From Arthrobacter koreensis (GTDB taxonomy: Bacteria > Actinomycetota > Actinomycetes > Actinomycetales > Micrococcaceae): 64,000 nucleotides of DNA. The notes under the pieces were generated by a model. It ran no database searches, had not been told where the DNA came from, and saw only the letters and a program-made list of their open reading frames with translations. Positions 1-64,000 of this stretch are shown in pieces; the stretch's first letter is position 1; each line of letters starts with the position of its first letter. The DNA lies in assembly GCF_009193255.1 (NCBI RefSeq), contig NZ_WACG01000001.1:248001-312000 (forward strand), given 5' to 3'. Position numbers and translations under genes: made by a program.

Positions 1-132
1 CGGGAGCCGTGTGGTGTCCGCTGCGGTGCGGGGCGGGTTCTCCCCCTCCGAAGCTGATGACGTCGGCGGGACCGGCGGGCGGGGAGGCAACGGCCGCTGC
101 GGGTCTTCAGTGCCCCCGAGGTGCTCACTCAT
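1..132 (-). CDS. N-terminus of an unidentified protein, cut by the window edge
   Basis: An open frame runs on the minus strand from an ATG at 132-130 to the left edge without a stop, giving 44 residues that begin MSEHLGGTEDPQRP and are rich in Pro, Ser and Thr. An AAAGGA-like ribosome site lies about ten bases upstream of the ATG, which supports a real start. The visible part is a low-complexity cytoplasmic-type N-terminus with no domain, so the product cannot be named. It is divergent from the TPM-domain gene. The remainder lies outside the window. Confidence 0.55.
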   Translation of the reverse strand, partial: MSEHLGGTEDPQRPLPPRPPVPPTSSASEGENPPRTAADTTRLP

Positions 133-449
133 ATGGGCCGTCCTTTCGAAAATTCGGTGTACCCACAAGTATCGACCTATCCACTATCGCAGGGGAGTCT
201 GTGTCCCAGGCACGAGCTTTCTGAATGTCTGCTGGGAATTTCCCGAATGGCACGGCGTTCCGGACCTCCCCCGCTCCAGCCTCCGTCTGCCCTAGTCAAC
301 AGCGTTAGCCAGAGGAAACGTCCAGACTGATGGGATACGGTTTCGTTGTGGACTGGCAGTGCGGGCACCCATAGAATCAGAGCCATATCCGCCCGGCAGC
401 CAGGAAACCGTACCCAAGTGCAGCGCACGGACAGACTAAGGATTCATTT
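133..449. other. Divergent intergenic region, 317 bases
   Basis: No coding frame with a credible start is seen here. The stretch should hold the promoters of the truncated left-edge gene (minus) and of the TPM-domain gene (plus). The best plus-strand -10 candidate is TAGAAT at 372-377. The base composition is less G/C-rich around 150-240 than in the flanking genes, as expected for a promoter region. Confidence 0.5.
346..377 (+). promoter_or_regulatory. Candidate promoter of the TPM-domain gene
   Basis: TAGAAT at 372-377 matches four of six -10 consensus bases. A poor -35 (TTGTGG or GTGGAC, 346-353) lies 18-20 bases upstream. It would give a leader of about 65 bases before the ATG at 450. This is an inference from consensus only. 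Confidence 0.3.
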
Positions 450-2489
450 ATGCGGTTGAGGACGAAACGGCTCGCAGCCGTGCTGGCTCTGAGCGCCCTG
501 GCGGTGTTCGCGCCGTCGGCGGCCCATGCCGATCCTCCGGTCACCATTCCGCCGGGCCAGTACCTGGTGGACGCCAACGGCTCCCTGGGCAGCGGCACAG
601 CGGAAGTGCAGCAGGCCATCAGCGATGTGCAGCAGAGTACCGGCTACACGCTTTACGTGGTGTTCGTTGACAGCTTCACGGATCCAAGCGATCCCACCGC
701 ATGGGCGCAGGATGTTGTTACGTCGAAGGGCATGGGCTCGCGTGAAGCCCTCCTGAGCATCGCCACCGAGGAACGCAAGATCGAGGTGGCCACCGGGGAC
801 CAGTCCGTCCTGAATGAACAGCGCCGCAACGCCATGATCGACGCCGCGACGGAACCGCTGCTTGGCAACCAGAACATTACGTCCGAGGACTGGACTGCCG
901 CAGCCGTCAACGCCGCCAAGTCGCTGGAGGACATAGCCGGCGGCGGAAGCGGCGAAGTCTCCACCGGCGGCAGCAGCAGCCTGGTGCCGGCTTTCGTCGT
1001 CGCAGCGGTCGTGCTTGTTGGCGCCTTCGCAGTCTTCTTCCTGGTCCGCAGCCGCTCCGGCAAACGCCGCGCAGTAGCCAGCCGGGAAGAGACCGCGCCA
1101 AAGGATCCGCTGGATGCCATGAGCGTGGCAGACCTGCGCAAGCGGGCCGGGAGCCTGCTCATCGCTGCAGACGACGCGATCAAGTCCAGCGAGCAGGAGC
1201 TTGCCTTCGCCGCTGCTCAGTACGGGGACGACGCCGTCTCCACCTTCACCGACGACCTCGCTGTGGCGCGCGCCCACATGGGCGAGTCCTTCAAGATGCA
1301 GCAGCAGCTTGACGACGAAATCCCGGACACCGAGGAGCAGCAGCGCACCTGGCTCAAGGACATCATCCGGCGGTGCGAGGCAGTCAACGACTCCCTGCAG
1401 GCACATAAGGAAGACTTCGACGCGCTCCGGGAACTTGAACGCAATGCGCCCGCTGCGCTGGCAACCGCGCGCGAATCCGCGCAGGCGGCAGCAGCCCGGC
1501 TGGACTCCGCCCGTGCGGCCCTCGACGGACTCGAAACCCGCTACAGCGACGCCGCACTCGTCAAGGTTCGGGACAACATCGACCAGGCCCGGGAGCGGCT
1601 GGCCTTCGTCGAGAACGCAGCGGACACCGCGCAGGAGAAAATCCAGTCCGGGGACACCTCCGCCGCAGTCCTCGCCGTCCGGGCAGCGGAGGAGAGCGTG
1701 CACCAGGCCAACGTCCTGCTGGACGCCATTGACCGTACCGGCAGCGGACTGGACTCGGCTGCGGCCGAACTGGACCGCGCCGTCGCCGATGCCCGCCAGG
1801 ATCTGGCCCAGGCCCGTGCGTTCTCGCAGGGCGGCGCCCAGCCGGCCCTCGCCGGCCCGATAGCCGGAGTGGAGCAGGCACTGGATGCGGTGGCCGCCGC
1901 ACGCGGCGGCAAGTACGACCCGGTGGACCTGCTGGGACGGCTTGAAGCCGCCAACGCACAGCTGGATGCGTCCCTGGAGGGCCTGCGGGACCGTCAGGAA
2001 CAGGAACGCCGTGCACGCGATGCGCTCCAGCACACCATCATGTCCGCCCAGGCGCAGATCGCAGGAACCTCGGACTACATCCGTGCCCGGCGTGGAGGCG
2101 TGGGCAGCGAGGCCCGCACCCGGCTCGCAGAAGCCGAGCGGAACCTCCAGCAGGCCATCGCACTGCAGTCGTCAGACCCGGTCAGCGCCCTCGCCTATGC
2201 CCAGCAGGCCAATGCCCTTGCAGCACAGGCGTCCCAGATGGCCCAGCAGGACGTGGACGGCTTCGGCGGCATGGGTGGCTGGGGCGGCGGCGGTGGCATG
2301 TACGGCGGCCGGGGCGGCGGAAGCGGACTCGGCGGCGCCATACTCGGCGGCATCCTCATCGACTCCATCCTGCGGGGCGGCTCCGGCGGCGGCGGTGGCT
2401 GGGGCGGCGGAGGGTTCGGCGGCTTTGGCGGAGGCGGAGGCTTCGGCGGAGGAGGCGGCGGGTTCGGCTCCTCGGGAGGAAACTTCTAG
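450..2489 (+). CDS. TPM-domain membrane protein with coiled coil and Gly-rich tail
   Basis: The 679-residue product begins with a signal peptide (residues 1-27, likely cleavage after AHA). An extracytoplasmic TPM domain (about 35-165) follows, then one membrane span (about 178-199) with a basic stop-transfer stretch. A long Ala/Glu/Arg-rich helical region, probably coiled coil, leads to a C-terminal tail from about 605 that is almost only Gly, Phe, Trp and Ser. TPM domains occur in envelope proteins, some with phosphatase activity or roles in photosystem repair; the activity here is unknown. An AAGGA site lies 8 bases before the ATG. The gene precedes pspA by 102 bases, which suggests a joint envelope-stress role. 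Confidence 0.85.
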   Translation: MRLRTKRLAAVLALSALAVFAPSAAHADPPVTIPPGQYLVDANGSLGSGTAEVQQAISDVQQSTGYTLYVVFVDSFTDPSDPTAWAQDVVTSKGMGSREALLSIATEERKIEVATGDQSVLNEQRRNAMIDAATEPLLGNQNITSEDWTAAAVNAAKSLEDIAGGGSGEVSTGGSSSLVPAFVVAAVVLVGAFAVFFLVRSRSGKRRAVASREETAPKDPLDAMSVADLRKRAGSLLIAADDAIKSSEQELAFAAAQYGDDAVSTFTDDLAVARAHMGESFKMQQQLDDEIPDTEEQQRTWLKDIIRRCEAVNDSLQAHKEDFDALRELERNAPAALATARESAQAAAARLDSARAALDGLETRYSDAALVKVRDNIDQARERLAFVENAADTAQEKIQSGDTSAAVLAVRAAEESVHQANVLLDAIDRTGSGLDSAAAELDRAVADARQDLAQARAFSQGGAQPALAGPIAGVEQALDAVAAARGGKYDPVDLLGRLEAANAQLDASLEGLRDRQEQERRARDALQHTIMSAQAQIAGTSDYIRARRGGVGSEARTRLAEAERNLQQAIALQSSDPVSALAYAQQANALAAQASQMAQQDVDGFGGMGGWGGGGGMYGGRGGGSGLGGAILGGILIDSILRGGSGGGGGWGGGGFGGFGGGGGFGGGGGGFGSSGGNF

Positions 2490-2591
2490 CCCGGCGGAAA
2501 CTCCCGCGGCGGGTTTTCGCCGGACACGGATTTTGACAGGCTGGCAACAGCACAACCACGCACTACGTGAACGAATGCGAAAGGCAGACAG

Positions 2592-3332
2592 ATGGTAAAG
2601 CAGTCCATATTCGGGCGGATCGCCCAGCTGGCCAAGGCCAACATCAACGCGCTTCTGGACCAGGCGGAAGACCCCCAGAAGATGCTTGACCAGATGGTCC
2701 GCGACTACAGCAACAACATCGCCGAGGCCGAAAGCGCCGTCGCCCAGACCATCGGCAACCTGCGGATGCTTCAGGACGACTACAACGAGGACCTGGAGAA
2801 TGCCCGCAGCTGGGGCAATAAGGCCCTTGCAGCCTCACGCAAGGCAGACGAATTCCGGGCCAGCGGCAACACTACCGACGCGGAGAAGTTCGACAACCTG
2901 GCCAAGGTTGCCATTCAGCGCCAGATGGCATCCGAGAACGAGGCACGCGGAGCCGAGCCGACCATCGCTTCCCAGGAAGAGATCGTTGAGCGGCTCAAGA
3001 CCGGCCTGAACCAGATGAAGGACAAGCTCCAGCAGCTGCAGTCCAAGCGGAACGAGCTCATCGCCCGTTCACGCAACGCCGCCGCGCAGAACCAGATGCA
3101 CGACGCAATCAAGAGCATCGATGTCATGGATCCCACCTCGGAGGTCGGCCGCTTCGAGGAGAAAATCCGCCGCGAAGAAGCCCGCGTCCGGGGCGCCAAC
3201 GAACTGGCCGCGTCCAGTTTGGATGCCCAGTTCGAGTCCCTTGAGGACCTCGGTGAGCAGACCGAGGTGGAGGCCCGCCTCGCCGCACTGAAGGCGTCTG
3301 CCGCCAACCAGTCGGCTATCGAGCAGAACTAG
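2592..3332 (+). CDS. pspA: PspA/IM30 family protein
   Basis: This 246-residue all-helical protein belongs to the PspA/IM30 (ESCRT-III-like) family, which coats and stabilises stressed cytoplasmic membranes. The N-terminal amphipathic helix (SIFGRIAQLAKANINALL) and the family-typical segment DPQKMLDQMVRDY are visible, followed by long heptad-rich helices. Length is normal for the family. An AAAGG ribosome site lies about 7 bases before the ATG. No PspF-type activator or PspB/C partner is adjacent; the upstream TPM-domain membrane protein may be the functional partner (inference). A perfect 18-base inverted repeat follows the stop. Confidence 0.9.
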   Translation: MVKQSIFGRIAQLAKANINALLDQAEDPQKMLDQMVRDYSNNIAEAESAVAQTIGNLRMLQDDYNEDLENARSWGNKALAASRKADEFRASGNTTDAEKFDNLAKVAIQRQMASENEARGAEPTIASQEEIVERLKTGLNQMKDKLQQLQSKRNELIARSRNAAAQNQMHDAIKSIDVMDPTSEVGRFEEKIRREEARVRGANELAASSLDAQFESLEDLGEQTEVEARLAALKASAANQSAIEQN

Positions 3333-3350
3333 CCCTACCCAGCCTTTCGG

Positions 3351-3388
3351 CCGCAGGCCGGTGTCCCGCGCGGGACACCGGCCTGCGG
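3351..3388 (+). terminator. Hairpin terminator after pspA
   Basis: Perfect 18-base arms (3351-3368 and 3371-3388; arm ends CCGCAGGCCGG) are separated by only two bases, 19 bases after the pspA stop. No T-run follows, so termination may be of the actinobacterial T-less type. Confidence 0.7.
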
Positions 3389-3539
3389 CATTTCCGGTGG
3401 TCCTCCCCCCGCAGAGGGAAGGACCTGCAGCTGCCCGGATGCGTCGGCATAGGTCCCGTGAGCCGCGCGAAAAGGGCAGACCCCGCAGGCAGCGGCGAAA
3501 ACCCTCCTGCCCTGCCCCGGCCCCTGCCTGGACACAAGG

Positions 3540-3574
3540 AAAGACCCCCGTCCGGAAACCGAACGGGGGTCTTT
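3540..3574. terminator. Terminator hairpin downstream of tRNA-fMet
   Basis: Arms AAAGACCCCCG (3540-3550) and CGGGGGTCTTT (3564-3574) enclose a 13-base loop. The hairpin lies five bases beyond the CCA end of the minus-strand tRNA gene and ends in a short T-run. It could also stop read-through from pspA on the plus strand. Confidence 0.8.
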
Positions 3575-3578
3575 CACG

Positions 3579-3655
3579 TGGTTGCGGGGGCAAGATTTGA
3601 ACTTGCGACCTCTGGGTTATGAGCCCAGCGAGCTACCGAACTGCTCCACCCCGCG
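3579..3655 (-). tRNA. Initiator tRNA-fMet (anticodon CAT)
   Basis: The 77-base cloverleaf reads on the minus strand with encoded CCA. Acceptor arm CGCGGGG faces CCCCGCA, leaving the first base pair as a C:A mismatch. The anticodon stem CTGGG/CCCAG carries three consecutive G:C pairs next to the loop CTCATAA. Both are hallmarks of the initiator, not elongator, tRNA-Met. The T arm is GCAAG/CTTGC with loop TTCAAAT. Confidence 0.96.
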
Positions 3656-3704
3656 GCGCGGTATCTACTTTACCGGCCGCGGGGAGGAGCCGCAACTCAC
3701 GGGA

Positions 3705-6695
3705 CTACTCTCCGGAGTTTTCCTCTCCGGAGTCGGCACCCGAATCGGCAGAGCCGTCAGCGGCACCGGCCGCGGCGCCGGCCATCTTGTCCTGCGCGGA
3801 GATGGCCCGCTGGATCGCCGCGTTCAGCTTGTCCTGTGCCGCGCCGTAGGCTGCGAAGTCGCCGTTGGCGAGTGCTTCCTGGCCCTCCTGGATCGCTGCG
3901 CCGGCGTCGGACAGTGCAGTCTCCAGATCGGCCTGGGCGGTGGTCTCCGACGGCGCCGGGGTGGTTCCGTCGTCAGGGGTGTTCCCGACGTTTTCCTGGT
4001 CACCGGTGACGGCTCCGGAGTCGCCGCCAAAGACCTGGTCAAGTGCTTCGTCCAGGGTCGGGGCGAAGCCAACCTTCTCGCCGAAGTTCACCAGCACGCG
4101 CTGGAGGGTCGGGTAGGAGGAGGCACCGGAGGACTGGACGTAGACGGGCTGCACGTAGAGCATGCCGCCGCCCACAGGCAGGCTGAGCAGGTTGCCGTTG
4201 ATGACTTCGGAAGCACCCTGGCGGAGCAGGTTCAACGCGTTTGAGACCGTCGGATCCGAGTTGAAACGGTTCTGGGCCTGGCCGGGGCCGGGCACCGCCG
4301 TGTCAGTCGGCAGTTCGAGCAGCCGCAGAGTTCCGTAGGACTCGGCCTTCTGGCCGTCGGTACCGGTTCCGGCGTCTGCGTCGGCTGCGAGGAAGCCGTA
4401 CAGCACGTTGCGGGCTTCGCCGTTCTGGCTTACGAACGGGATAAACGGAGTCGTCAGCGAGAACGCGGGACTGTCCTGCCCCGGCATCTGCAGAGAGAGG
4501 TAGTACGGCGGCTGCTTGACGTCGGAGTTTGTCCGGGTCGGGTCGGACGGAACGGACCACGCGTCGTCGTTCTTGTAGAAGGACTCTGCATCGGTGACGT
4601 GGTAGCGGCCCATCAGCTCACGCTGGACCTTGAACTGGTCCTCCGGGTAGCGGACGTGCGCCATCAGGTCCGCAGACATATCGCTGTACGGCTTGAGCGT
4701 GGACGGGAAAACGTCCTGCCAGGCCTTCAGCAGCGGGTCCTCCTCATCCCAGGCGTACAGGGTGACCGAGCCGTCGTAGGCGTCGACGGTCGCCTTCACG
4801 GCGTTGCGGATGTAGTTCACCCGGTCTGCCGGCAGGGCAGCCGACGCGCCGCCGGTCAGGGAATCGGTGGTTGCCGAAGCAAGCTCCTGCTGGGTGGAGT
4901 ACGGGAAGTAACGGCTGGTGGTGTAGCCGTCCACGATCCACTTCACGCGGCCGTCGACGACGGCCGGGTAGGCGTTGCCGTCAACGGTCAGGTAAGGAGC
5001 TACCTTCTCGACGCGTTCGCGGGGATCACGGTCGTACAGGATCTGTGATTCTTCGTTGACGAAGTCCGAGAGCAGCAGTTCCGTGGACTGGAACTTGATC
5101 GCGTAGACAAGCTGGTTGAAGAGGTTGCCAACGCTCGGTCCGCCCTCGCCGGAGAAGGTGGTCTGGGTGTCGTCCTCAGCGTTGCCGGTCTGCGGGCGGT
5201 CGATTTCAACCGGCGCAGTGCCTTCGGGAGCGCCGACCACGGAGTAGTCCGGGGAGGACTCGCCGAAGTAGACACGCGGCTCGTAGTCCCCGAGCACACC
5301 CGTGGAGGGGATCCCGGATTCCATGAAGCTGGGCTTGCCGTCAGCCTGCACCGTCGATCCTCGGGCGGCGACCACGCCGTAACCGTGGGTGTACAGGATG
5401 TGCTCGTTCACCCAGCCGTCGGGAACGCCGTTGATGTTCAGTTCGCGAACCGCGATGACGGTGTCCTGAACGTCGCCCTCTACGTCGTAGCGGTCAACGT
5501 TCAGGGTTTCCGGGAACTGGTAGTACTGGCGGAACTGCTGGAGCTGGCCGAACGCGTCGGAGACGACGTTCGGGTCCAGCAGGCGGATGTTCGCCGTGGT
5601 TCCGGCGTCGGCTGCCAGGGCGCCCGCGTTGGCGTCGACAGTCGCGTCGTAGTCGATCACCTCGGTGTCGGCCAGCCCGTAGGCTTCGCGGGTCAGGTCG
5701 ATGTTGCGCTGGATGTACTCGCGCTCAAGGGTCTGTTCCGAGGGAACAACCTGGTAGCGCTGGACGATCCAGGGGTACACGCCGCCGGCAACAATCGCGG
5801 TGATGACCAGCATGGCCGTGCCGATGATGGGCAGGCGCCAGCGGCCGATGATCGCGGAGAGGATGAACAGCACCGCCACGATCACCGAGGCGACGGCGAG
5901 GATCGCCTTCGTCGGGATGACGGCGTTGACGTCCGTGTACAGCGCGCCGGTCCAGGAGCCGGAGGTGCTCAGGAGGGTGTTGTAGCGGTCAAGCCAGAAG
6001 TTCACGGCCTGCAGCAGCAGGAAGGAAGCGGCAATCACGGCAATGTGGATACGTGCCGGGCGGCTGACGAAGACGCCCTTCTCCTCCAGGCGAATACCGC
6101 CGTAGAGGTAGTGGGTGAGCAGTCCGGCGATGCCGCTGATCACGACGACTGAAATCAGGAAGCCGACGATGAAACCAATGAACGGCAGCGTGTTCAGGTA
6201 GAAGCTGAAGTCCATGTTGAACTCGGGGTCGGTCTGCCCGAAGTCCTTGCGGTTGAAGAACAGCAGCGCCTGCTCCCACATGGCCATGGCGGCCGTGCCG
6301 GCGAATCCGCCCACCACTACCGGAATACCGATCATCAGGAGCTTGCGGACGGGCTCAAGCTGGGCCTGGTAGCGGTTCAGGTTGTCCTGCAGCGCGCTGT
6401 CCGGGGCGTAGATCGGCCGGGAGGAGTACGCGGCGCGGATGCTGAAGTAGACGCAGACGGACATGACCACGAAGGCCGCCGCAAAGAGGGCGATCCGGGT
6501 CAGGTTCTCCTTGACGAAGACTTCAAGGAAGCCGAGCTGGTTGTACCAGAGCACGTCGGCGTAGACCTGGGAGAAGTAGACAAACCCGATCACCAGTACG
6601 GCGACGACGATCAGGGTGGCAATCAGCGGGCTGCGCCGCCGACGGGTGGTGCTGGGGCTCGGTCGGGAAAATGGGCCATTAGGTCCGGAAGTCAC
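3705..6695 (-). CDS. UPF0182 family large membrane protein
   Basis: The 996-residue protein matches the actinobacterial UPF0182 family (COG1615). A basic N-terminus is followed by about seven hydrophobic spans in the first third (the first near residues 22-43). A very large extracytoplasmic domain comes next, and the tail is acidic and Ala/Asp/Ser-rich (about 900-996). Its function is not established. The GTG start at 6695 has GAGG 6 bases upstream. It lies upstream of tRNA-fMet on the same strand, 49 bases apart. The neighbouring PDZ protease is a conserved partner in related genomes as I recall (Rv3193c/Rv3194c-like order). Confidence 0.92.
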
Positions 6696-6913
6696 AGTTA
6701 CCTCATCGTTCGGTACGTCGGCTCACGGCACCTGCGACAGCTCGGCGAGTTACGGATCTGCTGCCTCGGTAGCAAAGCAACTAACGACCCCTGTGTCCGA
6801 CGGCCTGCCCGTTTCTTGCCGTGGTTCCTTATTCTGCCCTGTTAATCCCGCGCACTGCCACTTATAAGGCACCGGCGAACGAACCTTATTAGGATCGTGA
6901 TTCGATCCGGAGG

Positions 6914-6933
6914 CCCGGCAGCCGTCTGCCGGG
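6914..6933 (-). terminator. Hairpin after the PDZ protease gene
   Basis: Arms CCCGGCAG (6914-6921) and CTGCCGGG (6926-6933) with a four-base loop lie three bases past the minus-strand stop. A second small hairpin (GGATCG/CGATCC, 6892-6908) follows. T-rich sequence is lacking. Confidence 0.5.
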
Positions 6934-6936
6934 GCT

Positions 6937-8079
6937 TCAGCCGGCGTCCGTGCAGCGTGCCAGGCCGTCCGCGCCGCGGCCCGAGGCAAGGGTCTCCACG
7001 GCGGTGAGGGCCTCGTCAAGAGTCTCCACGCTGACTACCTCCAGTCCTTCGGGTATGTTTCCGACGACGTCGTCGCAGTTGGCCTTTGGTGCGAGGAAGA
7101 ATTCCGCGCCGGAGTCAGCCGCACCCACCATCTTCTGTTCGATGCCGCCGATCGGCCCCACCTGGCCGTCGGCGTCGATGGTTCCGGTGCCCGCAAAGCT
7201 GCGGCCCTGGGTCAGCTCCCCCGGGGTCAGCTTGTCGATGATTCCCAGGGCGAACATCATTCCCGCGGACGCGCCGCCAACGTTCTCCAGCGCAATGGCG
7301 ACGTCGAACGGGAAGGTGTAGTCGATGCTCAGGTAGGCCCCCATCTGGTAGGTGCCGTTCTCCCCCAGCACCGGCGTCACCTCGACGGTCTGTTCAGTCC
7401 CGTCCCGGCGGATGGCGATCCGGGCGGGCGAGCCTTCCGTCCCGTTCAGGGATTCGCGCAGCGATTCGACACCGGTCACCTCGGTGCCGTCCACCGACAG
7501 GAGGACGTCCCCGGTTTCAAGGACCCCCTCGGCGGGTGCGTCTTCCATGATGCCGGCGACTGAAAGTTCCTCGGTGAAGGGAATGTCCAGCTGGTCCAGG
7601 GCAGCCGCGACGGCTGACTCCTGGGAGGACGTCATGGCTGCGGCGTTGCCTTCCTGGATCTCCCCGCGGGTAGTTCCGTGCGGATAAACGAAGTCCACCG
7701 GCAGTACGGCATCCTCGGGATTGAGCCAGGACGCAACTACCTCGCCCATGTTCACGGCACCGTTGGGGCCGCCGGACACAAACACGGTGGTCAGCGCCAG
7801 CTCCCCGGCAGTGGGATAGGTCTGCTCGCCGTCGATGGTGATGAGCGGGCTGTCACCGATTTCCCCGATGGTGTTGAAAGTGGGGCCGGGCGATTCCAGG
7901 ACGAAGGGTGCTGGAATGACCAGCCCGGCAGCGCCCAGGACCAGGGAGGTTCCACCGGCCACCAGCAGTGCCCGCCGGCGCGGCGACCGCCGTGACGGCC
8001 GCGCGGCTGCAGCCGGGATGCCGTTTCCGGCGCCTTCCGTCTCGTTACCAGCGGAGGATTCATCGTTCGGGGAACGCAA
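6937..8079 (-). CDS. PDZ-domain Lon-type serine protease (YlbL-like)
   Basis: The 380-residue product has a basic N-terminus, one membrane span (about 38-60), a PDZ domain (GIMEDAPAEGVLETGDVLLSVDG region), and a C-terminal Lon-type (S16) protease domain. The likely Ser/Lys dyad is the Ser in GGASAGMMF and the Lys in IEQKMVGA. Such proteins are predicted to cut substrates at the outer face of the membrane. The best start is TTG (8077-8079), because AAAGGA lies about 8 bases upstream and no ATG or GTG fits as well. It is co-directional with the UPF0182 gene and divergent from the zincin gene. Confidence 0.88.
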   Translation of the reverse strand: MRSPNDESSAGNETEGAGNGIPAAAARPSRRSPRRRALLVAGGTSLVLGAAGLVIPAPFVLESPGPTFNTIGEIGDSPLITIDGEQTYPTAGELALTTVFVSGGPNGAVNMGEVVASWLNPEDAVLPVDFVYPHGTTRGEIQEGNAAAMTSSQESAVAAALDQLDIPFTEELSVAGIMEDAPAEGVLETGDVLLSVDGTEVTGVESLRESLNGTEGSPARIAIRRDGTEQTVEVTPVLGENGTYQMGAYLSIDYTFPFDVAIALENVGGASAGMMFALGIIDKLTPGELTQGRSFAGTGTIDADGQVGPIGGIEQKMVGAADSGAEFFLAPKANCDDVVGNIPEGLEVVSVETLDEALTAVETLASGRGADGLARCTDAG

Positions 8080-8340
8080 TCGGCTGTCCTTTCCTGCGGC
8101 GCCTGGCCGGTACCCGGCCGGGCGCCGGGATGGGGAAGATGATCAACGCCGTGGAACGCCCGGTTTTCCCGGCCCTGCACGATGTCTTGGGCCATTCTCC
8201 CACGTGCTCCTTTGCCAACAGCGAACGGATCCGGTGAATGCGGGACAGTGCCCTGTTCGGCCCGGTAACGTGGGAATCCACGCAGCCGGTGACCCACTGG
8301 CTGCCATTGCACTAGAACTTCCACAGGACCGGTGGTACCC

Positions 8341-9807
8341 ATGAGCTCAAATCCCTCTGACCACGGGGACACTCCCCAGGATCCGCTGTCCGAGATGCTC
8401 GCCCGCCTCTTTGGCGGCGGACAGGCCGGCGGCATTGATCCCCAGGAGCTGGCCAAGGCCGCCGGACTCCCCTCGGACCCCAACGCCATGGCCATGATCT
8501 TCCAGCAGGTCCAGGCGATGTTCAGTGCCCCGTCCGAAGGGCCGGTCAACTGGCAGCTGGCGAAGGACAACGCCCGGCGGGTCGCGGCAGCCGGCGGGGA
8601 CCCCTCCGTGACGCCGGGACAGGCAAAAGAGGTGGATGAAGCACTCCACGTTGCGCAGATGTGGCTCGATCCGGTGACCGACTTCCCCTCAACCACCAGC
8701 CTTGGCAGGGCATGGTCCCGCGCTGAGTGGGTGGAGGCCACCATGGATTCATGGCGCCGTCTGACCGAGCCCGTGGCCGTGAGCATCTCCCAGGCCCTGT
8801 CCAACGCCATCACCACCCAGATGCCCGAGGAGATGAAGTCCATGATGGGCGGCGCTTCCTCCATGCTGGCAAACATGGGCGGGGCAATGTTCGGCATCCA
8901 GCTGGGACAGGCCGTGGGCGCACTGTCCCGGGAAGTGCTCAGCTCCACTGACATTGGCCTCCCCCTCGCCGAGGGCACCATGGCACTCCTGCCCGCCAAC
9001 GTCACCGCGTTCGGCGAGGGCCTGGATGTCCCCGACGCCGAGGTGCGCCTCTACCTGGCAGTCCGCGAAGCAGCCCATGCCCGGCTGTTCGCCCATGCAC
9101 CCTGGCTGGCCCCGCATCTGTTCGGCATCATCGAGAGCTACGCACGCGGCATCCACATCGACATGTCCAAGATCGAAGACGTGGCCCGGGACATCGATCC
9201 GGCCAATCCGGAATCGATCCAGGAAGCACTGGCCGGCGGAGTCTTCCAGCCCGAGCGCACCCCGGCCCAGGCCGCGGCACTCGAACGGCTCGAAACCGCC
9301 CTGGCACTGGTTGAGGGCTGGGTGGATGAGGTCACCGCTGCGGCAACCTCGAACCTTCCCTCCGCGGAAGCCCTGCGGGAAATGATCCGCCGCCGCCGCG
9401 CCAGCGGCGGCCCGGCCGAGCACACGTTCGCGTCACTGGTAGGCCTCGAGCTGCGACCGCGCAGGCTGCGCGATGCATCCGCACTCTGGGCGCTCCTGCG
9501 CGAAGAGCGCGGCATCGACGGACGTGACGCAATCTGGCAGCACCCGGACCTCATGCCCACCTCCGAGGACCTGGACGATCCGGCCGGTTTCGGTAAGCGC
9601 CGGGAACTGCTCGATGCGTCGGATTCCGACGTCGACGCCGCCCTGCGCCGCCTGCTTGAGGGCGGATTCAACGAACCCCCGGCAGACGAAGCCGCCGACG
9701 GCAGCAGTTCTGCTGACGCTTCCGGGGACGCAACGGAGCCCGGAGAAGATCCCGGCGAAGATGAGCCGGGCAGCGACGGCGGCGGGAAAGCCGGGCCGGC
9801 TGCCTAG
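8341..9807 (+). CDS. Zinc-dependent metalloprotease-like protein (zincin_2, DUF2342)
   Basis: The 488-residue protein fits the actinobacterial DUF2342/zincin_2 family, called a putative hydrolase or F420-biosynthesis-associated protein. The central segment VREAAHARLFAHAPWLAPH carries His residues in a degenerate HExxH-like arrangement. Catalysis is unproven. The C-terminus is acidic and disordered (Asp/Glu/Ser/Gly). ATG 8341 is preferred over GTG 8332 because AGGA at 8325-8328 is too close to the GTG. Its stop overlaps the stop of the convergent metallopeptidase gene by four bases. Confidence 0.85.
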   Translation: MSSNPSDHGDTPQDPLSEMLARLFGGGQAGGIDPQELAKAAGLPSDPNAMAMIFQQVQAMFSAPSEGPVNWQLAKDNARRVAAAGGDPSVTPGQAKEVDEALHVAQMWLDPVTDFPSTTSLGRAWSRAEWVEATMDSWRRLTEPVAVSISQALSNAITTQMPEEMKSMMGGASSMLANMGGAMFGIQLGQAVGALSREVLSSTDIGLPLAEGTMALLPANVTAFGEGLDVPDAEVRLYLAVREAAHARLFAHAPWLAPHLFGIIESYARGIHIDMSKIEDVARDIDPANPESIQEALAGGVFQPERTPAQAAALERLETALALVEGWVDEVTAAATSNLPSAEALREMIRRRRASGGPAEHTFASLVGLELRPRRLRDASALWALLREERGIDGRDAIWQHPDLMPTSEDLDDPAGFGKRRELLDASDSDVDAALRRLLEGGFNEPPADEAADGSSSADASGDATEPGEDPGEDEPGSDGGGKAGPAA

Positions 9808-10376
9808 CCCTCGGCCATGTCCCCCTTGAGCCCCCGGGCACTGGCATAGGCCGCGCCTGACAGGTAGGCCTTCGCTGTCTCCGTGTGGGGGTAGGACTCA
9901 AGCAGGCGCCAGAACCTTGGGCCGTGCGACGGCTCAAGCAGGTGTGCCAGCTCGTGCAGCAGCACGTAGTCCACTACCCAGCCGGGCATGCCTATCAGCT
10001 TGTCCGAAAGCCTGATCGTTCCCCGCGCAGGCGTCGCCGAGCCCCAGCGTGAGTTCTGGTTGGCCACCCAGCGCACGGAGACGGGCCGCGCGGCGCCGTT
10101 GAGGTACCGCCGGGACAGCTCTGCCGCGCGTTCTTCCAGCCCTGAGCCGCCTGCCGCGGGATCGGCCGCCGGAGCCGCCGCCGTCCGGGTCTCCAGTTTG
10201 TCCACCATGCGCTGCACCCACTCCGCCTCCTGCTTCTTGGTGAAGTGTGCGGGGATTGAAACGACGGCGACGCCGTCACGGAACACGGCATTCACCGTCC
10301 GCTTCCGGCGTGCCGAACGCCGGACTTCGATGGGCAGTCCGGCCCGTGTGGTGGCGGGAACAGATGGAGAAGGCAT
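9804..10376 (-). CDS. YgjP/SprT-like M48-type metallopeptidase
   Basis: The 190-residue protein carries the zincin motif HELAH in YVLLHELAHLLEPSHGPRFW, typical of the YgjP/DUF45 family of putative metal-dependent hydrolases. A downstream His in PSHGPRFW is the likely third ligand. The frame is open further upstream, but ATG 10376 fits homologue-like N-termini and has GGAG just before it. The physiological substrate is unknown. It converges on the zincin gene with a CTAG overlap and diverges from the ThiF-like gene. Confidence 0.85.
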   Translation of the reverse strand: MPSPSVPATTRAGLPIEVRRSARRKRTVNAVFRDGVAVVSIPAHFTKKQEAEWVQRMVDKLETRTAAAPAADPAAGGSGLEERAAELSRRYLNGAARPVSVRWVANQNSRWGSATPARGTIRLSDKLIGMPGWVVDYVLLHELAHLLEPSHGPRFWRLLESYPHTETAKAYLSGAAYASARGLKGDMAEG

Positions 10377-10497
10377 GTCTCCACAGTATTCTCCGCCGCC
10401 GACCCTTCGGAAACCTGTGGAAAACTCCCTCGCTCCGATCGCGTCCGTGCTTACATGGTGCTCCGGCACAAGCACATCCATGACCGAAGGAGACGGT

Positions 10498-11553
10498 ATG
10501 CGGATCAACCCGGGTATCTACGTCCTGGACCTCGGTCCTGACCGCAGGCAGTTTGGACTTGGTGAAGGTGCCCTTCTGCTGGCCGGGTTGACCCCTGGGG
10601 ACCACGCGTTCATCAACGCCCTGCGGCAGGGCGTGTCCGACGGCGCGGAACCGGCGGCCGGAGCCGCAGCCGGACTGGACGGACAGCGGCAGGAACAACT
10701 GCTCCGGGTGCTGGCCCCTGTGCTCCTGGCGCAGCCCGAGAGGCGACGCGTCCTGCCGCCGCTGCGCGAGGAACGCCTGCGGCCCGACGCCGAACGCCTC
10801 TCCGCCGTCTACGGCCGGGATGCCCTGGATCCGCTCGCGCTGCGTGGTGCCGCCGTCGTGGAGCTGCTGGGTCTGGGACGGTGCGGGGCCCTGGCGTCAA
10901 GGATCCTCACTGCTGCCGGGATTGGCACCGTGCTGCTGGGCGATCCGGCCGTTGTCTCCCCCAGCGACGTCGGCCCTGCATATGCCCTCACTGACATTGG
11001 CATGCCGCGTTACCAGGCCTTAAAGAGGCAGCTCTACCGGATCGATCCGACGGTGCGCGTCCTGCAGGTTCCCTGGCCGGCCAGCGGTCCGCGGAGTGCT
11101 GCCAACCTAACCATCCTCGCGTCGGACCAGCCCGCGCCGCGGCATACGCCGTCTGCGGGCCAGCTTGAGCACCCGCACCTGGCGGTGGCTGTCCAGCAGT
11201 ACGGATACCAGGTGGGACCACTCGTAGTCCCGGGAACGACGCCGTGCCTGGGCTGCCTGGACAGGCACCGGGGCGACGCGGATCCGGGCTGGTATGCATC
11301 GGCGGCCGTGCTGTCTGCCGATGCGCGGGAGGCCTCCCGGGACGCAGGTCCCGGAGGCGAGGAAACGGCATCGGCGGCCTTGGCGGCGTCAGCGGCCGCC
11401 GCGCAGGCACTGGGCTTCATCGACGGCGTTGCCCAACCCGTCACGTGGTCCGCGGTGCTCCAGCTCCGCGCCGCTGACGGCCATGTGGGCCTTGAGTCTC
11501 TCGATTTCCATCCCGGCTGCGGATGCCGGCTGCAGTCTGCCGCTGCGGCCTAA
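10498..11553 (+). CDS. ThiF/E1-like adenylyltransferase-fold protein
   Basis: The 351-residue protein has a winged-helix-like N-terminal half, then a Rossmann-type E1 domain with VELLGLGRCGALASRIL as nucleotide-binding loop. Later come the zinc-type pairs CLGC (PCLGCLDRH) and CGC near the end. This resembles ThiF-like and RiPP-leader-binding proteins. There is no ThiS, sulfur carrier, precursor peptide or YcaO gene beside it, so a RiPP role is not supported. AGGAG lies about six bases before the ATG at 10498; the longer upstream open frame is antisense to the neighbouring gene and was not used. Confidence 0.75.
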   Translation: MRINPGIYVLDLGPDRRQFGLGEGALLLAGLTPGDHAFINALRQGVSDGAEPAAGAAAGLDGQRQEQLLRVLAPVLLAQPERRRVLPPLREERLRPDAERLSAVYGRDALDPLALRGAAVVELLGLGRCGALASRILTAAGIGTVLLGDPAVVSPSDVGPAYALTDIGMPRYQALKRQLYRIDPTVRVLQVPWPASGPRSAANLTILASDQPAPRHTPSAGQLEHPHLAVAVQQYGYQVGPLVVPGTTPCLGCLDRHRGDADPGWYASAAVLSADAREASRDAGPGGEETASAALAASAAAAQALGFIDGVAQPVTWSAVLQLRAADGHVGLESLDFHPGCGCRLQSAAAA

Positions 11554-11581
11554 ACCGGGCAGGTTGGCAGCCGGCCCCGCG

Positions 11582-13705
11582 TCAGAGCTGGGGGCTCTGG
11601 GCCAGGACCTGCAGCACGGCCTCACCGTAGCGTTCAAGCTTGGACGGGCCAACACCGGGCAGCGTCGCCAGCCGGTTCAGGGTCGGCGGCTTGTCTTCGG
11701 CAATCGCAACGAGTGTGGCGTCGGTAAAGACCACGAAAGCCGGAACCCCGGATTCAGCAGCGGCCTCCCGCCGCCACTCGCGCAGGGCTTCGAATGTGGC
11801 TTCGTCATACGTTGCCGGGCAGTCCCCGCAGCGGCCCATCTTGCGTTCGGCCCCGCTGGTAAGGAGGGATCCGCAGACGCGGCACTTGGCCGGTCCCGTG
11901 ACTTTCTTCCGTGTCTGCCGTGCCTGCCGGGGCGCACCGGCGTCGCGGGCAGTGTTCGGACGAAGTCCGTCAAGGAACCGGGACGGCTTGCGGTTGGCCC
12001 TGCCGCCGGGGGTGCGGGCGGTGGACCAGGAGAGGGAGAGGTGCACGCGCGCACGGGTGATGCCCACATACAGCAGGCGCCGTTCCTCATCGACGGCAAC
12101 GGGTGTGTCCGCGAAGGAAATCGGCATGAGGCCCTCGCTCAGCCCCACCAGGAACACGGCGTCCCATTCGAGGCCCTTGGCGGAATGCAGGCTGGCGAGG
12201 GTCACTCCCTGGACCTTTGGGGCATGCTGGGCCGCGGCCCGCTCCTCGAGTTCGGCGGTGAAGTCAGCCAGTGTGAAGATGCTGTCCGGGTCCTGGGTCC
12301 GGTTGGCGTGGAGTTCGTCAGCGAGCGCGACGAGGGCTGCCAGCGATTCCCACTTTTCCCGGGTTGCCCCTCCCCCGGCGGGCGGGTCAGCGGTGTACCC
12401 GAGGTTGGCCAGGATATCCCTTACCAGCTGCGGCACCGGTTCGTTGCCCACTGACCGGGCTGCGGCACGGAGCTGGAGCATGGCATCACGCACTTCGCGG
12501 CGGGCAAAGAACCGCTCTCCGCCGCGCAGCTGGTACCCGATCCCAGCACTGGCCAAAGCCTGTTCGTAGGCTTCCGACTGCCCGTTCGTGCGGAACAGGA
12601 CGGCGATCTGGCTGGCCTCGACGCCGTCGTCAAGCAGCTTGCGGATGCGTCCGGCAACGTACCCCGCTTCGGCTTCGTCATCGGAGCACTCCGTGAAGAC
12701 CGGCTCAGGGCCCGCGGGGCGCTGGGCGATGAGTTCCAGCGGTTCGGGCCACGGCGGCGCGTTCCGCGAGCGCTCGCCCTCGGCGGTTCGGGCAGCCAGG
12801 ATGCGGTTCGCGAGATTCACCACCTGCGGGGTGGAGCGGTAATCGCGCACCAGCTTGACGACGTCGGCGCCCGGGAATCGGTGGGTGAACTCGAGCAGGT
12901 GCCGCGAGGTTGCCCCGGTGAAGGAATAGATGGTCTGGCTCGCATCGCCCACCACGCAGAGTTCGTCCCGCTCCCCCAGCCACAGGTCCAGCAGCCGCTG
13001 CTGGAGCGGCGAGACGTCCTGGTACTCGTCAACCACGAAGTGGCGGTACTGGTCCCGGACAGTCGCCGCCACCCGCTGGTCCTCCTGCAGGATGCCCACA
13101 ATGATCAGCAGGACATCCTCGAAGTCGATGACGTTGCGGTCCACCTTGACATCCTCGTAGGACTGGAAGATGCGGGAGACGGTGGTCAGGTCGAATCCGG
13201 CAGGAGCATCCCTGCCTGCCGCGGCACGCACATAGCTGTCCGGCGTGAGCATGGAAACTTTGGCCCACTCGATTTCGGCGGCGACATCGCGGATCGCCGC
13301 GCGGTCAGTGGAGAGCCGGAGCCTGCGGGCTGCCTCGGCGATCAGCTGGGCTTTGTGGTCCAGAAGCCCCGGGAGCGGACCGCCGACAGTCTGCGGCCAG
13401 AAGTACTGCAACTGCTTCAGCGCCGCCGCGTGGAAGGTCTTGGCCTGCACTCCGCCGGCGCCGAGGTCCCGCAGGCGGGTGCGCATCTCTGCCGCAGCGC
13501 GCGCGGTGAAGGTAACGGCAAGTACCTGCTGCGGCTTGTAGAGGCCGGAGTGGACGCCGTAAGCCATGCGGTGCGTGATGGCCCGGGTCTTGCCGGTGCC
13601 GGCGCCCGCCAGCACACACAACGGACCGGTGAGCGAGGTTGCAACTTCCCGCTGCTCGTCGTCGAGCCCCGCGAGGATACGGGCTTCAAGTGTGTCTACT
13701 GTCAT
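11582..13705 (-). CDS. uvrD2: Superfamily I DNA helicase with HRDC domain
   Basis: The 707-residue UvrD-like 3'-5' helicase has Walker A AGAGTGKT (33-40), Walker B VVDEYQD, and the QTIYSFTGA motif. After the motor come a four-cysteine module (CRVC...CGDC, about 600-621) and a C-terminal HRDC domain (LPGVGPSKLERYG). This arrangement is that of mycobacterial UvrD2, where the Cys module is needed for unwinding. Its ATG overlaps the nudC stop (ATGA), so it is probably translated from the nudC mRNA. Confidence 0.93.
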   Translation of the reverse strand: MTVDTLEARILAGLDDEQREVATSLTGPLCVLAGAGTGKTRAITHRMAYGVHSGLYKPQQVLAVTFTARAAAEMRTRLRDLGAGGVQAKTFHAAALKQLQYFWPQTVGGPLPGLLDHKAQLIAEAARRLRLSTDRAAIRDVAAEIEWAKVSMLTPDSYVRAAAGRDAPAGFDLTTVSRIFQSYEDVKVDRNVIDFEDVLLIIVGILQEDQRVAATVRDQYRHFVVDEYQDVSPLQQRLLDLWLGERDELCVVGDASQTIYSFTGATSRHLLEFTHRFPGADVVKLVRDYRSTPQVVNLANRILAARTAEGERSRNAPPWPEPLELIAQRPAGPEPVFTECSDDEAEAGYVAGRIRKLLDDGVEASQIAVLFRTNGQSEAYEQALASAGIGYQLRGGERFFARREVRDAMLQLRAAARSVGNEPVPQLVRDILANLGYTADPPAGGGATREKWESLAALVALADELHANRTQDPDSIFTLADFTAELEERAAAQHAPKVQGVTLASLHSAKGLEWDAVFLVGLSEGLMPISFADTPVAVDEERRLLYVGITRARVHLSLSWSTARTPGGRANRKPSRFLDGLRPNTARDAGAPRQARQTRKKVTGPAKCRVCGSLLTSGAERKMGRCGDCPATYDEATFEALREWRREAAAESGVPAFVVFTDATLVAIAEDKPPTLNRLATLPGVGPSKLERYGEAVLQVLAQSPQL

Positions 13706-14658
13706 TCCCCGGCCTCCGGCTCCGGAACGGGTCCGCCGTACCAGCGGTCAATCAGGTTCCGGGCAATCGAGATGGAGGACGGTATGCCGATTTCACCGGC
13801 GGCAACGGCCTCGGTGAGTTCCCTGCGTGTGAACCAGCGGACATCTGCCATTTCGACGCCGTCGGCCTGCGGCTCAGTGCCGTCCGCCTCGGCACAGAAT
13901 CCCAGCATCAGCGAACACGGAAACGGCCACGGCTGGGAGCCCAGGTACTGCGGATTCCGAACAACGACGGCGGATTCCTCCGCCACCTCGCGGATCACTG
14001 CGGCTTCCAGCGACTCCCCCGGTTCAACGAAGCCGGCAAGGGTCGAATAGCGGTTGCCCGGCCAGGCTGCGGCGCGGCCCAGGAGGATCCGGTCCGCTGG
14101 GTCGGTCACGGCGACGATGATGGCGGGATCCGTGCGTGGGAAGTGCTGGCTGCCGTCTTCGGTGCAGCGGCGGACCCAGCCGCCCTGTTCCATCCGGGTT
14201 GGGGCGCCGCAGCGCGGGCAGTGGGTATGGGTGGCATGCCAGTTGGCGACGGCGCAGGCCTCGACGAACAGTCCCGCATCCAATGAACCAAGGATGACCG
14301 CGACGTCCCGCAGGCCTGCCCACCTGGCACCGGCGCGTTCCATGGCAGGGTCGGGCTCGGCAAGGGTCACCATAACTATGTCCGCGCCCGCGGGAACCGT
14401 GCCGTCCTCCAGCGTCCGGCCAAGGTATACCGGTTCCTCGCCGAACCCGTCCGGCCCTGGAGGGTCCAGCACCAGGGCGTCCTCGCGGACAAGGGCCTTG
14501 CCCAGGGAGAAGTACAGGACGCGGGTAGTTTCAAGGTCCCGGATTTCCGCGAAGAGTTCCTCGGAGGTCCTGCGCTCACTGCCGCGGTCGATGGCGCCCC
14601 GCGCAAGCGGCAGCCGTCCAAGCTGCGGGGATTCTGGCGTGCGTAACGGACTGCTCAT
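13702..14658 (-). CDS. nudC: NAD+ diphosphatase, Nudix family
   Basis: The 318-residue hydrolase cleaves NADH/NAD+ to NMN and AMP and may decap NAD-capped RNA. Visible are the zinc site CPRC with a third Cys (RRC; the fourth ligand is unclear), the Nudix box GFVEPGESLEAAVIREVAEES, and the NudC-specific SQPWPFPCS motif C-terminal to it. ATG 14658 was chosen over the frame start at 14688, which lengthens the N-terminus by ten unsupported residues. It is translationally coupled to uvrD2 by a four-base overlap. Confidence 0.92.
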   Translation of the reverse strand: MSSPLRTPESPQLGRLPLARGAIDRGSERRTSEELFAEIRDLETTRVLYFSLGKALVREDALVLDPPGPDGFGEEPVYLGRTLEDGTVPAGADIVMVTLAEPDPAMERAGARWAGLRDVAVILGSLDAGLFVEACAVANWHATHTHCPRCGAPTRMEQGGWVRRCTEDGSQHFPRTDPAIIVAVTDPADRILLGRAAAWPGNRYSTLAGFVEPGESLEAAVIREVAEESAVVVRNPQYLGSQPWPFPCSLMLGFCAEADGTEPQADGVEMADVRWFTRRELTEAVAAGEIGIPSSISIARNLIDRWYGGPVPEPEAGE

Positions 14659-14811
14659 ACCCCTACCGTACTTACTGCGGGACCCCAATCAGAAAGCCGT
14701 CCGCTGCCGGTGGATACCCGGGCGCCAAACCCTGAGTTTTTCCTCACGCTCTTCCGACTCGCCGGGTGCCTATGGGTTACTCCCAACACATCTGCCCCTA
14801 CGGTTGAAGGT

Positions 14812-16185
14812 GTGAAACGCACACCCATGGAATTGGCAGCCCTGGCCAGCGCCGCCGTACCGGCGCTGGCGCTTACCGGCGTGGCCGGTTCGCCCGACGA
14901 CGCCCCGGACTTCGATTCCGCTCTCCTCGTGGACGACGCCGGCAAACAGTGGCGGGTGCGTTCGCCCAAGCACGTTGAGGCCAGCATGCGCCTGGAGACC
15001 GAGCTGCTGGTCCTGCGTGCCTTCGTTCCCGGCGTCCGGGCGGAACTGCCCTTCGCCCTCCCCTACGTTGCCGGCACCGTCCGCCAGGGCCAGCTGTGCA
15101 CTTTCGTGTATTCCCACCTGCCCGGCTCCACCCGGGACATAGACGAACTTGCCGGCGGCGGGGCCGAACTGGCAGCAGACATTGGCCGCACCATGGCTGC
15201 GATCCATGCCCTGCCGCAGTCGCTGGTGAACAACGCGGACCTGCCCAGCTACACCGCCAACGAGTTCCGTCAGCGCAAGCTCAACGAACTGGACCAGGCT
15301 GCGACGACCGGCAAGATCCCGGCGACCCTGCTGCGCCGCTGGGAGCACGCCCTGGAAGACGTGGCGCTGTGGCGCTTTAGCCCCACCGTGGTGCACGGAG
15401 ACCTGCACGAGGACAACCTGCTGGTCTCGGGAGGACGGGTCAGCGCGGTGAACGGCTGGACCGACCTTCGGATCGGCGATCCCGCCGACGATTTCGCCTG
15501 GCTGATCGCGGCGAACAATTCCGGTTTCACGGACACCGTCCACCACGCATACGTCGAGGCACGGCCCGACGCCGTTGATCCCCACCTGATCAGGCGCGCC
15601 GCCCTGTCAGCGGAGTTCGCCCTGGCCCAGTGGCTGGTGCGCGGCATCGCTGCCGAGAACCAGTCAATGGTTGAAGAGGCCGAGGAGATGCTGGCCACCC
15701 TGGAGGCGGACATCCTCGAGCAGGAAGCTGCCGAGCAGGAAGCTGCTGATGCTCCCGTGGTGCCGGCGGACTCGGCGGCGCCGTCCGCTGCTCCGGCTGC
15801 ATCCCCGGCCCCCGGAGCATCCCCGGCCACCGCAGCAACCGCGGCCGTTGCGGCCCCGGCCGGTAACGCGGGTCCCGTTGACCAGGACAGCGGCCGAGGC
15901 GGAAAGGTGAGTGTTGCTCCTATTCCGGAACAGAAAGCAGCTGAAGCTCCTGCCCAGGAAGCCGATACGAAGGACGCGTCCGTTTCTGCCGCATCCCCCG
16001 GCAGCACCGAGCAACGCGGAACAACGGATGCTGCGGCTCCCGTTCCGTCCGGGTCCGGCAGCGCCGCTGCCGAGGCCGAGCCGGCAACGTCGGCACTTCC
16101 GCTGCTCTCCGAGAGCGCGGGCACCGGGACGGATGCGGAGGCCGGTCAGGCCACCGCAGACAGCAAGGACGCCGCAAAGCCCTAG
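14812..16185 (+). CDS. APH-like phosphotransferase with disordered tail and altered DFG-type motif
   Basis: The 457-residue product shows an aminoglycoside/macrolide phosphotransferase fold in the first 300 residues, with catalytic loop VVHGDLHEDNLL. The metal-binding Asp normally found in the following V-I-D-W/F strand reads V-N-G-W (before TDLRIGDPADDFAWL), so one Mg2+ ligand appears replaced. The last 150 residues are Ala/Pro/Glu/Thr-rich and disordered. The start is uncertain: GTG 14812 has GAAGG directly before it, ATG 14827 is the alternative. It is divergent from nudC. Substrate is unknown; antibiotic resistance should not be assumed. Confidence 0.8.
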   Translation: MKRTPMELAALASAAVPALALTGVAGSPDDAPDFDSALLVDDAGKQWRVRSPKHVEASMRLETELLVLRAFVPGVRAELPFALPYVAGTVRQGQLCTFVYSHLPGSTRDIDELAGGGAELAADIGRTMAAIHALPQSLVNNADLPSYTANEFRQRKLNELDQAATTGKIPATLLRRWEHALEDVALWRFSPTVVHGDLHEDNLLVSGGRVSAVNGWTDLRIGDPADDFAWLIAANNSGFTDTVHHAYVEARPDAVDPHLIRRAALSAEFALAQWLVRGIAAENQSMVEEAEEMLATLEADILEQEAAEQEAADAPVVPADSAAPSAAPAASPAPGASPATAATAAVAAPAGNAGPVDQDSGRGGKVSVAPIPEQKAAEAPAQEADTKDASVSAASPGSTEQRGTTDAAAPVPSGSGSAAAEAEPATSALPLLSESAGTGTDAEAGQATADSKDAAKP

Positions 16186-16226
16186 GACACATCAGCACGA
16201 GCGGCTGCCCCCTCAATCCTTTACAC

Positions 16227-16258
16227 AAAAACCCGCCTGCCGCCGCAGGCGGGTTTTT
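16227..16258 (+). terminator. Rho-independent terminator of the phosphotransferase gene
   Basis: Arms AAAAACCCGCCTGC (16227-16240) and GCAGGCGGGTTTTT (16245-16258) with a four-base loop are followed by one more T. The A/T flanks make it a good bidirectional terminator. Confidence 0.92.
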
Positions 16259-16309
16259 TGTGTGCAATGAAACTGATGCGAACCGGCGCTTGACCCTCCC
16301 GAGGTTGTG

Positions 16310-16335
16310 TGGTTAGTTGGTCAAGTAATTAACCA
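16310..16335. promoter_or_regulatory. Palindrome upstream of the GntR gene, likely its operator
   Basis: Nine-base arms TGGTTAGTT and AATTAACCA pair with one mismatch around an eight-base centre, 20 bases before the GTG of the GntR gene. TTGACC at 16290-16295 could be the -35 of the promoter, placing the palindrome on the -10. Autoregulation of the operon is inferred. Confidence 0.55.
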
Positions 16336-16355
16336 GCGAAGGTGAGCAGGATTCA

Positions 16356-16736
16356 GTGATCGATGACAGCAAGCCGATCTTCCAGCAGATCGCCGAGCGG
16401 ATCGAAGGGGACATCCTCGACGGAGTGCTCCCTGAAGAGGGCCAGGTGCCCTCCACCAATGAGTTCGCGGCGTTCTACCGGATCAATCCGGCTACGGCCG
16501 CCAAGGGCGTGAACCTGCTGGTTGAGAAAGGGCTGCTCTACAAACGCCGCGGAATTGGAATGTTCGTGGCACCCGGCGCCCGGGAAACCGTCCTCGCCAA
16601 GCGGCAGGACCAGTTCTACCGCCAGTACGTGCAGCCTCTCCATAGCGAAGCCCGGAAGCTCGGGATCGGAGTGGAGGAACTTACCGCCCTCATCCATCGC
16701 AGTGCCGCTGAACACGAAGGGACCCCGGCACCATGA
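16356..16736 (+). CDS. GntR-family regulator, YtrA type
   Basis: The 126-residue protein has a GntR winged helix-turn-helix (PIFQQIAERIEGDILDGVLPE then PSTNEFAAFYRINPATAAKG) and only a short helical C-terminus. This is the YtrA subfamily layout, which usually represses adjacent ABC transporter genes. GTG start, AGGA about six bases upstream. Its stop overlaps the ABC ATPase start (ATGA), so regulator, ATPase and permease form one operon of three genes. Confidence 0.92.
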   Translation: MIDDSKPIFQQIAERIEGDILDGVLPEEGQVPSTNEFAAFYRINPATAAKGVNLLVEKGLLYKRRGIGMFVAPGARETVLAKRQDQFYRQYVQPLHSEARKLGIGVEELTALIHRSAAEHEGTPAP

Positions 16737-17659
16737 ACGTCATAGAAACCCGCGGGCTAACGCGCCGCTACAAGGACCAGCTGGCCCTTGACGACGTCAA
16801 TCTCGACATCGCCCCAAACCGCATCTACGGGCTCCTGGGCCGCAACGGCGCGGGAAAGACCACCCTGATGTCCATCCTGACCGCCCAGGGATTTGCCAGC
16901 TCAGGGGAAGTCCGGGTATTCGGCGGAAACCCGTTCGAGAACGAGCAGATCCTCTCCCGGCTGTGCTTCGTGCGGGAGTCGCAGAAATACCCGGACGACT
17001 TCACTATCAGGAACGCCCTCGACGCCGCGTCCCTCTTCTTCCCGAACTGGGACGCGCCGCTGGCCGACCGCCTGCTGGAAGACTTCCAGCTGCCCAACCC
17101 AAAAAAACACCGGATCAAGAAACTCTCACGCGGGCAGCTCTCAGCGGTGGGCGTGATCATCGGGCTGGCCTCGCGTGCCGAGCTGACATTCTTCGACGAA
17201 CCGTACCTTGGCCTGGATGCCGTGGCACGCCAGCTCTTCTACGACCGCCTGCTCACCGATTTCGCGGACCATCCGCGCACCATCATTCTGTCCTCACACC
17301 TGATCGATGAGGTGGCCAACCTCCTGGAGCACGTCATCGTCATCGACCGCGGCCGGATCGTGATGGATGACGAGGTAGAGGCCATCACGGGCTCTGCCTT
17401 CGCGGTAGCCGGAAAATCAACCGTCGTGGAGGAGTTCGTTGCCGGACGGCCCGTTCTGCGCCGGGAGGGGCTCGGGGCGCTGGCCTCGGTCACGGTTGAT
17501 GCACCGCTGCAGGCCGGGGACAGGGAGAGGGCGGAGTCCCTGGGACTTGAACTTGCACCAGTCTCGCTGCAGCAGCTGATCATCCGACGGACCCTCAAAG
17601 CCAACGAACGCTTCGGTTCCCCCGCCGCAGCGGACACGAACGTGGAGGTGGCACGATGA
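16733..17659 (+). CDS. ABC transporter ATP-binding protein (YtrB-like)
   Basis: The 308-residue ATPase has Walker A GRNGAGKTT (36-44), a non-standard signature LSRGQLSA in place of LSGGQ, and Walker B LTFFDEPYLGLD. A C-terminal extension of about 90 residues follows the switch histidine region (SSHLID). It likely pairs with the four-base-overlapping permease to make an ABC-2 type exporter or signalling unit under control of the GntR protein. Substrate unknown; YtrA-type systems often respond to envelope-active compounds. Confidence 0.9.
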   Translation: MNVIETRGLTRRYKDQLALDDVNLDIAPNRIYGLLGRNGAGKTTLMSILTAQGFASSGEVRVFGGNPFENEQILSRLCFVRESQKYPDDFTIRNALDAASLFFPNWDAPLADRLLEDFQLPNPKKHRIKKLSRGQLSAVGVIIGLASRAELTFFDEPYLGLDAVARQLFYDRLLTDFADHPRTIILSSHLIDEVANLLEHVIVIDRGRIVMDDEVEAITGSAFAVAGKSTVVEEFVAGRPVLRREGLGALASVTVDAPLQAGDRERAESLGLELAPVSLQQLIIRRTLKANERFGSPAAADTNVEVAR

Positions 17660-18348
17660 ACCGCGCCTGGGCCGTTGCCCGCATGCAGATGGTGAACAAG
17701 TGGATCTATCTTGGCGTCCCGGCGATTGTGCTCGTGGCCTCCACCGGGCTGGCCCTGGCCATCCTGGCCGTCATTCCGAATGACGACGGCGCCACCCGGC
17801 TCGCCTTCTCCGGCCAGGCCCTGATGTGGTACTTCCTCGCCATCGGCGTGCAGTCGATGATGCTGGCTTTCCCCTTCTCACAGGCAATGAGCGTGAGCCG
17901 CCGTTCGTTTTACCTGGGGACGCTGGGGCTGTACACCGCACTGTCGATGGCCGTGGGCGTCATTTACTGGCTGCTGGGCCTGGCGGAGCAGGCTACCGAC
18001 GGCTGGGGCGTGGACGGGCATATCTTCGCCCTTCCCTGGATCGCTGAATCGCCCTGGTTTGCGCAGATCCTGCTCTACTTCGCCCTGACAATCCTGCTGT
18101 TCATGTTCGGGTTCTGGTTCGCTACCGTGTACCAGCGCTGGCGGGTTCTTGGCCTGGTAGCGTCCCTGACCGCCTTCGGTCTTCTCATTCTCGGTGGAGT
18201 GGCGGTGGCCACGTGGACGGATTCCTGGCCGGCCGTGGGCGCCTGGTTCGTCCAGCTCACGCCGCTCGCCCTCACCGGTTGGCTGCTGCTCGCCGGGGTT
18301 GTCCTGGCAGCGGGCTCCTACGGAACACTCCGCAGGGCCACCCCCTAG
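17656..18348 (+). CDS. ABC transporter membrane subunit
   Basis: The 230-residue integral membrane protein has six probable spans (first at about 17-39, last near 200-220) and no recognisable soluble domain. Its ATG overlaps the ATPase stop. By position it is the permease of the GntR-controlled ABC unit; the family is too divergent to name the substrate. A strong hairpin follows the stop by 14 bases. Confidence 0.85.
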   Translation: MNRAWAVARMQMVNKWIYLGVPAIVLVASTGLALAILAVIPNDDGATRLAFSGQALMWYFLAIGVQSMMLAFPFSQAMSVSRRSFYLGTLGLYTALSMAVGVIYWLLGLAEQATDGWGVDGHIFALPWIAESPWFAQILLYFALTILLFMFGFWFATVYQRWRVLGLVASLTAFGLLILGGVAVATWTDSWPAVGAWFVQLTPLALTGWLLLAGVVLAAGSYGTLRRATP

Positions 18349-18362
18349 GCACGTTTCCGGCA

Positions 18363-18411
18363 ACACATGACAGTGCCGCCGTCCTTGCCGGACGGCGGCA
18401 CTGTCATGTGT
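18363..18411. terminator. Long perfect hairpin between convergent genes
   Basis: Perfect 22-base arms (18363-18384 and 18390-18411; left arm starts ACACATGACAGTGCC) flank a five-base loop. The right arm runs into the minus-strand stop codon of the adnB-like gene (18411-18413). It is therefore a likely bidirectional terminator for the permease operon and the adnB operon. There is no T-run. Confidence 0.75.
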
Positions 18412-21400
18412 CAGGCCGTTCCCTGCCCGGCCGAGTCGATAATGATCCGCTCCAACTCGGTTTCCCCCAGCAGGTTGTGCGGACGGATGACCTTGTCCGC
18501 GGCCACATAGTAGAACGCTGCACGCACCTTCTCCAGGGGAACGTCCTTCAGCCGGGACCAGGCCAGCCGGTAGACCGCCAGCTGCACCGAGCGGACCGCG
18601 AGCTTTTCCTTCGATGGCGGAGCGCCGGTCTTCCAGTCGATCAGGTCCCAGCCGCCGTCCTCATCCTGGAAGACTGCATCGATGCGGCCGCGGACCACCA
18701 CTGAATTCACCCGCGTTTCGACGGGGACCTCGATGTAGGCAGGGGTTCGGGACGCCCATTCAGATGCTTCGAAGGTGGCCACCATGTCGTCGAGCTGGTA
18801 AGCCTCGTCCACATATGCGTCGGCTGCACCCGGGTACTCGTCAATGTCCAGCATGCCGCTGCGGCCGAAGTACTCCTCGATCCACGCGTGGAACGCGGTT
18901 CCCTTGCGTGCCGCCATTCCCGGTTCGCGCGGGACGGGGCGGCGCAGCTGGCGTGTGACGGCCCCGGGATCGTCCTGCAGGTCCACGAGCATGGAGGCCG
19001 AGATGTGGGCGGGGAGTTCAACGTCCATCACCTCGTCCGGGGCATGGTGCCGCGCCAGGACGAGTTCAACGTCCCTGCCCCAGCGCCGGGGTTCGAAGAC
19101 ACCCTCAGCTTCTACGTTGCCGGAACCGGGCTGCTCGCCGGCCGCGGTGTCTTCGGGGTCAAGAGCGGTCTGCGCCGGGGCAGCAGCTGCGGCGAGGACC
19201 GCCGCTGCTGCCGCTTCCATCGCTGTCCGCCGCTGCGCCGGTAACGGGTCCTTGGGCCAGCTGGCCCGCTCTGTTACTGCATTGGCAGGGTTCTCATCCC
19301 CCTGGTCTTCCGGTTCGAGCCAGGACAGCAGATGGAATCCGGGCGCACCGGACTTGCCGAGCTCATACAATTCAAGCTGGTAGCGCGAGGCCTCGGTGGG
19401 TTTGCTCCGTCCACCGCCCCAGGCACTTGAGGTGCAGAAGAGAATGTCCTTCGCGCGGGTGAACGCCACGTACGCGAGGCGCCGCTCTTCACGCTCCGCA
19501 TGGGCCCGGGCGTCGTCCGCAAAAAGCTTCTCCGCGTCCAGCCAGGACTTCTGGTCCGGTTGCTCCCAGTCCCACTGCGGCAGGTCCGGCCCGTCACCGC
19601 GCAGGTTCCACGGAACAGCGGCGTTGCCGCTGCTCCAGCGCGAGTCCTTGTCATTCGGGAACTGGCCCTCGGAGAGGCCGGGCACGGCTACCACGTCCCA
19701 TTCCAGGCCCTTGGAGGCGTGTACGGTCAGCAGCTGGACAGCTTCCCGCGAGGTTTCCAGGGCGGTGACAGGGAGTCCGTTCTCCTCCTCGTCCGCTACT
19801 TCCAGCCAGGCCAGGAACGCGGCCAGGTCCACGCGGTCCGCCGAGGCGCTGAAGGTCGCGGCAGCGTCAATGAAGGCATCGAGGTTCCGCCGGGATTCGT
19901 GGATGCTGATGCCGGGCTTGGCCGCAACCTCAATGTCCAGCAGGATGCGCCGCTCCACTTCGCCGATGAGCGTCGTGAGGTCCTCCCCCACATAAGCGCG
20001 CAGCTCCCGCAGCTCGTCCCGCAGCAGGCCCAGCCGTTCCAACCCCTCGGGCGTGAGCGAGCGGCCAGCGCTGGAGGTCCAGCCGGGCTTCGGCAGGTAG
20101 TCCACCGCCTCAACCAGGCTGCCGGCCTCCGCAAGGTCGGTTTCGACGACGGCGGCACCGCCTTCGTCAGGTCCATGCACATCCGCGATTTCCCGGACGT
20201 TCATGGCGCGTTCGCGGACCCGGACGAGGTGCCTTGACCAGTCGGCCAGGGCCATGAGGTCCGCGGGCCCAATGCGCCAGCGCGCCCCGGCAAGGATGCG
20301 GAGCATCGAATCGGAACGTCCGGGATCGCTCAGCACACGCAGTACGGCGAGCAGGTCGACGATCTCCGGTGTGGACAGCAGGCCGCCCAGGCCCACGATC
20401 TGCACGGGGATGCCCAGGTCTTCCAGCGCGCGGCGGATGGGGTCGAACTGTTTCTTGCCGCGGCACAGTACCGCCACCGTCGGCGGCAGCGTATTGCCCC
20501 GCCCGTCCGTCTCATGGCTCGGGTGCCGGAACCAGGAGTCACGGAGGTTCGCGATCTGCGCGGCGAGGGCTTCGGCTTCGCCTATGCTCACCGTTCCGTC
20601 CGGAAGGGTCACCGTTTTCTCGCTGAGGTACCGGCCCAGGAACACGTCGCCCACGGGAGGTTTCGGCTTGGCCTCCAGTTCCGGAACGTCCAGCGGCGTC
20701 CTGGCCCCGGGCCACGGCGCGGGTTTGTTCAGCGGCCCGGAAACGGCGTTGGCGGCTGCCAGTATCGATGTCGAGTTCCGCCAGGCCACAGACAGGTTGG
20801 CGACGCCGGCGGGGGCCCGGCCGCCCTCGCGCAGGAACCGCGGGAAGTGTTCCCGGAACGTCCCGAGCTGGCCGGCAGAGGCACCGCGGAAACCGTAGAT
20901 CGACTGGTGCGGATCCCCCACTGCCGTCACCGGAGTGCCGTCGCCGAACAAGGTGGAGAACAGCACCATCTGGGCGTGGGAGGTGTCCTGGAACTCGTCC
21001 AGCAGCACCACCTTGTACTTGGCGCGCTCCATTTCTGCAGCCTCGGGGATCTCCTTGGCTATCCGGGCGGCCAGGGCCACGAGGTCTCCGAAGTCCAGCT
21101 GCCGCCGCTCGGCCTTGGCCCGCTGGTAGGCCTCCACGAGTTCGGTCACTGAGATGCGGGTCTGGAGCTTGCCCACCAGGTCCCGAACACCTTTGGCAGC
21201 TGCCTTTGTCTTGCCTGCCTGGTACGGCAGCGCCAGCACCTGCTCCAGATGGGCCTGGATCTCGGCACGCACCTGGGCGGGAGTCAGGAGATGCTCGGCA
21301 CACTCGGAGGCCATCTGCAGCACTGAGTTCACCAGCGTGGACTTCGCGGCGGTGAAGTGTTCGTAATCGCCGGTGTAGGCCTCCACCACTTCGTTGGCCA

Positions 21401-21884
21401 GCTGCCAGGACTGGGCGCCGCCCAGCATGACTGAATCACGCTCGACGCCGATCCGCAGGCCGTAGTCGTTCACGATTCCGTTGGCGTAGGAGTGATAGGT
21501 GGACACTGCCGCTTCGAGCTGGGCGTCCTTGCTGTCCTCGCCGAGTTTCCGTTCCAGCAGCCGCAGCCTGCCGCGGATGCGGCTTGCCAGCTCCCCCGCG
21601 GCCTTTCGCGTAAAGGTCACGCCCAGGATCTGCTCCGGGGCCACAAGTTTGTTCGCGACCAGCCAGACAACGCGGTCTGCCATGGTCTTCGTCTTGCCGG
21701 ACCCGGCGCCGGCCACCACCAGCAGGGGCTCAAGCGGCCCCTCGATGATCTCCCGCTGTGCGTCCGTGGGGTACTGCACGCCCTCCGGCGGACCGTCATG
21801 GAGCATCTCCGCCAGCTGCCGGGCAGAGTACTGGGGCACGAACCCTGTGCCGGCCTCCACACTGCTGCTCACATCCAGCGTCAT
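18411..21884 (-). CDS. adnB: AdnB-like helicase-nuclease subunit
   Basis: The 1157-residue protein joins a UvrD/RecB-type motor (Walker A GAGSGKT, 59-65; Walker B VVLLDEFQDTS; QSIYGFRGA motif) to a C-terminal RecB-family nuclease domain with the catalytic DWKTG motif (DLIDWKTGAPP). In mycobacteria AdnA and AdnB form a heterodimer that resects DNA double-strand breaks, AdnB being the leading motor; both motor and nuclease motifs look intact here. ATG 21884 overlaps the adnA-like stop (ATGA) and is preferred over the upstream in-frame ATG. Subunit assignment rests on order, size and motif quality. Confidence 0.88.
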   Translation of the reverse strand: MTLDVSSSVEAGTGFVPQYSARQLAEMLHDGPPEGVQYPTDAQREIIEGPLEPLLVVAGAGSGKTKTMADRVVWLVANKLVAPEQILGVTFTRKAAGELASRIRGRLRLLERKLGEDSKDAQLEAAVSTYHSYANGIVNDYGLRIGVERDSVMLGGAQSWQLANEVVEAYTGDYEHFTAAKSTLVNSVLQMASECAEHLLTPAQVRAEIQAHLEQVLALPYQAGKTKAAAKGVRDLVGKLQTRISVTELVEAYQRAKAERRQLDFGDLVALAARIAKEIPEAAEMERAKYKVVLLDEFQDTSHAQMVLFSTLFGDGTPVTAVGDPHQSIYGFRGASAGQLGTFREHFPRFLREGGRAPAGVANLSVAWRNSTSILAAANAVSGPLNKPAPWPGARTPLDVPELEAKPKPPVGDVFLGRYLSEKTVTLPDGTVSIGEAEALAAQIANLRDSWFRHPSHETDGRGNTLPPTVAVLCRGKKQFDPIRRALEDLGIPVQIVGLGGLLSTPEIVDLLAVLRVLSDPGRSDSMLRILAGARWRIGPADLMALADWSRHLVRVRERAMNVREIADVHGPDEGGAAVVETDLAEAGSLVEAVDYLPKPGWTSSAGRSLTPEGLERLGLLRDELRELRAYVGEDLTTLIGEVERRILLDIEVAAKPGISIHESRRNLDAFIDAAATFSASADRVDLAAFLAWLEVADEEENGLPVTALETSREAVQLLTVHASKGLEWDVVAVPGLSEGQFPNDKDSRWSSGNAAVPWNLRGDGPDLPQWDWEQPDQKSWLDAEKLFADDARAHAEREERRLAYVAFTRAKDILFCTSSAWGGGRSKPTEASRYQLELYELGKSGAPGFHLLSWLEPEDQGDENPANAVTERASWPKDPLPAQRRTAMEAAAAAVLAAAAAPAQTALDPEDTAAGEQPGSGNVEAEGVFEPRRWGRDVELVLARHHAPDEVMDVELPAHISASMLVDLQDDPGAVTRQLRRPVPREPGMAARKGTAFHAWIEEYFGRSGMLDIDEYPGAADAYVDEAYQLDDMVATFEASEWASRTPAYIEVPVETRVNSVVVRGRIDAVFQDEDGGWDLIDWKTGAPPSKEKLAVRSVQLAVYRLAWSRLKDVPLEKVRAAFYYVAADKVIRPHNLLGETELERIIIDSAGQGTA

Positions 21885-24800
21885 TCGGTGACCTGCTTTC
21901 CTTCGGTACACAGCGGACAGATTTCCGGCAGCCGGCAGCCGTGGCCGCCGTATCCGCTGCGGGCCGGATCATGAACGGTGTCGAACGTGCTGTCCGACAT
22001 CAGGGCGGCAGCTTCTTCGATCATGGCCAGGGCACTCTTGTCCTCCGGACCCAGCGGAGGCTGTTCCTGGACGGACACGCCCTTGGCAGAGGTTCCCAGC
22101 TGCACCAGTGCCGCGCCTCCGGGAACTGCGGGAACGTCTTCCAGGGCGCCCTGCCGGACCGCTTCCTGATAGGCGGCCAGCTGCGGATGTCCCTCAAGGT
22201 CCGCCTTCCTGGGGGCAGATTTCCCGGTCTTGAGGTCCACGATGTAGCCCCGCCCGGCGGCGTCCTTTTCCAGCCGGTCGATTTGTCCGCGCAGCAGGGC
22301 TGTGCGGACTTCACCGCGCACCTCCACCGGAATGGATGCCTCGAAGTCTTTCTCGACGGCGGCCAGGCTCCGGCCACCCCTGCGCATTTCGATGACGTAT
22401 TCCGCCAGTTTACCCACCATGGCCTCGGCGCGCCTGAGGTCCATTTTGCCTTCCCAGGAATCCTTCATCCCCAGTGAGGGCCATCGGCGCCGGAGTTCCT
22501 CCGTGTACTCCGAACCGGTCGCATCAGGCATCTCCTGCGCGATCGCATGCACCAGTGTTCCCAGCGAACGGGCGAAGTCGGTGGCCTGTTCTCCGCCAAC
22601 CGCTGAGACGAACCAGCTCAGCGGAGACTTGGTCACGGCGTCGACCTTTGAGGGCGAGACCGGTATGGGCGCCTCCGGGGGAAGCACCGGACCGGTGCTG
22701 GAGAGCGGCAGCAGGCCCCACCACGTGCGCGGGTGTGCACCAGGGACCGGCACGGGGTGCCGAAGCATACGCCCCAGGTGCTGCGCCGCTTCGCCGGCGT
22801 CCTCCGGATGGGTCCGGGCCTGCTGGGCGTGGGCCCGCAGTTCCGCTACCAGGGAGCGGAGGGTCAGCGGCCGCAGGACCTCCGTGCGGGCACGGACGGC
22901 CACGCCGTCGGGAAGCGGATCCACCAGGTCCAGGAACTGGGAAGGCTGCTCGTCCTCCGACGCCACGGCAGTGCAGACCAGCACATCGCGGGCACGGGAA
23001 AGCGCAGTGGAGAAGCTGCGCAGCTCGTCATACCTTGTGCCCTGCATCAGCGTTTGCGGGCTGCGGGTCCTGCGGTAATCGGTGTCGGGGAACTCGACGG
23101 CTGCCACCAGGTCTCCGCTGCCCAGCAGTTCGCCGCGCAGCCGGAGGTTGGGCCAGACGCCTTCCTGGATGCCGGCGACGATCACCACCGGCCATTCCCG
23201 GCCGGCTGCGCTGGCCGGGGTCAGGAGTTCGACGGCGTCGCGCTGCTGTGCGCGGGCCGCCAGGGTATCCATAGGCAGCTCGGAACTGGTCAGGTAGTCC
23301 AGGAACTGCTCAGGCGTGGAGCCCGGCAACTGGTCTACGTAGCGTTCGGCTGTCTGGAACAGTGCCATGATCGCGTCCAGGTCCCGGTCGGCGCGGAGCC
23401 CCGCGGATCCTCCGGACAGCGCAGCTTCGGCCCACTTCTTTGACCAGCCGGACGTGGACCACAGGGCCCACAGCACGGTCTCGGCGGTAGCCCCAGGCTG
23501 CTGGGCCGCCTGTTTCCCGGCACGCAGCATGGCAGACAGCCGTTTCGCCGACCCGGCTTCCCAGCCCAGGCCGGCGAGCGCAAGCCCGGAATCGGAGAGC
23601 GGGTCCACCAGCGCTTCGACGAGGAGGGCGTCAGAGCTGCGCCCGCCCCCGGCCCGGAGTTCCTCGCGGCGCAGTGCCTGCCGCAGCCGGCGAAGATCCA
23701 GCGAACCTGCGCCGCCAATCCGCGAGGTCAGCAGGGAGACAGCCAGCTCGGGCGTCAGGAGGCCGGGGTTGAGCACCACGGCGAAGGCGTCCAGCAGGGG
23801 ACGCACGGCGGCCTCGTCCCGGACAGCTTTTTCCGCCACCGGTACCCGCACCTCGATCCCCTGGCTGATCAGGTAACGCTGGATCCTGGCCAGCTGCCCG
23901 CCGGTCCGGACGATGACGGCGATGTCCTCGAGGCGGCGTCCGCGGAGCAGCTGCTCTTCGAGGATGCGCTGCGCCACATAGCGTTGTTCATGCATGGGCG
24001 AGTCCACCACGTGGGCCGTCGCTGACGCAGGAGTGGACGGAGCATTCCCGGCCCGTTCCGTGCCTTCACCGTCTTCGCCGCTGTCCGTGCGTCCAGCAGT
24101 GGTTCGCGCAGGGGCAAGGCCCGGAACCACGGAGATCCTGGAAGCTGTCCGGTGCCAGGCGGCGGCGACTGGTCCCGCCATCCGGTGCTGGGTACTGAGC
24201 ACTGCGGTCCTCAGATCCGCGCCGAGCTCCTGCTCCAGAGTGCCGAGCAGCTCCGGGCGGGCTCCGCGGAACCCCTGGACGACCGTGTCCGGGCTGGCAG
24301 TGACCACGGCGTCGCGGTCTTTGGCCAGCACGCCGAGCAGGCGGTGGATGGCTCCGTTGGCTTCCTGCAGGTCGTCAACGAGGATCAGCTGGAGCCGGTT
24401 ATGCTCGGCGGCCAGGAACTCCGGTTCGCTCAGAAGGATGTCCGTTGCGGTGGTGATGATCCCGGCGGGGTCGAACGCCTCGGGCATGCGAAGGTCCAGG
24501 ACGTCCCGGTATTCGCCGTAGAGCGACGCCGCGGCAGCCCAGTCCTGTCTCCCGTAGCGGCGGCCAAGTTCCCGCAGCTCCTCCGGGGCCAGCCCAAGTT
24601 CGATCACGCGGTCGAAGAGCTGGCGGATTTCCTGCCGGAAGCCGCGGGTGCCCAGGGCGAGCGACAGGGACTCCGGCCAGGGTAGCTGGGGCACCCCGTT
24701 CTGTCCGTGCCCGCCCAGGAGTTCCTTGATGATGACGTCCTGTTCGGCACCGGAGAGCAGCTTGGGCGCGCGGGTGACATGCGGCAGCAGGCCTTCCGCT

Positions 24801-25141
24801 TTGGCCCGGCGGATGACGTCGAAAGCGTAGGAGGCCCAGGTGCGGGCCGGTGCGGCGCTGATGGTGCGCTCGAGCCGGGCAGAGAGCGCATCACGCAGCG
24901 CTGCCGCCGCGAGGCGCGACGGCGCCAGCAGCAGCACACCGGCCGGATCCAGTCCGCCGCGCTCAATCCGCTGTACGGCGGTTTCGACCAGCACCGTGGA
25001 CTTTCCGGTGCCGGGGGCGCCCAGGACCAGCAGCGGGCCGTTCCCGGCGGGACGCTCAACGGCGGCACGCTGGTCCGCGCTCAGATGCGGTGCGGGCAGG
25101 CCGGCCGCCGCGGGCGGAACCAGCCGCAGGTTGATGCTCAT
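21881..25141 (-). CDS. adnA: AdnA-like helicase-nuclease subunit with weak Walker B
   Basis: The 1086-residue partner has Walker A GAPGTGKST (41-49) but an altered Walker B, LILVDDLQEAN, with Asp-Asp where active motors have Asp-Glu. The C-terminal nuclease domain keeps the IVDLKTGK motif. Near the end lies CRLPEICPLC, a Cys arrangement that could bind zinc or an Fe-S cluster. In mycobacterial AdnAB the AdnA motor is the minor one, consistent with the degenerate motif. It overlaps the upstream ATL gene and downstream adnB by ATGA junctions. Confidence 0.86.
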   Translation of the reverse strand: MSINLRLVPPAAAGLPAPHLSADQRAAVERPAGNGPLLVLGAPGTGKSTVLVETAVQRIERGGLDPAGVLLLAPSRLAAAALRDALSARLERTISAAPARTWASYAFDVIRRAKAEGLLPHVTRAPKLLSGAEQDVIIKELLGGHGQNGVPQLPWPESLSLALGTRGFRQEIRQLFDRVIELGLAPEELRELGRRYGRQDWAAAASLYGEYRDVLDLRMPEAFDPAGIITTATDILLSEPEFLAAEHNRLQLILVDDLQEANGAIHRLLGVLAKDRDAVVTASPDTVVQGFRGARPELLGTLEQELGADLRTAVLSTQHRMAGPVAAAWHRTASRISVVPGLAPARTTAGRTDSGEDGEGTERAGNAPSTPASATAHVVDSPMHEQRYVAQRILEEQLLRGRRLEDIAVIVRTGGQLARIQRYLISQGIEVRVPVAEKAVRDEAAVRPLLDAFAVVLNPGLLTPELAVSLLTSRIGGAGSLDLRRLRQALRREELRAGGGRSSDALLVEALVDPLSDSGLALAGLGWEAGSAKRLSAMLRAGKQAAQQPGATAETVLWALWSTSGWSKKWAEAALSGGSAGLRADRDLDAIMALFQTAERYVDQLPGSTPEQFLDYLTSSELPMDTLAARAQQRDAVELLTPASAAGREWPVVIVAGIQEGVWPNLRLRGELLGSGDLVAAVEFPDTDYRRTRSPQTLMQGTRYDELRSFSTALSRARDVLVCTAVASEDEQPSQFLDLVDPLPDGVAVRARTEVLRPLTLRSLVAELRAHAQQARTHPEDAGEAAQHLGRMLRHPVPVPGAHPRTWWGLLPLSSTGPVLPPEAPIPVSPSKVDAVTKSPLSWFVSAVGGEQATDFARSLGTLVHAIAQEMPDATGSEYTEELRRRWPSLGMKDSWEGKMDLRRAEAMVGKLAEYVIEMRRGGRSLAAVEKDFEASIPVEVRGEVRTALLRGQIDRLEKDAAGRGYIVDLKTGKSAPRKADLEGHPQLAAYQEAVRQGALEDVPAVPGGAALVQLGTSAKGVSVQEQPPLGPEDKSALAMIEEAAALMSDSTFDTVHDPARSGYGGHGCRLPEICPLCTEGKQVTE

Positions 25142-25557
25142 ACCTCCACTTCACCATGCCCCGGTGACATTGCCCCGCCGGACTTCTCAGCGCCGGCCCT
25201 GGCCAGCGCCTCCCGGAGCGCATCGAGAGCTTCCCAACCGGCGTCGTCGGGCTGCCAGCGCGCCTCGCGGATACACACGCGGTAGCCTGTTCCGTCCGGC
25301 TCCGCCTGCCCCCGCAGCGGCGTCCCTTCCTCCCGGTAGTGGGTCCAGGCACGGTTCCCGTGGCAGGCGGGCGGCTGACCGGATGCGCGGATCACGCGCC
25401 ACCAGGGAACCGAATCTCCCGATTGTGCCAGCGCCGAGCCCACCTGCCGGGGGCCTCCCGCGCCAAGCAGCTCGGCTATGTCTCCGTAGGCCAGCACCCG
25501 TCCCGGCGGAATGAGCGCAGCAACAGCCAGCACCGCCTCCGTATAGTCCTCCCGCAT
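25138..25557 (-). CDS. Alkyltransferase-like protein (ATL), MGMT family without active Cys
   Basis: The 139-residue protein has the MGMT DNA-binding fold (IPPGRVLAYGDIAELLGAGGPRQVGSAL, a helix-turn-helix with the GRVLAYG start). The active-site PCHR is replaced by PWWR (VPWWRVIRASG). ATL proteins cannot transfer alkyl groups but bind O6-alkylguanine and recruit nucleotide excision repair. It is the first gene of an operon with the AdnAB-like nuclease, joined by a four-base overlap. Confidence 0.9.
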   Translation of the reverse strand: MREDYTEAVLAVAALIPPGRVLAYGDIAELLGAGGPRQVGSALAQSGDSVPWWRVIRASGQPPACHGNRAWTHYREEGTPLRGQAEPDGTGYRVCIREARWQPDDAGWEALDALREALARAGAEKSGGAMSPGHGEVEV

Positions 25558-25627
25558 GCATCCAGCTTAGCGACGCCCGGCGCGCTGATTCGGGGTTATG
25601 TCAGTGCCCGCCGGTAGGTTTGATTAC

Positions 25628-26440
25628 ATGTTGAGCTGGCACGAACTCCCCCGAGCGTCCTTTGACCTGGAAACCACGGGACGGGATCCCCAGCTGGCGC
25701 GGATCGTTACGGCGTCGATCATCCTGGTGGACGGGTCCGGGAACGTCCTCGCGCACCATGAGTGGCTGGTGGACCCCGGGGTCGAGATTCCGGCCGAGGC
25801 CGCCGCCATCCACGGCATTAGCACCGATAAGGCCCGCAGCGAAGGCATGCACGCCGCTGAGGCGGTCCGGCAGATCAGCACCGTCCTCGCGGACACGTTC
25901 GCTGCCGGAATTCCTGTTCTCGCGTTCAACGCCGCCTACGACTTCACGGTCCTCGCCCGGGAGGCGGAGCGGCACGGATGCACTGCGCCGACGCCGTTCC
26001 CCGTGATCGACCCCTACATCCTGGACAAGCAGGCAGACCGTTTCCGCCGTGGCAAGCGGACCCTGACGGCCATGGCCGAACACTACTCAGTGGCCTTCGA
26101 GAATGCCCACACGTCCGCCGCTGATGTCATGGCCACGTTGGCGGTGGGAGCCGCGGTGGCCGGCGCCTATCCGCTCATGGGCCAGGATGCCGGGACCATG
26201 CATGCCCTGCAGGTGCAGTGGGCCGCGGACCAGGCGGCCAGCTTCCAGGCCTACCTGCGGCGTCGTGATCCGGAGGCGGTCATTGACGGCAGCTGGCCGC
26301 TGAAGCCCGCCCCGTCAGGTTCCCCCGCACCATTTGCGGCTGCGGATGCCCTGCGGATCGAACCCGTCCCGGCCGCGGCCGTGCCCGTCCTGGCAGAGGA
26401 AGCCGGCGGCCAGCTGGTGCTCGAACTGGCCCCGTACTAG
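25628..26440 (+). CDS. DnaQ-type 3'-5' exonuclease
   Basis: The 270-residue DEDDh exonuclease shows Exo I FDLETTG, Exo II FNAAYDFTVL and Exo III HTSAADV. It resembles the stand-alone epsilon-type exonucleases of actinobacteria that act in proofreading or DNA/RNA trimming. The C-terminus (after about 200) is a Pro/Ala-rich tail. ATG 25628 is chosen because the family begins right at the LPRASFDLETTG strand; ATG 25598 with GGGG close upstream is the alternative. Confidence 0.88.
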   Translation: MLSWHELPRASFDLETTGRDPQLARIVTASIILVDGSGNVLAHHEWLVDPGVEIPAEAAAIHGISTDKARSEGMHAAEAVRQISTVLADTFAAGIPVLAFNAAYDFTVLAREAERHGCTAPTPFPVIDPYILDKQADRFRRGKRTLTAMAEHYSVAFENAHTSAADVMATLAVGAAVAGAYPLMGQDAGTMHALQVQWAADQAASFQAYLRRRDPEAVIDGSWPLKPAPSGSPAPFAAADALRIEPVPAAAVPVLAEEAGGQLVLELAPY

Positions 26441-26681
26441 TCCAGCGCCGCTCCCCCGCCGCCGAAGACAGCTCGGATTTCAGGCTGCGGGCATTACCCG
26501 CGTAACATTGACCTATTCACAACAGTGTCAGGCGCTGATGGCGCCCGGGCGTGGTATCACGCGCCCCGTGTCACGCGATTGGCAGGCACTTCCCGCACAG
26601 CCGGGCCATTGGCGTCCCTTCCCCCGGACTGTTTCCTGCACGCATACAGCACCATCAACGTTGAGCAGACATTGAGGATGA
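26441..26681 (+). other. Leader region of metNIQ with GC-rich hairpins
   Basis: No gene is seen. TAACAT at 26503-26508 could be a -10 box. Downstream are two adjacent small hairpins (around GGCGCTGATGGCGCC, and GGCGTG/CACGC near 26550-26575). The sequence does not show the conserved core of SAM-I or SAM-IV riboswitches as I know them. An uncharacterised leader or plain structured DNA are both possible. Confidence 0.35.
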
Positions 26682-27662
26682 ATGATCACAGTTACTGACC
26701 TGCGTAAGGTCTACCGCCAGGGCTCCCGCGATGTAGTTGCCCTGGACGGGGTCAGCATGAGCGTGCCCAAGGGCTCGATTCACGGCATCATCGGCCACTC
26801 CGGTGCCGGCAAGTCCACGCTGGTCCGCTGCCTGACGCTGCTGGACCGCCCGACGTCGGGAACCGTCACCATTGACGGCCGGGAACTGACCAGCGTCAAG
26901 GATTCCGAAATCCGGCTGGCGCGCCGCCGGATCGGCATGGTGTTCCAGCACGCCAACCTGATGGACTCGCGCACCGCTTCGGCCAACATCGCCCACCCCC
27001 TGGAGCTTGTTGGCACCCCCAAGCGGGAGATCGACGAACGCGTCACGGAACTGCTGGCCCTGGTGGGACTGCAGGACTTTGCCGGGGCCTACCCGGCCCA
27101 GCTCTCCGGCGGGCAGAAGCAGCGGGTGGGTATCGCCCGCGCGCTTGCCGCCCACCCCGATGTCCTGCTCTGTGACGAACCGACCTCGGCCCTGGACCCC
27201 CGCACGACGGACGAGATCCTGGATCTGATCTCCGAGCTGACCAACCGGCTGGAACTGACCGTCCTGATCATCACGCACGAAATGAACGTGGTGAAGCGGA
27301 TCTGCGATTCGGTCTCGCTGCTTGAAGCCGGACGCGTCGTTGAACACGGACCTCTCCAGGAGGTCGCCTCCCATCTGGGCGGACGCCTGGCGAAGGCCCT
27401 CATCCCGCTGCCTCCCACTCCCCCGGTGCCCGGCGGGCCCGTGGTGGAACTGCTGATGGTGGGCGAGCACGCCACCGAGCCGGTGCTCTCCGGACTCACC
27501 CGGCGCTTCGACACGGACGTCAATGTCCTGGCAGGAAGCGTCGAGACCCTTTCCGGACAGCGCTTCGGAAGGCTTCGTGTACAGCTTGATGAACGAATCG
27601 ATATGGCTGCAGTCCAGGCCTACCTGGCCGGCCAGGGCGTCTCAGTGGAGGTGGCGGCGTGA
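26682..27662 (+). CDS. metN: Methionine ABC importer, ATP-binding subunit
   Basis: The 326-residue MetN has Walker A GHSGAGKST (38-46), signature LSGGQKQR, Walker [13 protein letters not shown] and the switch ITHEMNV. The C-terminal NIL domain (about 240-326) is the methionine-binding regulatory domain that shuts off transport when internal methionine is high. The stop overlaps the metI GTG start by four bases. It energises uptake of D- and L-methionine with MetI and MetQ. Confidence 0.95.
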   Translation: MITVTDLRKVYRQGSRDVVALDGVSMSVPKGSIHGIIGHSGAGKSTLVRCLTLLDRPTSGTVTIDGRELTSVKDSEIRLARRRIGMVFQHANLMDSRTASANIAHPLELVGTPKREIDERVTELLALVGLQDFAGAYPAQLSGGQKQRVGIARALAAHPDVLLCDEPTSALDPRTTDEILDLISELTNRLELTVLIITHEMNVVKRICDSVSLLEAGRVVEHGPLQEVASHLGGRLAKALIPLPPTPPVPGGPVVELLMVGEHATEPVLSGLTRRFDTDVNVLAGSVETLSGQRFGRLRVQLDERIDMAAVQAYLAGQGVSVEVAA

Positions 27663-28462
27663 ACCTGTTTGAAGAACTGGCCAACAACCCCGGCATCACC
27701 AAGGCCCTGCCCGAAGCCATCACCGACACCCTCCTGATGGTTGGGGTTTCCGGCTTCTTTACCGTGCTGATCGGCCTGCCGCTGGGTATCTTCCTGCATA
27801 CCTCGGCCCCCGGCGGACTGCGGCCCATGCCGGTGACCAACCGGATCCTCTCCGACGTCATCGTCAACATCACCCGGTCCATCCCCTTCGCGATCCTGAT
27901 GGTGATCCTGATCCCGTTCTCCCGGATCGTGACTGGTTCCTCCATCGGTCCCCTGGCTGCCTGTGTTCCGCTGAGCATCGGCACCATCCCCTTCTTCGCG
28001 CGGCTGGTCGAGACCTCCCTGCGTGACGTTGCGGGCGGGAAGATCGACGCCGCGCTGGTCATGGGTTCCACCCGGATGCAGGTGATCCGCAAGGTCCTGA
28101 TGCCCGAAGCGCTGCCGGGCCTCGTGGCCGCCCTCACCACCACGCTGGTGACCCTGGTGGGATACTCCGCGATGGCCGGCATCATCGGCGGCGGTGGCCT
28201 GGGCCGGCTGGCGTACAACTACGGCGTGCAGCGGTTCGACACTGCGGTCATGGTGGTCACGATCGTGATCATTGTGGCAATCGTGCAGATCATCCAGCTT
28301 GCCGGAGACTTCGCAGCCCGCCGCGTGGACCACCGTTCCGCAGCAGGCGCCGGCCGCCGTCGTCGCCGTTCCTCCCGTGCTGCCGTGACCGCGGCACCTG
28401 CCATGCCGGCAGGTGGTGCGGGCTCCGCACAGACATCCGGGGATGCCAGGACCCGCGCCTGA
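27659..28462 (+). CDS. metI: Methionine ABC importer, permease
   Basis: The 267-residue integral membrane protein has five spans and the MetI/BPD coupling segment (DVAGGKIDAALVMGSTRMQVI, with the EAA-type loop LMPEALPGLVAAL). GTG start overlapping metN. The last 40 residues are a cytoplasmic Arg/Ala/Gly-rich tail not typical for MetI and probably disordered. It forms the transmembrane channel for MetNIQ. Confidence 0.95.
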   Translation: MNLFEELANNPGITKALPEAITDTLLMVGVSGFFTVLIGLPLGIFLHTSAPGGLRPMPVTNRILSDVIVNITRSIPFAILMVILIPFSRIVTGSSIGPLAACVPLSIGTIPFFARLVETSLRDVAGGKIDAALVMGSTRMQVIRKVLMPEALPGLVAALTTTLVTLVGYSAMAGIIGGGGLGRLAYNYGVQRFDTAVMVVTIVIIVAIVQIIQLAGDFAARRVDHRSAAGAGRRRRRSSRAAVTAAPAMPAGGAGSAQTSGDARTRA

Positions 28463-28588
28463 CGTCGCCACCCACAAGTTTCCCGTCCGGCGGCTGGCCG
28501 CCGGACGGGACCTGCAGCCAGTAGCCGCTAGCTGCACAACAGCCTGCCTGTGACTCACCGGCAGGACCTTCGAAAGGAAACGCATCCG

Positions 28589-29428
28589 ATGCGGAAAGCA
28601 TTTTCACTCGTGGCCACCGGCGTGGCCGCGGCTCTGGCGCTGACGGCTTGCGGGGGTTCCGAATCCTCCTCCAGCGCTGTTGAGAGTCTCGATCCCGCCA
28701 ACCCGGTCACCCTGACTGTCGGCGCGAGCCCGCAGCCGCACGCCGTCATCCTGGAGTACGTCGCGGACAACCTGGCTGCCGACGCCGGACTGGACCTCGA
28801 AGTAGTTCCCTTTGATGACTACGTGACCCCGAACATTTCGCTGGACGACGGCTCGATCGACGCCAACTACTTCCAGCACCTTTCTTACCTCGAAGCCCAG
28901 ATCGCTGACCAGGGCTACGATTTCGAGCACGGTGAGGGCATCCACATTGAGCCCTACGCCGTGTTCAGCGAAAAGCATGAAGACATGGCCGACGTCGAGG
29001 ACGGCGCCCGTGTTGCCATCACCAACGACCCGTCCAACCAGGCCCGGGCACTGAGCCTGCTTGAGGAAGCTGGCCTGCTGAAGGACGTTCCGGACGACGC
29101 CTCGGTCATCTCCCTGACCGACGAGCAGAACCCGATGAACCTGGACTTCGTGGAGAACCAGCCTGAACTGCTGGTCAACGATCTTTCCGACCCCACCGTG
29201 GACCTGGCCATCATCAACGGCAACTACATCCTTGATGCAGGGCTGAACACCGATGATGCCCTGCTGGTGGAGTCCCTCGAGAACAACCCGTACGCCAACC
29301 TGCTTGTCTGGAAGACCGGCAACAAGGACGCACGGATCGACAAGCTCGAAGAGCTGCTGCACTCCCCGGAGGTCAAGGCCTTCATCGAAGAGCAGTGGCC
29401 GAACGGTGACGTGACTCCGGCCTTCTAG
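28589..29428 (+). CDS. metQ: Methionine-binding lipoprotein
   Basis: The 279-residue precursor has a lipoprotein signal with lipobox LTAC, then the NlpA/MetQ fold (NPVTLTVGASPQPHAVILEY; DANYFQHLSYL; NYILDAGL). It delivers methionine to MetIN from the outer face of the membrane. ATG 28589 follows AAAGGAAA by about nine bases; the upstream in-frame codon at 28550 lacks such a site. A strong palindrome follows the stop. Confidence 0.95.
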   Translation: MRKAFSLVATGVAAALALTACGGSESSSSAVESLDPANPVTLTVGASPQPHAVILEYVADNLAADAGLDLEVVPFDDYVTPNISLDDGSIDANYFQHLSYLEAQIADQGYDFEHGEGIHIEPYAVFSEKHEDMADVEDGARVAITNDPSNQARALSLLEEAGLLKDVPDDASVISLTDEQNPMNLDFVENQPELLVNDLSDPTVDLAIINGNYILDAGLNTDDALLVESLENNPYANLLVWKTGNKDARIDKLEELLHSPEVKAFIEEQWPNGDVTPAF

Positions 29429-29447
29429 CACCGGACCCCACCTCATC

Positions 29448-29501
29448 GAGATGACAGAAACTGCCCGTATCCGTCCGGATACGGGCAGTTTCTGTTATCT
29501 C
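29448..29501. repeat. Dispersed palindrome, copy 1 (terminator of metNIQ)
   Basis: Arms of 26 bases (29448-29473 and 29476-29501) pair with one mismatch around a two-base loop. The core is GACAGAAACTGCCCGT and the tip ATCCG/CGGAT. It begins 20 bases after the metQ stop. Two related copies lie at 31331-31392 and 51749-51812, so this is a repeat family that probably acts as a transcription terminator. Confidence 0.9.
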
Positions 29502-29506
29502 GGCAG

Positions 29507-29534
29507 TTCAACCTGCCCGCATCGGCGCTAGCAT
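29507..29534 (+). promoter_or_regulatory. Candidate promoter of the ABC exporter pair
   Basis: TAGCAT at 29529-29534 (four of six -10 bases) has a weak -35 TTCAAC sixteen bases upstream. It lies between the palindrome and the ABC ATPase start. Support is consensus match only. Confidence 0.3.
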
Positions 29535-29563
29535 GATGTCCATTGCCGAGTGGGAGGTGCCGC

Positions 29564-30508
29564 ATGCCGCCGGTCATAGAAACCCGCGCGCTGACCAAGC
29601 GCTACGGGTCCCGCACCGCCGTCGACTCACTGGACCTGAAGGTCCAGCCGGGATGTGTCTTCGGACTGATCGGCCCCAACGGTTCCGGCAAGACCACAAC
29701 CCTGCGGATGCTCCTGGACATCATCCGGCCGTCGTCAGGCCAGGCCCTCGTCCTGGGGACTCCTCCCCGCTCCGGCGGCCCCGCCCTGCGGCGCCGGATC
29801 GGCTACATTCCCGGAGACCTCCGGCTCAGCAGCAGGGCCCGGGGACGGACAGTGCTGGAACACTTCGCGCAGATCAGCGCACCGGTTCCTGCCGGACGCG
29901 TTGAAACACTCGCTGAGCGTCTGGGCCTGGACCTTTCCCGCCCGGTTCGGACCCTGTCCAAGGGCAACCGGCAGAAGCTCGGCCTGGTACAGGCCTTTAT
30001 GCATGACCCGGACCTGCTGGTCCTCGACGAGCCCACCAGCGGACTCGATCCGCTGGTCCAGCGCGAGTTCCTGGAAATGGTCGCCGAGGTGCGCACCTCA
30101 GGCCGCACCGTGCTGCTTAGCTCCCATGTCCTCAGCGAAATCCAACAAAGCGCTGACCAGGTTGCCGTCCTGTCGCTGGGCAAAGTGGTGGCGCAGGGGG
30201 ACGTAGCCTCACTGCGCCTCAACCGCCTGCGCCATGTCAGGGCTTCACTGGCGCCGGCCAGTGGGACGGAGAAGATGCTGGAAAATGAACTCGCCGCCGC
30301 GGGACTGCGGGGAAGCGTCACCTGGCAGGCGGGCACTGCCCGTGTCCGCGGCACGCTCGACGGCGGCGTTGATGCCTTCATCAAGGTGCTCGCCCGGCAC
30401 CGGATCCTGGACCTGTCGGTGGAAGAGCCGGACCTCGAGGAATCAGTACTGCAGCTGTACGGCGGCGCCGACGCCGCTGCCCGGGACGTGCAAAGGGGTC
30501 CGGGATGA
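29564..30508 (+). CDS. ABC transporter ATP-binding protein, ABC-2 exporter type
   Basis: The 314-residue ATPase has Walker A GPNGSGKTT (37-45), signature LSKGNRQKL, Walker B LLVLDEPTSGLDP and switch SSHVLSE. It belongs to the drug/antibiotic exporter ATPase group. ATG 29564 is preceded by GGGAGG with six bases spacing. It overlaps the permease by ATGA. No regulator gene is adjacent, so substrate and induction are unknown. Confidence 0.9.
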   Translation: MPPVIETRALTKRYGSRTAVDSLDLKVQPGCVFGLIGPNGSGKTTTLRMLLDIIRPSSGQALVLGTPPRSGGPALRRRIGYIPGDLRLSSRARGRTVLEHFAQISAPVPAGRVETLAERLGLDLSRPVRTLSKGNRQKLGLVQAFMHDPDLLVLDEPTSGLDPLVQREFLEMVAEVRTSGRTVLLSSHVLSEIQQSADQVAVLSLGKVVAQGDVASLRLNRLRHVRASLAPASGTEKMLENELAAAGLRGSVTWQAGTARVRGTLDGGVDAFIKVLARHRILDLSVEEPDLEESVLQLYGGADAAARDVQRGPG

Positions 30509-31323
30509 GCCCGCCGGCAACCCTGGCTCCAAGGCCCCTGCCCATCTTCCGCAGGACGGTCATCGACACGTGGCGCTCCACGCTCGTCTGGACCCTGGCC
30601 CTTGCTGCCGTGCTGCTGCTGTACCTGCCGCTCTACCCCTCCATGAACGGCGCCGACATGCGCAGCCTGATCAGCTCGCTGCCTCCGGAGCTTGTCAATG
30701 CCCTCGGCTACGAGGACATCCTCTCCGGACCGGGCTACGTCCAGGCCACGTTTTTCGGGCTCCTGGGGTTCGTCCTCGTCACTGCCGCTGCGGTGTCCTG
30801 GGGCAGCACGGCAATAGCTGGTGCCGAGGAATCCGGACGGCTGGAACTCGTCCTTTCCCATGGCGTCGGCCGGGTTCACTATGCGCTGGAGACAGCGCTG
30901 GGGATCCTGACCAGGCTGCTCTGGTTTGCCGTGTCGACGGCGGCGGTGGTGCTGGCCCTCAATGGCCCCTCCGAGCTCGGGCTGGACGCCGCAGACGTGG
31001 TGGCAGCGGAGGCGGCCTGGCTTGGACTGGGGTATCTGTCCGGAAGCGTTGCCATGGCAGCGGGTGCCCTCACCGGCCGCCGGACCGTGGCCCTGGGCAC
31101 CGCCGCCGCGGTAGCGGCTGCGGGGTACGTCATGAACGCGCTGGCGAACCAGAACCCGGACCTGGGCTGGCTGCGCAACCTTTCACCGTATTCCTGGGCC
31201 TACCGTAACGACCCTCTGGCGGAAGGCTTCGATGTCACCGGCCTGGGGCTGCTCGCCGCTGCCTGCGCTCTCTTCACGGCCTTGGCAGTGTGGGCTTTGA
31301 ACCGCCGGGACGTCCTGGGCTAG
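30505..31323 (+). CDS. ABC-2 type permease
   Basis: The 272-residue membrane protein has six predicted spans (first at about 22-43) and the layout of polyketide/antibiotic exporter permeases, including a hydrophilic loop LPPELVNALGYEDILSGPGY after span one. Its start overlaps the ATPase stop. It is followed by palindrome copy 2 and converges on hemL. Confidence 0.85.
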   Translation: MSPPATLAPRPLPIFRRTVIDTWRSTLVWTLALAAVLLLYLPLYPSMNGADMRSLISSLPPELVNALGYEDILSGPGYVQATFFGLLGFVLVTAAAVSWGSTAIAGAEESGRLELVLSHGVGRVHYALETALGILTRLLWFAVSTAAVVLALNGPSELGLDAADVVAAEAAWLGLGYLSGSVAMAAGALTGRRTVALGTAAAVAAAGYVMNALANQNPDLGWLRNLSPYSWAYRNDPLAEGFDVTGLGLLAAACALFTALAVWALNRRDVLG

Positions 31324-31330
31324 CCGCCCT

Positions 31331-31392
31331 CATCGAGATAGCAGAAACTGCCCGTATCAGAGCTGATACGAGCAGTTTCTGTCATCTCGATG
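31331..31392. repeat. Dispersed palindrome, copy 2 (bidirectional terminator)
   Basis: Thirty-base arms (31331-31360 and 31363-31392) with three mismatches flank a two-base centre. It shares CATCGAGAT and CAGAAACTGCCCGTAT with copy 1, but the tip is ATCAG/CTGAT. It lies between the convergent stops of the permease (31323) and hemL (31401), so it can terminate both. Confidence 0.9.
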
Positions 31393-31400
31393 GGGGGGTA

Positions 31401-32717
31401 CTACGGCTGGGCGGCCGCTGCCGCTTTCGCTGCGGCCGGCAGGGCAGCGAGAATCCGGTCCATCGCGGCGTCGTCGTGCGCGCCGGAGAGGAACCAGGCC
31501 TCGAAGACGGACGGCGGCAGGTAGATCCCGGAATCCAGCATCGAGTGGAAGAACGGCTTGAAGCGGAACGCCTCCTGGGCCAGTGCGTCCGCGTAGTCGT
31601 GCACCCCGTGCTCCGCCGTGCCGAAGGCGATGCTGAAGAGGTTCCCGGCGCGCTGGACGGTGTGGTTCACGCCTTCTGCGGAGAGTGCCTCGGAGACAGC
31701 CTGGGACAGCTGCGCGGAGCGGGCGTCAATGTTCGCGTAGACCTCAGGCGTCGCAGCGGTGAGCGTGGCGACGCCGGCCGCCATGGCGATCGGGTTTCCG
31801 GAGAGTGTACCTGCCTGGTAGACCGGACCCAGCGGGGCCAGGTATTCCATGACGTCCGCGCGGCCGCCGAGGGCTGCCACGGGCATGCCGCCGCCAATGA
31901 CCTTGCCGAAGGTGTAAAGGTCCGGCGCCCAGCCTTCCTTCTCCCCCGTCAGTCCCCAGTAACCAGCCGGCGAGGTGCGGAAACCGGTGAGGACTTCATC
32001 CAGGATGAGCAGCGCGCCGTGGGAGGTGGTGATGCGGGACAGTGCGGCGTTGAAGCCCTCCGCCGGGGTGACCACGCCCATGTTGGCAGGCGCTGCTTCC
32101 GTGATGACTGCGGCAATATTCGCGCCGTGCTCGGCGAAGGCGGCCTCTACGGCAGCGACGTCGTTGTACGGCAGCACCAGGGTTTCCGCGGCCGTCGCTG
32201 CCGTGACGCCGGCAGAACCGGGAAGGGCCAGCGTGGCTACTCCGGACCCGGCGGAGGCCAGCAGTCCGTCGAGGTGTCCGTGGTAGCAGCCGGCGAACTT
32301 GATGACCAGGTTGCGGCCGGTGAAGCCGCGGGCCAGGCGGACTGCAGTCATGGTGGCTTCGGTGCCGGTGGAGACCATACGCAGCCGCTCGACGGGCTTC
32401 ACACGGTCCATCACCAGGGCTGCAAGTTCGGCCTCAGCCGGCGTGGACGCTCCGAAGGAGAGCCCGCGGTCGACGGCTGAGTGCACCGCTGCCAGGACGT
32501 CCGGGTGTGAGTGGCCCACCAGGGCCGGACCCCAGGAGCAGACCAGGTCCACGTATTCGCGGCCTTCGGAGTCGGTAACGTACGGTCCCTTAGCGGACAC
32601 CAGGAAGCGCGGGGTACCGCCAACGGAGCCGAATGCCCGCACGGGTGAGTTCACGCCGCCGGGCATCAGGGCACGGGCGCGGTCGAAGAGCTCTTCAGAG
32701 GAGACAGTCTGGGTCAT
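31401..32717 (-). CDS. hemL: Glutamate-1-semialdehyde 2,1-aminomutase
   Basis: The 438-residue PLP enzyme converts glutamate-1-semialdehyde to 5-aminolevulinate, the second step of the C5 pathway. The PLP lysine sits in [17 protein letters not shown] (about residue 270), and the N-terminus [12 protein letters not shown] is typical. It is the last gene of the heme operon; its start overlaps the hemB stop by one base (TAATG). Confidence 0.97.
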
Positions 32718-33700
32718 TACTTGCTTTCCTTCAGCCAGGCGGCCAGCTCGGCGGCCCAGTACGTGAGAATGATGTTGGCGCCGGCACGCTTGATGCCGAG
32801 GACGGATTCTTCGATGGCGCGGCGGCGGTCGATCCAGCCGTTCGCAGCCGCAGCTTCGATCATCGCGTATTCACCGGAGATCTGGTAAGCCGCTACCGGA
32901 ACCGGGGACATCGCGGCCACGTCGGCAAGGATGTCCAGGTAGCTCATGGCCGGCTTGACCATGACCATGTCGGCGCCTTCTTCGAGGTCCAGCTCCACTT
33001 CCAAAAGGGCCTCGCGACGGTTGGCGGCGTCCATCTGGTAGGTGCGGCGGTCGCCCTTGAGCTGCGAGTCCACTGCTTCGCGGAACGGGCCGTAGAACGC
33101 TGACGCGTATTTCGCGGCGTAGGCAATCACGGAGACGTCCTGGAACCCGGCTTCATCGAGGGCCTGCCGGATCACGGCAACCTGGCCGTCCATCATTCCG
33201 GAGGGGCCCAGTACGTGGGCCCCGGCACGCGCCTGTTCAACGGCCATCCGGCCGTAGATCTCAAGGGTTGTGTCATTGTCCACGACGCCGTTCGCATCCA
33301 GCACGCCGCAGTGGCCGTGGTCGGTGAACTCATCGAGGCAGACGTCGCTCATGATCACCAGGTCGTCTCCGACCTCGGCGCGCACATCCGCAATGGCCTT
33401 GTTCAGCACGCCGTCCGGATCCGTACCGGCGCTGCCTGCGGCGTCGCGTTCTGCCGGAATGCCGAAGAGCATGATGCCGCCGACGCCGAGTTCCACCGCC
33501 TCAGCGGCAGCGCGCTTCAGGGTGTCGGTGGTGTGCTGCAGGACGCCGGGCATCGAGGTGATGGGGTTCGGCTCGGACAGGCCTTCGCGGATGAAGGCCG
33601 GAAGCACGAGCTCGGCAGGGTCCAGGCGGTATTCGGCGGTCATCCGCCGCATGGCCGGTGTGGTCCGCAGCCGGCGGGGGCGGTGCTGGGGGAAGCTCAT
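32717..33700 (-). CDS. hemB: Delta-aminolevulinic acid dehydratase (porphobilinogen synthase)
   Basis: The 327-residue enzyme condenses two 5-aminolevulinates. Both active-site lysines are seen ([12 protein letters not shown] and [10 protein letters not shown]). In the metal site, the four-Cys zinc motif of animal and E. coli types reads [14 protein letters not shown], with Asp in place of the second Cys, suggesting a Mg2+-dependent or mixed type. Four-base overlap with hemD upstream. Confidence 0.96.
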
Positions 33701-34644
33701 GGCTGTTCTCTGCCTTCCGGGTCAGGGTGTTGAAAATTCTGGGCGGCACGTGCCGCTTCGACGGCGTCGGCTATGCCGGCGGGGGTGGGATGCTTTGCCG
33801 TGGCTGCCGCTGGATGTCCCAGGTGTGCCAGTTCGGCAGCCGTGGGGTCCCCGATGGCGACGAGCAGCGCGGTTCCATCCGGCCCGGCGTCACGGACAAA
33901 CCGCCTCGCGGTGCTCGGGGAGGTGACGACGACGGCGTGGTTTCGGGCCGCTTCAGCGCCTCCTCGTGCCGCAGTCCAGGCGCGGTAGTCCGCGGGGCTC
34001 AGCACTTCCGCTCCGGGCGCTCCGGGCGCGCCTGTCCGCGGCATGATCCGCTGCTCCTCGGGTGCCGGGTAGTCCACGGTTTCATAGGCAGGCACGGCAA
34101 CAACGTCCCAGCCGGCGGCGGACAGGGACGTCCGCAGGAAAGGATTGGCGATATCTGCCTGCGGCAGGAAAATGCGGTTCCGCCCAGGTCCCGGAGCGGG
34201 CCAAAGCGCAGCCAGACCGCGGGCAGACTGGTCCCCGGAGGGAAGCAGGTCCGGAACGATGCCCGCACTTTTCAGCGCCCGGGCCGTGCCTAAACCAACC
34301 GCAGCCACGCGGGTGCCGCGGCAGAGCACGGCCAATGCGCTCCCGGCAGCTTCGGCTGCACGGAGGGCCTGGACAGTAGTTGCGGAAGTAACGATGATCC
34401 AGTCGAACTCCCCCTGTCCGAGGCCGCGCAGGCCCTCGGACACCGGTCCGGTGTCCGAGGGCCGCTGGAAATCGATCAGTGGCATCAGCCGCACGGAGGC
34501 ACCGCGGGAGCGCAGTTCCCCTGCCATGGGTCCGGCACGGTCCGGGGAACGCAGCAGGACAACCTCCGCGCCGGCCAGGCTCTCCGCCGGGCGGGGTCCG
34601 GGTCCGGCTGCGGACGGCGTGTCCATACCGCTGTCTCCGGTCAT
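33697..34644 (-). CDS. hemD: Uroporphyrinogen-III synthase
   Basis: The 315-residue protein has the two-lobed HemD fold ([22 protein letters not shown] start; [27 protein letters not shown] near the C-terminus). It closes hydroxymethylbilane with ring-D inversion. The open frame continues upstream into hemC, but ATG 34644, with GGAG nine bases before it, is the likely start. It lies 19 bases after hemC and overlaps hemB by ATGA. Confidence 0.9.
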
Positions 34645-34663
34645 GCGTACGGTCTCCGGCTGC

Positions 34664-35617
34664 TTAGGACGCCAGGTTGGTGAGGTCCGCGGCGCCTGCT
34701 GCGAGGAGCTCTTCGGCCATCCGGATACCCAGGGCCCGTGCGCCGTCCTCATCGGCCTGTGACGTGGACGAGTACCGGCGGAGCACCTGCGTGCCGTCGT
34801 CACTGCAGACTACGGCTTCGAGCGCGAGGCCCTGATCGGTGACCCGTGCCAGCGCACCGATAGGGGCGGTGCAGCCGGCTTCGAGGCGCTGCAGGAGGGA
34901 CCGTTCAGCCGTCACGGCCATCCGGCTGGCCGAGTCGTCATAGGCAGCCAGTGCCCGGCTCAGCGGCCCTTCGGCGGCGTCCGCGGTGCGGCACTCAACG
35001 GCCAGTGCGCCCTGCCCCGGTGCCGGCAGCATGACTGACGGGTCCAGGAACTCGGACACCATGTCCAGGCGCCCCAGGCGGCTGAGTCCGGCGGCTGCCA
35101 GCACGACGGCGTCGAGGTCACCGGGTGCGCCCTCCACCAGCCCGGCTACGCGGCCCAGGCGTGTGTCCACATTGCCGCGGATGTCAATGATTTCCAGGTC
35201 CGGTCGGGCAGCCCGCAGCTGTGCTGCACGGCGCGGCGAGCCGGTGCCGATCTTCGAGCCTGCAGGCAGTTCCGCCAGCGTCAGGGAATCCCGTGCGCAG
35301 AGTGCATCGCGCACGTCCACACGTGACGGAATGGCCCCGATGATGAGTCCGTCGGCCTCGGCGGTGGGCAGGTCCTTCAGCGAATGCACGGCGACGTCGC
35401 AGTCCCCGGCGAGCAGGGATTCCCGCAGCGCCGCCACGAAGACACCGGTGCCACCAATCTGGGACAGGGCAGCCCGGTTCACGTCGCCTTCGGTCCGGAC
35501 ACGGACCAGGTCAACGTCGAAGCCGCCCAGGTCTGCCAGCGTGTTAGCCACCGTGGTGGTCTGCGTGACGGCCAGGGCGGACCCGCGGGTGCCAATCAGC
35601 ACCGGGGAGTGCGCCAC
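34664..35617 (-). CDS. hemC: Porphobilinogen deaminase (hydroxymethylbilane synthase)
   Basis: The 317-residue enzyme polymerises four porphobilinogens. Cys in LQRLEAGCTAPIGA (about 248) carries the dipyrromethane cofactor, and the N-terminus IGTRGSALAVTQT is diagnostic. The GTG start overlaps the cpfC stop by one base (TAGTG), so it is coupled to the upstream gene. Confidence 0.96.
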   Translation of the reverse strand: MAHSPVLIGTRGSALAVTQTTTVANTLADLGGFDVDLVRVRTEGDVNRAALSQIGGTGVFVAALRESLLAGDCDVAVHSLKDLPTAEADGLIIGAIPSRVDVRDALCARDSLTLAELPAGSKIGTGSPRRAAQLRAARPDLEIIDIRGNVDTRLGRVAGLVEGAPGDLDAVVLAAAGLSRLGRLDMVSEFLDPSVMLPAPGQGALAVECRTADAAEGPLSRALAAYDDSASRMAVTAERSLLQRLEAGCTAPIGALARVTDQGLALEAVVCSDDGTQVLRRYSSTSQADEDGARALGIRMAEELLAAGAADLTNLAS

Positions 35618-36807
35618 TACTGCCTTCCCACCGTCGAGTCAACGCCGGCGATGGTCGGCTTTTCGCCGCGCAGGTTGGCGCAGCAGCCGGGACGGCAAAC
35701 GTCGTACCACGGGCCGAGGTTCGTCAGCGCAGGGCGGTCGGCGATGTTGTTTTCAACGGTGCGCTCACAGATCAGGTCCACGATGCCGGCAACGAACTTC
35801 TCGTGGATGCCCGGTGTCGGTGCGCGGTGTGCCGCCAGTCCAAGCTCGGAGCAGGTCTCCATGGCCTCGGTGTCCAGGTCCCAGATGACTTCCATGTGGT
35901 CGCTGACGAAGCCCAGCGGCACAATGACGACGCCTTCTACGCCCTTGGCGGGCAGCTCGTCGATGGCGTCATTGATGTCCGGTTCGAGCCACGGCGTGTG
36001 CGGGGAGCCGGACCGGGACTGGTAGACCAGCTGCCAGTCCAGGCCGGCGGCTTCCGGGATGCGGTCCATGATGGCACGGCAGTTTGCCAGGTGCTGGGCA
36101 ACGTAGGCGCTGCCTTCTTCGAACTCGACGTCGCGCGGGCCGGCGGCCTCGGCGTCGGCGGTGGGGATGGAGTGCGTGGAGAACAGGATTTCGATTTTCC
36201 CGTTGTCCTTGCCTGCTGCGGCAAGCTGTTCGCGTACCTTGGCCAGGGAATCCCGCACGCCTTCGACGAAGGGCTCCACGAAACCGGGGTGGTCGAAGTA
36301 CTGGCGGACCTTGTCCACCCGCAGCGTCTTGTCCAGCCCGGTCTCGACCAGGTTGATACCCAGGTCTTCGCGGTACTGGCGGCAGGAGGAATAGCAGGAG
36401 TACACGCTGGTGGTGACCATGAGCAGCCGGCGGTAACCGGCGTCGTGGGCTTCCTGCAGCACGTCCTTGATGTAGGGGGCCCAGTTGCGGTTGCCCCAGA
36501 GAACCGGGAGCTGGATTCCGCGGCGGTCCAGCTCGCCTTCCAGCGCAGCCTTCAGCGCGCGGTTCTGCTCGTTGATGGGGCTGATGCCGCCGTTGGCCCG
36601 GTAGTGGGTAGCCACTTCCTCAAGGCGCTCGTCGGGGATGCCGCGGCCGCGGGTGACGTTGCGCAGGAACGGAATAACGTCTTCCTGGCCTTCCGGTCCG
36701 CCAAAGGAGGCGAGCAGGATAGCGTCGTATTCGGCCGGGGCCATGACACCGTCCTCGCTGACGCCTTCCAGGGGATCAAAGCCTGCGGGGGTTGAAAGGG
36801 AAGTCAT
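35617..36807 (-). CDS. cpfC: Coproporphyrin III ferrochelatase
   Basis: The 396-residue ferrochelatase inserts Fe2+ into coproporphyrin III in the Gram-positive heme route (older name hemH). Motifs ILLASFGGPEGQEDV, FSTHSIP and WLEPDIND are present. The C-terminal VCRPGCC with an upstream Cys pair (CYSSC) could hold the [2Fe-2S] cluster known for actinobacterial ferrochelatases. ATG 36807 overlaps the chdC stop (ATGA); the longer frame runs back into chdC. Confidence 0.94.
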   Translation of the reverse strand: MTSLSTPAGFDPLEGVSEDGVMAPAEYDAILLASFGGPEGQEDVIPFLRNVTRGRGIPDERLEEVATHYRANGGISPINEQNRALKAALEGELDRRGIQLPVLWGNRNWAPYIKDVLQEAHDAGYRRLLMVTTSVYSCYSSCRQYREDLGINLVETGLDKTLRVDKVRQYFDHPGFVEPFVEGVRDSLAKVREQLAAAGKDNGKIEILFSTHSIPTADAEAAGPRDVEFEEGSAYVAQHLANCRAIMDRIPEAAGLDWQLVYQSRSGSPHTPWLEPDINDAIDELPAKGVEGVVIVPLGFVSDHMEVIWDLDTEAMETCSELGLAAHRAPTPGIHEKFVAGIVDLICERTVENNIADRPALTNLGPWYDVCRPGCCANLRGEKPTIAGVDSTVGRQ

Positions 36808-37508
36808 CGAAGCACCTCGGTTACTTCGGCGGCGGAGATGCGCCGGCCGGTGTAGAAGGGAATTTCCTCGCGCACGTGGTTGCGCGCTTCGGTGGACCGC
36901 AGGTGGCGCATCATGTCCACCAGGTCCACCAGGTTCGGGGCTTCCAGCCCCAGGATCCACTCCCAGTCGTTCAGGGCGAAGGAAGCGACGGTGTTCGCCA
37001 GGACCTGCGGGAAGTCCCGGCCCAGCATGCCGTGGTCACGCAGCATGGCGCCGCGTTCTTCGGCCGGCAGCAGGTACCACTCGTAGGAGCGGACAAACGG
37101 GTAGACGCAGATCCAGGCTTCGGGGTCGATGCCGCGGGCGAAGGACGGCCAGTGGTTCTTGGAGAACTCGGCGTCGCGGTGGACGCCCATGGCAGACCAG
37201 GCGATCTCCGTGCCTGCGAACAGTTCGGAGCGCCGGACCTTGCGAAGCGCTGCCTGCAGCGCCTCGGCCTGGCCGCCGTGCAGCCAGATCATGATGTCTG
37301 CGTCGGCACGCATGCCGGAAACATCGTAGATTCCGCGGAGGGTGACGTTCTCGGCAGCAAAGCTGCCTACGAGTTCCTCGAAAGCGCCCAGGGCGCCGTC
37401 GCTGGTTTCACGCGGAAGGTCTGACCGCTTGAAAACGGTCCAAAGTGTGAAGAACTGTTCTTGTGTTTCGACTTCGGCTGATGCGTTCTGACCCATGGAC
37501 TCACTCAT
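36804..37508 (-). CDS. chdC: Coproheme decarboxylase
   Basis: The 234-residue chlorite dismutase-fold enzyme (HemQ/ChdC) oxidatively decarboxylates coproheme to heme b, the last step of the coproporphyrin pathway. MIWLHGGQAEAL and PFVRSYEWYLLP (with the catalytic Tyr region) are visible. It is directly upstream of the ferrochelatase, so its substrate is made by the next gene. A palindrome lies 46 bases upstream of its start. Confidence 0.94.
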   Translation of the reverse strand: MSESMGQNASAEVETQEQFFTLWTVFKRSDLPRETSDGALGAFEELVGSFAAENVTLRGIYDVSGMRADADIMIWLHGGQAEALQAALRKVRRSELFAGTEIAWSAMGVHRDAEFSKNHWPSFARGIDPEAWICVYPFVRSYEWYLLPAEERGAMLRDHGMLGRDFPQVLANTVASFALNDWEWILGLEAPNLVDLVDMMRHLRSTEARNHVREEIPFYTGRRISAAEVTEVLR

Positions 37509-37553
37509 GACTTACAGTCTGCCGGTTTGGACAGGCTTAGGCGAATAAGGAAC

Positions 37554-37570
37554 TTCTACAAAGCGTAGAA
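37554..37570. promoter_or_regulatory. Perfect palindrome upstream of chdC
   Basis: TTCTAC (37554-37559) and GTAGAA (37565-37570) flank five bases, in the 67-base gap between cgoX and chdC. It could be an operator for an internal promoter of the chdC-hemL part of the cluster. The regulator is not identified. Confidence 0.45.
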
Positions 37571-37575
37571 CATTT

Positions 37576-39048
37576 TTACCATTTTACGGCTTCGGCCAGG
37601 TGCGCGGTGCGGTAACGGGTATCAGCAGTGACGGCCGCCAGGCCCGTTCCGGCAAGCCACGCGCCAACAACTTCAAGGCCGTGGACTTCCGCGACGGCGG
37701 CCCGCACGGACGCCACCCGGTCCGCATGGCCCACGGTGGCCGAGGGCAGCGCACCGACCCACCGGACAACATCCCAATCGATGACGTCCGCTTCCTCCAG
37801 CGGCACCTGCAGCAGGACCGACGCATCCGCGAGGGCAGCGGCGAACAGTTCCCCGTCCGGGCGCAGGGCAGTCACGTCGGCTTCCTGCCCGGGCCCAAGA
37901 CCGCGCCCGTAGGACAGGCGGAGCACGTGTGTACCGGGCCCGGTTGAATCTGCCAGCCACTGCCACTTGGCAGTGGCATGCGTCAGTGCCTTCGCCTGCA
38001 CGGATTCGGCGTCACGGGCAACCAGGACTCCCGTCCCCCGCGGCGCTGCGTCAAGCTCTGGTTTGTCTACTACCAGCGTCACCAGCGCGACGCCGGGGCC
38101 TGGGCCCGGGCGGAAGGCCGCCAGGTCCGGAACCGACGGCGTGAGCAAATCCACGGCGGCCGGGCCGTCGGCGGCCACGACCAGCGCGTCGGCGGTCTGC
38201 GTGCCGGCATCGGTGGTGACGGTAAATCCTGTCCCGCTGCGTTCAATGCCGGTGGCCGGCGTACCGGCCAGCAGGGTAGCGCCGAGTTCGCGGAGGTTCT
38301 CCACGAGCGTACTGGTGAGGGTTCCCATGCCGCCCCGCAGGGAGGCAACGGTGGATCCGGCCGGTGCCGCCCGGCGCATGGCACCTACGGCCGCTCCCAG
38401 CGAACCGTGCTCGGCCATGGCCTTGCGCAGTCCGGGCGCCACCGAATCAGCATCAAGGACATCCGGATCCGCCGAATAGACGCCTCCCACCACGGGAGTG
38501 ACAAGCCGTTTGAGAACGGCCTCCCCCATCCGCGACCGGACAATCTCACCCAGGCTGACCTTCTCGCGGCGCAGCAGCGGCGCCATGGGAAGCACGCGGT
38601 CGAGGGCCGCCCGTGCCACGCCCGTCCGGCCGATCGCCTGGGCGATCTCGTCAGCGCGGGGATCGGCGGGGATTCCCAGCAGCCCGGTCTGGGGCATCCG
38701 CTGGGCCGCCTTCGCGGGGTCCGGACCGCCTAGCTGGAGCCAGGCGCCGGAGGGATCCGGAGAAGCGATCCGCTCCTGCAGCCCCAGTTCCTCGAGCAGT
38801 TGCGGCACGGCCGGAGAGCGGGTGGCGTAGGACTCGGCTCCGCTGTCCAGGTCCAGCCCGGCGACGCGGTGGGTTCCCACGCAGCCGCCAAAGTCCTCAG
38901 CCGCCTCCAGCACTGTCACGTCGAAACCGGCGAGCGCAAGGTCCCGGGCCGCGATCAGCCCGGAGATGCCCCCTCCAACCACAACGCCGGCGGGCCGGCC
39001 TGCCGGCGCTGCTGCGGACGTGCCGGCGGGTTTGCGGGATGCCTGCAT
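37576..39048 (-). CDS. cgoX: Coproporphyrinogen III oxidase (HemY-type)
   Basis: The 490-residue FAD enzyme (hemY/hemG family) oxidises coproporphyrinogen III to coproporphyrin III in Gram-positive bacteria. The dinucleotide site is VVGGGISGLIAARDLALAGFDV near residues 23-45. The neighbouring cpfC and chdC indicate the coproporphyrin rather than protoporphyrin reaction. It starts two bases after the hemE stop. The first 20 residues are an Ala/Pro-rich extension. Confidence 0.93.
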   Translation of the reverse strand: MQASRKPAGTSAAAPAGRPAGVVVGGGISGLIAARDLALAGFDVTVLEAAEDFGGCVGTHRVAGLDLDSGAESYATRSPAVPQLLEELGLQERIASPDPSGAWLQLGGPDPAKAAQRMPQTGLLGIPADPRADEIAQAIGRTGVARAALDRVLPMAPLLRREKVSLGEIVRSRMGEAVLKRLVTPVVGGVYSADPDVLDADSVAPGLRKAMAEHGSLGAAVGAMRRAAPAGSTVASLRGGMGTLTSTLVENLRELGATLLAGTPATGIERSGTGFTVTTDAGTQTADALVVAADGPAAVDLLTPSVPDLAAFRPGPGPGVALVTLVVDKPELDAAPRGTGVLVARDAESVQAKALTHATAKWQWLADSTGPGTHVLRLSYGRGLGPGQEADVTALRPDGELFAAALADASVLLQVPLEEADVIDWDVVRWVGALPSATVGHADRVASVRAAVAEVHGLEVVGAWLAGTGLAAVTADTRYRTAHLAEAVKW

Positions 39049-39050
39049 GG

Positions 39051-40112
39051 CTACGGCTCCACTGAGTGGATGAGTTCCACCACCCGGGTCAGGACTTCGG
39101 GATTGGTTTCGGGGGGCACGCCATGGCCAAGGTTCACCACGTGCCCGGGCGCCCCGGATCCTGCCTCCAGGACCTGGCGGACGTGGGCTTCCAGGACGGG
39201 CCAGGGGGCTTCCAGCAGCGCCGGATCAATGTTGCCCTGCAGTGGAACTGTTCCGCCGAGCCGGCGGTTGGCTTCGTCCAGCGGAAGGCGGTAGTCAACA
39301 CCGACGACGTCGACGCCCACGTCCCGCATCGCCACCAGCAGCTCGGATGTCCCGGTGCCAAAGTGGATCAGCGGGGCGCCGAGTCCGCGGACATGGTCCA
39401 GTGCCCTGGCCGATGCCGGAGCAACCTTGGCCTGGTAGTCGGCCAGGCCCAGCGACCCTGCCCAGGAATCGAAGAGCTGGCCCGCGCTGGCGCCGGCCTC
39501 GAGCTGGGCGCGGAGGAACTTGCCGGACGCGTCTGCTGCCCAGTTGGTGAGCGCCTGCCAGGTCTCGGGATCCGCGTGCATCATGGTCCGCGGGCCCAGG
39601 TGGTCGCGGGACGGCTTGCCCTCCACCATGTACGCGGCAAGGGTGAACGGGGCGCCGGCGAACCCGATCAGTGGCGTGGATCCAAGCTCCGCCACCGTCA
39701 GGGCCACCGCTTCACGGATGGGTTCCAGCGCCTCATCGGTGAGTTCCGGCAGCGCTGCCACGTCTGCGGCAGTGCGCACGGGGGCGCCGAGGACAGGCCC
39801 GACGCCGGGAACGATGTCCACGTCGACGCCGGCCAGCTTCAGCGGGATCACGATGTCGGAGAAGAAGATGCCGGCGTCCACGTCATGCCGCCGGACCGGC
39901 TGGAGGGTGATCTCGGACGCGAGTTCGGGCAGCAGGCATGATTCGAGCATGCCGACTCCCTCCCGGACCCTGCGGTATTCCGGCAGCGACCGGCCCGCCT
40001 GGCGCATGAACCAAACGGGACGCCGGGACGGTGTCTTGCCACGGTAGGCGGCAATAAGCGGGGAATCGGCCGTGCGGCCATCCATGAGCGGATGAGAGGC
40101 GCTGAGAGTCAT
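39051..40112 (-). CDS. hemE: Uroporphyrinogen decarboxylase
   Basis: The 353-residue enzyme removes four acetate carboxylates to give coproporphyrinogen III. The signature PVWFMRQAGRSLPEYR with its two catalytic Arg residues is clear. ATG 40112 has GGAG about nine bases upstream. It opens the minus-strand heme cluster and is divergent from hemA, with 155 bases between them. Confidence 0.96.
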   Translation of the reverse strand: MTLSASHPLMDGRTADSPLIAAYRGKTPSRRPVWFMRQAGRSLPEYRRVREGVGMLESCLLPELASEITLQPVRRHDVDAGIFFSDIVIPLKLAGVDVDIVPGVGPVLGAPVRTAADVAALPELTDEALEPIREAVALTVAELGSTPLIGFAGAPFTLAAYMVEGKPSRDHLGPRTMMHADPETWQALTNWAADASGKFLRAQLEAGASAGQLFDSWAGSLGLADYQAKVAPASARALDHVRGLGAPLIHFGTGTSELLVAMRDVGVDVVGVDYRLPLDEANRRLGGTVPLQGNIDPALLEAPWPVLEAHVRQVLEAGSGAPGHVVNLGHGVPPETNPEVLTRVVELIHSVEP

Positions 40113-40246
40113 ATATAGATTCTCCCCAAATTTTGCCCTGAAGGATAACCGGGCACCCGCCAGGCGCATGGGCCCGCTCCCCAAACCGGAAGATGCGGCC
40201 CAAATCACCTGTGACCGCCGTCGCGAATAGCACCGTTTCCCTCGCG

Positions 40247-40267
40247 AGTGGCTAGTATTAAGCCACT
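40247..40267. promoter_or_regulatory. Palindrome over the -10 of hemA
   Basis: AGTGGCT (40247-40253) and AGCCACT (40261-40267) are perfect seven-base arms around AGTATTA. TAGTAT at 40253-40258 looks like a -10 box, and the right arm ends directly before the hemA GTG. Binding here would block hemA transcription. The regulator is unknown. Confidence 0.5.
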
Positions 40268-41572
40268 GTGGTTCTCTTATCCCTCATCGCGACCCATTCT
40301 GACGTAGACCTGGAAACTGTCGCCCGGCTTAGTGCCGGCGCGCCCAAGGTCCCTTCCTCCCTGCTGGAAAACGGCCCGGCCGTTGCCGGGGCTGTAGTCC
40401 TGGCCACCTGCAACCGCTTTGAGGTGTACTGCGAAGCCCGCTCCGAGGCGGATGTCGAAGCCGCCCGCTCTGCCGCCATCGCGGAGATCAGCCGTCACTC
40501 CGGACTGGAGGAAGACGTCGTCTCCCGGTCCTTCACGACCAATACGGGCCAGGACGTCGCCAAACACCTTTTCGCCGTCGGCGCAGGCCTGGACTCCGCG
40601 GTAGTCGGGGAACGGGAAATCGCCGGCCAGGTCCGCCGGGCACTGATCGAAGCCCAGGACAAGGGAACCGCCAGCGGAACCCTGACCCGCCTGTTCCAGA
40701 CCGCCTCCCGCACCGCCAAGGACGTTGGCGCCCTGACCGCGCTGGGCAAGCGCGGACTGTCCATCGTGTCGGTCGCACTCGAACTGGCCACCGACCTTTC
40801 CGAGGACATTGACTGGCGGAAGAAAGCCGTGGTCGTGTTTGGTACCGGCGCCTACGCCGGGGCAACCATGGCGCTGCTCAAGGAGCGCGGCTGCACCGAC
40901 GTTTCGGTCTACTCCTCCTCGGGCCGGGCAGAATCCTTCACAGCTACCCGCGGCGGAACCGCACTGGACCGGGACTCCCTCGGCGAGGCCGTTGCCCGCG
41001 CCGACGTCGTCATCGGCTGTTCCGGTTCGGAGAACCAGGTCAGCGCGGAGGACATCCGCCGCGTGCGCGCGGGCTCCGGGAAGCCGCTGGTCATCGTTGA
41101 CCTGGCCCTCACCCACGACTTTGATCCCGCAGTCCGGGAGCTCGACGGCGTTGACCTGATCACGCTCGAATCCGTTCGCCTGGCAGCACCCGCCGAGCAG
41201 GCGGAATCACTCCAGCAGGCCAACCGGATTGTCACCGATGCGGCACAGGCTTTCTCCGAGGCCCAGCTGAGCCGGGAACTCGATTCCGCGATTGTTGCGC
41301 TGCGTCGGCACACCCTGGGAGTCCTCGACAAGGAACTCGACAAGGTCCGGGCCCAGCACGGCTGCACCGGCGCGGCAGAGGAAGTCGAATTCGCCATGCG
41401 GCGCATGGTCAAGGCCCTGCTCCACGTTCCTGCCGTGCGCGCCCGTGAGCTGGCCGCCAGCGGCCAGCAGGAAGATTACATCCGCGGCCTCGAAGCGATC
41501 TACGGCATCACGGTGGATCCACCGCAGGAAAAGCCCGAAGACGGTTCAGCGGACACCGCGCAGTCCGCCTGA
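40268..41572 (+). CDS. hemA: Glutamyl-tRNA reductase
   Basis: The 434-residue enzyme reduces glutamyl-tRNA to glutamate-1-semialdehyde, the committed step of heme synthesis. The catalytic Cys is in [10 protein letters not shown], the NADPH domain contains [15 protein letters not shown], and [16 protein letters not shown] is conserved. The GTG start has no Shine-Dalgarno and lies about ten bases after a -10-like TAGTAT, so the mRNA may be leaderless. It is divergent from hemE. Confidence 0.95.
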
Positions 41573-41621
41573 TTCCCTTCGCCGCACAGCACCTTCGCGG
41601 TTCCGGACATTCCTCTCCCGG

Positions 41622-42797
41622 CTAGTAGACCGGCTTGTCCGGTTCCACCCGGCGGACCCACTCGAGGATCCCGCCATCCACAGTGAACGCGCGGTCATAT
41701 CCCTGCGAGCGCAGGAAGGCCGTCACCTCGGCTGAGCGGCCGCCCGACTTGCAGTGCACGTACACCGTCCGCCCCGGCTCCGGCAGGCCTTCCCCGGCCA
41801 GGATGGCAGCCCGCGGGACCAGCCGCGCGCCGGCTATGTTCACAATCCGGTATTCGCCGGGTTCACGGACATCAATCAGGTCGAAATCAGCTTCTCCGGC
41901 GTCGCGCTGCCGCAGCAGGGCGGCAAGTTCAACCGCTCCGATACCCGGAACTGCGGGCCCGGGGCCAGGCACGGTTCCGCAGAACGCCTGGTAATCCACC
42001 AGCTTCGTGACCGGCTCCCGTTCCGGATCACGGCGCAGGCCCACCTCACGCCAGCTCATGTCCTGGGCGTTGAACACCAGCAGGCGTCCCAGCAGGGTCC
42101 GTCCGGTCCCGGTAATCAGCTTGATGGCTTCGTTGACCATGACCGAACCGATCTGGGCGCACAGGACACCGAGAACGCCGCCCTCCGCACAGGAGGGAAC
42201 GGACCCCGGTGCCGGGGGCTCCGGATAGAGGTCACGGTACGTCGGGCCATGCGCTGACCAGAAGACACTCACCTGCCCGTCGAACCTGAGGATGGATCCC
42301 CAGACGCACGGCTTGCCCAGGATTTCCGCGGCATCGCTGACGAGGTAGCGGGTGGCAAAGTTATCCGTTCCGTCCAGGATCAGGTCATAGCCGGAAAACA
42401 CGTCCAGTGCGTTCTTCGCATCCAGCCGGACCTCGTGGAGGACCACGTTCACCAGGGGGTTCAGGGCAAGCACGCTGTCCCGCGCCGAACGCGCCTTGGA
42501 GGTTCCGACGTCGTGCACCGAGTGGATGACCTGGCGCTGCAGGTTAGACGTGTCCACGGCATCGTCATCCACGATGCCAAGCGTTCCCACCCCGGCCGCA
42601 GCGAGGTACAGCAGTGCAGGGGACCCAAGACCTCCTGCACCGATCACCAGGACCCTGGCATTCTTCAGGCGCAGCTGCCCTTCTTCCCCGAAACCGGGAA
42701 GGATCAGGTGCCGGGAGTACCGTTCCTTTTCACCGCGCTCCAGCCCGGAGGCCGGCTCGGTGAGGGGTGGCAGCGATGCGGCCGTCTCAATGCTCAT
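41622..42797 (-). CDS. moeZ: MoeB/MoeZ-like adenylyltransferase with rhodanese domain
   Basis: The 391-residue protein has an E1-type domain (RYSRHLILPGFG, VIGAGGLGSPALLYL) and a C-terminal rhodanese domain whose active loop keeps Cys (VHCKSGGRSAEV). In actinobacteria such proteins activate and sulfurate carrier proteins (MoaD, ThiS, CysO). ATG 42797 is used; the in-frame codon nine bases upstream is less likely. It converges on hemA and diverges from the TetR gene. Confidence 0.9.
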   Translation of the reverse strand: MSIETAASLPPLTEPASGLERGEKERYSRHLILPGFGEEGQLRLKNARVLVIGAGGLGSPALLYLAAAGVGTLGIVDDDAVDTSNLQRQVIHSVHDVGTSKARSARDSVLALNPLVNVVLHEVRLDAKNALDVFSGYDLILDGTDNFATRYLVSDAAEILGKPCVWGSILRFDGQVSVFWSAHGPTYRDLYPEPPAPGSVPSCAEGGVLGVLCAQIGSVMVNEAIKLITGTGRTLLGRLLVFNAQDMSWREVGLRRDPEREPVTKLVDYQAFCGTVPGPGPAVPGIGAVELAALLRQRDAGEADFDLIDVREPGEYRIVNIAGARLVPRAAILAGEGLPEPGRTVYVHCKSGGRSAEVTAFLRSQGYDRAFTVDGGILEWVRRVEPDKPVY

Positions 42798-42877
42798 GGG
42801 AACCAATCTATGCCTCCGGGCGCCGTGGTTCGAGGTCCCCGACGGAGCTGGGAGCCCGAGGTTGCCTTCCTTCAGTG

Positions 42878-42894
42878 TTACCCCCGGGTAAACT
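42878..42894. promoter_or_regulatory. Palindrome overlapping a -10 box, TetR gene promoter
   Basis: TTACCC and GGGTAA flank two bases (42878-42891), and the right arm overlaps TAAACT (42889-42894), a good -10 candidate. It lies about 55 bases before the TetR start. An autoregulatory operator is inferred. Confidence 0.4.
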
Positions 42895-42949
42895 GTTGTT
42901 CCGGACCCGGACCAGGTGCCCGGGCGAAGCAGGAGAGGTCCCTAAACAC

Positions 42950-43564
42950 GTGAGCAACCAGCCCGCCGGCAAGTCCACCCGGCTCCCCCGGGAAGAACGG
43001 CGCCGGCAGCTGATGCGCGCTGCGCAGGAAGTCTTCGTCAGCCGCGGTTTCCACGGCGCCGCCATGGACGAAATCGCAGACACGGCCCAGGTCAGCAAGC
43101 CGGTGCTGTACCAGCACTTTCCCGGCAAGCGCGAGCTCTACCTTGCGCTGCTTGATGACCACCTGGACACGCTGACCCAGTTCCTCCAGACGGCCCTCAC
43201 CTCCACAACCGACAACAAGCTCCGAGTCCGCGAAACCATGCGGGCCTACTTCCGCTTCGTGGCGCAGGACAGCCAGGGCCACCGGCTGGTCTTTGAATCC
43301 GATCTCACCAGCGACGACGAAGTCAGCTCCCGGATCGAAGAGTTCAACGCGCGTTTCGCCAGCGATATTGCGGACGTCATCGCCGAAGACACCAAGCTCT
43401 CCCACATCGAGGCTACCCTGCTTGGCCGGGCCATGGCCGGCATGGCGCAGGTCAGCGCCCGCTACTGGCTTGAGACGGACGGGGACCTGGACATCGATGC
43501 GGCCAGCGAGCTGGTCTACCGTTTAGCTTGGCGCGGAATCAGCCGGTTCCCCAAGGAAATCTAG
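42950..43564 (+). CDS. TetR-family transcriptional regulator
   Basis: The 204-residue protein has a TetR helix-turn-helix (RAAQEVFVSRGFHGAAMDEIADTAQVSKPVLYQHFPGKREL, about 20-62) and a helical ligand-binding half. GTG 42950 is preceded by AGGAGAGG with eleven bases spacing. It sits 45 bases before the DUF3107 gene, an arrangement conserved in actinobacteria (Rv3208/Rv3208A in my memory). Ligand and regulon are unknown. Confidence 0.93.
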   Translation: MSNQPAGKSTRLPREERRRQLMRAAQEVFVSRGFHGAAMDEIADTAQVSKPVLYQHFPGKRELYLALLDDHLDTLTQFLQTALTSTTDNKLRVRETMRAYFRFVAQDSQGHRLVFESDLTSDDEVSSRIEEFNARFASDIADVIAEDTKLSHIEATLLGRAMAGMAQVSARYWLETDGDLDIDAASELVYRLAWRGISRFPKEI

Positions 43565-43609
43565 AGTAGATTCATCCCCACTGAGTTCACATAAACAGGA
43601 GGCACCACG

Positions 43610-43834
43610 GTGGAAGTAAAGATCGGTATCCAGAACGTCGGACGCGAGATCGTGTTCGAGTCCGGCCAGAGTGCGGACCAGGTCGCGGACACCGTTGCCG
43701 AAGCCATCAACGGTTCCAAGGAACTGCGTCTCACCGATGAAAAGGGACGCCTCATCATCGTTCCCGCCGGCGTCATCGGCTACGTTGAGATCGGTGCCGA
43801 AGAAGTCCGCCGCGTCGGGTTCGGCGCCCTCTAG
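43610..43834 (+). CDS. DUF3107 small protein
   Basis: The 74-residue acidic protein (VKIGIQNVGREIVFES start, ending EEVRRVGFGAL) fits the actinobacterial DUF3107 family of unknown function. An ideal AGGAGG lies seven bases before the GTG, implying strong translation. It follows the TetR gene and precedes a small membrane protein. Confidence 0.92.
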   Translation: MEVKIGIQNVGREIVFESGQSADQVADTVAEAINGSKELRLTDEKGRLIIVPAGVIGYVEIGAEEVRRVGFGAL

Positions 43835-43840
43835 CTCGTC

Positions 43841-44143
43841 ATGGGCGAAGTGCTGCTTGCTGCCGCCGCACTGGCGGCAGCAGGTTTCATCGTCCGGGGC
43901 GCGGACCCGCGCCGAAGTACCTACGGCGTCCTCCTGCTGCCCGGGATTTCCCTCGCAGCAGGACTCAGCATCTGGATCATCCTGCAGTTCACGCCGGTGG
44001 TAACCAGCGCTGGATTCTCCTGGCTCTCCTGGGCGGTTACCGTCCTCACAGGCCCTGCCGCTGCCGTTGCAGCGGCGCTGGCCACAGTCTCCCGGCGACT
44101 GCCGCGGGACAACGCTGAACGCGAGCGCATCCTCAAGCTTTAG
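43841..44143 (+). CDS. Small two-span membrane protein
   Basis: The 100-residue protein has two or three hydrophobic spans (about 4-20, 30-46 and 58-80) and a charged C-terminus ending RERILKL. It starts six bases after the DUF3107 stop without a good ribosome site, so it may depend on coupling. I recognise no family. Codon usage looks like its neighbours, which supports a real gene. Confidence 0.65.
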   Translation: MGEVLLAAAALAAAGFIVRGADPRRSTYGVLLLPGISLAAGLSIWIILQFTPVVTSAGFSWLSWAVTVLTGPAAAVAAALATVSRRLPRDNAERERILKL

Positions 44144-44147
44144 GGCG

Positions 44148-45212
44148 CTAGCCCCGGTCCAGGACCGCCTTCAGCTCCCGCGCGAAAACGGGAGTGGCGG
44201 CGTCGTGCCCCGCCTTGCCCAAGTGCAGGCCGTCGTCCAGTTTCGACCCCAGGGAGTAGCGCTTCCACCAGTCCTTGGGGCTGAGGAAATCAAGTCCCTG
44301 TTCGGCAGCGACGCCGGCCAGGAGATCGTCGATCTCCGCCCGGCGCCCCTTGCCGTCTCCAATGACGCCAACCATGACTATCCGGGTTTCCGGATACGTG
44401 CGTTTGAGTTCCCGGATCAGCTGCACGGCGTTGTGCCGGATGTCCGCGTTGCGCGGACCGTAGGCATCGTTGCCGCCGCCCTGGAGCACCACCAGCGCGG
44501 GTTTGCCCCACGGCAGCAGCCACTCCTCTGCTTCCAGGGCCTCCGGATAGTTATGCACCTCGCCGTTGCCCCTGGTGTAGCCGGTTCCCCCGGCCCCCAG
44601 GACCAGCGGGTTGAACCCCAGCGAGGCCAGGCCCCTGCCCACCCAGGTGTCACGGCCTGCCTGAGAGTCTCCGATCACCACTGCCGCGCTTCCTACCGCG
44701 GGGTCGTAGGACATGATCCTTCCCAGCCGCGGGGAGTACATCAGCGTGCCCTTCTGGAAGTCGGTCCTCCGGTCTCCGCCGAAGGTGTATTCGGACGTCA
44801 CCGGCCAGCCGAGGGCCCGGATCGAGGACTTCCACCGATCAAAGACTTCCGTGCGCAGGGCACGCAGGCCGGTCTGCGCACTCCACACCAGGGTTTCCGC
44901 TCCATAGGAGAAATAGCAGCCGGAGCCGGGCAGGGTACAGACCGGAGCCTCAGACGGTTCGGTCAGCGGACGGCCGCTGTCCGCGCGGGCCTGCTCGAAT
45001 TCCCCCAGGGCATCCCAGGCGGCAGCCGGAACTCCCTGCGGCGGCGGGGGCTGGAGGGGAAGGCCGGCGCCCGTTGAAGGCGGCGCCGGGGCCGGCGCCG
45101 CCGGCAGCGGCTGCTGCGCCGGAAGCGCCCCGCAGGCCGATACAACCGCCACGGCAGCTGCTGCCGCCGCACAGAGCATCCGGCGCCTCACAGCGCTGGA
45201 CGTCGAACCCAT
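44148..45212 (-). CDS. SGNH/GDSL-type hydrolase lipoprotein
   Basis: The 354-residue precursor has a lipoprotein signal (lipobox VSAC), a Pro/Ala-rich linker, then an SGNH fold. Block I is VVIGDSQAGRD with the catalytic Ser, block III QGGGNDAYGP, and block V DGLHLGKAGHD with Asp and His. It is probably a surface-anchored esterase or deacetylase; the substrate (cell-wall glycan or polysaccharide O-acetyl groups) is a guess. Confidence 0.88.
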   Translation of the reverse strand: MGSTSSAVRRRMLCAAAAAAVAVVSACGALPAQQPLPAAPAPAPPSTGAGLPLQPPPPQGVPAAAWDALGEFEQARADSGRPLTEPSEAPVCTLPGSGCYFSYGAETLVWSAQTGLRALRTEVFDRWKSSIRALGWPVTSEYTFGGDRRTDFQKGTLMYSPRLGRIMSYDPAVGSAAVVIGDSQAGRDTWVGRGLASLGFNPLVLGAGGTGYTRGNGEVHNYPEALEAEEWLLPWGKPALVVLQGGGNDAYGPRNADIRHNAVQLIRELKRTYPETRIVMVGVIGDGKGRRAEIDDLLAGVAAEQGLDFLSPKDWWKRYSLGSKLDDGLHLGKAGHDAATPVFARELKAVLDRG

Positions 45213-45327
45213 ACTGCTCCCCCACCGAATCTCTGCTGGACCGTCGAATGTATCCGGTACCGCTTCAACGCTACAGGCGTAAGAGGCCGGCTGCAGGATC
45301 CGGCGCCGCGCCCGGCCCCCGGCGTGC

Positions 45328-46041
45328 CTAGGCGGTGAGCCCCAGGAGGGACATCCGCCGTGAATGGTTGCGGGTCAGCTGGCTGAAGAGATCCCGGATC
45401 TGCGCGTCGAGCTCCTCACGGCTGAGGAACCCGTCCAGCTCCGCCGGCATTGCACGTTCGATCACCACGCGCTGGGCCTGGGTCAGGGCCTCGCCCACCA
45501 GCCGGCGTCCCCAGAGTGCCAGCCGCGAGGCCAGCCTCGGATCGTCCTTCAAGGACTCCTGCAGACGCACAAAAAGGACCTCCCCTGCCGCTTCGCTGCC
45601 GGTCTCCTGCAGGGAGGCGATCAGCGCCGAGCTATCCGGATCGAGCAGGGACCCGAGCGCGGCGTAGAAGTCGTCTGAAATCGCATCAGTGACATAGAAC
45701 TTCATCAGGGACTCGTACCAGTCCCCCGGGCGGGTTCGGTCATGGAAGGCATCCACCGACTGCTGGAAGGGGGCCATGGCGTCCTCGGCGTTAAGGCCCA
45801 TCGACTCAAGGTGCGCGGCCACCCGCTCGAAGTTCTCGTATTCGCGCACCGCCAGCCGTCCCAGCGCGGCACGGTCCCGGAGACTCGGCGAGAAGCGTGC
45901 GTCCGATGACATCCGCTCAAAGGCGGACAGTTCGCCATAGGCGATGACACCGAGCAGGTCCGAAAGGAACTGCCGGTATGCGTCCGCCGCACCGGGGTCC
46001 GTTGCGTGCCCTGTAGCCGAAGCTGCGTTGTTCTCACTCAT
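45328..46041 (-). CDS. Ferritin-like fold protein (Rv3210c-like)
   Basis: The 237-residue helical protein has Glu/His pairs typical of ferritin-like di-iron proteins (YGELSAFERM; REYENFERVAAH), similar to the MiaE-like group. Activity is not established. ATG 46041 was chosen since residues before it in the open frame are basic and unstructured. It is divergent from the DEAD-box helicase gene; the same neighbour order exists in mycobacteria as I recall. Confidence 0.82.
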   Translation of the reverse strand: MSENNAASATGHATDPGAADAYRQFLSDLLGVIAYGELSAFERMSSDARFSPSLRDRAALGRLAVREYENFERVAAHLESMGLNAEDAMAPFQQSVDAFHDRTRPGDWYESLMKFYVTDAISDDFYAALGSLLDPDSSALIASLQETGSEAAGEVLFVRLQESLKDDPRLASRLALWGRRLVGEALTQAQRVVIERAMPAELDGFLSREELDAQIRDLFSQLTRNHSRRMSLLGLTA

Positions 46042-46472
46042 ACGCCCAGCGTACCGGTGTGTCCGGGCTCTCAGCGGACTGGCCAGCTGCCGTTGCGGCT
46101 CCGTTCCCCGCGGCTGTACCCGCCACCGGGCGCCAGCCAACTCGCTGGATAGGCCAATGCGGCCCGCGGCGGCTGCACCGGGTAGACTGGGATGGTAGTA
46201 AATGGATGCCCGGTCGTTCCCACGTTCCTGAAACCCTTCATGAATTGCCGGTTGGAGACACTATCCAGCCGGCTGTGAGACCCGCAGTACCTACGCGAAC
46301 TTGATATTTTCCGGCCGCTGCCTTTGCCGAATGCAGTTGGAGTGGCCAGCAGTCCTTAGCCCGCGATCGGCTTCCGCTGGACGCATCACCTGCGCGCCAT
46401 CCGCTCCGGGATGGGCCCTATGCCCTCTCGTCGAGCGCGGTACCGCAGAATGCCTAACTGAACGGTATGTAA
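46042..46472 (+). other. 431-base non-coding leader before rhlE
   Basis: No protein gene is seen. TAGACT at 46190-46195 could be a -10. The stretch includes a strong RNA hairpin (46247-46273) and a smaller one (CCATCC/GGATGG, 46397-46414). Such a long structured leader before a DEAD-box helicase suggests a regulated 5' UTR. Confidence 0.45.
46247..46273 (+). promoter_or_regulatory. Hairpin in the rhlE leader
   Basis: GCCGGTTGGA pairs with TCCAGCCGGC across a seven-base loop; the only non-Watson-Crick pair is a G:U in RNA. That wobble makes it more likely to be an RNA than a DNA element. Confidence 0.5.
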
Positions 46473-48131
46473 TTGAACACTGAACTTTCCCAGGTCAGCG
46501 ATGCGCAGCTGACCGCAGATGACAGCAACGAAGAACTGGAAGTCACCGAGACCCTCGCCACAACGGAAGCCGCAGCTGAAATCCCCGAACTCACGTTCGC
46601 TGATTTCGGTGTCCGCGCCGAGATCGTGGATTCACTCGCGGAAGCCGGCATCACACACCCCTTCCCCATCCAGTCCATGACCCTGCCGGTGGCACTCGGC
46701 GGCCACGACATCATTGGCCAGGCCAAGACCGGTACCGGAAAGACCCTCGGCTTCGGCATCCCTGCCCTGCAGCGCGTGATTGTCCCGGCGGACGACGAGT
46801 ATGAGTCGCTTCCCGCTCCGGGCGCACCGCAGGCCCTGATCGTCGTCCCTACCCGTGAACTCGCGGTCCAGGTAGCCAGCGACCTGACGACGGCGGCGCG
46901 CCGCCGCGGCGCGCGCATCGTTACCATCTACGGCGGCCGTGCCTACGAACCGCAGATCGAGGCCCTCGAAGCCGGCGTGGAAATCGTCGTCGGCACCCCC
47001 GGGCGCCTGATCGACCTTCACAACCGCCGCCAGCTTTCCCTCAAGAACGTCCGCATCGTCGTGCTCGACGAAGCCGACGAAATGCTGGACCTCGGCTTCC
47101 TGCCCGACGTCGAAACCCTGATGGCAGCCACCCCGGCAGCCCGCCAGACGCTGCTCTTCTCCGCGACCATGCCCGGCCCTGTCGTCGCCATGGCACGCCG
47201 CTACATGACCAAGCCGACGCACATCCGCGCCGCCGACCCCGAAGACGAGGGCCTGACCAAGAAGGACATCCGCCAGGTTGTCTACCGGGCGCACAACCTG
47301 GACAAGAGCGAAGTCGTGGCCCGCATCCTGCAGGCCCGCGGACGCGGCCGCACCATCATCTTCACCAAGACCAAGCGCACCGCTGCCAAGCTGTCCGAGG
47401 AACTCGTGGACCGCGGCTTCGCTGCCGCAGCAATCCACGGCGACCTGGGCCAGGGCGCCCGTGAGCAGGCCATGCGAGCCTTCCGCAACGAGAAGGTCGA
47501 CGTCCTCGTAGCCACCGACGTCGCCGCCCGCGGCATCGACGTCGACGACGTCACGCACGTCATCAACTACCAGTGCCCCGAAGACGAGAAGACCTACCTG
47601 CACCGCGTTGGCCGTACCGGCCGTGCGGGCAACAAGGGTACCGCCGTCACGTTTGTGGACTGGGACGATGTCCCGCGCTGGGGCCTCATCAACAAGGCGC
47701 TGGGCATGGACCAGGCCGAACCGCTTGAGACCTACTCCTCTTCACCGCACCTGTACACGGACCTCGACATCCCCGAAGGAACCAAGGGACGGCTGCCCCG
47801 CAACAAGCGCGTGCTGGCCGGTATCGACGCTGAAAAGCTCGAGGACCTGGGCGAGACCGGCAAGTCCGGCGGACGCCGCGCACCCCGCTCCGACTCGGGC
47901 CAGCGCTCCGGCGGCCGCAGCTCCGACCGCGGAGGGCGCGGATCCGGTGCCGGAGGCCGCAGCTCCCGGGAAGGGTCCCGCGAAGGCGCCCGCCGCAGCC
48001 CTGAGAAGGCCGCCGAGGCACCTGCCCCCGCGTCCGGCGAGAGTGCCAAGGCCGACCGCCCCCGCCGTAACCGCAGCCGTACCCGCCGCCGCAACGGTGA
48101 GGTAGTCAGCAAGGCCCCCGCCGCCGAATAG
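46473..48131 (+). CDS. rhlE: DEAD-box RNA helicase
   Basis: The 552-residue protein has the complete motif set: Q motif (FGVRAEI...PFPIQ), AKTGTGKT, PTRELA, DEAD (VVLDEADEMLD), SAT, and HRVGRTGRAG. The C-terminus (about 450-552) is a basic Arg/Gly/Ser-rich tail that binds RNA. A stop codon lies directly upstream in frame, so the TTG at 46473 is the first possible start; no strong ribosome site is visible. It likely acts in ribosome assembly or RNA decay. Confidence 0.92.
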   Translation: MNTELSQVSDAQLTADDSNEELEVTETLATTEAAAEIPELTFADFGVRAEIVDSLAEAGITHPFPIQSMTLPVALGGHDIIGQAKTGTGKTLGFGIPALQRVIVPADDEYESLPAPGAPQALIVVPTRELAVQVASDLTTAARRRGARIVTIYGGRAYEPQIEALEAGVEIVVGTPGRLIDLHNRRQLSLKNVRIVVLDEADEMLDLGFLPDVETLMAATPAARQTLLFSATMPGPVVAMARRYMTKPTHIRAADPEDEGLTKKDIRQVVYRAHNLDKSEVVARILQARGRGRTIIFTKTKRTAAKLSEELVDRGFAAAAIHGDLGQGAREQAMRAFRNEKVDVLVATDVAARGIDVDDVTHVINYQCPEDEKTYLHRVGRTGRAGNKGTAVTFVDWDDVPRWGLINKALGMDQAEPLETYSSSPHLYTDLDIPEGTKGRLPRNKRVLAGIDAEKLEDLGETGKSGGRRAPRSDSGQRSGGRSSDRGGRGSGAGGRSSREGSREGARRSPEKAAEAPAPASGESAKADRPRRNRSRTRRRNGEVVSKAPAAE

Positions 48132-48152
48132 GCCGGGATCCCCTCCATACGG

Positions 48153-49139
48153 ATGAGCACACCTAACTGGACGCCGGACGGCGGGTCACTGATAGTCCAC
48201 GCAGACAATGCGGATTATCTGCCGACCCTGCCGGACGGCTCCTTTACCCTGATCTACGTCGACCCTCCGTTCAATACCGGGCGTGCACAGCGCCGGCAGC
48301 AGACCACCATGGTCCGAAGCACCGAGGGCACCGGCGACCGGACGGGGTTCAAGGGCCGCAGCTACACCACGGTCAAGGGACTGCTCTCCAGCTACGACGA
48401 CGCGTTCGAGGACTACTGGGCGTTCCTTGAACCCCGGATGGCAGAGGCGTGGCGTCTCCTGGCAGACGACGGCACCCTGTACGTGCACCTTGACTACCGC
48501 GAGGTGCACTACGTGAAGGTGATGCTGGACGCCCTCTTCGGGAGGGACTGCTTCCTGAACGAGATTATCTGGGCCTACGACTACGGCGGACGGGCCAAGA
48601 ACCGCTGGCCTGCCAAGCATGACAACATCCTGGTCTACGTAAAGAACCCCGTTGCCTACCACTTCGACAACGCCGAGGTGGACCGGGAGCCGTACATGGC
48701 GCCGGGACTGGTGACACCGGAGAAAGTGGCGCTTGGCAAGCTGCCCACCGATGTCTGGTGGCACACCATCGTTTCCCCCACGGGGAAGGAAAAGACCGGT
48801 TACCCCACACAGAAACCGGAAGGCCTGCTGCGCCGTGCCGTAGCCGCTTCCAGCCGCGAGGGCGACTGGGTGCTGGACTTCTTCGCCGGCTCTGGAACCC
48901 TGGGCGCAGTGGCCGGGAAGCTCGGCCGCCGCTTCGTGTGCGTGGACGCCAATCCGCAGGCAATCGAGGTCATGGAGCGCCGGCTGGGGCATACCGCCCA
49001 GGTACTGGTGCCCGCCAAGCCCAAACGCGTACGGACCCGGCGAACCGCTCCCCCGCGAACCGCCGCGCCGAAGACTGCGTCTCCCCCGGCCCCGCCCGCA
49101 GGGTCCGTGGACCCGGGGCAGACGCCCGCGGCGCTTTAG
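48153..49139 (+). CDS. Orphan DNA adenine/cytosine-N4 methyltransferase
   Basis: The 328-residue enzyme has motif IV VDPPFNTG (about 36-43) before motif I FFAGSGTLG (about 245-253), the beta-class order. DPPF points to N6-adenine or N4-cytosine methylation. The C-terminal 50 residues are a Pro/Ala/Lys-rich tail. No restriction endonuclease gene is next to it, so it is probably solitary and regulatory or epigenetic. It follows rhlE by 21 bases. Confidence 0.88.
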   Translation: MSTPNWTPDGGSLIVHADNADYLPTLPDGSFTLIYVDPPFNTGRAQRRQQTTMVRSTEGTGDRTGFKGRSYTTVKGLLSSYDDAFEDYWAFLEPRMAEAWRLLADDGTLYVHLDYREVHYVKVMLDALFGRDCFLNEIIWAYDYGGRAKNRWPAKHDNILVYVKNPVAYHFDNAEVDREPYMAPGLVTPEKVALGKLPTDVWWHTIVSPTGKEKTGYPTQKPEGLLRRAVAASSREGDWVLDFFAGSGTLGAVAGKLGRRFVCVDANPQAIEVMERRLGHTAQVLVPAKPKRVRTRRTAPPRTAAPKTASPPAPPAGSVDPGQTPAAL

Positions 49140-49163
49140 CCAGCCGGTACCGGATGGCTAAAG

Positions 49164-49211
49164 CCGGACGGTCATGGCCGGACGGTCATGGCCGGACGGT
49201 CATGGCCGGAC
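49164..49211. repeat. Tandem 14-base repeat at the end of the PHP gene
   Basis: CCGGACGGTCATGG is repeated three times and followed by six more bases of the unit (49164-49211). It lies between the methyltransferase stop and the convergent PHP gene and covers the PHP stop codon (49200-49202). The unit is not a multiple of three. Confidence 0.9.
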
Positions 49212-50048
49212 AACCGGCGTGCCGGTACCGACTTCGGCGATACGCTCCAGGACCTCGGCACTGGTGGTGTTCTCCCCCAGCAGGTTCGGTTTGCCGGTTC
49301 CGTGATAGTCGCTGGAACCGGTCACCAGCAGCGAATGCTCCGCGGCCAGCCGGCGCAGGTACGTACGGCCGTCCTCCGGGTTGTCCCGGTGCTCAATCTC
49401 CAGGCCGGCCAGCCCGGCGTCGATCATTTCCAGGTAGGTCTGTTCGCCCACCACGCGTCCGCGGGCGGATGCCTCCGGGTGGGCGAAAACGGGCACCCCG
49501 CCGGCGTCGCGGATCAGGCGCACCGCGTGCGCGGGATCCGGGGCGTAATGCGCCACGAAGTAGCGGGAACGTCCGGTCAGGATCCCGGCAAATGCAGCCG
49601 ACCGCGATGGAACCACACCGGCGGCAACCAGCGCGTCGGCGATGTGCGGCCGGCCTATGGTGGCCCCTGGTGCAACCTGCTCCTGCACGTCAGCCCAGCT
49701 GATGGGATAGTCCTCGGCAAGGCGTTCCACCATGCGTTCGGCCCGGCTCACCCGGGCCGAACGGGACTTGGCGATCTCCGCCAGCAACCCGGGATGGGCC
49801 GGGTCATGGAGGTAGGACAGCACATGCACGCTGATGCCGTTATCGGTGCGGCAGGAAACTTCCATGCCCGGTACAAACGTGAGGCCCAGGGCGCGGGCCG
49901 CTTCGGCTGCCTCACCCCACCCGGCAGTGGAGTCGTGGTCCGTCAGCGCCACGGCGTCCAGCCCGGCGGCCGCTGCGGACGCCATGACAGCTCCTGGGGC
50001 TTCAGTGCCGTCGGAGACGTTGGAGTGGGTATGCAGGTCGATTCTCAC
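49200..50048 (-). CDS. PHP-domain phosphoesterase
   Basis: The 282-residue protein has the PHP metal-site motifs MRIDLHTHSNVSDG at the N-terminus, ALTDHDST, and a GMEVS strand, resembling the YciV/RNase AM group that trims RNA 5' ends or hydrolyses 3',5'-nucleoside bisphosphates. The last codons lie inside a tandem repeat. It is divergent from the aminopeptidase P gene. Confidence 0.88.
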   Translation of the reverse strand: MRIDLHTHSNVSDGTEAPGAVMASAAAAGLDAVALTDHDSTAGWGEAAEAARALGLTFVPGMEVSCRTDNGISVHVLSYLHDPAHPGLLAEIAKSRSARVSRAERMVERLAEDYPISWADVQEQVAPGATIGRPHIADALVAAGVVPSRSAAFAGILTGRSRYFVAHYAPDPAHAVRLIRDAGGVPVFAHPEASARGRVVGEQTYLEMIDAGLAGLEIEHRDNPEDGRTYLRRLAAEHSLLVTGSSDYHGTGKPNLLGENTTSAEVLERIAEVGTGTPVVRP

Positions 50049-50148
50049 CCCTCCAATCTACGTGGTTCCCCGCGCCGATCCGGCGCTGGCGCTCCGCAGC
50101 CGCCGGGGGATGTTTGGCCCTGTTAACTGCCGGTGAGAGCATAGACGG

Positions 50149-51741
50149 GTGAGTACTGAAGCCAATTCAATGAACCCCGCCGATTCCGGCCTTGAGGAAC
50201 TGTCCGAGGGGCAGCCGCTTGAGGACCGGGTGAACAACCGTTCCCAGCGCCCCACGTCGCAGGCGTTCAAGGACTTTATGTCATCCGGCTGGGCCTCTGC
50301 GTCCGATGAACTCCCGGAACAGTCCGCGGTGGCTCCGCACGCTGCCGCCCGCCGCCGGGCGCTCTCCGAGCGTTTCACGTCTGAACGCCTGGTCATTCCG
50401 GCCGGCCCGCTGAAGGTCCGTTCCAATGACACCGATTACCGGTTCCGCCCCCACTCCGGGTTCGCCCACCTCACCGGCCTCGGTCTGGACCATGAGCCGG
50501 ACGCGGTCCTGGTCATGGAACCCGTGGAAGAGGGAACCGGCGACGACGGCGGCCACCACACTGCCACGCTTTACTTCCGTCCGCTCGCCGGCACCGACAG
50601 CGAGGAGTTCTACTCCAACGCCCGCTACGGTGCGTTCTGGATAGGTTCCCGCCTGAACCTGGAACAGGTCAGCGCCCTGGTCGGGCTGCGGACACGGGAC
50701 CTCTCCGAGGCCGAAACCGCTATCACGTCCAACGTGGGCGACCCGCAGTTCGGTGGCATCTCCGTCCGCCTGCTGCGCAAGGTTGATGAGATGGTTGACG
50801 CCCTGGTGGACACCGTCCGCTACAACACGGCAATGGACCCGGACAACATGGACTTCAGCGCCCTGGACGCCAAGGATGAAGAACTCACCGAGGCACTCTC
50901 TGAGCTGCGCCTGGTGAAGGATGCCTGGGAAATCGAGCAGATGAAGGAAGCCGTGGCGGCCACCGTCAACGGATTCACGGAAGTCGTGAAGATCCTCCCC
51001 CGCGCCATCAGCCACCCCCGCGGTGAGCGCGTGGTCGAAGGCGCCTTCTTCGCCCGTGCCCGCGAAGAGGGCAACGACCTGGGTTATGACACCATCGCCG
51101 CGGCAGGCAACAACGCCACCGTGCTGCACTGGATCCGCAACAACGGCGAGGTCAAGGCCGGGGATCTGCTCCTGCTGGACGCCGGCGTGGAAGCTGACAG
51201 CCTCTACACTGCCGACATCACCCGCACGCTGCCGGTCAACGGCACCTTTTCCGAGGTCCAGCGCCGCGTGTACCAGGCAGTGCTCGACGCCGCAGACGCC
51301 GGCTTCGCGGCCGCCAAGCCGGGCAACAAGTTCCGCGACGTGCACGCCGCAGCCGTCCGTGTCCTGGCAGAGCGCCTGCAGGACTGGGGGCTCCTGCCGG
51401 TTCCGCTGGAAGAAGCCCTCTCCGACAACGGCCAGCAGCACCGCCGCTGGATGCCGCACGGCACCAGCCACCACCTGGGCCTGGACGTACACGACTGCGC
51501 GCAGGCCCGCCGCGACCTCTACCTGGACGGCATTATCGAAGAAGGCATGGTCTTCACGATCGAGCCGGGCCTCTACTTCAAGGAAGAGGACCTCACCATC
51601 CCGGAGGAGTACCGCGGGATCGGCGTGCGGATCGAGGACGATGTCCTGATCACGGCCGACGGCGCCGAAAACCTCAGCGCTGCACTGCCGCGTGATCCCT
51701 CCGACGTCGAGGACTGGATGGCGGGAATCTACGCCTCCTAG
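50149..51741 (+). CDS. pepP: Xaa-Pro aminopeptidase (M24B)
   Basis: The 530-residue aminopeptidase P removes N-terminal residues before proline. The metal ligands of the pita-bread fold are seen: Asp in LLLDAGVEAD and TADITRT, His in HGTSHHLGLDVHD, Glu in FTIEPGLYF, and Glu in GVRIEDDVL. An N-terminal creatinase-like domain fills the first 240 residues, with a long charged extension before it. GTG 50149 has no clear ribosome site and may be leaderless; the ATG at 50170 (residue 8) is an alternative start. Confidence 0.92.
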   Translation: MSTEANSMNPADSGLEELSEGQPLEDRVNNRSQRPTSQAFKDFMSSGWASASDELPEQSAVAPHAAARRRALSERFTSERLVIPAGPLKVRSNDTDYRFRPHSGFAHLTGLGLDHEPDAVLVMEPVEEGTGDDGGHHTATLYFRPLAGTDSEEFYSNARYGAFWIGSRLNLEQVSALVGLRTRDLSEAETAITSNVGDPQFGGISVRLLRKVDEMVDALVDTVRYNTAMDPDNMDFSALDAKDEELTEALSELRLVKDAWEIEQMKEAVAATVNGFTEVVKILPRAISHPRGERVVEGAFFARAREEGNDLGYDTIAAAGNNATVLHWIRNNGEVKAGDLLLLDAGVEADSLYTADITRTLPVNGTFSEVQRRVYQAVLDAADAGFAAAKPGNKFRDVHAAAVRVLAERLQDWGLLPVPLEEALSDNGQQHRRWMPHGTSHHLGLDVHDCAQARRDLYLDGIIEEGMVFTIEPGLYFKEEDLTIPEEYRGIGVRIEDDVLITADGAENLSAALPRDPSDVEDWMAGIYAS

Positions 51742-51748
51742 CCTCCCC

Positions 51749-51812
51749 CATCGAGATGACAGAAACTGCCCGTTTGGAGCTCCAAACGGGCAGTTTCTGT
51801 ATGTTCGGGATG
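51749..51812. repeat. Dispersed palindrome, copy 3 (terminator)
   Basis: The same CATCGAGATGACAGAAACTG core as copy 1 is followed by perfect 21-base arms (51759-51779 and 51780-51800) with tip TTTGGAGCTCCAAA. The outer right arm has diverged. It begins eight bases after the pepP stop and ends before the stop of the convergent stress-protein gene. Confidence 0.9.
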
Positions 51813-51825
51813 TGAACCGGGAAGG

Positions 51826-52815
51826 CTAGCGGCCTTCACCCGGGGTACGCGGGGTGTCCTCGCCGGCAGGGCTTTCGTCCGCTTGGGGCGCTGCAGGAGT
51901 ATCCGGCTGCTGCTCGGCAGCTCCGGCCTGCGGAGCCGGTTCCGGAGCCGGTCCGGCTTGCTGCTGGCCCTGCGGGGCCGGAGCCTGCTGGGCGGCAGGA
52001 AGCCGCACGCCGTAGCGGGGCCGACCGTCGGGCAGGTCGGGGAACTGTCCGCGCGGGGTGCCTTCTGCGTTGGACGGCTGGGGCGACGGCTGCTGCACCG
52101 GTCCGGCTGCCGGCTGACCGTCAGCCTGGCCGGGGGCGGCATGCGCGCCGGGGGCTGCGGGTCCTGCAGCAGGCGCGGAGTCGGGCCGCCCCGCACCGCG
52201 GGTTCCGTAGGGATCGGACCACGACGACGGCCGCTCGGGGGCCTGCCCGGAGTACGGGGGCTGCTGCTGGTACGGGGGCTGGAAGGGGGGCTGGCCCGAC
52301 GGCGGCGCCGGGTGTCCGCTCTGCCCCACCATCGGCAGCTGGGAAAGCAGCCGCCGCGCTTCGTTGGCAGCTTCGGGGGCCACGATCACGTCGTAGCTCG
52401 TGGCGATCACCTGGCTGGTGGAGGTGAAGTCGCGGCGTCCACGCTGGAACGCGTACGCAAGGACACCAAACAGCAGCCAGAAAATGGCGCCCAGCGCCAT
52501 GGACGGAATCAGCGACAGGTAGGAGTCGCCGCCGCCGAACAGCATCAGTGCCAGGCCCACGAACAGACCGAACCACGCACCGGTGGCGGCGCTGGACATG
52601 GCGACACGGGGATAGGTCAGGCGGCCGGTGACCCGCTCGACGGACTTCAGCTCATTGCCCACGATGCTCACCAGATGCACGGGGAACTTGGAGTCCGCCA
52701 GGTAGTCGACCGCCTTCTGGGCATCCAGGTAAGCCGTGTACCGGCCCACCAGCTCACCCTTGGGGAGAGTTCGTCCGGGGTCCCGCTGCGATGAGGCGCC
52801 AAATAGGTTCGACAT
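51826..52815 (-). CDS. GSP17M-like stress membrane protein
   Basis: The 329-residue protein has an N-terminal general-stress-protein-17M-like domain, then two membrane spans (about 76-95 and 103-123). The Pro/Gln/Ala-rich cytoplasmic tail is long (about 170-329). ATG 52815 is preceded by AGGGG close by. The longer open frame is antisense to the MgtE-like gene and was ignored. It is divergent from that gene and may share its promoter region. Confidence 0.8.
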   Translation of the reverse strand: MSNLFGASSQRDPGRTLPKGELVGRYTAYLDAQKAVDYLADSKFPVHLVSIVGNELKSVERVTGRLTYPRVAMSSAATGAWFGLFVGLALMLFGGGDSYLSLIPSMALGAIFWLLFGVLAYAFQRGRRDFTSTSQVIATSYDVIVAPEAANEARRLLSQLPMVGQSGHPAPPSGQPPFQPPYQQQPPYSGQAPERPSSWSDPYGTRGAGRPDSAPAAGPAAPGAHAAPGQADGQPAAGPVQQPSPQPSNAEGTPRGQFPDLPDGRPRYGVRLPAAQQAPAPQGQQQAGPAPEPAPQAGAAEQQPDTPAAPQADESPAGEDTPRTPGEGR

Positions 52816-52936
52816 TCCCCTATTCTTTCGCAGATACAGCGATTGTGGGCCAATGTATCGCTGGCAGTGAACGCTGCCACGCGAGTGCGGCCGTTCGAAT
52901 GCGCCTATGGGGCCGCCGCCAAGTAGCCTAAGTAAG
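52816..52936. promoter_or_regulatory. Divergent promoter region with inverted repeat
   Basis: CAGCGAT (52837-52843) and ATCGCTG (52857-52863) form an interrupted palindrome between the stress-protein and MgtE-like genes. A factor bound here could act on both. No matching known operator was recognised. Confidence 0.35.
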
Positions 52937-54223
52937 GTGAGCACTAATCCTACGCGCGTCTTCATTGCACGGCTGCTGGGCCTGGATGTCTTCGACCCCC
53001 TCGGGGACAGGCTTGGCCGCCTTCGGGATGCCGTGGTGCTGGACCGCGGGGCAGGCCGCCCGCCCCAGGCCGTGGGCATCGTCGTCGAGGTTCCCGGCAA
53101 GAAACGCGTCTTTGTGCCCATCACCCGCATCACGTCCATGGACGCGGGCCAGATCATCTGCACCGGGCTGGTGAACCTGCGCCGGTTCCAGCAGCGCGGG
53201 GCGGAGATGCTCGTGGTTGCTGAACTCTTCGACAGCCGAGTGGTCCTGGCGGACGGAAGCGGCGAGGCAACCGTGGAAGACATCGCCATTGAGCAGAACC
53301 GAGCCGGAGACTGGCATGTTTCAAGTCTCTTCGTGCGCCGCGGCGGAGGCGGTTCACGCCTGCGCAGCCTGCGCCGCAAGGGCGAGCTGCTGATCATCGA
53401 GTGGCCCGAGGTAGGCCACTGGGACATCACCGGTCCGCAGGCCGCCACGCAGTTCGTGGCGCAGCATGATGACCTCAAGCCCGCCGACTTCGCTGAGGCG
53501 CTGCACGAAATGAGCGGCAAGCGCCGAATCGAGGTGGCGAGCGAGCTGCAGGACGAGCGCCTGGCAGACGTGCTCCAGGAGCTGCCGGACGACGACCAGG
53601 TTCAGATCCTGCAGTCACTGGACGTTGAGCGCGCGGCGGACGTGCTGGAGGAAATGGATCCCGACGACGCCGCCGACCTGCTCAACGAGCTTCCCGAGGA
53701 GCAGAAGGAAGAGCTGCTGCAGCTCATGGAACCCGAGGATGCCCGTGACGTCCGGCGCCTCATGCAGTACGAGGAAGACACGGCCGGCTCGCTGATGACT
53801 CCTGTCCCGGTCATCCTTCCTCCGGAAGCGACGGTCGCCGAAGCCCTGGCACACGTGCGCCGTGAGGAACTGACCCCGGCCCTCGCGTCTTCCATCTACG
53901 TCTGCCGGCCGCCGCTGGAGACACCCACGGGCCGTTACCTCGGCGTCGTGCACATCCAGCAGCTGCTGCGCACAGCTCCCCCGGAAGCGCTCGGCAACAT
54001 CCTCGACACGGATCTTGAGCCGGTGCGGGACTACGCGAACATCGCCGAAATTTCCCGAATGCTGGCAACCTACAACCTGAACTCGCTGCCGGTGGTCAAT
54101 GACAGCGGACGTCTGGTGGGCGCAGTGACAGTCGACGACGTCCTGGACCACCTGCTCCCGGATGACTGGCGTGCCTCCGAAGACACCGGCCCCATAACGT
54201 GGCAGGGAAGGAAGAATGGCTGA
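52937..54223 (+). CDS. Soluble MgtE N-domain/CBS protein without transport domain
   Basis: The 428-residue protein has two PRC-barrel-like stretches (about 1-170), an MgtE-type superhelix (ADVLEEMDPDDAADLLNELPEEQ, about 180-275), and a CBS pair ending at LVGAVTVDDVLDHLL. It stops there: the five-span MgtE channel is absent, so it is not a transporter. It is more likely a Mg2+/nucleotide sensor. GTG 52937 is chosen; its stop overlaps the DUF1003 start by eight bases. Confidence 0.85.
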   Translation: MSTNPTRVFIARLLGLDVFDPLGDRLGRLRDAVVLDRGAGRPPQAVGIVVEVPGKKRVFVPITRITSMDAGQIICTGLVNLRRFQQRGAEMLVVAELFDSRVVLADGSGEATVEDIAIEQNRAGDWHVSSLFVRRGGGGSRLRSLRRKGELLIIEWPEVGHWDITGPQAATQFVAQHDDLKPADFAEALHEMSGKRRIEVASELQDERLADVLQELPDDDQVQILQSLDVERAADVLEEMDPDDAADLLNELPEEQKEELLQLMEPEDARDVRRLMQYEEDTAGSLMTPVPVILPPEATVAEALAHVRREELTPALASSIYVCRPPLETPTGRYLGVVHIQQLLRTAPPEALGNILDTDLEPVRDYANIAEISRMLATYNLNSLPVVNDSGRLVGAVTVDDVLDHLLPDDWRASEDTGPITWQGRKNG

Positions 54224-54806
54224 GAAGAACCGCCCCCGCACTGACGGCCTCGATACCCCGCGCACCGCCAGGACCAGATGGTTCCCGCGGCTTTCTCCCA
54301 ACCCTGATGCCTTTGGCCATGCCACGGAGAACTTCGCCCGGTTCATGGGCACCCCGCAGTTCCTGCTCTACATGACGGTGTTTTGCGTTGTGTGGCTCGG
54401 CTGGAACACCTGGGGCCCGGAATCCCTGCGGTTCGACAGCGTGGCGCTGGGGTTCACGCTCCTGACCCTGATGCTCTCGCTGCAGGCCTCCTACGCGGCT
54501 CCACTGCTCCTGCTGGCGCAGAACCGCCAGGATGACAGGGACCGGGTCTCGATGCGCCAGGACCGCGAACGGGCCGAACGGAACCTGCTGGACACCGAGT
54601 ACCTCACCCGCGAGATCGCCGAACTGCGTATCGCGCTGCGGGAAGTCGCCACCCGCGACTATGTCCGTTCCGAAATACGCGGCCTGCTCGAGGAACTCCT
54701 CGAGGCCAACGACGCCGAGGGCCAGCGGCGCGGCACCCGCCGCCGCGGCCAGGACGGCAGCCCGACGCCGCCGTCCAAAGCTATCCAGGGTGCAGGAGAA
54801 GACTAG
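54216..54806 (+). CDS. DUF1003 membrane protein
   Basis: The 196-residue protein carries two adjacent spans (about 49-68 and 80-104) with the DUF1003 hallmark FLLYMTVFCVVWLGWN and a cytoplasmic helical tail rich in Arg and Glu. Function is unknown. It overlaps the upstream CBS protein by eight bases and precedes mrp by three, pointing to a three-gene operon and possible complex of sensor and membrane anchor. Confidence 0.88.
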   Translation: MAEKNRPRTDGLDTPRTARTRWFPRLSPNPDAFGHATENFARFMGTPQFLLYMTVFCVVWLGWNTWGPESLRFDSVALGFTLLTLMLSLQASYAAPLLLLAQNRQDDRDRVSMRQDRERAERNLLDTEYLTREIAELRIALREVATRDYVRSEIRGLLEELLEANDAEGQRRGTRRRGQDGSPTPPSKAIQGAGED

Positions 54807-54809
54807 GCA

Positions 54810-55955
54810 GTGCCCGAAACAAACGAACACCTGGCAGAACTGGCCCGCGCGGCCATGGAACGGGTCATTGACCCTGAACTGCGCCGCCCCATCACCGAGC
54901 TCGGCATGCTGCGCAGCGTGGAGGTGGACGACGCCGGCAGCGCCCGCATCGGCGTCCTGCTCACCATTGCCGGCTGTCCCCTGCGCGGAACCATTACAGC
55001 CGACGTCGAGCGGGAGCTTGCCGGCGTTCCCGGCATCACCTCCGTGGACGTGGACCTGGACGTCATGACCCAGGCCCAGCGAGAGGAGCTCAAGGAAAAG
55101 CTGCGCGGACCCGGCGGTGCCCGGGGCGTCCCGTTCAGCCGTCCGGGATCCCTGACGAAGGTGTATGCCGTTGCCAGCGGCAAGGGCGGTGTGGGCAAGT
55201 CCACCGTGACCGTGAACCTTGCGGCGGCCATGGCTGCCTCCGGCCTGCGCGTTGGGGTGGTCGACGCCGACGTGCACGGCTTCTCCGTTCCGGGCCTGCT
55301 GGGCATCACGGCGCCACCCACACGGGTAGACGAGATGATCCTGCCGCCCGTGGCGCACGGCATCAAGACAATTTCGATCGGCATGTTCCTGGACAAGAAC
55401 CAGCCGGTTGCCTGGCGCGGGCCCATGCTCCACCGGGCGCTGGAGCAGTTCCTCACTGACGTGTATTTCGGGGACCTGGACGTGCTGCTGCTGGATCTTC
55501 CCCCGGGCACCGGCGACATAGCGATTTCGGTGGGCCAGCTGCTCCCCTCCTCGGAGATCCTGGTGGTGACCACACCGCAGGCGGCTGCGGCAGAGGTTGC
55601 CGAACGCGCCGGAACCGTGGCGGCGCAGACCGGGCAGAAGGTTGCCGGCGTCATCGAAAACATGTCCTGGCTGGCGCTGCCCACCGGGGAACGGATGGAG
55701 CTCTTCGGCTCAGGCGGCGGAGCGCTGGTTTCCGGGCGGCTAGGATCCGTCCTGGGCTACGACGTTCCGCTGCTGGGCAGCATTCCGCTGGATGTGCGGC
55801 TGCGCGAGGGAGGGGACGCCGGGCTTCCGGTGGTGCTCGATGAGTCCGCAGCCGGGCCGGATACTGCGGGCGGGGAACTCCGCCGGATCGCTGCGGCGCT
55901 CGCCGGACGGCCGCGCGGGCTGTCCGGGCTGAACCTTTCGGTCACCCCGCGCTAA
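54810..55955 (+). CDS. mrp: Mrp/ApbC-type P-loop ATPase
   Basis: The 381-residue protein has an N-terminal MIP18-like (DUF59) domain (VIDPELRRPITELGML) and a deviant Walker A GKGGVGKST at about 128-136, with LLDLPPGTGD as Walker B region. The family carries and transfers Fe-S clusters. The C-terminal CxxC of many family members is not seen, so cluster binding may differ. GTG start three bases after the DUF1003 stop. Confidence 0.92.
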   Translation: MPETNEHLAELARAAMERVIDPELRRPITELGMLRSVEVDDAGSARIGVLLTIAGCPLRGTITADVERELAGVPGITSVDVDLDVMTQAQREELKEKLRGPGGARGVPFSRPGSLTKVYAVASGKGGVGKSTVTVNLAAAMAASGLRVGVVDADVHGFSVPGLLGITAPPTRVDEMILPPVAHGIKTISIGMFLDKNQPVAWRGPMLHRALEQFLTDVYFGDLDVLLLDLPPGTGDIAISVGQLLPSSEILVVTTPQAAAAEVAERAGTVAAQTGQKVAGVIENMSWLALPTGERMELFGSGGGALVSGRLGSVLGYDVPLLGSIPLDVRLREGGDAGLPVVLDESAAGPDTAGGELRRIAAALAGRPRGLSGLNLSVTPR

Positions 55956-55965
55956 GAGCCTGGGG

Positions 55966-56406
55966 CTAGGTGGCCTCGGCGTCGAACGGTGCGGGCTCGC
56001 CTGCACCCAGGCGCTCTATCCGCTGGACCGGTGACGGTGCAGCCGGAGCCACCGCCGGCCTGGCGGGTGCCGCAGGAACAGCTCCGGGACGCGCTGCGGC
56101 TGGGCGGACAGCTCCGTTACTGCGCCCGGCTGCCGGCCGCACCGCCTCTTCGACGTCGTCGAGCAGAGCTTCCTTGATAATCCGCCGGGGGTCGTACTGC
56201 CGCGGATCCAGCTTCCGCCAGTCCACCTCGTCGATTTCGGGGCCCACTTCTTCGCGCAGCTGCTCACGGGCGCCCGTTGCCATCCGGCGAAGTTCGCGGA
56301 CCAGGCGGGCCAGCTGGGAAGCGTATTCCGGCAGGCGTTCGGGGCCGAGAATGGCCACGGCGAGGACCGCCAGGATGATCAGCTCATAGCCGTTAATTCC
56401 GAACAC
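55966..56406 (-). CDS. tatB: Sec-independent translocase subunit TatB
   Basis: The 146-residue protein starts with the TatA/B membrane helix (GYELIILAVLAVAILGPERLPEY) followed by an amphipathic helix and a Pro/Ala-rich tail. The Glu at the start of the helix and the Pro in LGPERLP fit TatB. It is part of the twin-arginine export receptor. tatA and tatC are not nearby, as in other actinobacteria. Confidence 0.9.
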   Translation of the reverse strand: MFGINGYELIILAVLAVAILGPERLPEYASQLARLVRELRRMATGAREQLREEVGPEIDEVDWRKLDPRQYDPRRIIKEALLDDVEEAVRPAAGRSNGAVRPAAARPGAVPAAPARPAVAPAAPSPVQRIERLGAGEPAPFDAEAT

Positions 56407-56456
56407 TTTTGAAGGTTACCTTTTCCCGCGGGATTGGGGCCACTTTGGGACTGGGG

Positions 56457-57368
56457 TCAAAGTGATCGCCCTGCGCCGGAGAGCAGCGCCAGCCCGTTCA
56501 GGACGCGGTCCACAGCCCCGGAGTCCGGGTCCCTTGCAGGCACCAGCAGGCGGGCCGACTCGCTGAGGGAGAGTTCGCCCACTACGGAGGACAGGGTTTC
56601 CTCCGGGACTGAGGACCTCAGCGTATAAGTAACATTGCGCGCAGAGAGCACAGCCTCACCGGGGCGGGTCTCATCCCTCCAGACCCGCGGAGCAGTTTCA
56701 GCGGTCCTGGTAACAGCGTGAAAACCCTCTTCGGCTATCGGACGGCCGCTGACGGCGTGCAGCACCTCCGGATTGGTGTCGCCTTCCCGCGGGCGCTGTT
56801 CATAGACCGTGAGCGTTTCGCCGTTGCGGGTCAGCTCCATGGCGACGGCGGGGTGGCCGGCCACCTGCAGGGTCCGGGCCGAGGCCAGCGTAAAGCCAAG
56901 TCCGTCAAGTTCCGGGCAGGACCACCCGGCATTGCGCAGGTCCTGCACGTCCTCGGCGGAGAGGCCCCCGGAACGCTGTTCCGCCAGCTGGTTCCACCCG
57001 GCCAGCAGATGCGCCTGCTGGGGTGCCGAAAGTGGTTCGTCCGCAATCGATCCAAGAATGTAGGCGCCGGCCAGGACAAAGCCCGAGACCATCGTGAGGA
57101 TCCCGCCAATTGCCACGGCGTAGCGTCCGCGGCCCGGTCCGGGCGCGGGCTGCGGACGGCTCGCACTGTCTGCGACGATCCGGCTGGCAAGGTCTTCCCG
57201 CGGGGCAGGGACCTTCAAGGCCCGAAGGCGGCTGCGGAGGCGTCGTTCCTCCTCCACCGCGCAGCGGCACGCAGCGCAGCGTGAGAGGTGGGTCTGTACG
57301 GCGGCACGCCGGCGGGCCGGTAATTCCTCGTCCAGGAACGCACGAAGATGACGTTTAGGGTGGCGCAT
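56457..57368 (-). CDS. Anti-sigma factor, zinc-finger (RseA-like)
   Basis: The 303-residue protein has a zf-HC2 domain (HLSRCAACRCAVEEE, with the preceding LDEELP helix), a single membrane span near residues 86-108, and an extracytoplasmic domain. It follows the ECF sigma gene with five bases between, so it is most likely the cognate anti-sigma. In mycobacteria, RseA follows SigE; a htrA protease gene often found next is missing between this gene and tatB. Confidence 0.88.
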   Translation of the reverse strand: MRHPKRHLRAFLDEELPARRRAAVQTHLSRCAACRCAVEEERRLRSRLRALKVPAPREDLASRIVADSASRPQPAPGPGRGRYAVAIGGILTMVSGFVLAGAYILGSIADEPLSAPQQAHLLAGWNQLAEQRSGGLSAEDVQDLRNAGWSCPELDGLGFTLASARTLQVAGHPAVAMELTRNGETLTVYEQRPREGDTNPEVLHAVSGRPIAEEGFHAVTRTAETAPRVWRDETRPGEAVLSARNVTYTLRSSVPEETLSSVVGELSLSESARLLVPARDPDSGAVDRVLNGLALLSGAGRSL

Positions 57369-57373
57369 ATGCT

Positions 57374-57985
57374 CTAGCCGGCTCCTGCCACGCGCGGAAG
57401 CTTCAGGCTGACCGAGGGGGTGCGGCGCTGCGCCGGATCGCGGTGGGCGAGCTTCTCCTTGAGCATGCTGCGTCCCCGGTGGATGCGGGAGCGGACAGTA
57501 CCCAGCTTCACGCCAAGCGCATGCGCCACTTCGTCGTAGGAGAGCCCCTCCAGGTCACAGAGCACGACGGCGGCACGGAAGTCCGGGGGCAATTCCTCCA
57601 GTGCGCGCTGGATGTCCACATCCAGGTTGTTGAACTCGAAGCTGCGCTCCGGTCCGGGACCCGGGGAGGGCAGCCTGCTCTCGGCTTCTTCACTCATGCC
57701 GTCGAAGCGGATACGGCTGCGCCGGCGGGCCTGGTCCAGGAAAAGATTAGTGGTGATGCGGTGCAGCCACCCGTCCAGGGTGCCGGGCTGGAACTTTGCC
57801 AGGGAGCGGAAAACCCGGACGAACACCTCCTGGGTGAGGTCCTCGGCGTCGTGCTTATTGCCGGTCAGCCGGTAAGCAAGCCGGTACACCTTGGCAGAGT
57901 GGGTCTCCACCACTTCCTGCCAGGTCGGACGCACCCAGTCAGTTACCGCGGATGCTTCAGCAGTGCCGTCAAGTGTCCCCGTCAC
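57374..57985 (-). CDS. sigE: ECF-type RNA polymerase sigma factor (SigE-like)
   Basis: The 203-residue sigma factor has region 2 ([23 protein letters not shown]) and region 4 ([45 protein letters not shown]). It is likely held by the downstream membrane anti-sigma factor and released by envelope stress. GTG 57985 is selected because GGGAGGAAG lies 5-8 bases upstream; the frame-start codon at 58039 has none. The -35/-10-like pair upstream suggests autoregulation. Confidence 0.93.
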
Positions 57986-58337
57986 GGTCTTCCTCCCTTC
58001 GCAACGTGTTTCTGCCCCCGGCGCCGTGCGGCTCGGCACGGAACGGGCTGGCGATCGTCATCAGGTTCACCATCCATGTTTGCGCATATTTCTGGGAGTT
58101 CGCTGTTAGCACGCCTCATGGATGGAGACAAGCAGGTCCCGGATAATACCCGGGCCGCGGGTGCGCGCCGCGCACCGCACCTGGCGGGAATCGGAACGCG
58201 GTGGCCTTAAGCTTGTAATGCCGTGGTGCCCGCCGCGGCACTACGCAGCACTTGGCAGCTGTCGGCCGGAATTCCCGGACATGTACCGCCGGGATGCGGA
58301 ACCCCTGGATTATTTGAGCGAAAGAGACAGTACACCC
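57986..58337. other. Divergent region between sigE and O-methyltransferase genes
   Basis: These 352 bases hold no credible gene; the upstream part of the methyltransferase frame is open but lacks a ribosome site. It contains the ECF-like promoter candidate at 58042-58070 and should carry promoters for both directions. Confidence 0.4.
58042..58070 (-). promoter_or_regulatory. Candidate ECF-type promoter of sigE
   Basis: On the minus strand GTGAACC (-35-like) precedes CGTTCC (-10-like) by 18 bases. Because the element is nearly symmetrical, GGAAC and GTT also occur on the plus strand, at a slightly long spacing of 20. Mycobacterial SigE-type promoters have GGAAC and GTT boxes. The match is suggestive only. 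Confidence 0.3.
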
Positions 58338-58991
58338 ATGAGCGCCGACAAGCAGAGCACGTGGTCCTACACGGAAGCGCTGCCGTTTGAGGACGAAGTG
58401 CTGCTCCGCGCACGCGAACGGTCACACGAACTCGGCGTGAGCGCGGTCAGCACCGGGGTTGGGGCTGCGCTCACCGTGCTCGCGGCGTCATCGAAGGCGC
58501 AGACCGTAGTAGAGGTAGGGACCGGTGCCGGTGTCTCCGGCGTCTGTCTGCTCCGGGGCCTGGGCACCGGCTCAGTGCTGACCACCATTGATTCGGATGT
58601 GGACCATCTCCGCGCCGCACGCCAGGCGTATTCGGAAGCGGGCATTCCCGGCAACCGGACCCGCACCATTTCAGGCCGGGCGGCCCAGGTGCTGCCCCGG
58701 CTGACGGACAACGCCTACGACCTCGTCTTCATCGACGCGGATAAGCCGTCCTTCCTCCTGTACACCGAACAGGCAGTCCGGCTCCTCAAGCCCGGGGGCC
58801 TGATGATCATCAACGGCGCCCTGGACAACGGAAGAGTTGCGGATCCCGCTGCCCGGGACCAGCTGACGGTGACAATGCGGCAGGTGGGGCGGTTCATCCG
58901 GGATAACGATTCCCTGGTTTCCGCGCTCCTGCCCACCGGCGACGGCCTGCAGCTGGCCGTCAAGACGGCCGCTAGGCGGCCTGCGCCCTAA
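58338..58991 (+). CDS. SAM-dependent O-methyltransferase
   Basis: The 217-residue protein fits the methyltransferase_3 (COMT-like) family: VVEVGTGAGVSGVCLL SAM loop, TIDSD acidic strand, and YDLVFIDADKPSF. It resembles mycobacterial Rv1220c, adjacent to sigE. Substrate unknown. ATG 58338 fits the family's start. Its end overlaps the convergent pepA stop region by 20 bases. Confidence 0.88.
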   Translation: MSADKQSTWSYTEALPFEDEVLLRARERSHELGVSAVSTGVGAALTVLAASSKAQTVVEVGTGAGVSGVCLLRGLGTGSVLTTIDSDVDHLRAARQAYSEAGIPGNRTRTISGRAAQVLPRLTDNAYDLVFIDADKPSFLLYTEQAVRLLKPGGLMIINGALDNGRVADPAARDQLTVTMRQVGRFIRDNDSLVSALLPTGDGLQLAVKTAARRPAP

Positions 58992-60531
58992 GCCGGGCAG
59001 CCCGGGCCCGCAGGAATGCGATCAGCAGCCGGGCCCCGAAGCCCGTGGCTCCCTTCGCGTATTCGTGGGTATCCGCGCCCACTTCCATGGGACCTGCGAT
59101 GTCCAGGTGGATCCAGGGCGTCCCGTCCACGAACTTCTCCAGGAACAGTGCGCCCAGGATCGCCCCGCCGCCCGCCTTGGCACCCACTGGCGCAACATGC
59201 GCCAGGTCCGCGGAGGTCGAATCAAGCAAATAGTCGTATTCGGGTACCAGCGGCAGCTGCCAGAGCGGCTCGCCGCTGCTGCTCGCCGCAGCTTCCATCG
59301 CGGTCAGCAGCTGGGGGTCGTTGCCGAAGAGCGCCGCGTGCCGCTTGCCCAGTCCGAGCATCGCCGCACCGGTAAGGGTTGCGACGTCGATCAGCGCCGA
59401 GGGGTTGAGCTCCTTCACGGCGTAGGCCAGCGCATCGGCAAGGACCATGCGTCCTTCAGCGTCCGTGTTGCCGATTTCCACCGTGGTGCCGTTGTAAGTG
59501 CGCACAATGTCGCCGGGACGGTAGGACGCGGCACCCAGTGCGTTCTCGGCAAGGGCGAGCAGCGCCGTCACTTCGAACGGTACCTGCAGCTCGGCAGCAG
59601 CCTGGACGGCCGCCAGGACGACGGCGGAACCCGCCATGTCCATTTTCATCGCCGGCATGGACTCACGGGGCTTCAGCGAGATACCGCCTGAATCGAAGGT
59701 GATGCCTTTGCCTACAAGGACAACGCTCTCGCCGGCGGCAGCCGAAGCGGGCCGGTACGTCACCCGCACCAGGCGGGGGCCGTGTGCCGAGCCGGAACCA
59801 ACGGCAGTGAGCCCCCCGAAGCCTTCGGCCTGCAGCCGCTGCGGATCCCAGACTTCAATGTCCAGGCCGGAGGCGGAAGCCACGGCAGCCGCCTGGGCAG
59901 CCATCCACTCTGGTGTGGCGGTGTCCGGCGGGGCGTTGGTCAGGTCCCGGGCGAGCCAGGCGGCGCGGGCCGCGGTCTCTGCGGGTTCCAGGGCCTGGGG
60001 CAGCAGTCCGGTGACTTCCATTTCCGCTGCCATCGGTTCTCCGGGCCCCTTCTGCCCGGTCCGGGGTGCCCGGTATCCGCCGAGGAAAAACCCTTCGAGG
60101 AACGCCTGCTGCGCCTGGGCAGTCAGTGAATCGATGACGCTCATGCGAATCCGGCGGGCGCCAAACGTTGCCCGCGCCAGGCTCGCGCCGGCCCGCCGCA
60201 GGCTTTGGTGGGACTCGTCGCCGACTCCGAGATAGATGAGCTTGGCGGGAAGATCATCCGATCCCCGCGGCGCCTCTACTACCAGGTGCTCACCGGCCTT
60301 GCCGGTGATACCTGCCGCTTCGGCGCGGGAAGCCACATCGATTCCGTAGCGCACCGCAGCTTCCACGGCCCCGCGCCGGGGCTCGGGGACCGTGCGGTCA
60401 CCGGGCGGACCAGGAGCAATGGCTACGGCAAGAACATCCACGCCCTCAGCCGGGAGCGGCTGGAGCCCGCTGCCTTCGGCCGGGGCGCCGGGGCGCTCCG
60501 CCAACGGAGCGAGCCCGGTTACCGTTGTCAT
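58972..60531 (-). CDS. pepA: Leucyl aminopeptidase, M17 family
   Basis: The 519-residue enzyme has the di-metal site motifs VGKGITFDSGGISLKP (Lys and Asp) and NTDAEGRMVLADALAYA. It trims N-terminal residues from peptides and processes glutathione conjugates. Start uncertain: ATG 60531 has AGG adjoining, ATG 60588 lies nine bases after the DUF3117 stop. The C-terminus overlaps the methyltransferase gene by 20 bases on the opposite strand. Confidence 0.92.
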   Translation of the reverse strand: MTTVTGLAPLAERPGAPAEGSGLQPLPAEGVDVLAVAIAPGPPGDRTVPEPRRGAVEAAVRYGIDVASRAEAAGITGKAGEHLVVEAPRGSDDLPAKLIYLGVGDESHQSLRRAGASLARATFGARRIRMSVIDSLTAQAQQAFLEGFFLGGYRAPRTGQKGPGEPMAAEMEVTGLLPQALEPAETAARAAWLARDLTNAPPDTATPEWMAAQAAAVASASGLDIEVWDPQRLQAEGFGGLTAVGSGSAHGPRLVRVTYRPASAAAGESVVLVGKGITFDSGGISLKPRESMPAMKMDMAGSAVVLAAVQAAAELQVPFEVTALLALAENALGAASYRPGDIVRTYNGTTVEIGNTDAEGRMVLADALAYAVKELNPSALIDVATLTGAAMLGLGKRHAALFGNDPQLLTAMEAAASSSGEPLWQLPLVPEYDYLLDSTSADLAHVAPVGAKAGGGAILGALFLEKFVDGTPWIHLDIAGPMEVGADTHEYAKGATGFGARLLIAFLRARAARLRAQAA

Positions 60532-60597
60532 CCTGCGGGTAGCCTTTGAGGCTCCTGCAGGCCTTGGGTTCTGCCTGTTGGGACGCATGCACCAAGC

Positions 60598-60765
60598 CTA
60601 GCTGGTGACGCCGAGGAGGCATTCCTTGAGCTTGCCTGCTTCTTCTGCGTTGAGTTCAACGACCAGCCGGCCGCCGCCGTCGATGGGCACCCGCAGGATC
60701 AGGCTGCGCCCTTCCTTGGTGACCTCCATGGGTCCATCACCCGTACGCGGTTTCATCGCAGCCAT
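60598..60765 (-). CDS. DUF3117 small protein
   Basis: A 55-residue gene, shorter than most gene-finder cut-offs: MAAMKPRTGDGPMEVTKEGR start, VVELNAEEAGKLKECLLGVTS end. It fits the actinobacterial DUF3117 family (Rv1211-like). GGGGA lies eight bases before the ATG. Small size and strong conservation suggest a nucleic-acid or protein-binding role, unproven. It is immediately upstream of pepA. Confidence 0.92.
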   Translation of the reverse strand: MAAMKPRTGDGPMEVTKEGRSLILRVPIDGGGRLVVELNAEEAGKLKECLLGVTS

Positions 60766-60948
60766 ATTGAAGTTCCCCTTTCAAAAGTGCACTGCGGGGT
60801 TATTCCCCGAGTAGTCACCGTTCCCGCTGCTGCCGGGCCCCCATTGTTGTTAGGGTGCCGAGCCGCAATTGGTGCCATTATTCCGCACAAACCGTAAGCA
60901 GGCGAAATTTCGGTGTGTCTGGGGACACATCCACTCTGTGCGCGGAGG

Positions 60949-61524
60949 TTAGGAAACTGTCCTGAATTCACACCCGGCCAGATGATCGTTCACATATCCG
61001 GTTGCCTGCAGCATCGCATAGGCCGTCACCGGCCCAACGAACCGGAACCCGTGCCGCCGCAGCTCCCGGGAGAGGCCGCGGGATTCCGCCGTCTGAGCCG
61101 GAACGTCCGCCAGGAACTGCGGTGCGGGCTCCTCCGGAGGCCGGTGCCTCTCCAGGATCAGTGCCAGCGATTCACCCTCCGGCAGGGCCAGCAGTGCGCG
61201 CGCATTGCCGATCGTGGCGCGGATTTTCGACTCGTTGCGGACAATGCCCGCGTTACCCATCAGCGAGGCCACGTCCTCCTCACCGAAAGCAGCTACCGTG
61301 TGCGGATCGAAGCCCTTGAACGCCTCACGGAAAGCCTCCCTTTTCCGCAGGATGGTGATCCAGCTCAACCCGGACTGGAACCCCTCTAGGCACAGCCGCT
61401 CAAACAGGGCGGATTCGCCGTGGACGGGACGGCCCCATTCGGTGTCGTGGTACGCCAGGTAATCCTCACTGGCCACGGACCAGGGGCAGCGAAGTCGGCC
61501 GTCAGGCCCGGAGAGTGCGCTCAC
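60949..61524 (-). CDS. tagA: DNA-3-methyladenine glycosylase I
   Basis: The 191-residue glycosylase removes 3-methyladenine. CPWSVASEDYLAYHDTEWGRP carries the first zinc Cys and the conserved HD; QSGLSWITILRKREAF and the terminal HLAGC (with His and Cys) complete the zinc clip. The ATG overlaps the DivIVA gene stop by four bases. It is a second alkylation-repair gene besides the ATL at 25 kb. Confidence 0.96.
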   Translation of the reverse strand: MSALSGPDGRLRCPWSVASEDYLAYHDTEWGRPVHGESALFERLCLEGFQSGLSWITILRKREAFREAFKGFDPHTVAAFGEEDVASLMGNAGIVRNESKIRATIGNARALLALPEGESLALILERHRPPEEPAPQFLADVPAQTAESRGLSRELRRHGFRFVGPVTAYAMLQATGYVNDHLAGCEFRTVS

Positions 61525-61916
61525 GGGTCCAGCCGGTCTGAGCGCCGGTTGGGCTCCCCAAGGGCATGCCGGCCCGTTTCGGGCCGGATACCGGCTTCCG
61601 GTTCCCGAAGCTGCGCCAGGGCGGCATCCCGTTCCAGCAGCGCCTGGGCCAGCCGGGCCAGGACTTCGTCCACCTCATCCATGCGGTAACCGCGCAGCGC
61701 TACTGAGAACCTAAGGTCGGCTATGTCGGCGGCGTCCGGGTGATCCGGCAGGAGCACCGGCGGCAGACGCGGATCGGGTTCCCCGGGGACAGCTGCCAGA
61801 TCCGGGATGCGCAGGGCTGCAGTGGTTCCTCCCCGGCGCGGGCCGGTCCGGCCGGCAGCGAAAAGTGCTGCGGCACCTACGGCGGCTATTGCCAGGAATG
61901 CAAGCAGGATCATCAC
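61521..61916 (-). CDS. DivIVA-domain membrane protein
   Basis: The 131-residue protein has one N-terminal span (about 2-20), a Pro-rich linker, and a DivIVA motif (DLRFSVALRGYRMDEVDEVLARLAQAL). DivIVA-like segments guide growth or division. It resembles mycobacterial Rv1209. Codons one and two are both Met; either may start. It overlaps tagA by ATGA. Confidence 0.85.
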   Translation of the reverse strand: MMILLAFLAIAAVGAAALFAAGRTGPRRGGTTAALRIPDLAAVPGEPDPRLPPVLLPDHPDAADIADLRFSVALRGYRMDEVDEVLARLAQALLERDAALAQLREPEAGIRPETGRHALGEPNRRSDRLDP

Positions 61917-61948
61917 CGGTCCATCGTCGCAGATCCGCGGCCGTGCAG

Positions 61949-62719
61949 TCAGAGGGAGCGGTGCCCCGCACTGTCGGCGATGATGAGCTTCACGGCCTCG
62001 GCCGGGTCATCCACCAGGTGGACAAGGTCCAGGTCCTTAGCGGAGATCATGCCTTCTTCCAGCAGTGTTCCCCGCACCCAATCAAGCAGCGGCTTCCAGA
62101 ATTCGGTGCCAATGAGGACTATGGGGAATGAGGTGACTTTCTGCGTCTGGACCAGCGTCATGGCCTCGAAGAGTTCATCCAGCGTGCCAAAGCCGCCCGG
62201 AAGCACAATAAATCCCTGTGCGTACTTTACGAACATTGTCTTGCGGACAAAGAAATAGCGGAAGTTGATGCCCAGGTCCACCCAGTCATTGAGGCCCGTT
62301 TCGAAGGGCAGTTCAATTCCCAGGCCAACGGACACTCCCCCGGCTTCAACAGCGCCCTTGTTTGCTGCCTCCATTGAACCGGGGCCGCCTCCCGTGATGA
62401 CCGCCAGGCCTGCTTCCGAAAGAAGCCTGCCTACGGCCTCACCCGTCTGGTACCAGCGGGACCCCGGCAGGCTGCGCGCGGAGCCGAACACGCTGACTGC
62501 GGGCCCCAGTTCCGAAAGGGTCCCGAATCCCTCTACGAACTCGCTCTGGATGCGCAGCACGCGCCACGGGTCAGTGTGGGTGAAACTCGTTCCGTCCGCG
62601 GTGTCCAGGAGGAACCGGTCCGACTGCGGCACCCGGGCCTGCCCGCGGCGCAGTTCCACCGGACCGCGCCGCTTGGCGGATGCCGGACTGTTGAAGCGTT
62701 CTTCGTCGCTGATAGCCAT
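61949..62719 (-). CDS. LOG-family protein (TIGR00730)
   Basis: The 256-residue protein has the Rossmann-like LOG motifs GGGPGSMEAANKGA and LPGGFGTLDELFE. Members release cytokinin-type bases from nucleotides (phosphoribohydrolase activity), and in actinobacteria are linked to purine salvage or proteasome phenotypes. The N-terminal 50 residues are a basic linker. It is 32 bases upstream of the DivIVA gene on the same strand. Confidence 0.9.
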   Translation of the reverse strand: MAISDEERFNSPASAKRRGPVELRRGQARVPQSDRFLLDTADGTSFTHTDPWRVLRIQSEFVEGFGTLSELGPAVSVFGSARSLPGSRWYQTGEAVGRLLSEAGLAVITGGGPGSMEAANKGAVEAGGVSVGLGIELPFETGLNDWVDLGINFRYFFVRKTMFVKYAQGFIVLPGGFGTLDELFEAMTLVQTQKVTSFPIVLIGTEFWKPLLDWVRGTLLEEGMISAKDLDLVHLVDDPAEAVKLIIADSAGHRSL

Positions 62720-62825
62720 CTACCAAGGCTAGCGTCACCGACGTGACGCACACCCCACCGCCGCGTCCCCGGCCCGGGGTGATTTGGTTTCTCTTGAGTC
62801 ACGATTTGTCCACGTCAGAGTGATC

Positions 62826-62850
62826 GGGAACACCGGGGGTTGATTTGTTC
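62826..62850 (+). promoter_or_regulatory. Candidate ECF-type promoter of the glutamate transporter
   Basis: GGGAAC (62826-62831) and GTTC (62847-62850) are 15 bases apart, matching mycobacterial ECF -35/-10 spacing (about 15-17). An alternative -10 is TATCTT at 62853-62858, ending six bases before the ATG. No ribosome site is seen. Confidence 0.3.
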
Positions 62851-62864
62851 GCTATCTTCTACCT

Positions 62865-63644
62865 ATGACCAGTGACACAACATCAGGGCAGCCGGTGCCT
62901 GAGCAAGCAGCACCCCTCGTCTCGCTGAAGAACGTAAACAAGCACTTCGGGGACCTCCACGTGCTGCGGGACATCAACCTTGATGTGGCGCGCGGCGAAG
63001 TGGTGGTGGTGATCGGCCCCTCCGGGTCCGGCAAGTCAACACTGTGCCGCGCCATCAACCGCCTGGAAACGATCGACGACGGTGAAATCACCATCGACGG
63101 CAAGGCCCTGCCCGCGGAGGGCAAGGCACTGGCCAAGCTGCGTGCCGACGTCGGAATGGTCTTCCAGTCCTTCAACCTGTTCGCGCACAAGTCCATCCTG
63201 GACAACGTGGCCCTGGGCCCCATCAAGGTTAAGCGGACCAAGACCGCCGAAGCCAAGGAAAAGGCCATGGCGCTGCTGAAGCGGGTTGGCGTGGACAACC
63301 AGGCCAACAAGCTCCCGGCCCAGCTCTCCGGCGGCCAGCAGCAGCGCGTCGCCATTGCGCGGGCGCTCGCCATGAAGCCCAAGGTCATGCTCTTCGACGA
63401 GCCCACCTCTGCCCTGGACCCGGAAATGATCAACGAGGTCCTGGACACCATGGTGGAACTCGCCCAGGAGGGCATGACCATGATCGTGGTGACCCACGAA
63501 ATGGGCTTCGCCCGCAAGGCGGCAGACCGCGTGATCTTCATGGCGGACGGTCAGATCGTTGAGCAGGCCGCACCGGAAGAATTCTTCACCAATCCGAAGA
63601 GCGACCGGGCCAAGGACTTCCTCGGCAAGATCCTCGCCCACTAG
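62865..63644 (+). CDS. gluA: Glutamate ABC importer, ATP-binding subunit
   Basis: The 259-residue GluA/GlnQ-type ATPase has Walker [10 protein letters not shown] (51-59), [20 protein letters not shown] and VTHEMGF. It powers uptake of glutamate (or glutamine) with the solute-binding lipoprotein encoded next. A 90-base gap follows. The permeases presumably lie beyond the window. No ribosome site precedes the ATG. Confidence 0.94.
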
Positions 63645-63734
63645 CGCGCCACTCAAGCAGCACCAGCTTTTCATCCACCCTTTGAGGCAAGGCTTCGGTC
63701 CCCACGGACCCAGGCCGCAATGCAAGGAGAAAAA

Positions 63735-64000
63735 ATGCGCAAGACCCGTTACGCAGCCGCCGCCATGGCCGCAGCTGCCGCACTGACCCTGTCCGCCTGC
63801 GGCGGCGACTCCGGCTCCGACTCGGCAGCGTCCGGCGATGGAGAGAACATCCGCATCGGCATCAAGTTTGACCAGCCGGGCCTGGGCTTCGCGGAATCAG
63901 GCGATTACTCCGGCTTCGACGTGGATGTGGCCAAGTACGTAGCCAACGAACTGGGCTACAGCGAAGACCAGATCGAGTTCATCGAGACCCCGTCCGCCCA
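63735..64000 (+). CDS. gluB: Glutamate-binding lipoprotein, cut by the window edge
   Basis: The first 88 codons are seen: signal peptide with lipobox LSAC at residue 22, a Ser/Asp/Gly linker, then IRIGIKFDQPGLGF and YSGFDVDVAKYVANELGY, typical of GluB-like family 3 solute-binding proteins. AAGGAG lies five bases before the ATG. The gene runs off the right end. Confidence 0.93.
   Translation, partial: MRKTRYAAAAMAAAAALTLSACGGDSGSDSAASGDGENIRIGIKFDQPGLGFAESGDYSGFDVDVAKYVANELGYSEDQIEFIETPSA

Follow-up and report, generated by a model that had tools for sequence, protein, structure and literature searches.

Near-perfect 62-bp palindromes at gene ends in Arthrobacter koreensis and its relatives: putative bidirectional terminators whose arms are probably rewritten together

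Palindromes between genes in the window

The window, a 64,000-nt stretch of the Arthrobacter koreensis genome, contains three intergenic palindromes of 62 nt each, arranged among the neighbouring genes as follows.

28607..29428, plus strand: gene upstream of copy 1, NlpA-type lipoprotein (Pfam Lipoprotein_9)
29444..29505, no strand: palindrome copy 1, 62 nt, type-1 arms CATCGAGATGA-CAGAAACTGC-CCG, tip TATCCG-TC-CGGATA
29579..30508, plus strand: gene downstream of copy 1, ABC transporter ATPase
30505..31323, plus strand: gene upstream of copy 2, ABC-2 family membrane protein
31331..31392, no strand: palindrome copy 2, 62 nt, type-1 arms, tip TATCAG-AG-CTGATA, between convergent genes
31401..32717, minus strand: gene convergent on copy 2, class-III aminotransferase, presumably hemL
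50170..51741, plus strand: gene upstream of copy 3, M24 peptidase with an aminopeptidase P N-terminal domain, which we take to be pepP
51749..51810, no strand: palindrome copy 3, 62 nt, type-1 inner arms, tip TTTGGAG-CTCCAAA, mixed outer arms
51826..52767, minus strand: gene convergent on copy 3, YflT-domain protein

The plus-strand stop codons upstream end at positions 29428, 31323 and 51741, and copies 1, 2 and 3 begin 15, 7 and 7 nt later; the genes on either side are co-directional at copy 1 and convergent at copies 2 and 3. A first-pass annotation had placed the copies in this way with respect to stop codons and convergent genes, and its palindromes prove to be real 62-nt units, with none of such quality (26-bp arms, at least 20 pairs) in five mononucleotide shuffles of the window. 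Its description of an arm followed by the reverse complement holds for copies 1 and 2, with few mismatches, but fails at the outer right arm of copy 3. Copy 1 contains one G.U pair and has unpaired outermost bases, and copy 2 contains one G.U pair and two unpaired stem positions (A.C in the outer arm and C.A in CTGCCCG/CGAGCAG). The outer arms of copy 3 differ, the left being CGAGATGACAG and the right CTGTATGTTCG; pairing is lost where the right arm reads TATGTTCG and not the complement of GAGATGA. The tips were said to differ while remaining paired, which is so but for the middle two bases of the tip in copies 1 and 2.

All three copies are predicted to form stable, GC-rich RNA hairpins on both strands, in the range of -37.3 to -49.9 kcal/mol (plus and minus strand, respectively: -49.9 and -45.6 for copy 1, -40.9 and -44.0 for copy 2, -39.9 and -37.3 for copy 3). 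The inner stem GCCCGT..ACGGGC is followed by AGUUUCUGU; after this stem only TTTCTG, inside the palindrome, could serve as a U-tract, and none lies beyond the full stem. Searched against Rfam at the gathering score, the window matched no family except one tRNA. Copy 2 matched nothing among plasmids and phages; for the 2 kb surrounding copies 1 and 2, the one plasmid match was a 52-base stretch of an ABC gene on a single plasmid. Orthologues of copy 1 in the relatives G006, G004, G014 and G001 have a tip that is 1–3 bases longer; a recent insertion of copy 1 (G000:C5:277455) was rejected, the palindrome being common to these four relatives.

A family of palindromes at gene 3′ ends

The type-1 arm occurs in 55 copies in the genome of the window (0 with a reversed control pattern), and a second arm type gives 30 matches (control, 3). 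Both types fit one frame of about 62 bp, with a near-constant length, and occur together in one genome. Four relatives contain 53, 46, 38 and 17 family copies. The genome-wide family that had been surmised from three copies consists of dozens of near-perfect 62-bp palindromes in a small bacterial group related to Arthrobacter. Copies that mix type-1 and type-2 arms would largely escape these searches, because the patterns require the same type on both arms. Of 249 typed palindromes, 8 combine two type-1 variants with a single-base difference.

The alignment used below comprises 52 loci: 50 of the 55 pattern matches, L216, which fits the pattern, and L234, which has four mismatches. Four of the 55 pattern copies fall outside it; 5 of 57 loose matches were excluded as chance matches, and an odd-length copy at L233 was also excluded. 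Pairing is retained in 92.8% of 1456 cells of the alignment, compared with 86.1% in shuffles, and 13 of 28 pairs show changes on both sides, compared with 9.0 in shuffles. G-U pairs are present, and the mid-arm letters are conserved across loci. No copy-specific complementarity was found between the flanks, which show only an excess of C on the left side and of G on the right.

At least one gene 3′ end is faced by 48 of the 52 copies, at a median distance of 13 nt from the stop codon. Of the 52 copies, 26 are at convergent junctions, whereas in the window 11 of 53 junctions are convergent (Fisher p 0.002); 4 of the 52 are at divergent junctions (p 0.09). A preference of stem-loops for convergent intergenic regions is reported for all bacteria surveyed in PMC1590033. 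In species that lack the family, the same places carry ordinary GC hairpins, as seen at two sites read in 29 genomes each: in 25 of the 25 family-less genomes at the copy-3 site and in 21 of 23 at the copy-2 site. The palindromes are therefore most likely bidirectional transcription terminators; the terminator reading of the first-pass annotation stands in so far as it rests on position and on the ordinary hairpin terminators at these sites. Its weak point is the short T-tract, which is located inside the stem. Like known bidirectional intrinsic terminators, the palindromes place a GC-rich hairpin soon after stop codons, favour convergent genes, flank the inner stem with complementary A-rich and U-rich stretches, and occupy the sites of ordinary terminators in relatives. 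Unlike them, they are about 62 bp long, with a short U-tract within the stem, and their arms are common to dozens of loci and come in two exchangeable types.

Arm-type switches and site histories

At 11 loci, in 13 comparisons, a relative carries the other arm type on both arms; because the type-2 regions compared (20 in G001 and 19 in G004) were chosen for being type 2, such counts are not rates, and they carry neither a direction nor a rate of switching. The only type-2 locus of the window’s own genome (G000) in the comparison, L240, was a chance encounter. The switched copies sit at matching positions in both species and adopt an arm type present elsewhere in the same genomes. Up to 10 pairs have changed at a single switched site with flanks that are 84–91% identical. 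At L211, flank homology runs to the palindrome edge. At L044 the two species agree in the outer 14 bp and in the tip core but differ midway along both arms. Fully compensated pair changes number 84 at switched sites, and 76 of them cannot be reached via a G-U pair; at unswitched sites 15 of 41 avoid that route and 26 could use it. None of the 249 typed palindromes pairs a type-1 arm with a type-2 arm, although the search patterns disfavour such copies; L039 in G006 carries a type-2-like GGCTC stretch in the left arm only.

Changes on both arms also exceed the expectation for independent arms in each of four relatives (15 compared with 3.2, 37 with 7.8, 7 with 1.3 and 20 with 6.4), and the four close comparisons also show 84, 107, 29 and 50 changes confined to a single arm. 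That related species differ on both halves together at eleven sites suggests that the halves have likely been copied from each other and from other palindromes of the genome. Over longer distances, orthologous sites of G000 and G003 are 62.1% identical (four sites, all that link the two genomes), compared with 81.0 and 80.0% for copies within the genomes, a similarity that the search patterns inflate, while the G003 copies, found with a model of the G000 copies, carry the opposite bias. Together with the arm switches, this excess of likeness within a species over orthologues of a distant species fits arm-to-arm template copying combined with gene conversion between loci. The earlier suggestion of gene conversion is well supported by the whole-arm switches at orthologous sites, and the four distant sites point the same way.

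The copy-3 site has its own history. The family occupies it in 4 of 29 genomes, which form one clade, ((G000,G006),(G004,G014)); the other 25 are without the family there, yet have another hairpin. The outer arms are mixed in G000 and G006, both of the consensus type in G004, and both of the TATGTTCG type in G014, an arm absent from all other loci compared. Read by parsimony, the arms would have been mixed in two species and equalised in opposite ways in the two others, and the site itself was likely gained as a new one. Three sites of G000:C5 (118930, 382539 and 706831) have no palindrome in G006, where the flanks are altered. A recent insertion at these sites was rejected: G004 has a type-2 palindrome at 118930 and 706831, and G011 a decayed palindrome at 382539.

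Explanations for the joint change of both arms

To explain how long stems can change in sequence and yet stay almost perfectly paired, an open question, template switching has been put forward (PMC8794818). For the family described here, we regard it as reasonably probable that palindromes of about 62 bp, mostly at gene 3′ ends, act as bidirectional terminators whose arms are rewritten together by arm-to-arm template copying and by gene conversion between loci. The RNA would form a hairpin of about 27 pairs, in which the inner stem and the AGUUUCUGU after it would resemble a short intrinsic terminator on both strands. A polymerase stalled in the palindrome could use either arm as the template for its partner, so that pairing would return in a single multi-base step. 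A palindrome elsewhere could act as donor, so that the copies of a genome would converge on its own arm types. Copies that had lost pairing would be weeded out by selection for a functional hairpin. Conversion across arms of only about 25 bp is proposed here from the sequence comparisons. Multi-base copying of one arm from the other is the mark of template-switch (quasipalindrome) homogenisation, and the palindromes share its trait of multi-base changes common to both arms, at copy 3 in four species and at the type switches. The template-switch papers concern RNA genes and yeast coding regions (PMC8794818, PMC8604942), whereas the present case seemingly adds a dispersed bacterial terminator family and exchange between loci. 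Each process is already known, and their combination appears to be new; neither the family nor switching terminator palindromes are described in the titles and abstracts found in the open-access literature.

Ordinary terminators under selection for pairing could instead have changed by single substitution and later restoration of the partner, as in Bacillus cereus, where compensatory evolution of terminators is established and 79% of switches are AU-GC (PMC5381666). Stem pairs switch between Watson–Crick pairs in both systems, many changes here are single-arm, G-U pairs occur, and the contrast with Bacillus cereus is small at unswitched sites; with 15 of 41 compensated changes avoiding the G-U route, little above the 21% of Bacillus cereus, ordinary drift at such sites may be largely stepwise. 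At type switches, however, AU-GC accounts for 8 of 84 changes, most are closed to the G-U route, and many pairs differ on both arms at once within conserved flanks, onto an arm type that already exists elsewhere. Typed copies caught between types are absent, allowing for the bias of the patterns, and pairing selection leaves an arm sequence common to many loci unexplained. As an account of the whole family, stepwise change is unlikely. It is highly improbable that the palindromes are operator-like sites of a symmetric DNA-binding protein whose preference drifts by lineage, with all sites of a genome following. Conserved mid-arm letters, near-constant length and symmetry would suit such a protein, but the copies lie after genes and rarely in divergent positions, two main arm types stand side by side in one genome, the tips co-vary with pairing, which a protein would not need, and ordinary hairpin terminators take the same place in family-less species.

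A mobile palindromic element of the MITE or REP kind, in two or more types inserted separately at terminators, as the first-pass annotation had also envisaged, would account for the many copies, for the three sites without the family in G006, and for the restriction of the copy-3 family to a four-species clade, from which a gain of new sites follows. We consider it distinctly unlikely. Flank-only direct repeats at the 52 copies average 1.29 nt, compared with 1.33 nt in shuffled pairs, with none of 5 nt or more, and a Y1/RAYT transposase (PF01797) was found in 0 of 29 genomes, compared with 5 of 14 control genomes. An orthologous palindrome exists in at least one of four relatives for 43 of the 52 copies (7 could not be mapped in any, and 2 mapped solely to palindrome-free sites). 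Switched copies sit at corresponding positions, with homology up to the edge at L211, and at L044 the difference lies in the arm middles.

Relative to the reading favoured here, of joint rewriting by template copying and conversion, a further idea is speculative and rather doubtful: a symmetric hairpin without a transposase may spread by overwriting terminators and palindromes in place through arm templating, so that the terminators of a genome would be turned, one site after another, into a new ‘allele’ with no loss of gene order or termination. The joint rewriting of arms suggests that terminators in bacteria can undergo concerted evolution, as repeated genes do. This bears on whether covariation can be taken as proof that selection acts on RNA structure, because copying alone can yield covariation. 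With about 80 copies of one hairpin as natural replicates in a single genome, and with orthologues in related species that catch arm switches, it becomes possible to measure how much stepwise compensation, arm copying and inter-locus exchange each contribute.

REPs and REPINs with RAYT transposases resemble the family in being palindromic, dispersed, extragenic, present in tens of copies and close to gene ends. The palindromes are longer than the 20–40 bp given for REPs in PMC3733652, they are symmetric, with no one-ended tag noticed, and the Y1 transposase is missing from all 29 genomes. An insertion sequence seemingly sits at the apex of two palindrome copies, a location also reported for REPs (PMC1525189).

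Palindromes of the window and their family

Three palindromes of the window, which spans 248001–312000 of contig C5, begin 15, 7 and 7 nt past plus-strand stop codons, within the 7–20 bases described in the first-pass annotation.

29444–29505, palindrome copy 1, starting 15 nt past a plus-strand stop codon
31331–31392, palindrome copy 2, starting 7 nt past a plus-strand stop codon
51749–51810, palindrome copy 3, starting 7 nt past a plus-strand stop codon

That annotation had also described each as an arm followed by its reverse complement; the three palindromes are indeed present, but copy 3 is incompletely paired in its outer arms (CGAGATGACAG on the left, CTGTATGTTCG on the right). Five mononucleotide shuffles of the window contained no palindrome of comparable quality, and the RNA hairpins predicted for the three copies on both strands have energies of −37.3 to −49.9 kcal/mol. 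Two more long near-perfect palindromes, at 18363–18411 and 3350–3389, lie at convergent gene ends and are devoid of the family core; the former has ATGACAG in common with the family arm.

The core, CAGAAACTGCNCG-N14-CGNGCAGTTTCTG (up to three mismatches), has 55 matches in the source genome (G000; 3.55 Mb in 15 contigs) and none as a reversed control, which bears out the proposed genome-wide family and places copies beyond the window. It is present in 12 of 29 genomes of the genus, with 55 (own), 53, 46, 38, 17 and 6 matches and 1–2 in each of the remainder, and in 13 of 245 family-level genomes, three of which belong to two other genera (1, 1 and 5 matches, each with two or three mismatches). 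In a search with a covariance model built from 52 copies, 38 of 149 family genomes and 18 of 32 genera contain matches at E 0.001 or better, abundantly so G003 (33) and G002 (22), figures that differ from copy numbers because at most 35 candidates were scored per genome and both strands were counted. Palindromes from other genera that this model matches (L259, L261–L265 and others) measure 61–66 bp and have a similar mid-arm motif.

The 52 aligned G000 copies are gap-free across 64 columns. Among 187 distinct palindromes the CAG..CTG span is 40 nt in 176, 41 nt in 8, and 42, 43 and 45 nt in one each, a constancy overstated by the fixed length of most search patterns; the 42- and 45-nt spans (L182, L185) are ordinary terminators from other species, and some orthologues of copy 1 are longer than copy 1. 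The copies are spread unevenly, with 36 of the 52 on contig C5 (1.45 Mb) and 2 on C6 (647 kb).

Covariation and switching of arm types

In the 52-copy alignment, 92.8% of 1,456 cells are paired (86.1% in shuffles), and 13 of 28 pairs have changed on both sides (9.0 in shuffles), with 11 of the 28 invariant and hence uninformative; cells with both-side changes number 100, compared with 41 in column shuffles and 4–23 in slid structures. Relative to G000 orthologues, identified through both flanks, both-arm changes amount to 15 in G006 (3.2 expected if the arms were independent), 37 in G004 (7.8; two type-switched sites included), 7 in G014 (1.3), 20 in G001 (6.4) and 40 in G003 (18.5), under a null that ignores site-to-site rate differences. 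Single-arm changes number 84, 107, 29, 50 and 16, respectively. Compensatory terminator changes are already documented in Bacillus cereus, for which PMC5381666 gives 21% of switches as unable to pass through G-U; the share at unswitched family sites, 15 of 41 compensated changes, is not much higher, so ordinary drift there resembles the published pattern and the striking part is the switching of arm types.

At some sites in relatives, a type 2 arm, CGAGAGGC-CAGTTACGGC-TC, replaces the type 1 arm, CGAGATGR-CAGAAACTGC-NCG, in an unchanged frame. The pattern TACGGCTC-N16-GAGCCGTA (up to two mismatches) has 30 matches in G000, 32 in G001, 24 in G004, 17 in G006 and 23 in G014, vs 1–6 for reversed controls, and 0–4 in the remaining 24 genomes. 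Orthologous sites of the 52 G000 loci were mapped in G006 (37), G004 (38), G014 (12) and G001 (22), and for 43 loci a palindrome stands at the orthologous site of one or more of these relatives. At 11 loci both arms are type 2 where both G000 arms are type 1 or its one-base variant (five in G004 and eight in G001, two being common to both), giving 13 comparisons, which are uninformative on the overall direction of switching because the G000 loci were selected as type 1. These comparisons comprise 84 Watson–Crick to Watson–Crick changes, 76 of them not passable through G-U, within flanks of 78–91% identity. All eight differing pairs at L229 are transversions, and the offset of the palindrome from the stop there is 6 nt in one of the two species and 8 nt in the other; at L211 flank homology extends to the palindrome edge; and at L044 the two species agree in the outer 14 bp and the tip core and differ in the mid-section of both arms.

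Among 249 typed palindromes, both arms are type 1 in 158, the one-base variant in 33 and type 2 in 50 (three with a one-base variant), and the two type 1 variants are mixed in 8; none mixes types 1 and 2, a class that the similar-arm search patterns mostly miss. The left arm of L039 in G006 includes a GGCTC stretch that is type-2-like and absent from the right arm. At L215 and L033 type 2 occurs in the outgroup G001 and in G004, so that, given the species tree ((G000,G006),(G004,G014)),G001 built from two genes, type 1 is likely to be derived there.

Copy 3 may preserve an intermediate state. Its orthologues have matching arms in G014 (CGAACATACAG..CTGTATGTTCG) and in G004 (CGAGATGACAG..CTGTCATCTCG, the consensus), and G000 and G006 combine the consensus left arm with a TATGTTCG right arm. 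With the species tree, these states suggest as the simplest history a mixed ancestor that was resolved in favour of its left arm in G004 and of its right arm in G014, each resolution of which would change four bases at once. Separate left-arm replacements could also produce them and would need more steps. The CGAACATACAG arm was found at none of the other loci compared.

Proposed copying among palindromes, and mobility

Twelve G003 copies have common arm letters (CCGCGAGATGGCAGAAAGTGCnCTTCCCAGC) that differ from those of G000 at several positions on both arms. Non-orthologous copies are 81.0% identical inside G000 and 80.0% inside G003, vs 62.1% for the four orthologous G003–G000 palindromes, which is no higher than the average pair between these genomes (66.2%). 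The proposal of gene-converted copies thus gains support from within-genome identity exceeding that of the four orthologues and from the switching of arm types at orthologous sites. In closer species, orthologues are 86–95% identical vs 78–80% for non-orthologues, as expected if copying is slower than those splits. Template copying would rewrite the arms of a palindrome together and gene conversion would spread an arm sequence among palindromes; from these comparisons we infer that both may underlie the joint rewriting. Copying of one inverted-repeat arm by template switching is documented in PMC8794818 and PMC8604942. Titles and abstracts of the open-access literature searched describe neither this family nor en-bloc switching of terminator arms; PMC12306157 includes a table row on an Arthrobacter species.

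At L021:1442–1493 (contig C5, near 750370) a family palindrome is directly adjoined by another long palindrome, the centre of which matches the family outer edge (CATCGAGATG), as if produced by one template switch starting there.

The further suggestion that the family is mobile was not upheld. An identity as REP elements was rejected, the Y1_Tnp protein occurring in 0 of 29 genomes and in 5 of 14 control genomes, as was one as MITEs, direct repeats in the flanks being no longer than in shuffled partners; copy 2 had no match in plasmid and phage collections. Two half-palindromes, L232:1270–1335 (contig C11) and L218:360–450 (C8), consist of right arms directly after insertion-sequence-like ends that are alike in sequence. 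At L232 a transposase that has HTH_38 and rve domains, and is presumably IS30-like, lies upstream. Each of these two family palindromes was apparently interrupted at its apex by an insertion sequence, and the left halves were not found. Insertion of IS elements into REP palindromes is described in PMC1525189.

Gene ends and probable termination

By a simple codon-usage gene caller, genes around the 52 copies are convergent in 26 cases, co-directional in 22 and divergent in 4, compared with 11, 31 and 11 of the window's 53 gene junctions (Fisher test; convergent excess, p 0.002; divergent deficit, p 0.09; three window copies counted in both sets). The median distance to the facing stop codon is 13 nt. 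A preference of stem-loops for convergent intergenic regions is reported in PMC1590033.

The copy 3 site, beyond the M24 peptidase gene, is occupied by the family in G000, G006, G004 and G014 and by an ordinary GC hairpin, often with A- and T-tracts, in 25 of 25 other genomes. A different palindrome of about 52 bp (GTTTGTCCGG..CCGACAAAC-like) recurs close to the peptidase gene in a different clade of the genus (L187–L191 and L197; G009, G010, G017, G019–G021). The copy 2 site has the family in six genomes (G000, G006, G004, G014, G001 and G012), an ordinary GC hairpin in 21, almost always flanked or accompanied by A- and T-tracts, and a different inverted repeat in G005 and G011. The protein of the convergent aminotransferase gene is 79–83% identical to the top-listed named Arthrobacter records in a database protein comparison, among which the nearest to G000 may be missing. 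Across eight genomes, the copy 1 site has the family in five and an ordinary terminator in three (G012, G005 and G011).

Because ordinary hairpins nearly always stand at the same sites in family-free genomes, it is simplest to suppose that the palindrome fills the role of the terminator. The terminator claim is supported by gene-end position and site equivalence, with termination itself inferred from sequence; the family is real and multi-species, and its members are likely to be bidirectional terminators with jointly rewritten arms. The inner stem, GCCCGT..ACGGGC followed by AGUUUCUGU and mirrored on the other strand, could represent a small two-way intrinsic terminator, which it resembles, within the larger stem. 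Over 30 nt, the left flank is 46% C and the right flank 42% G, vs 33% farther out.
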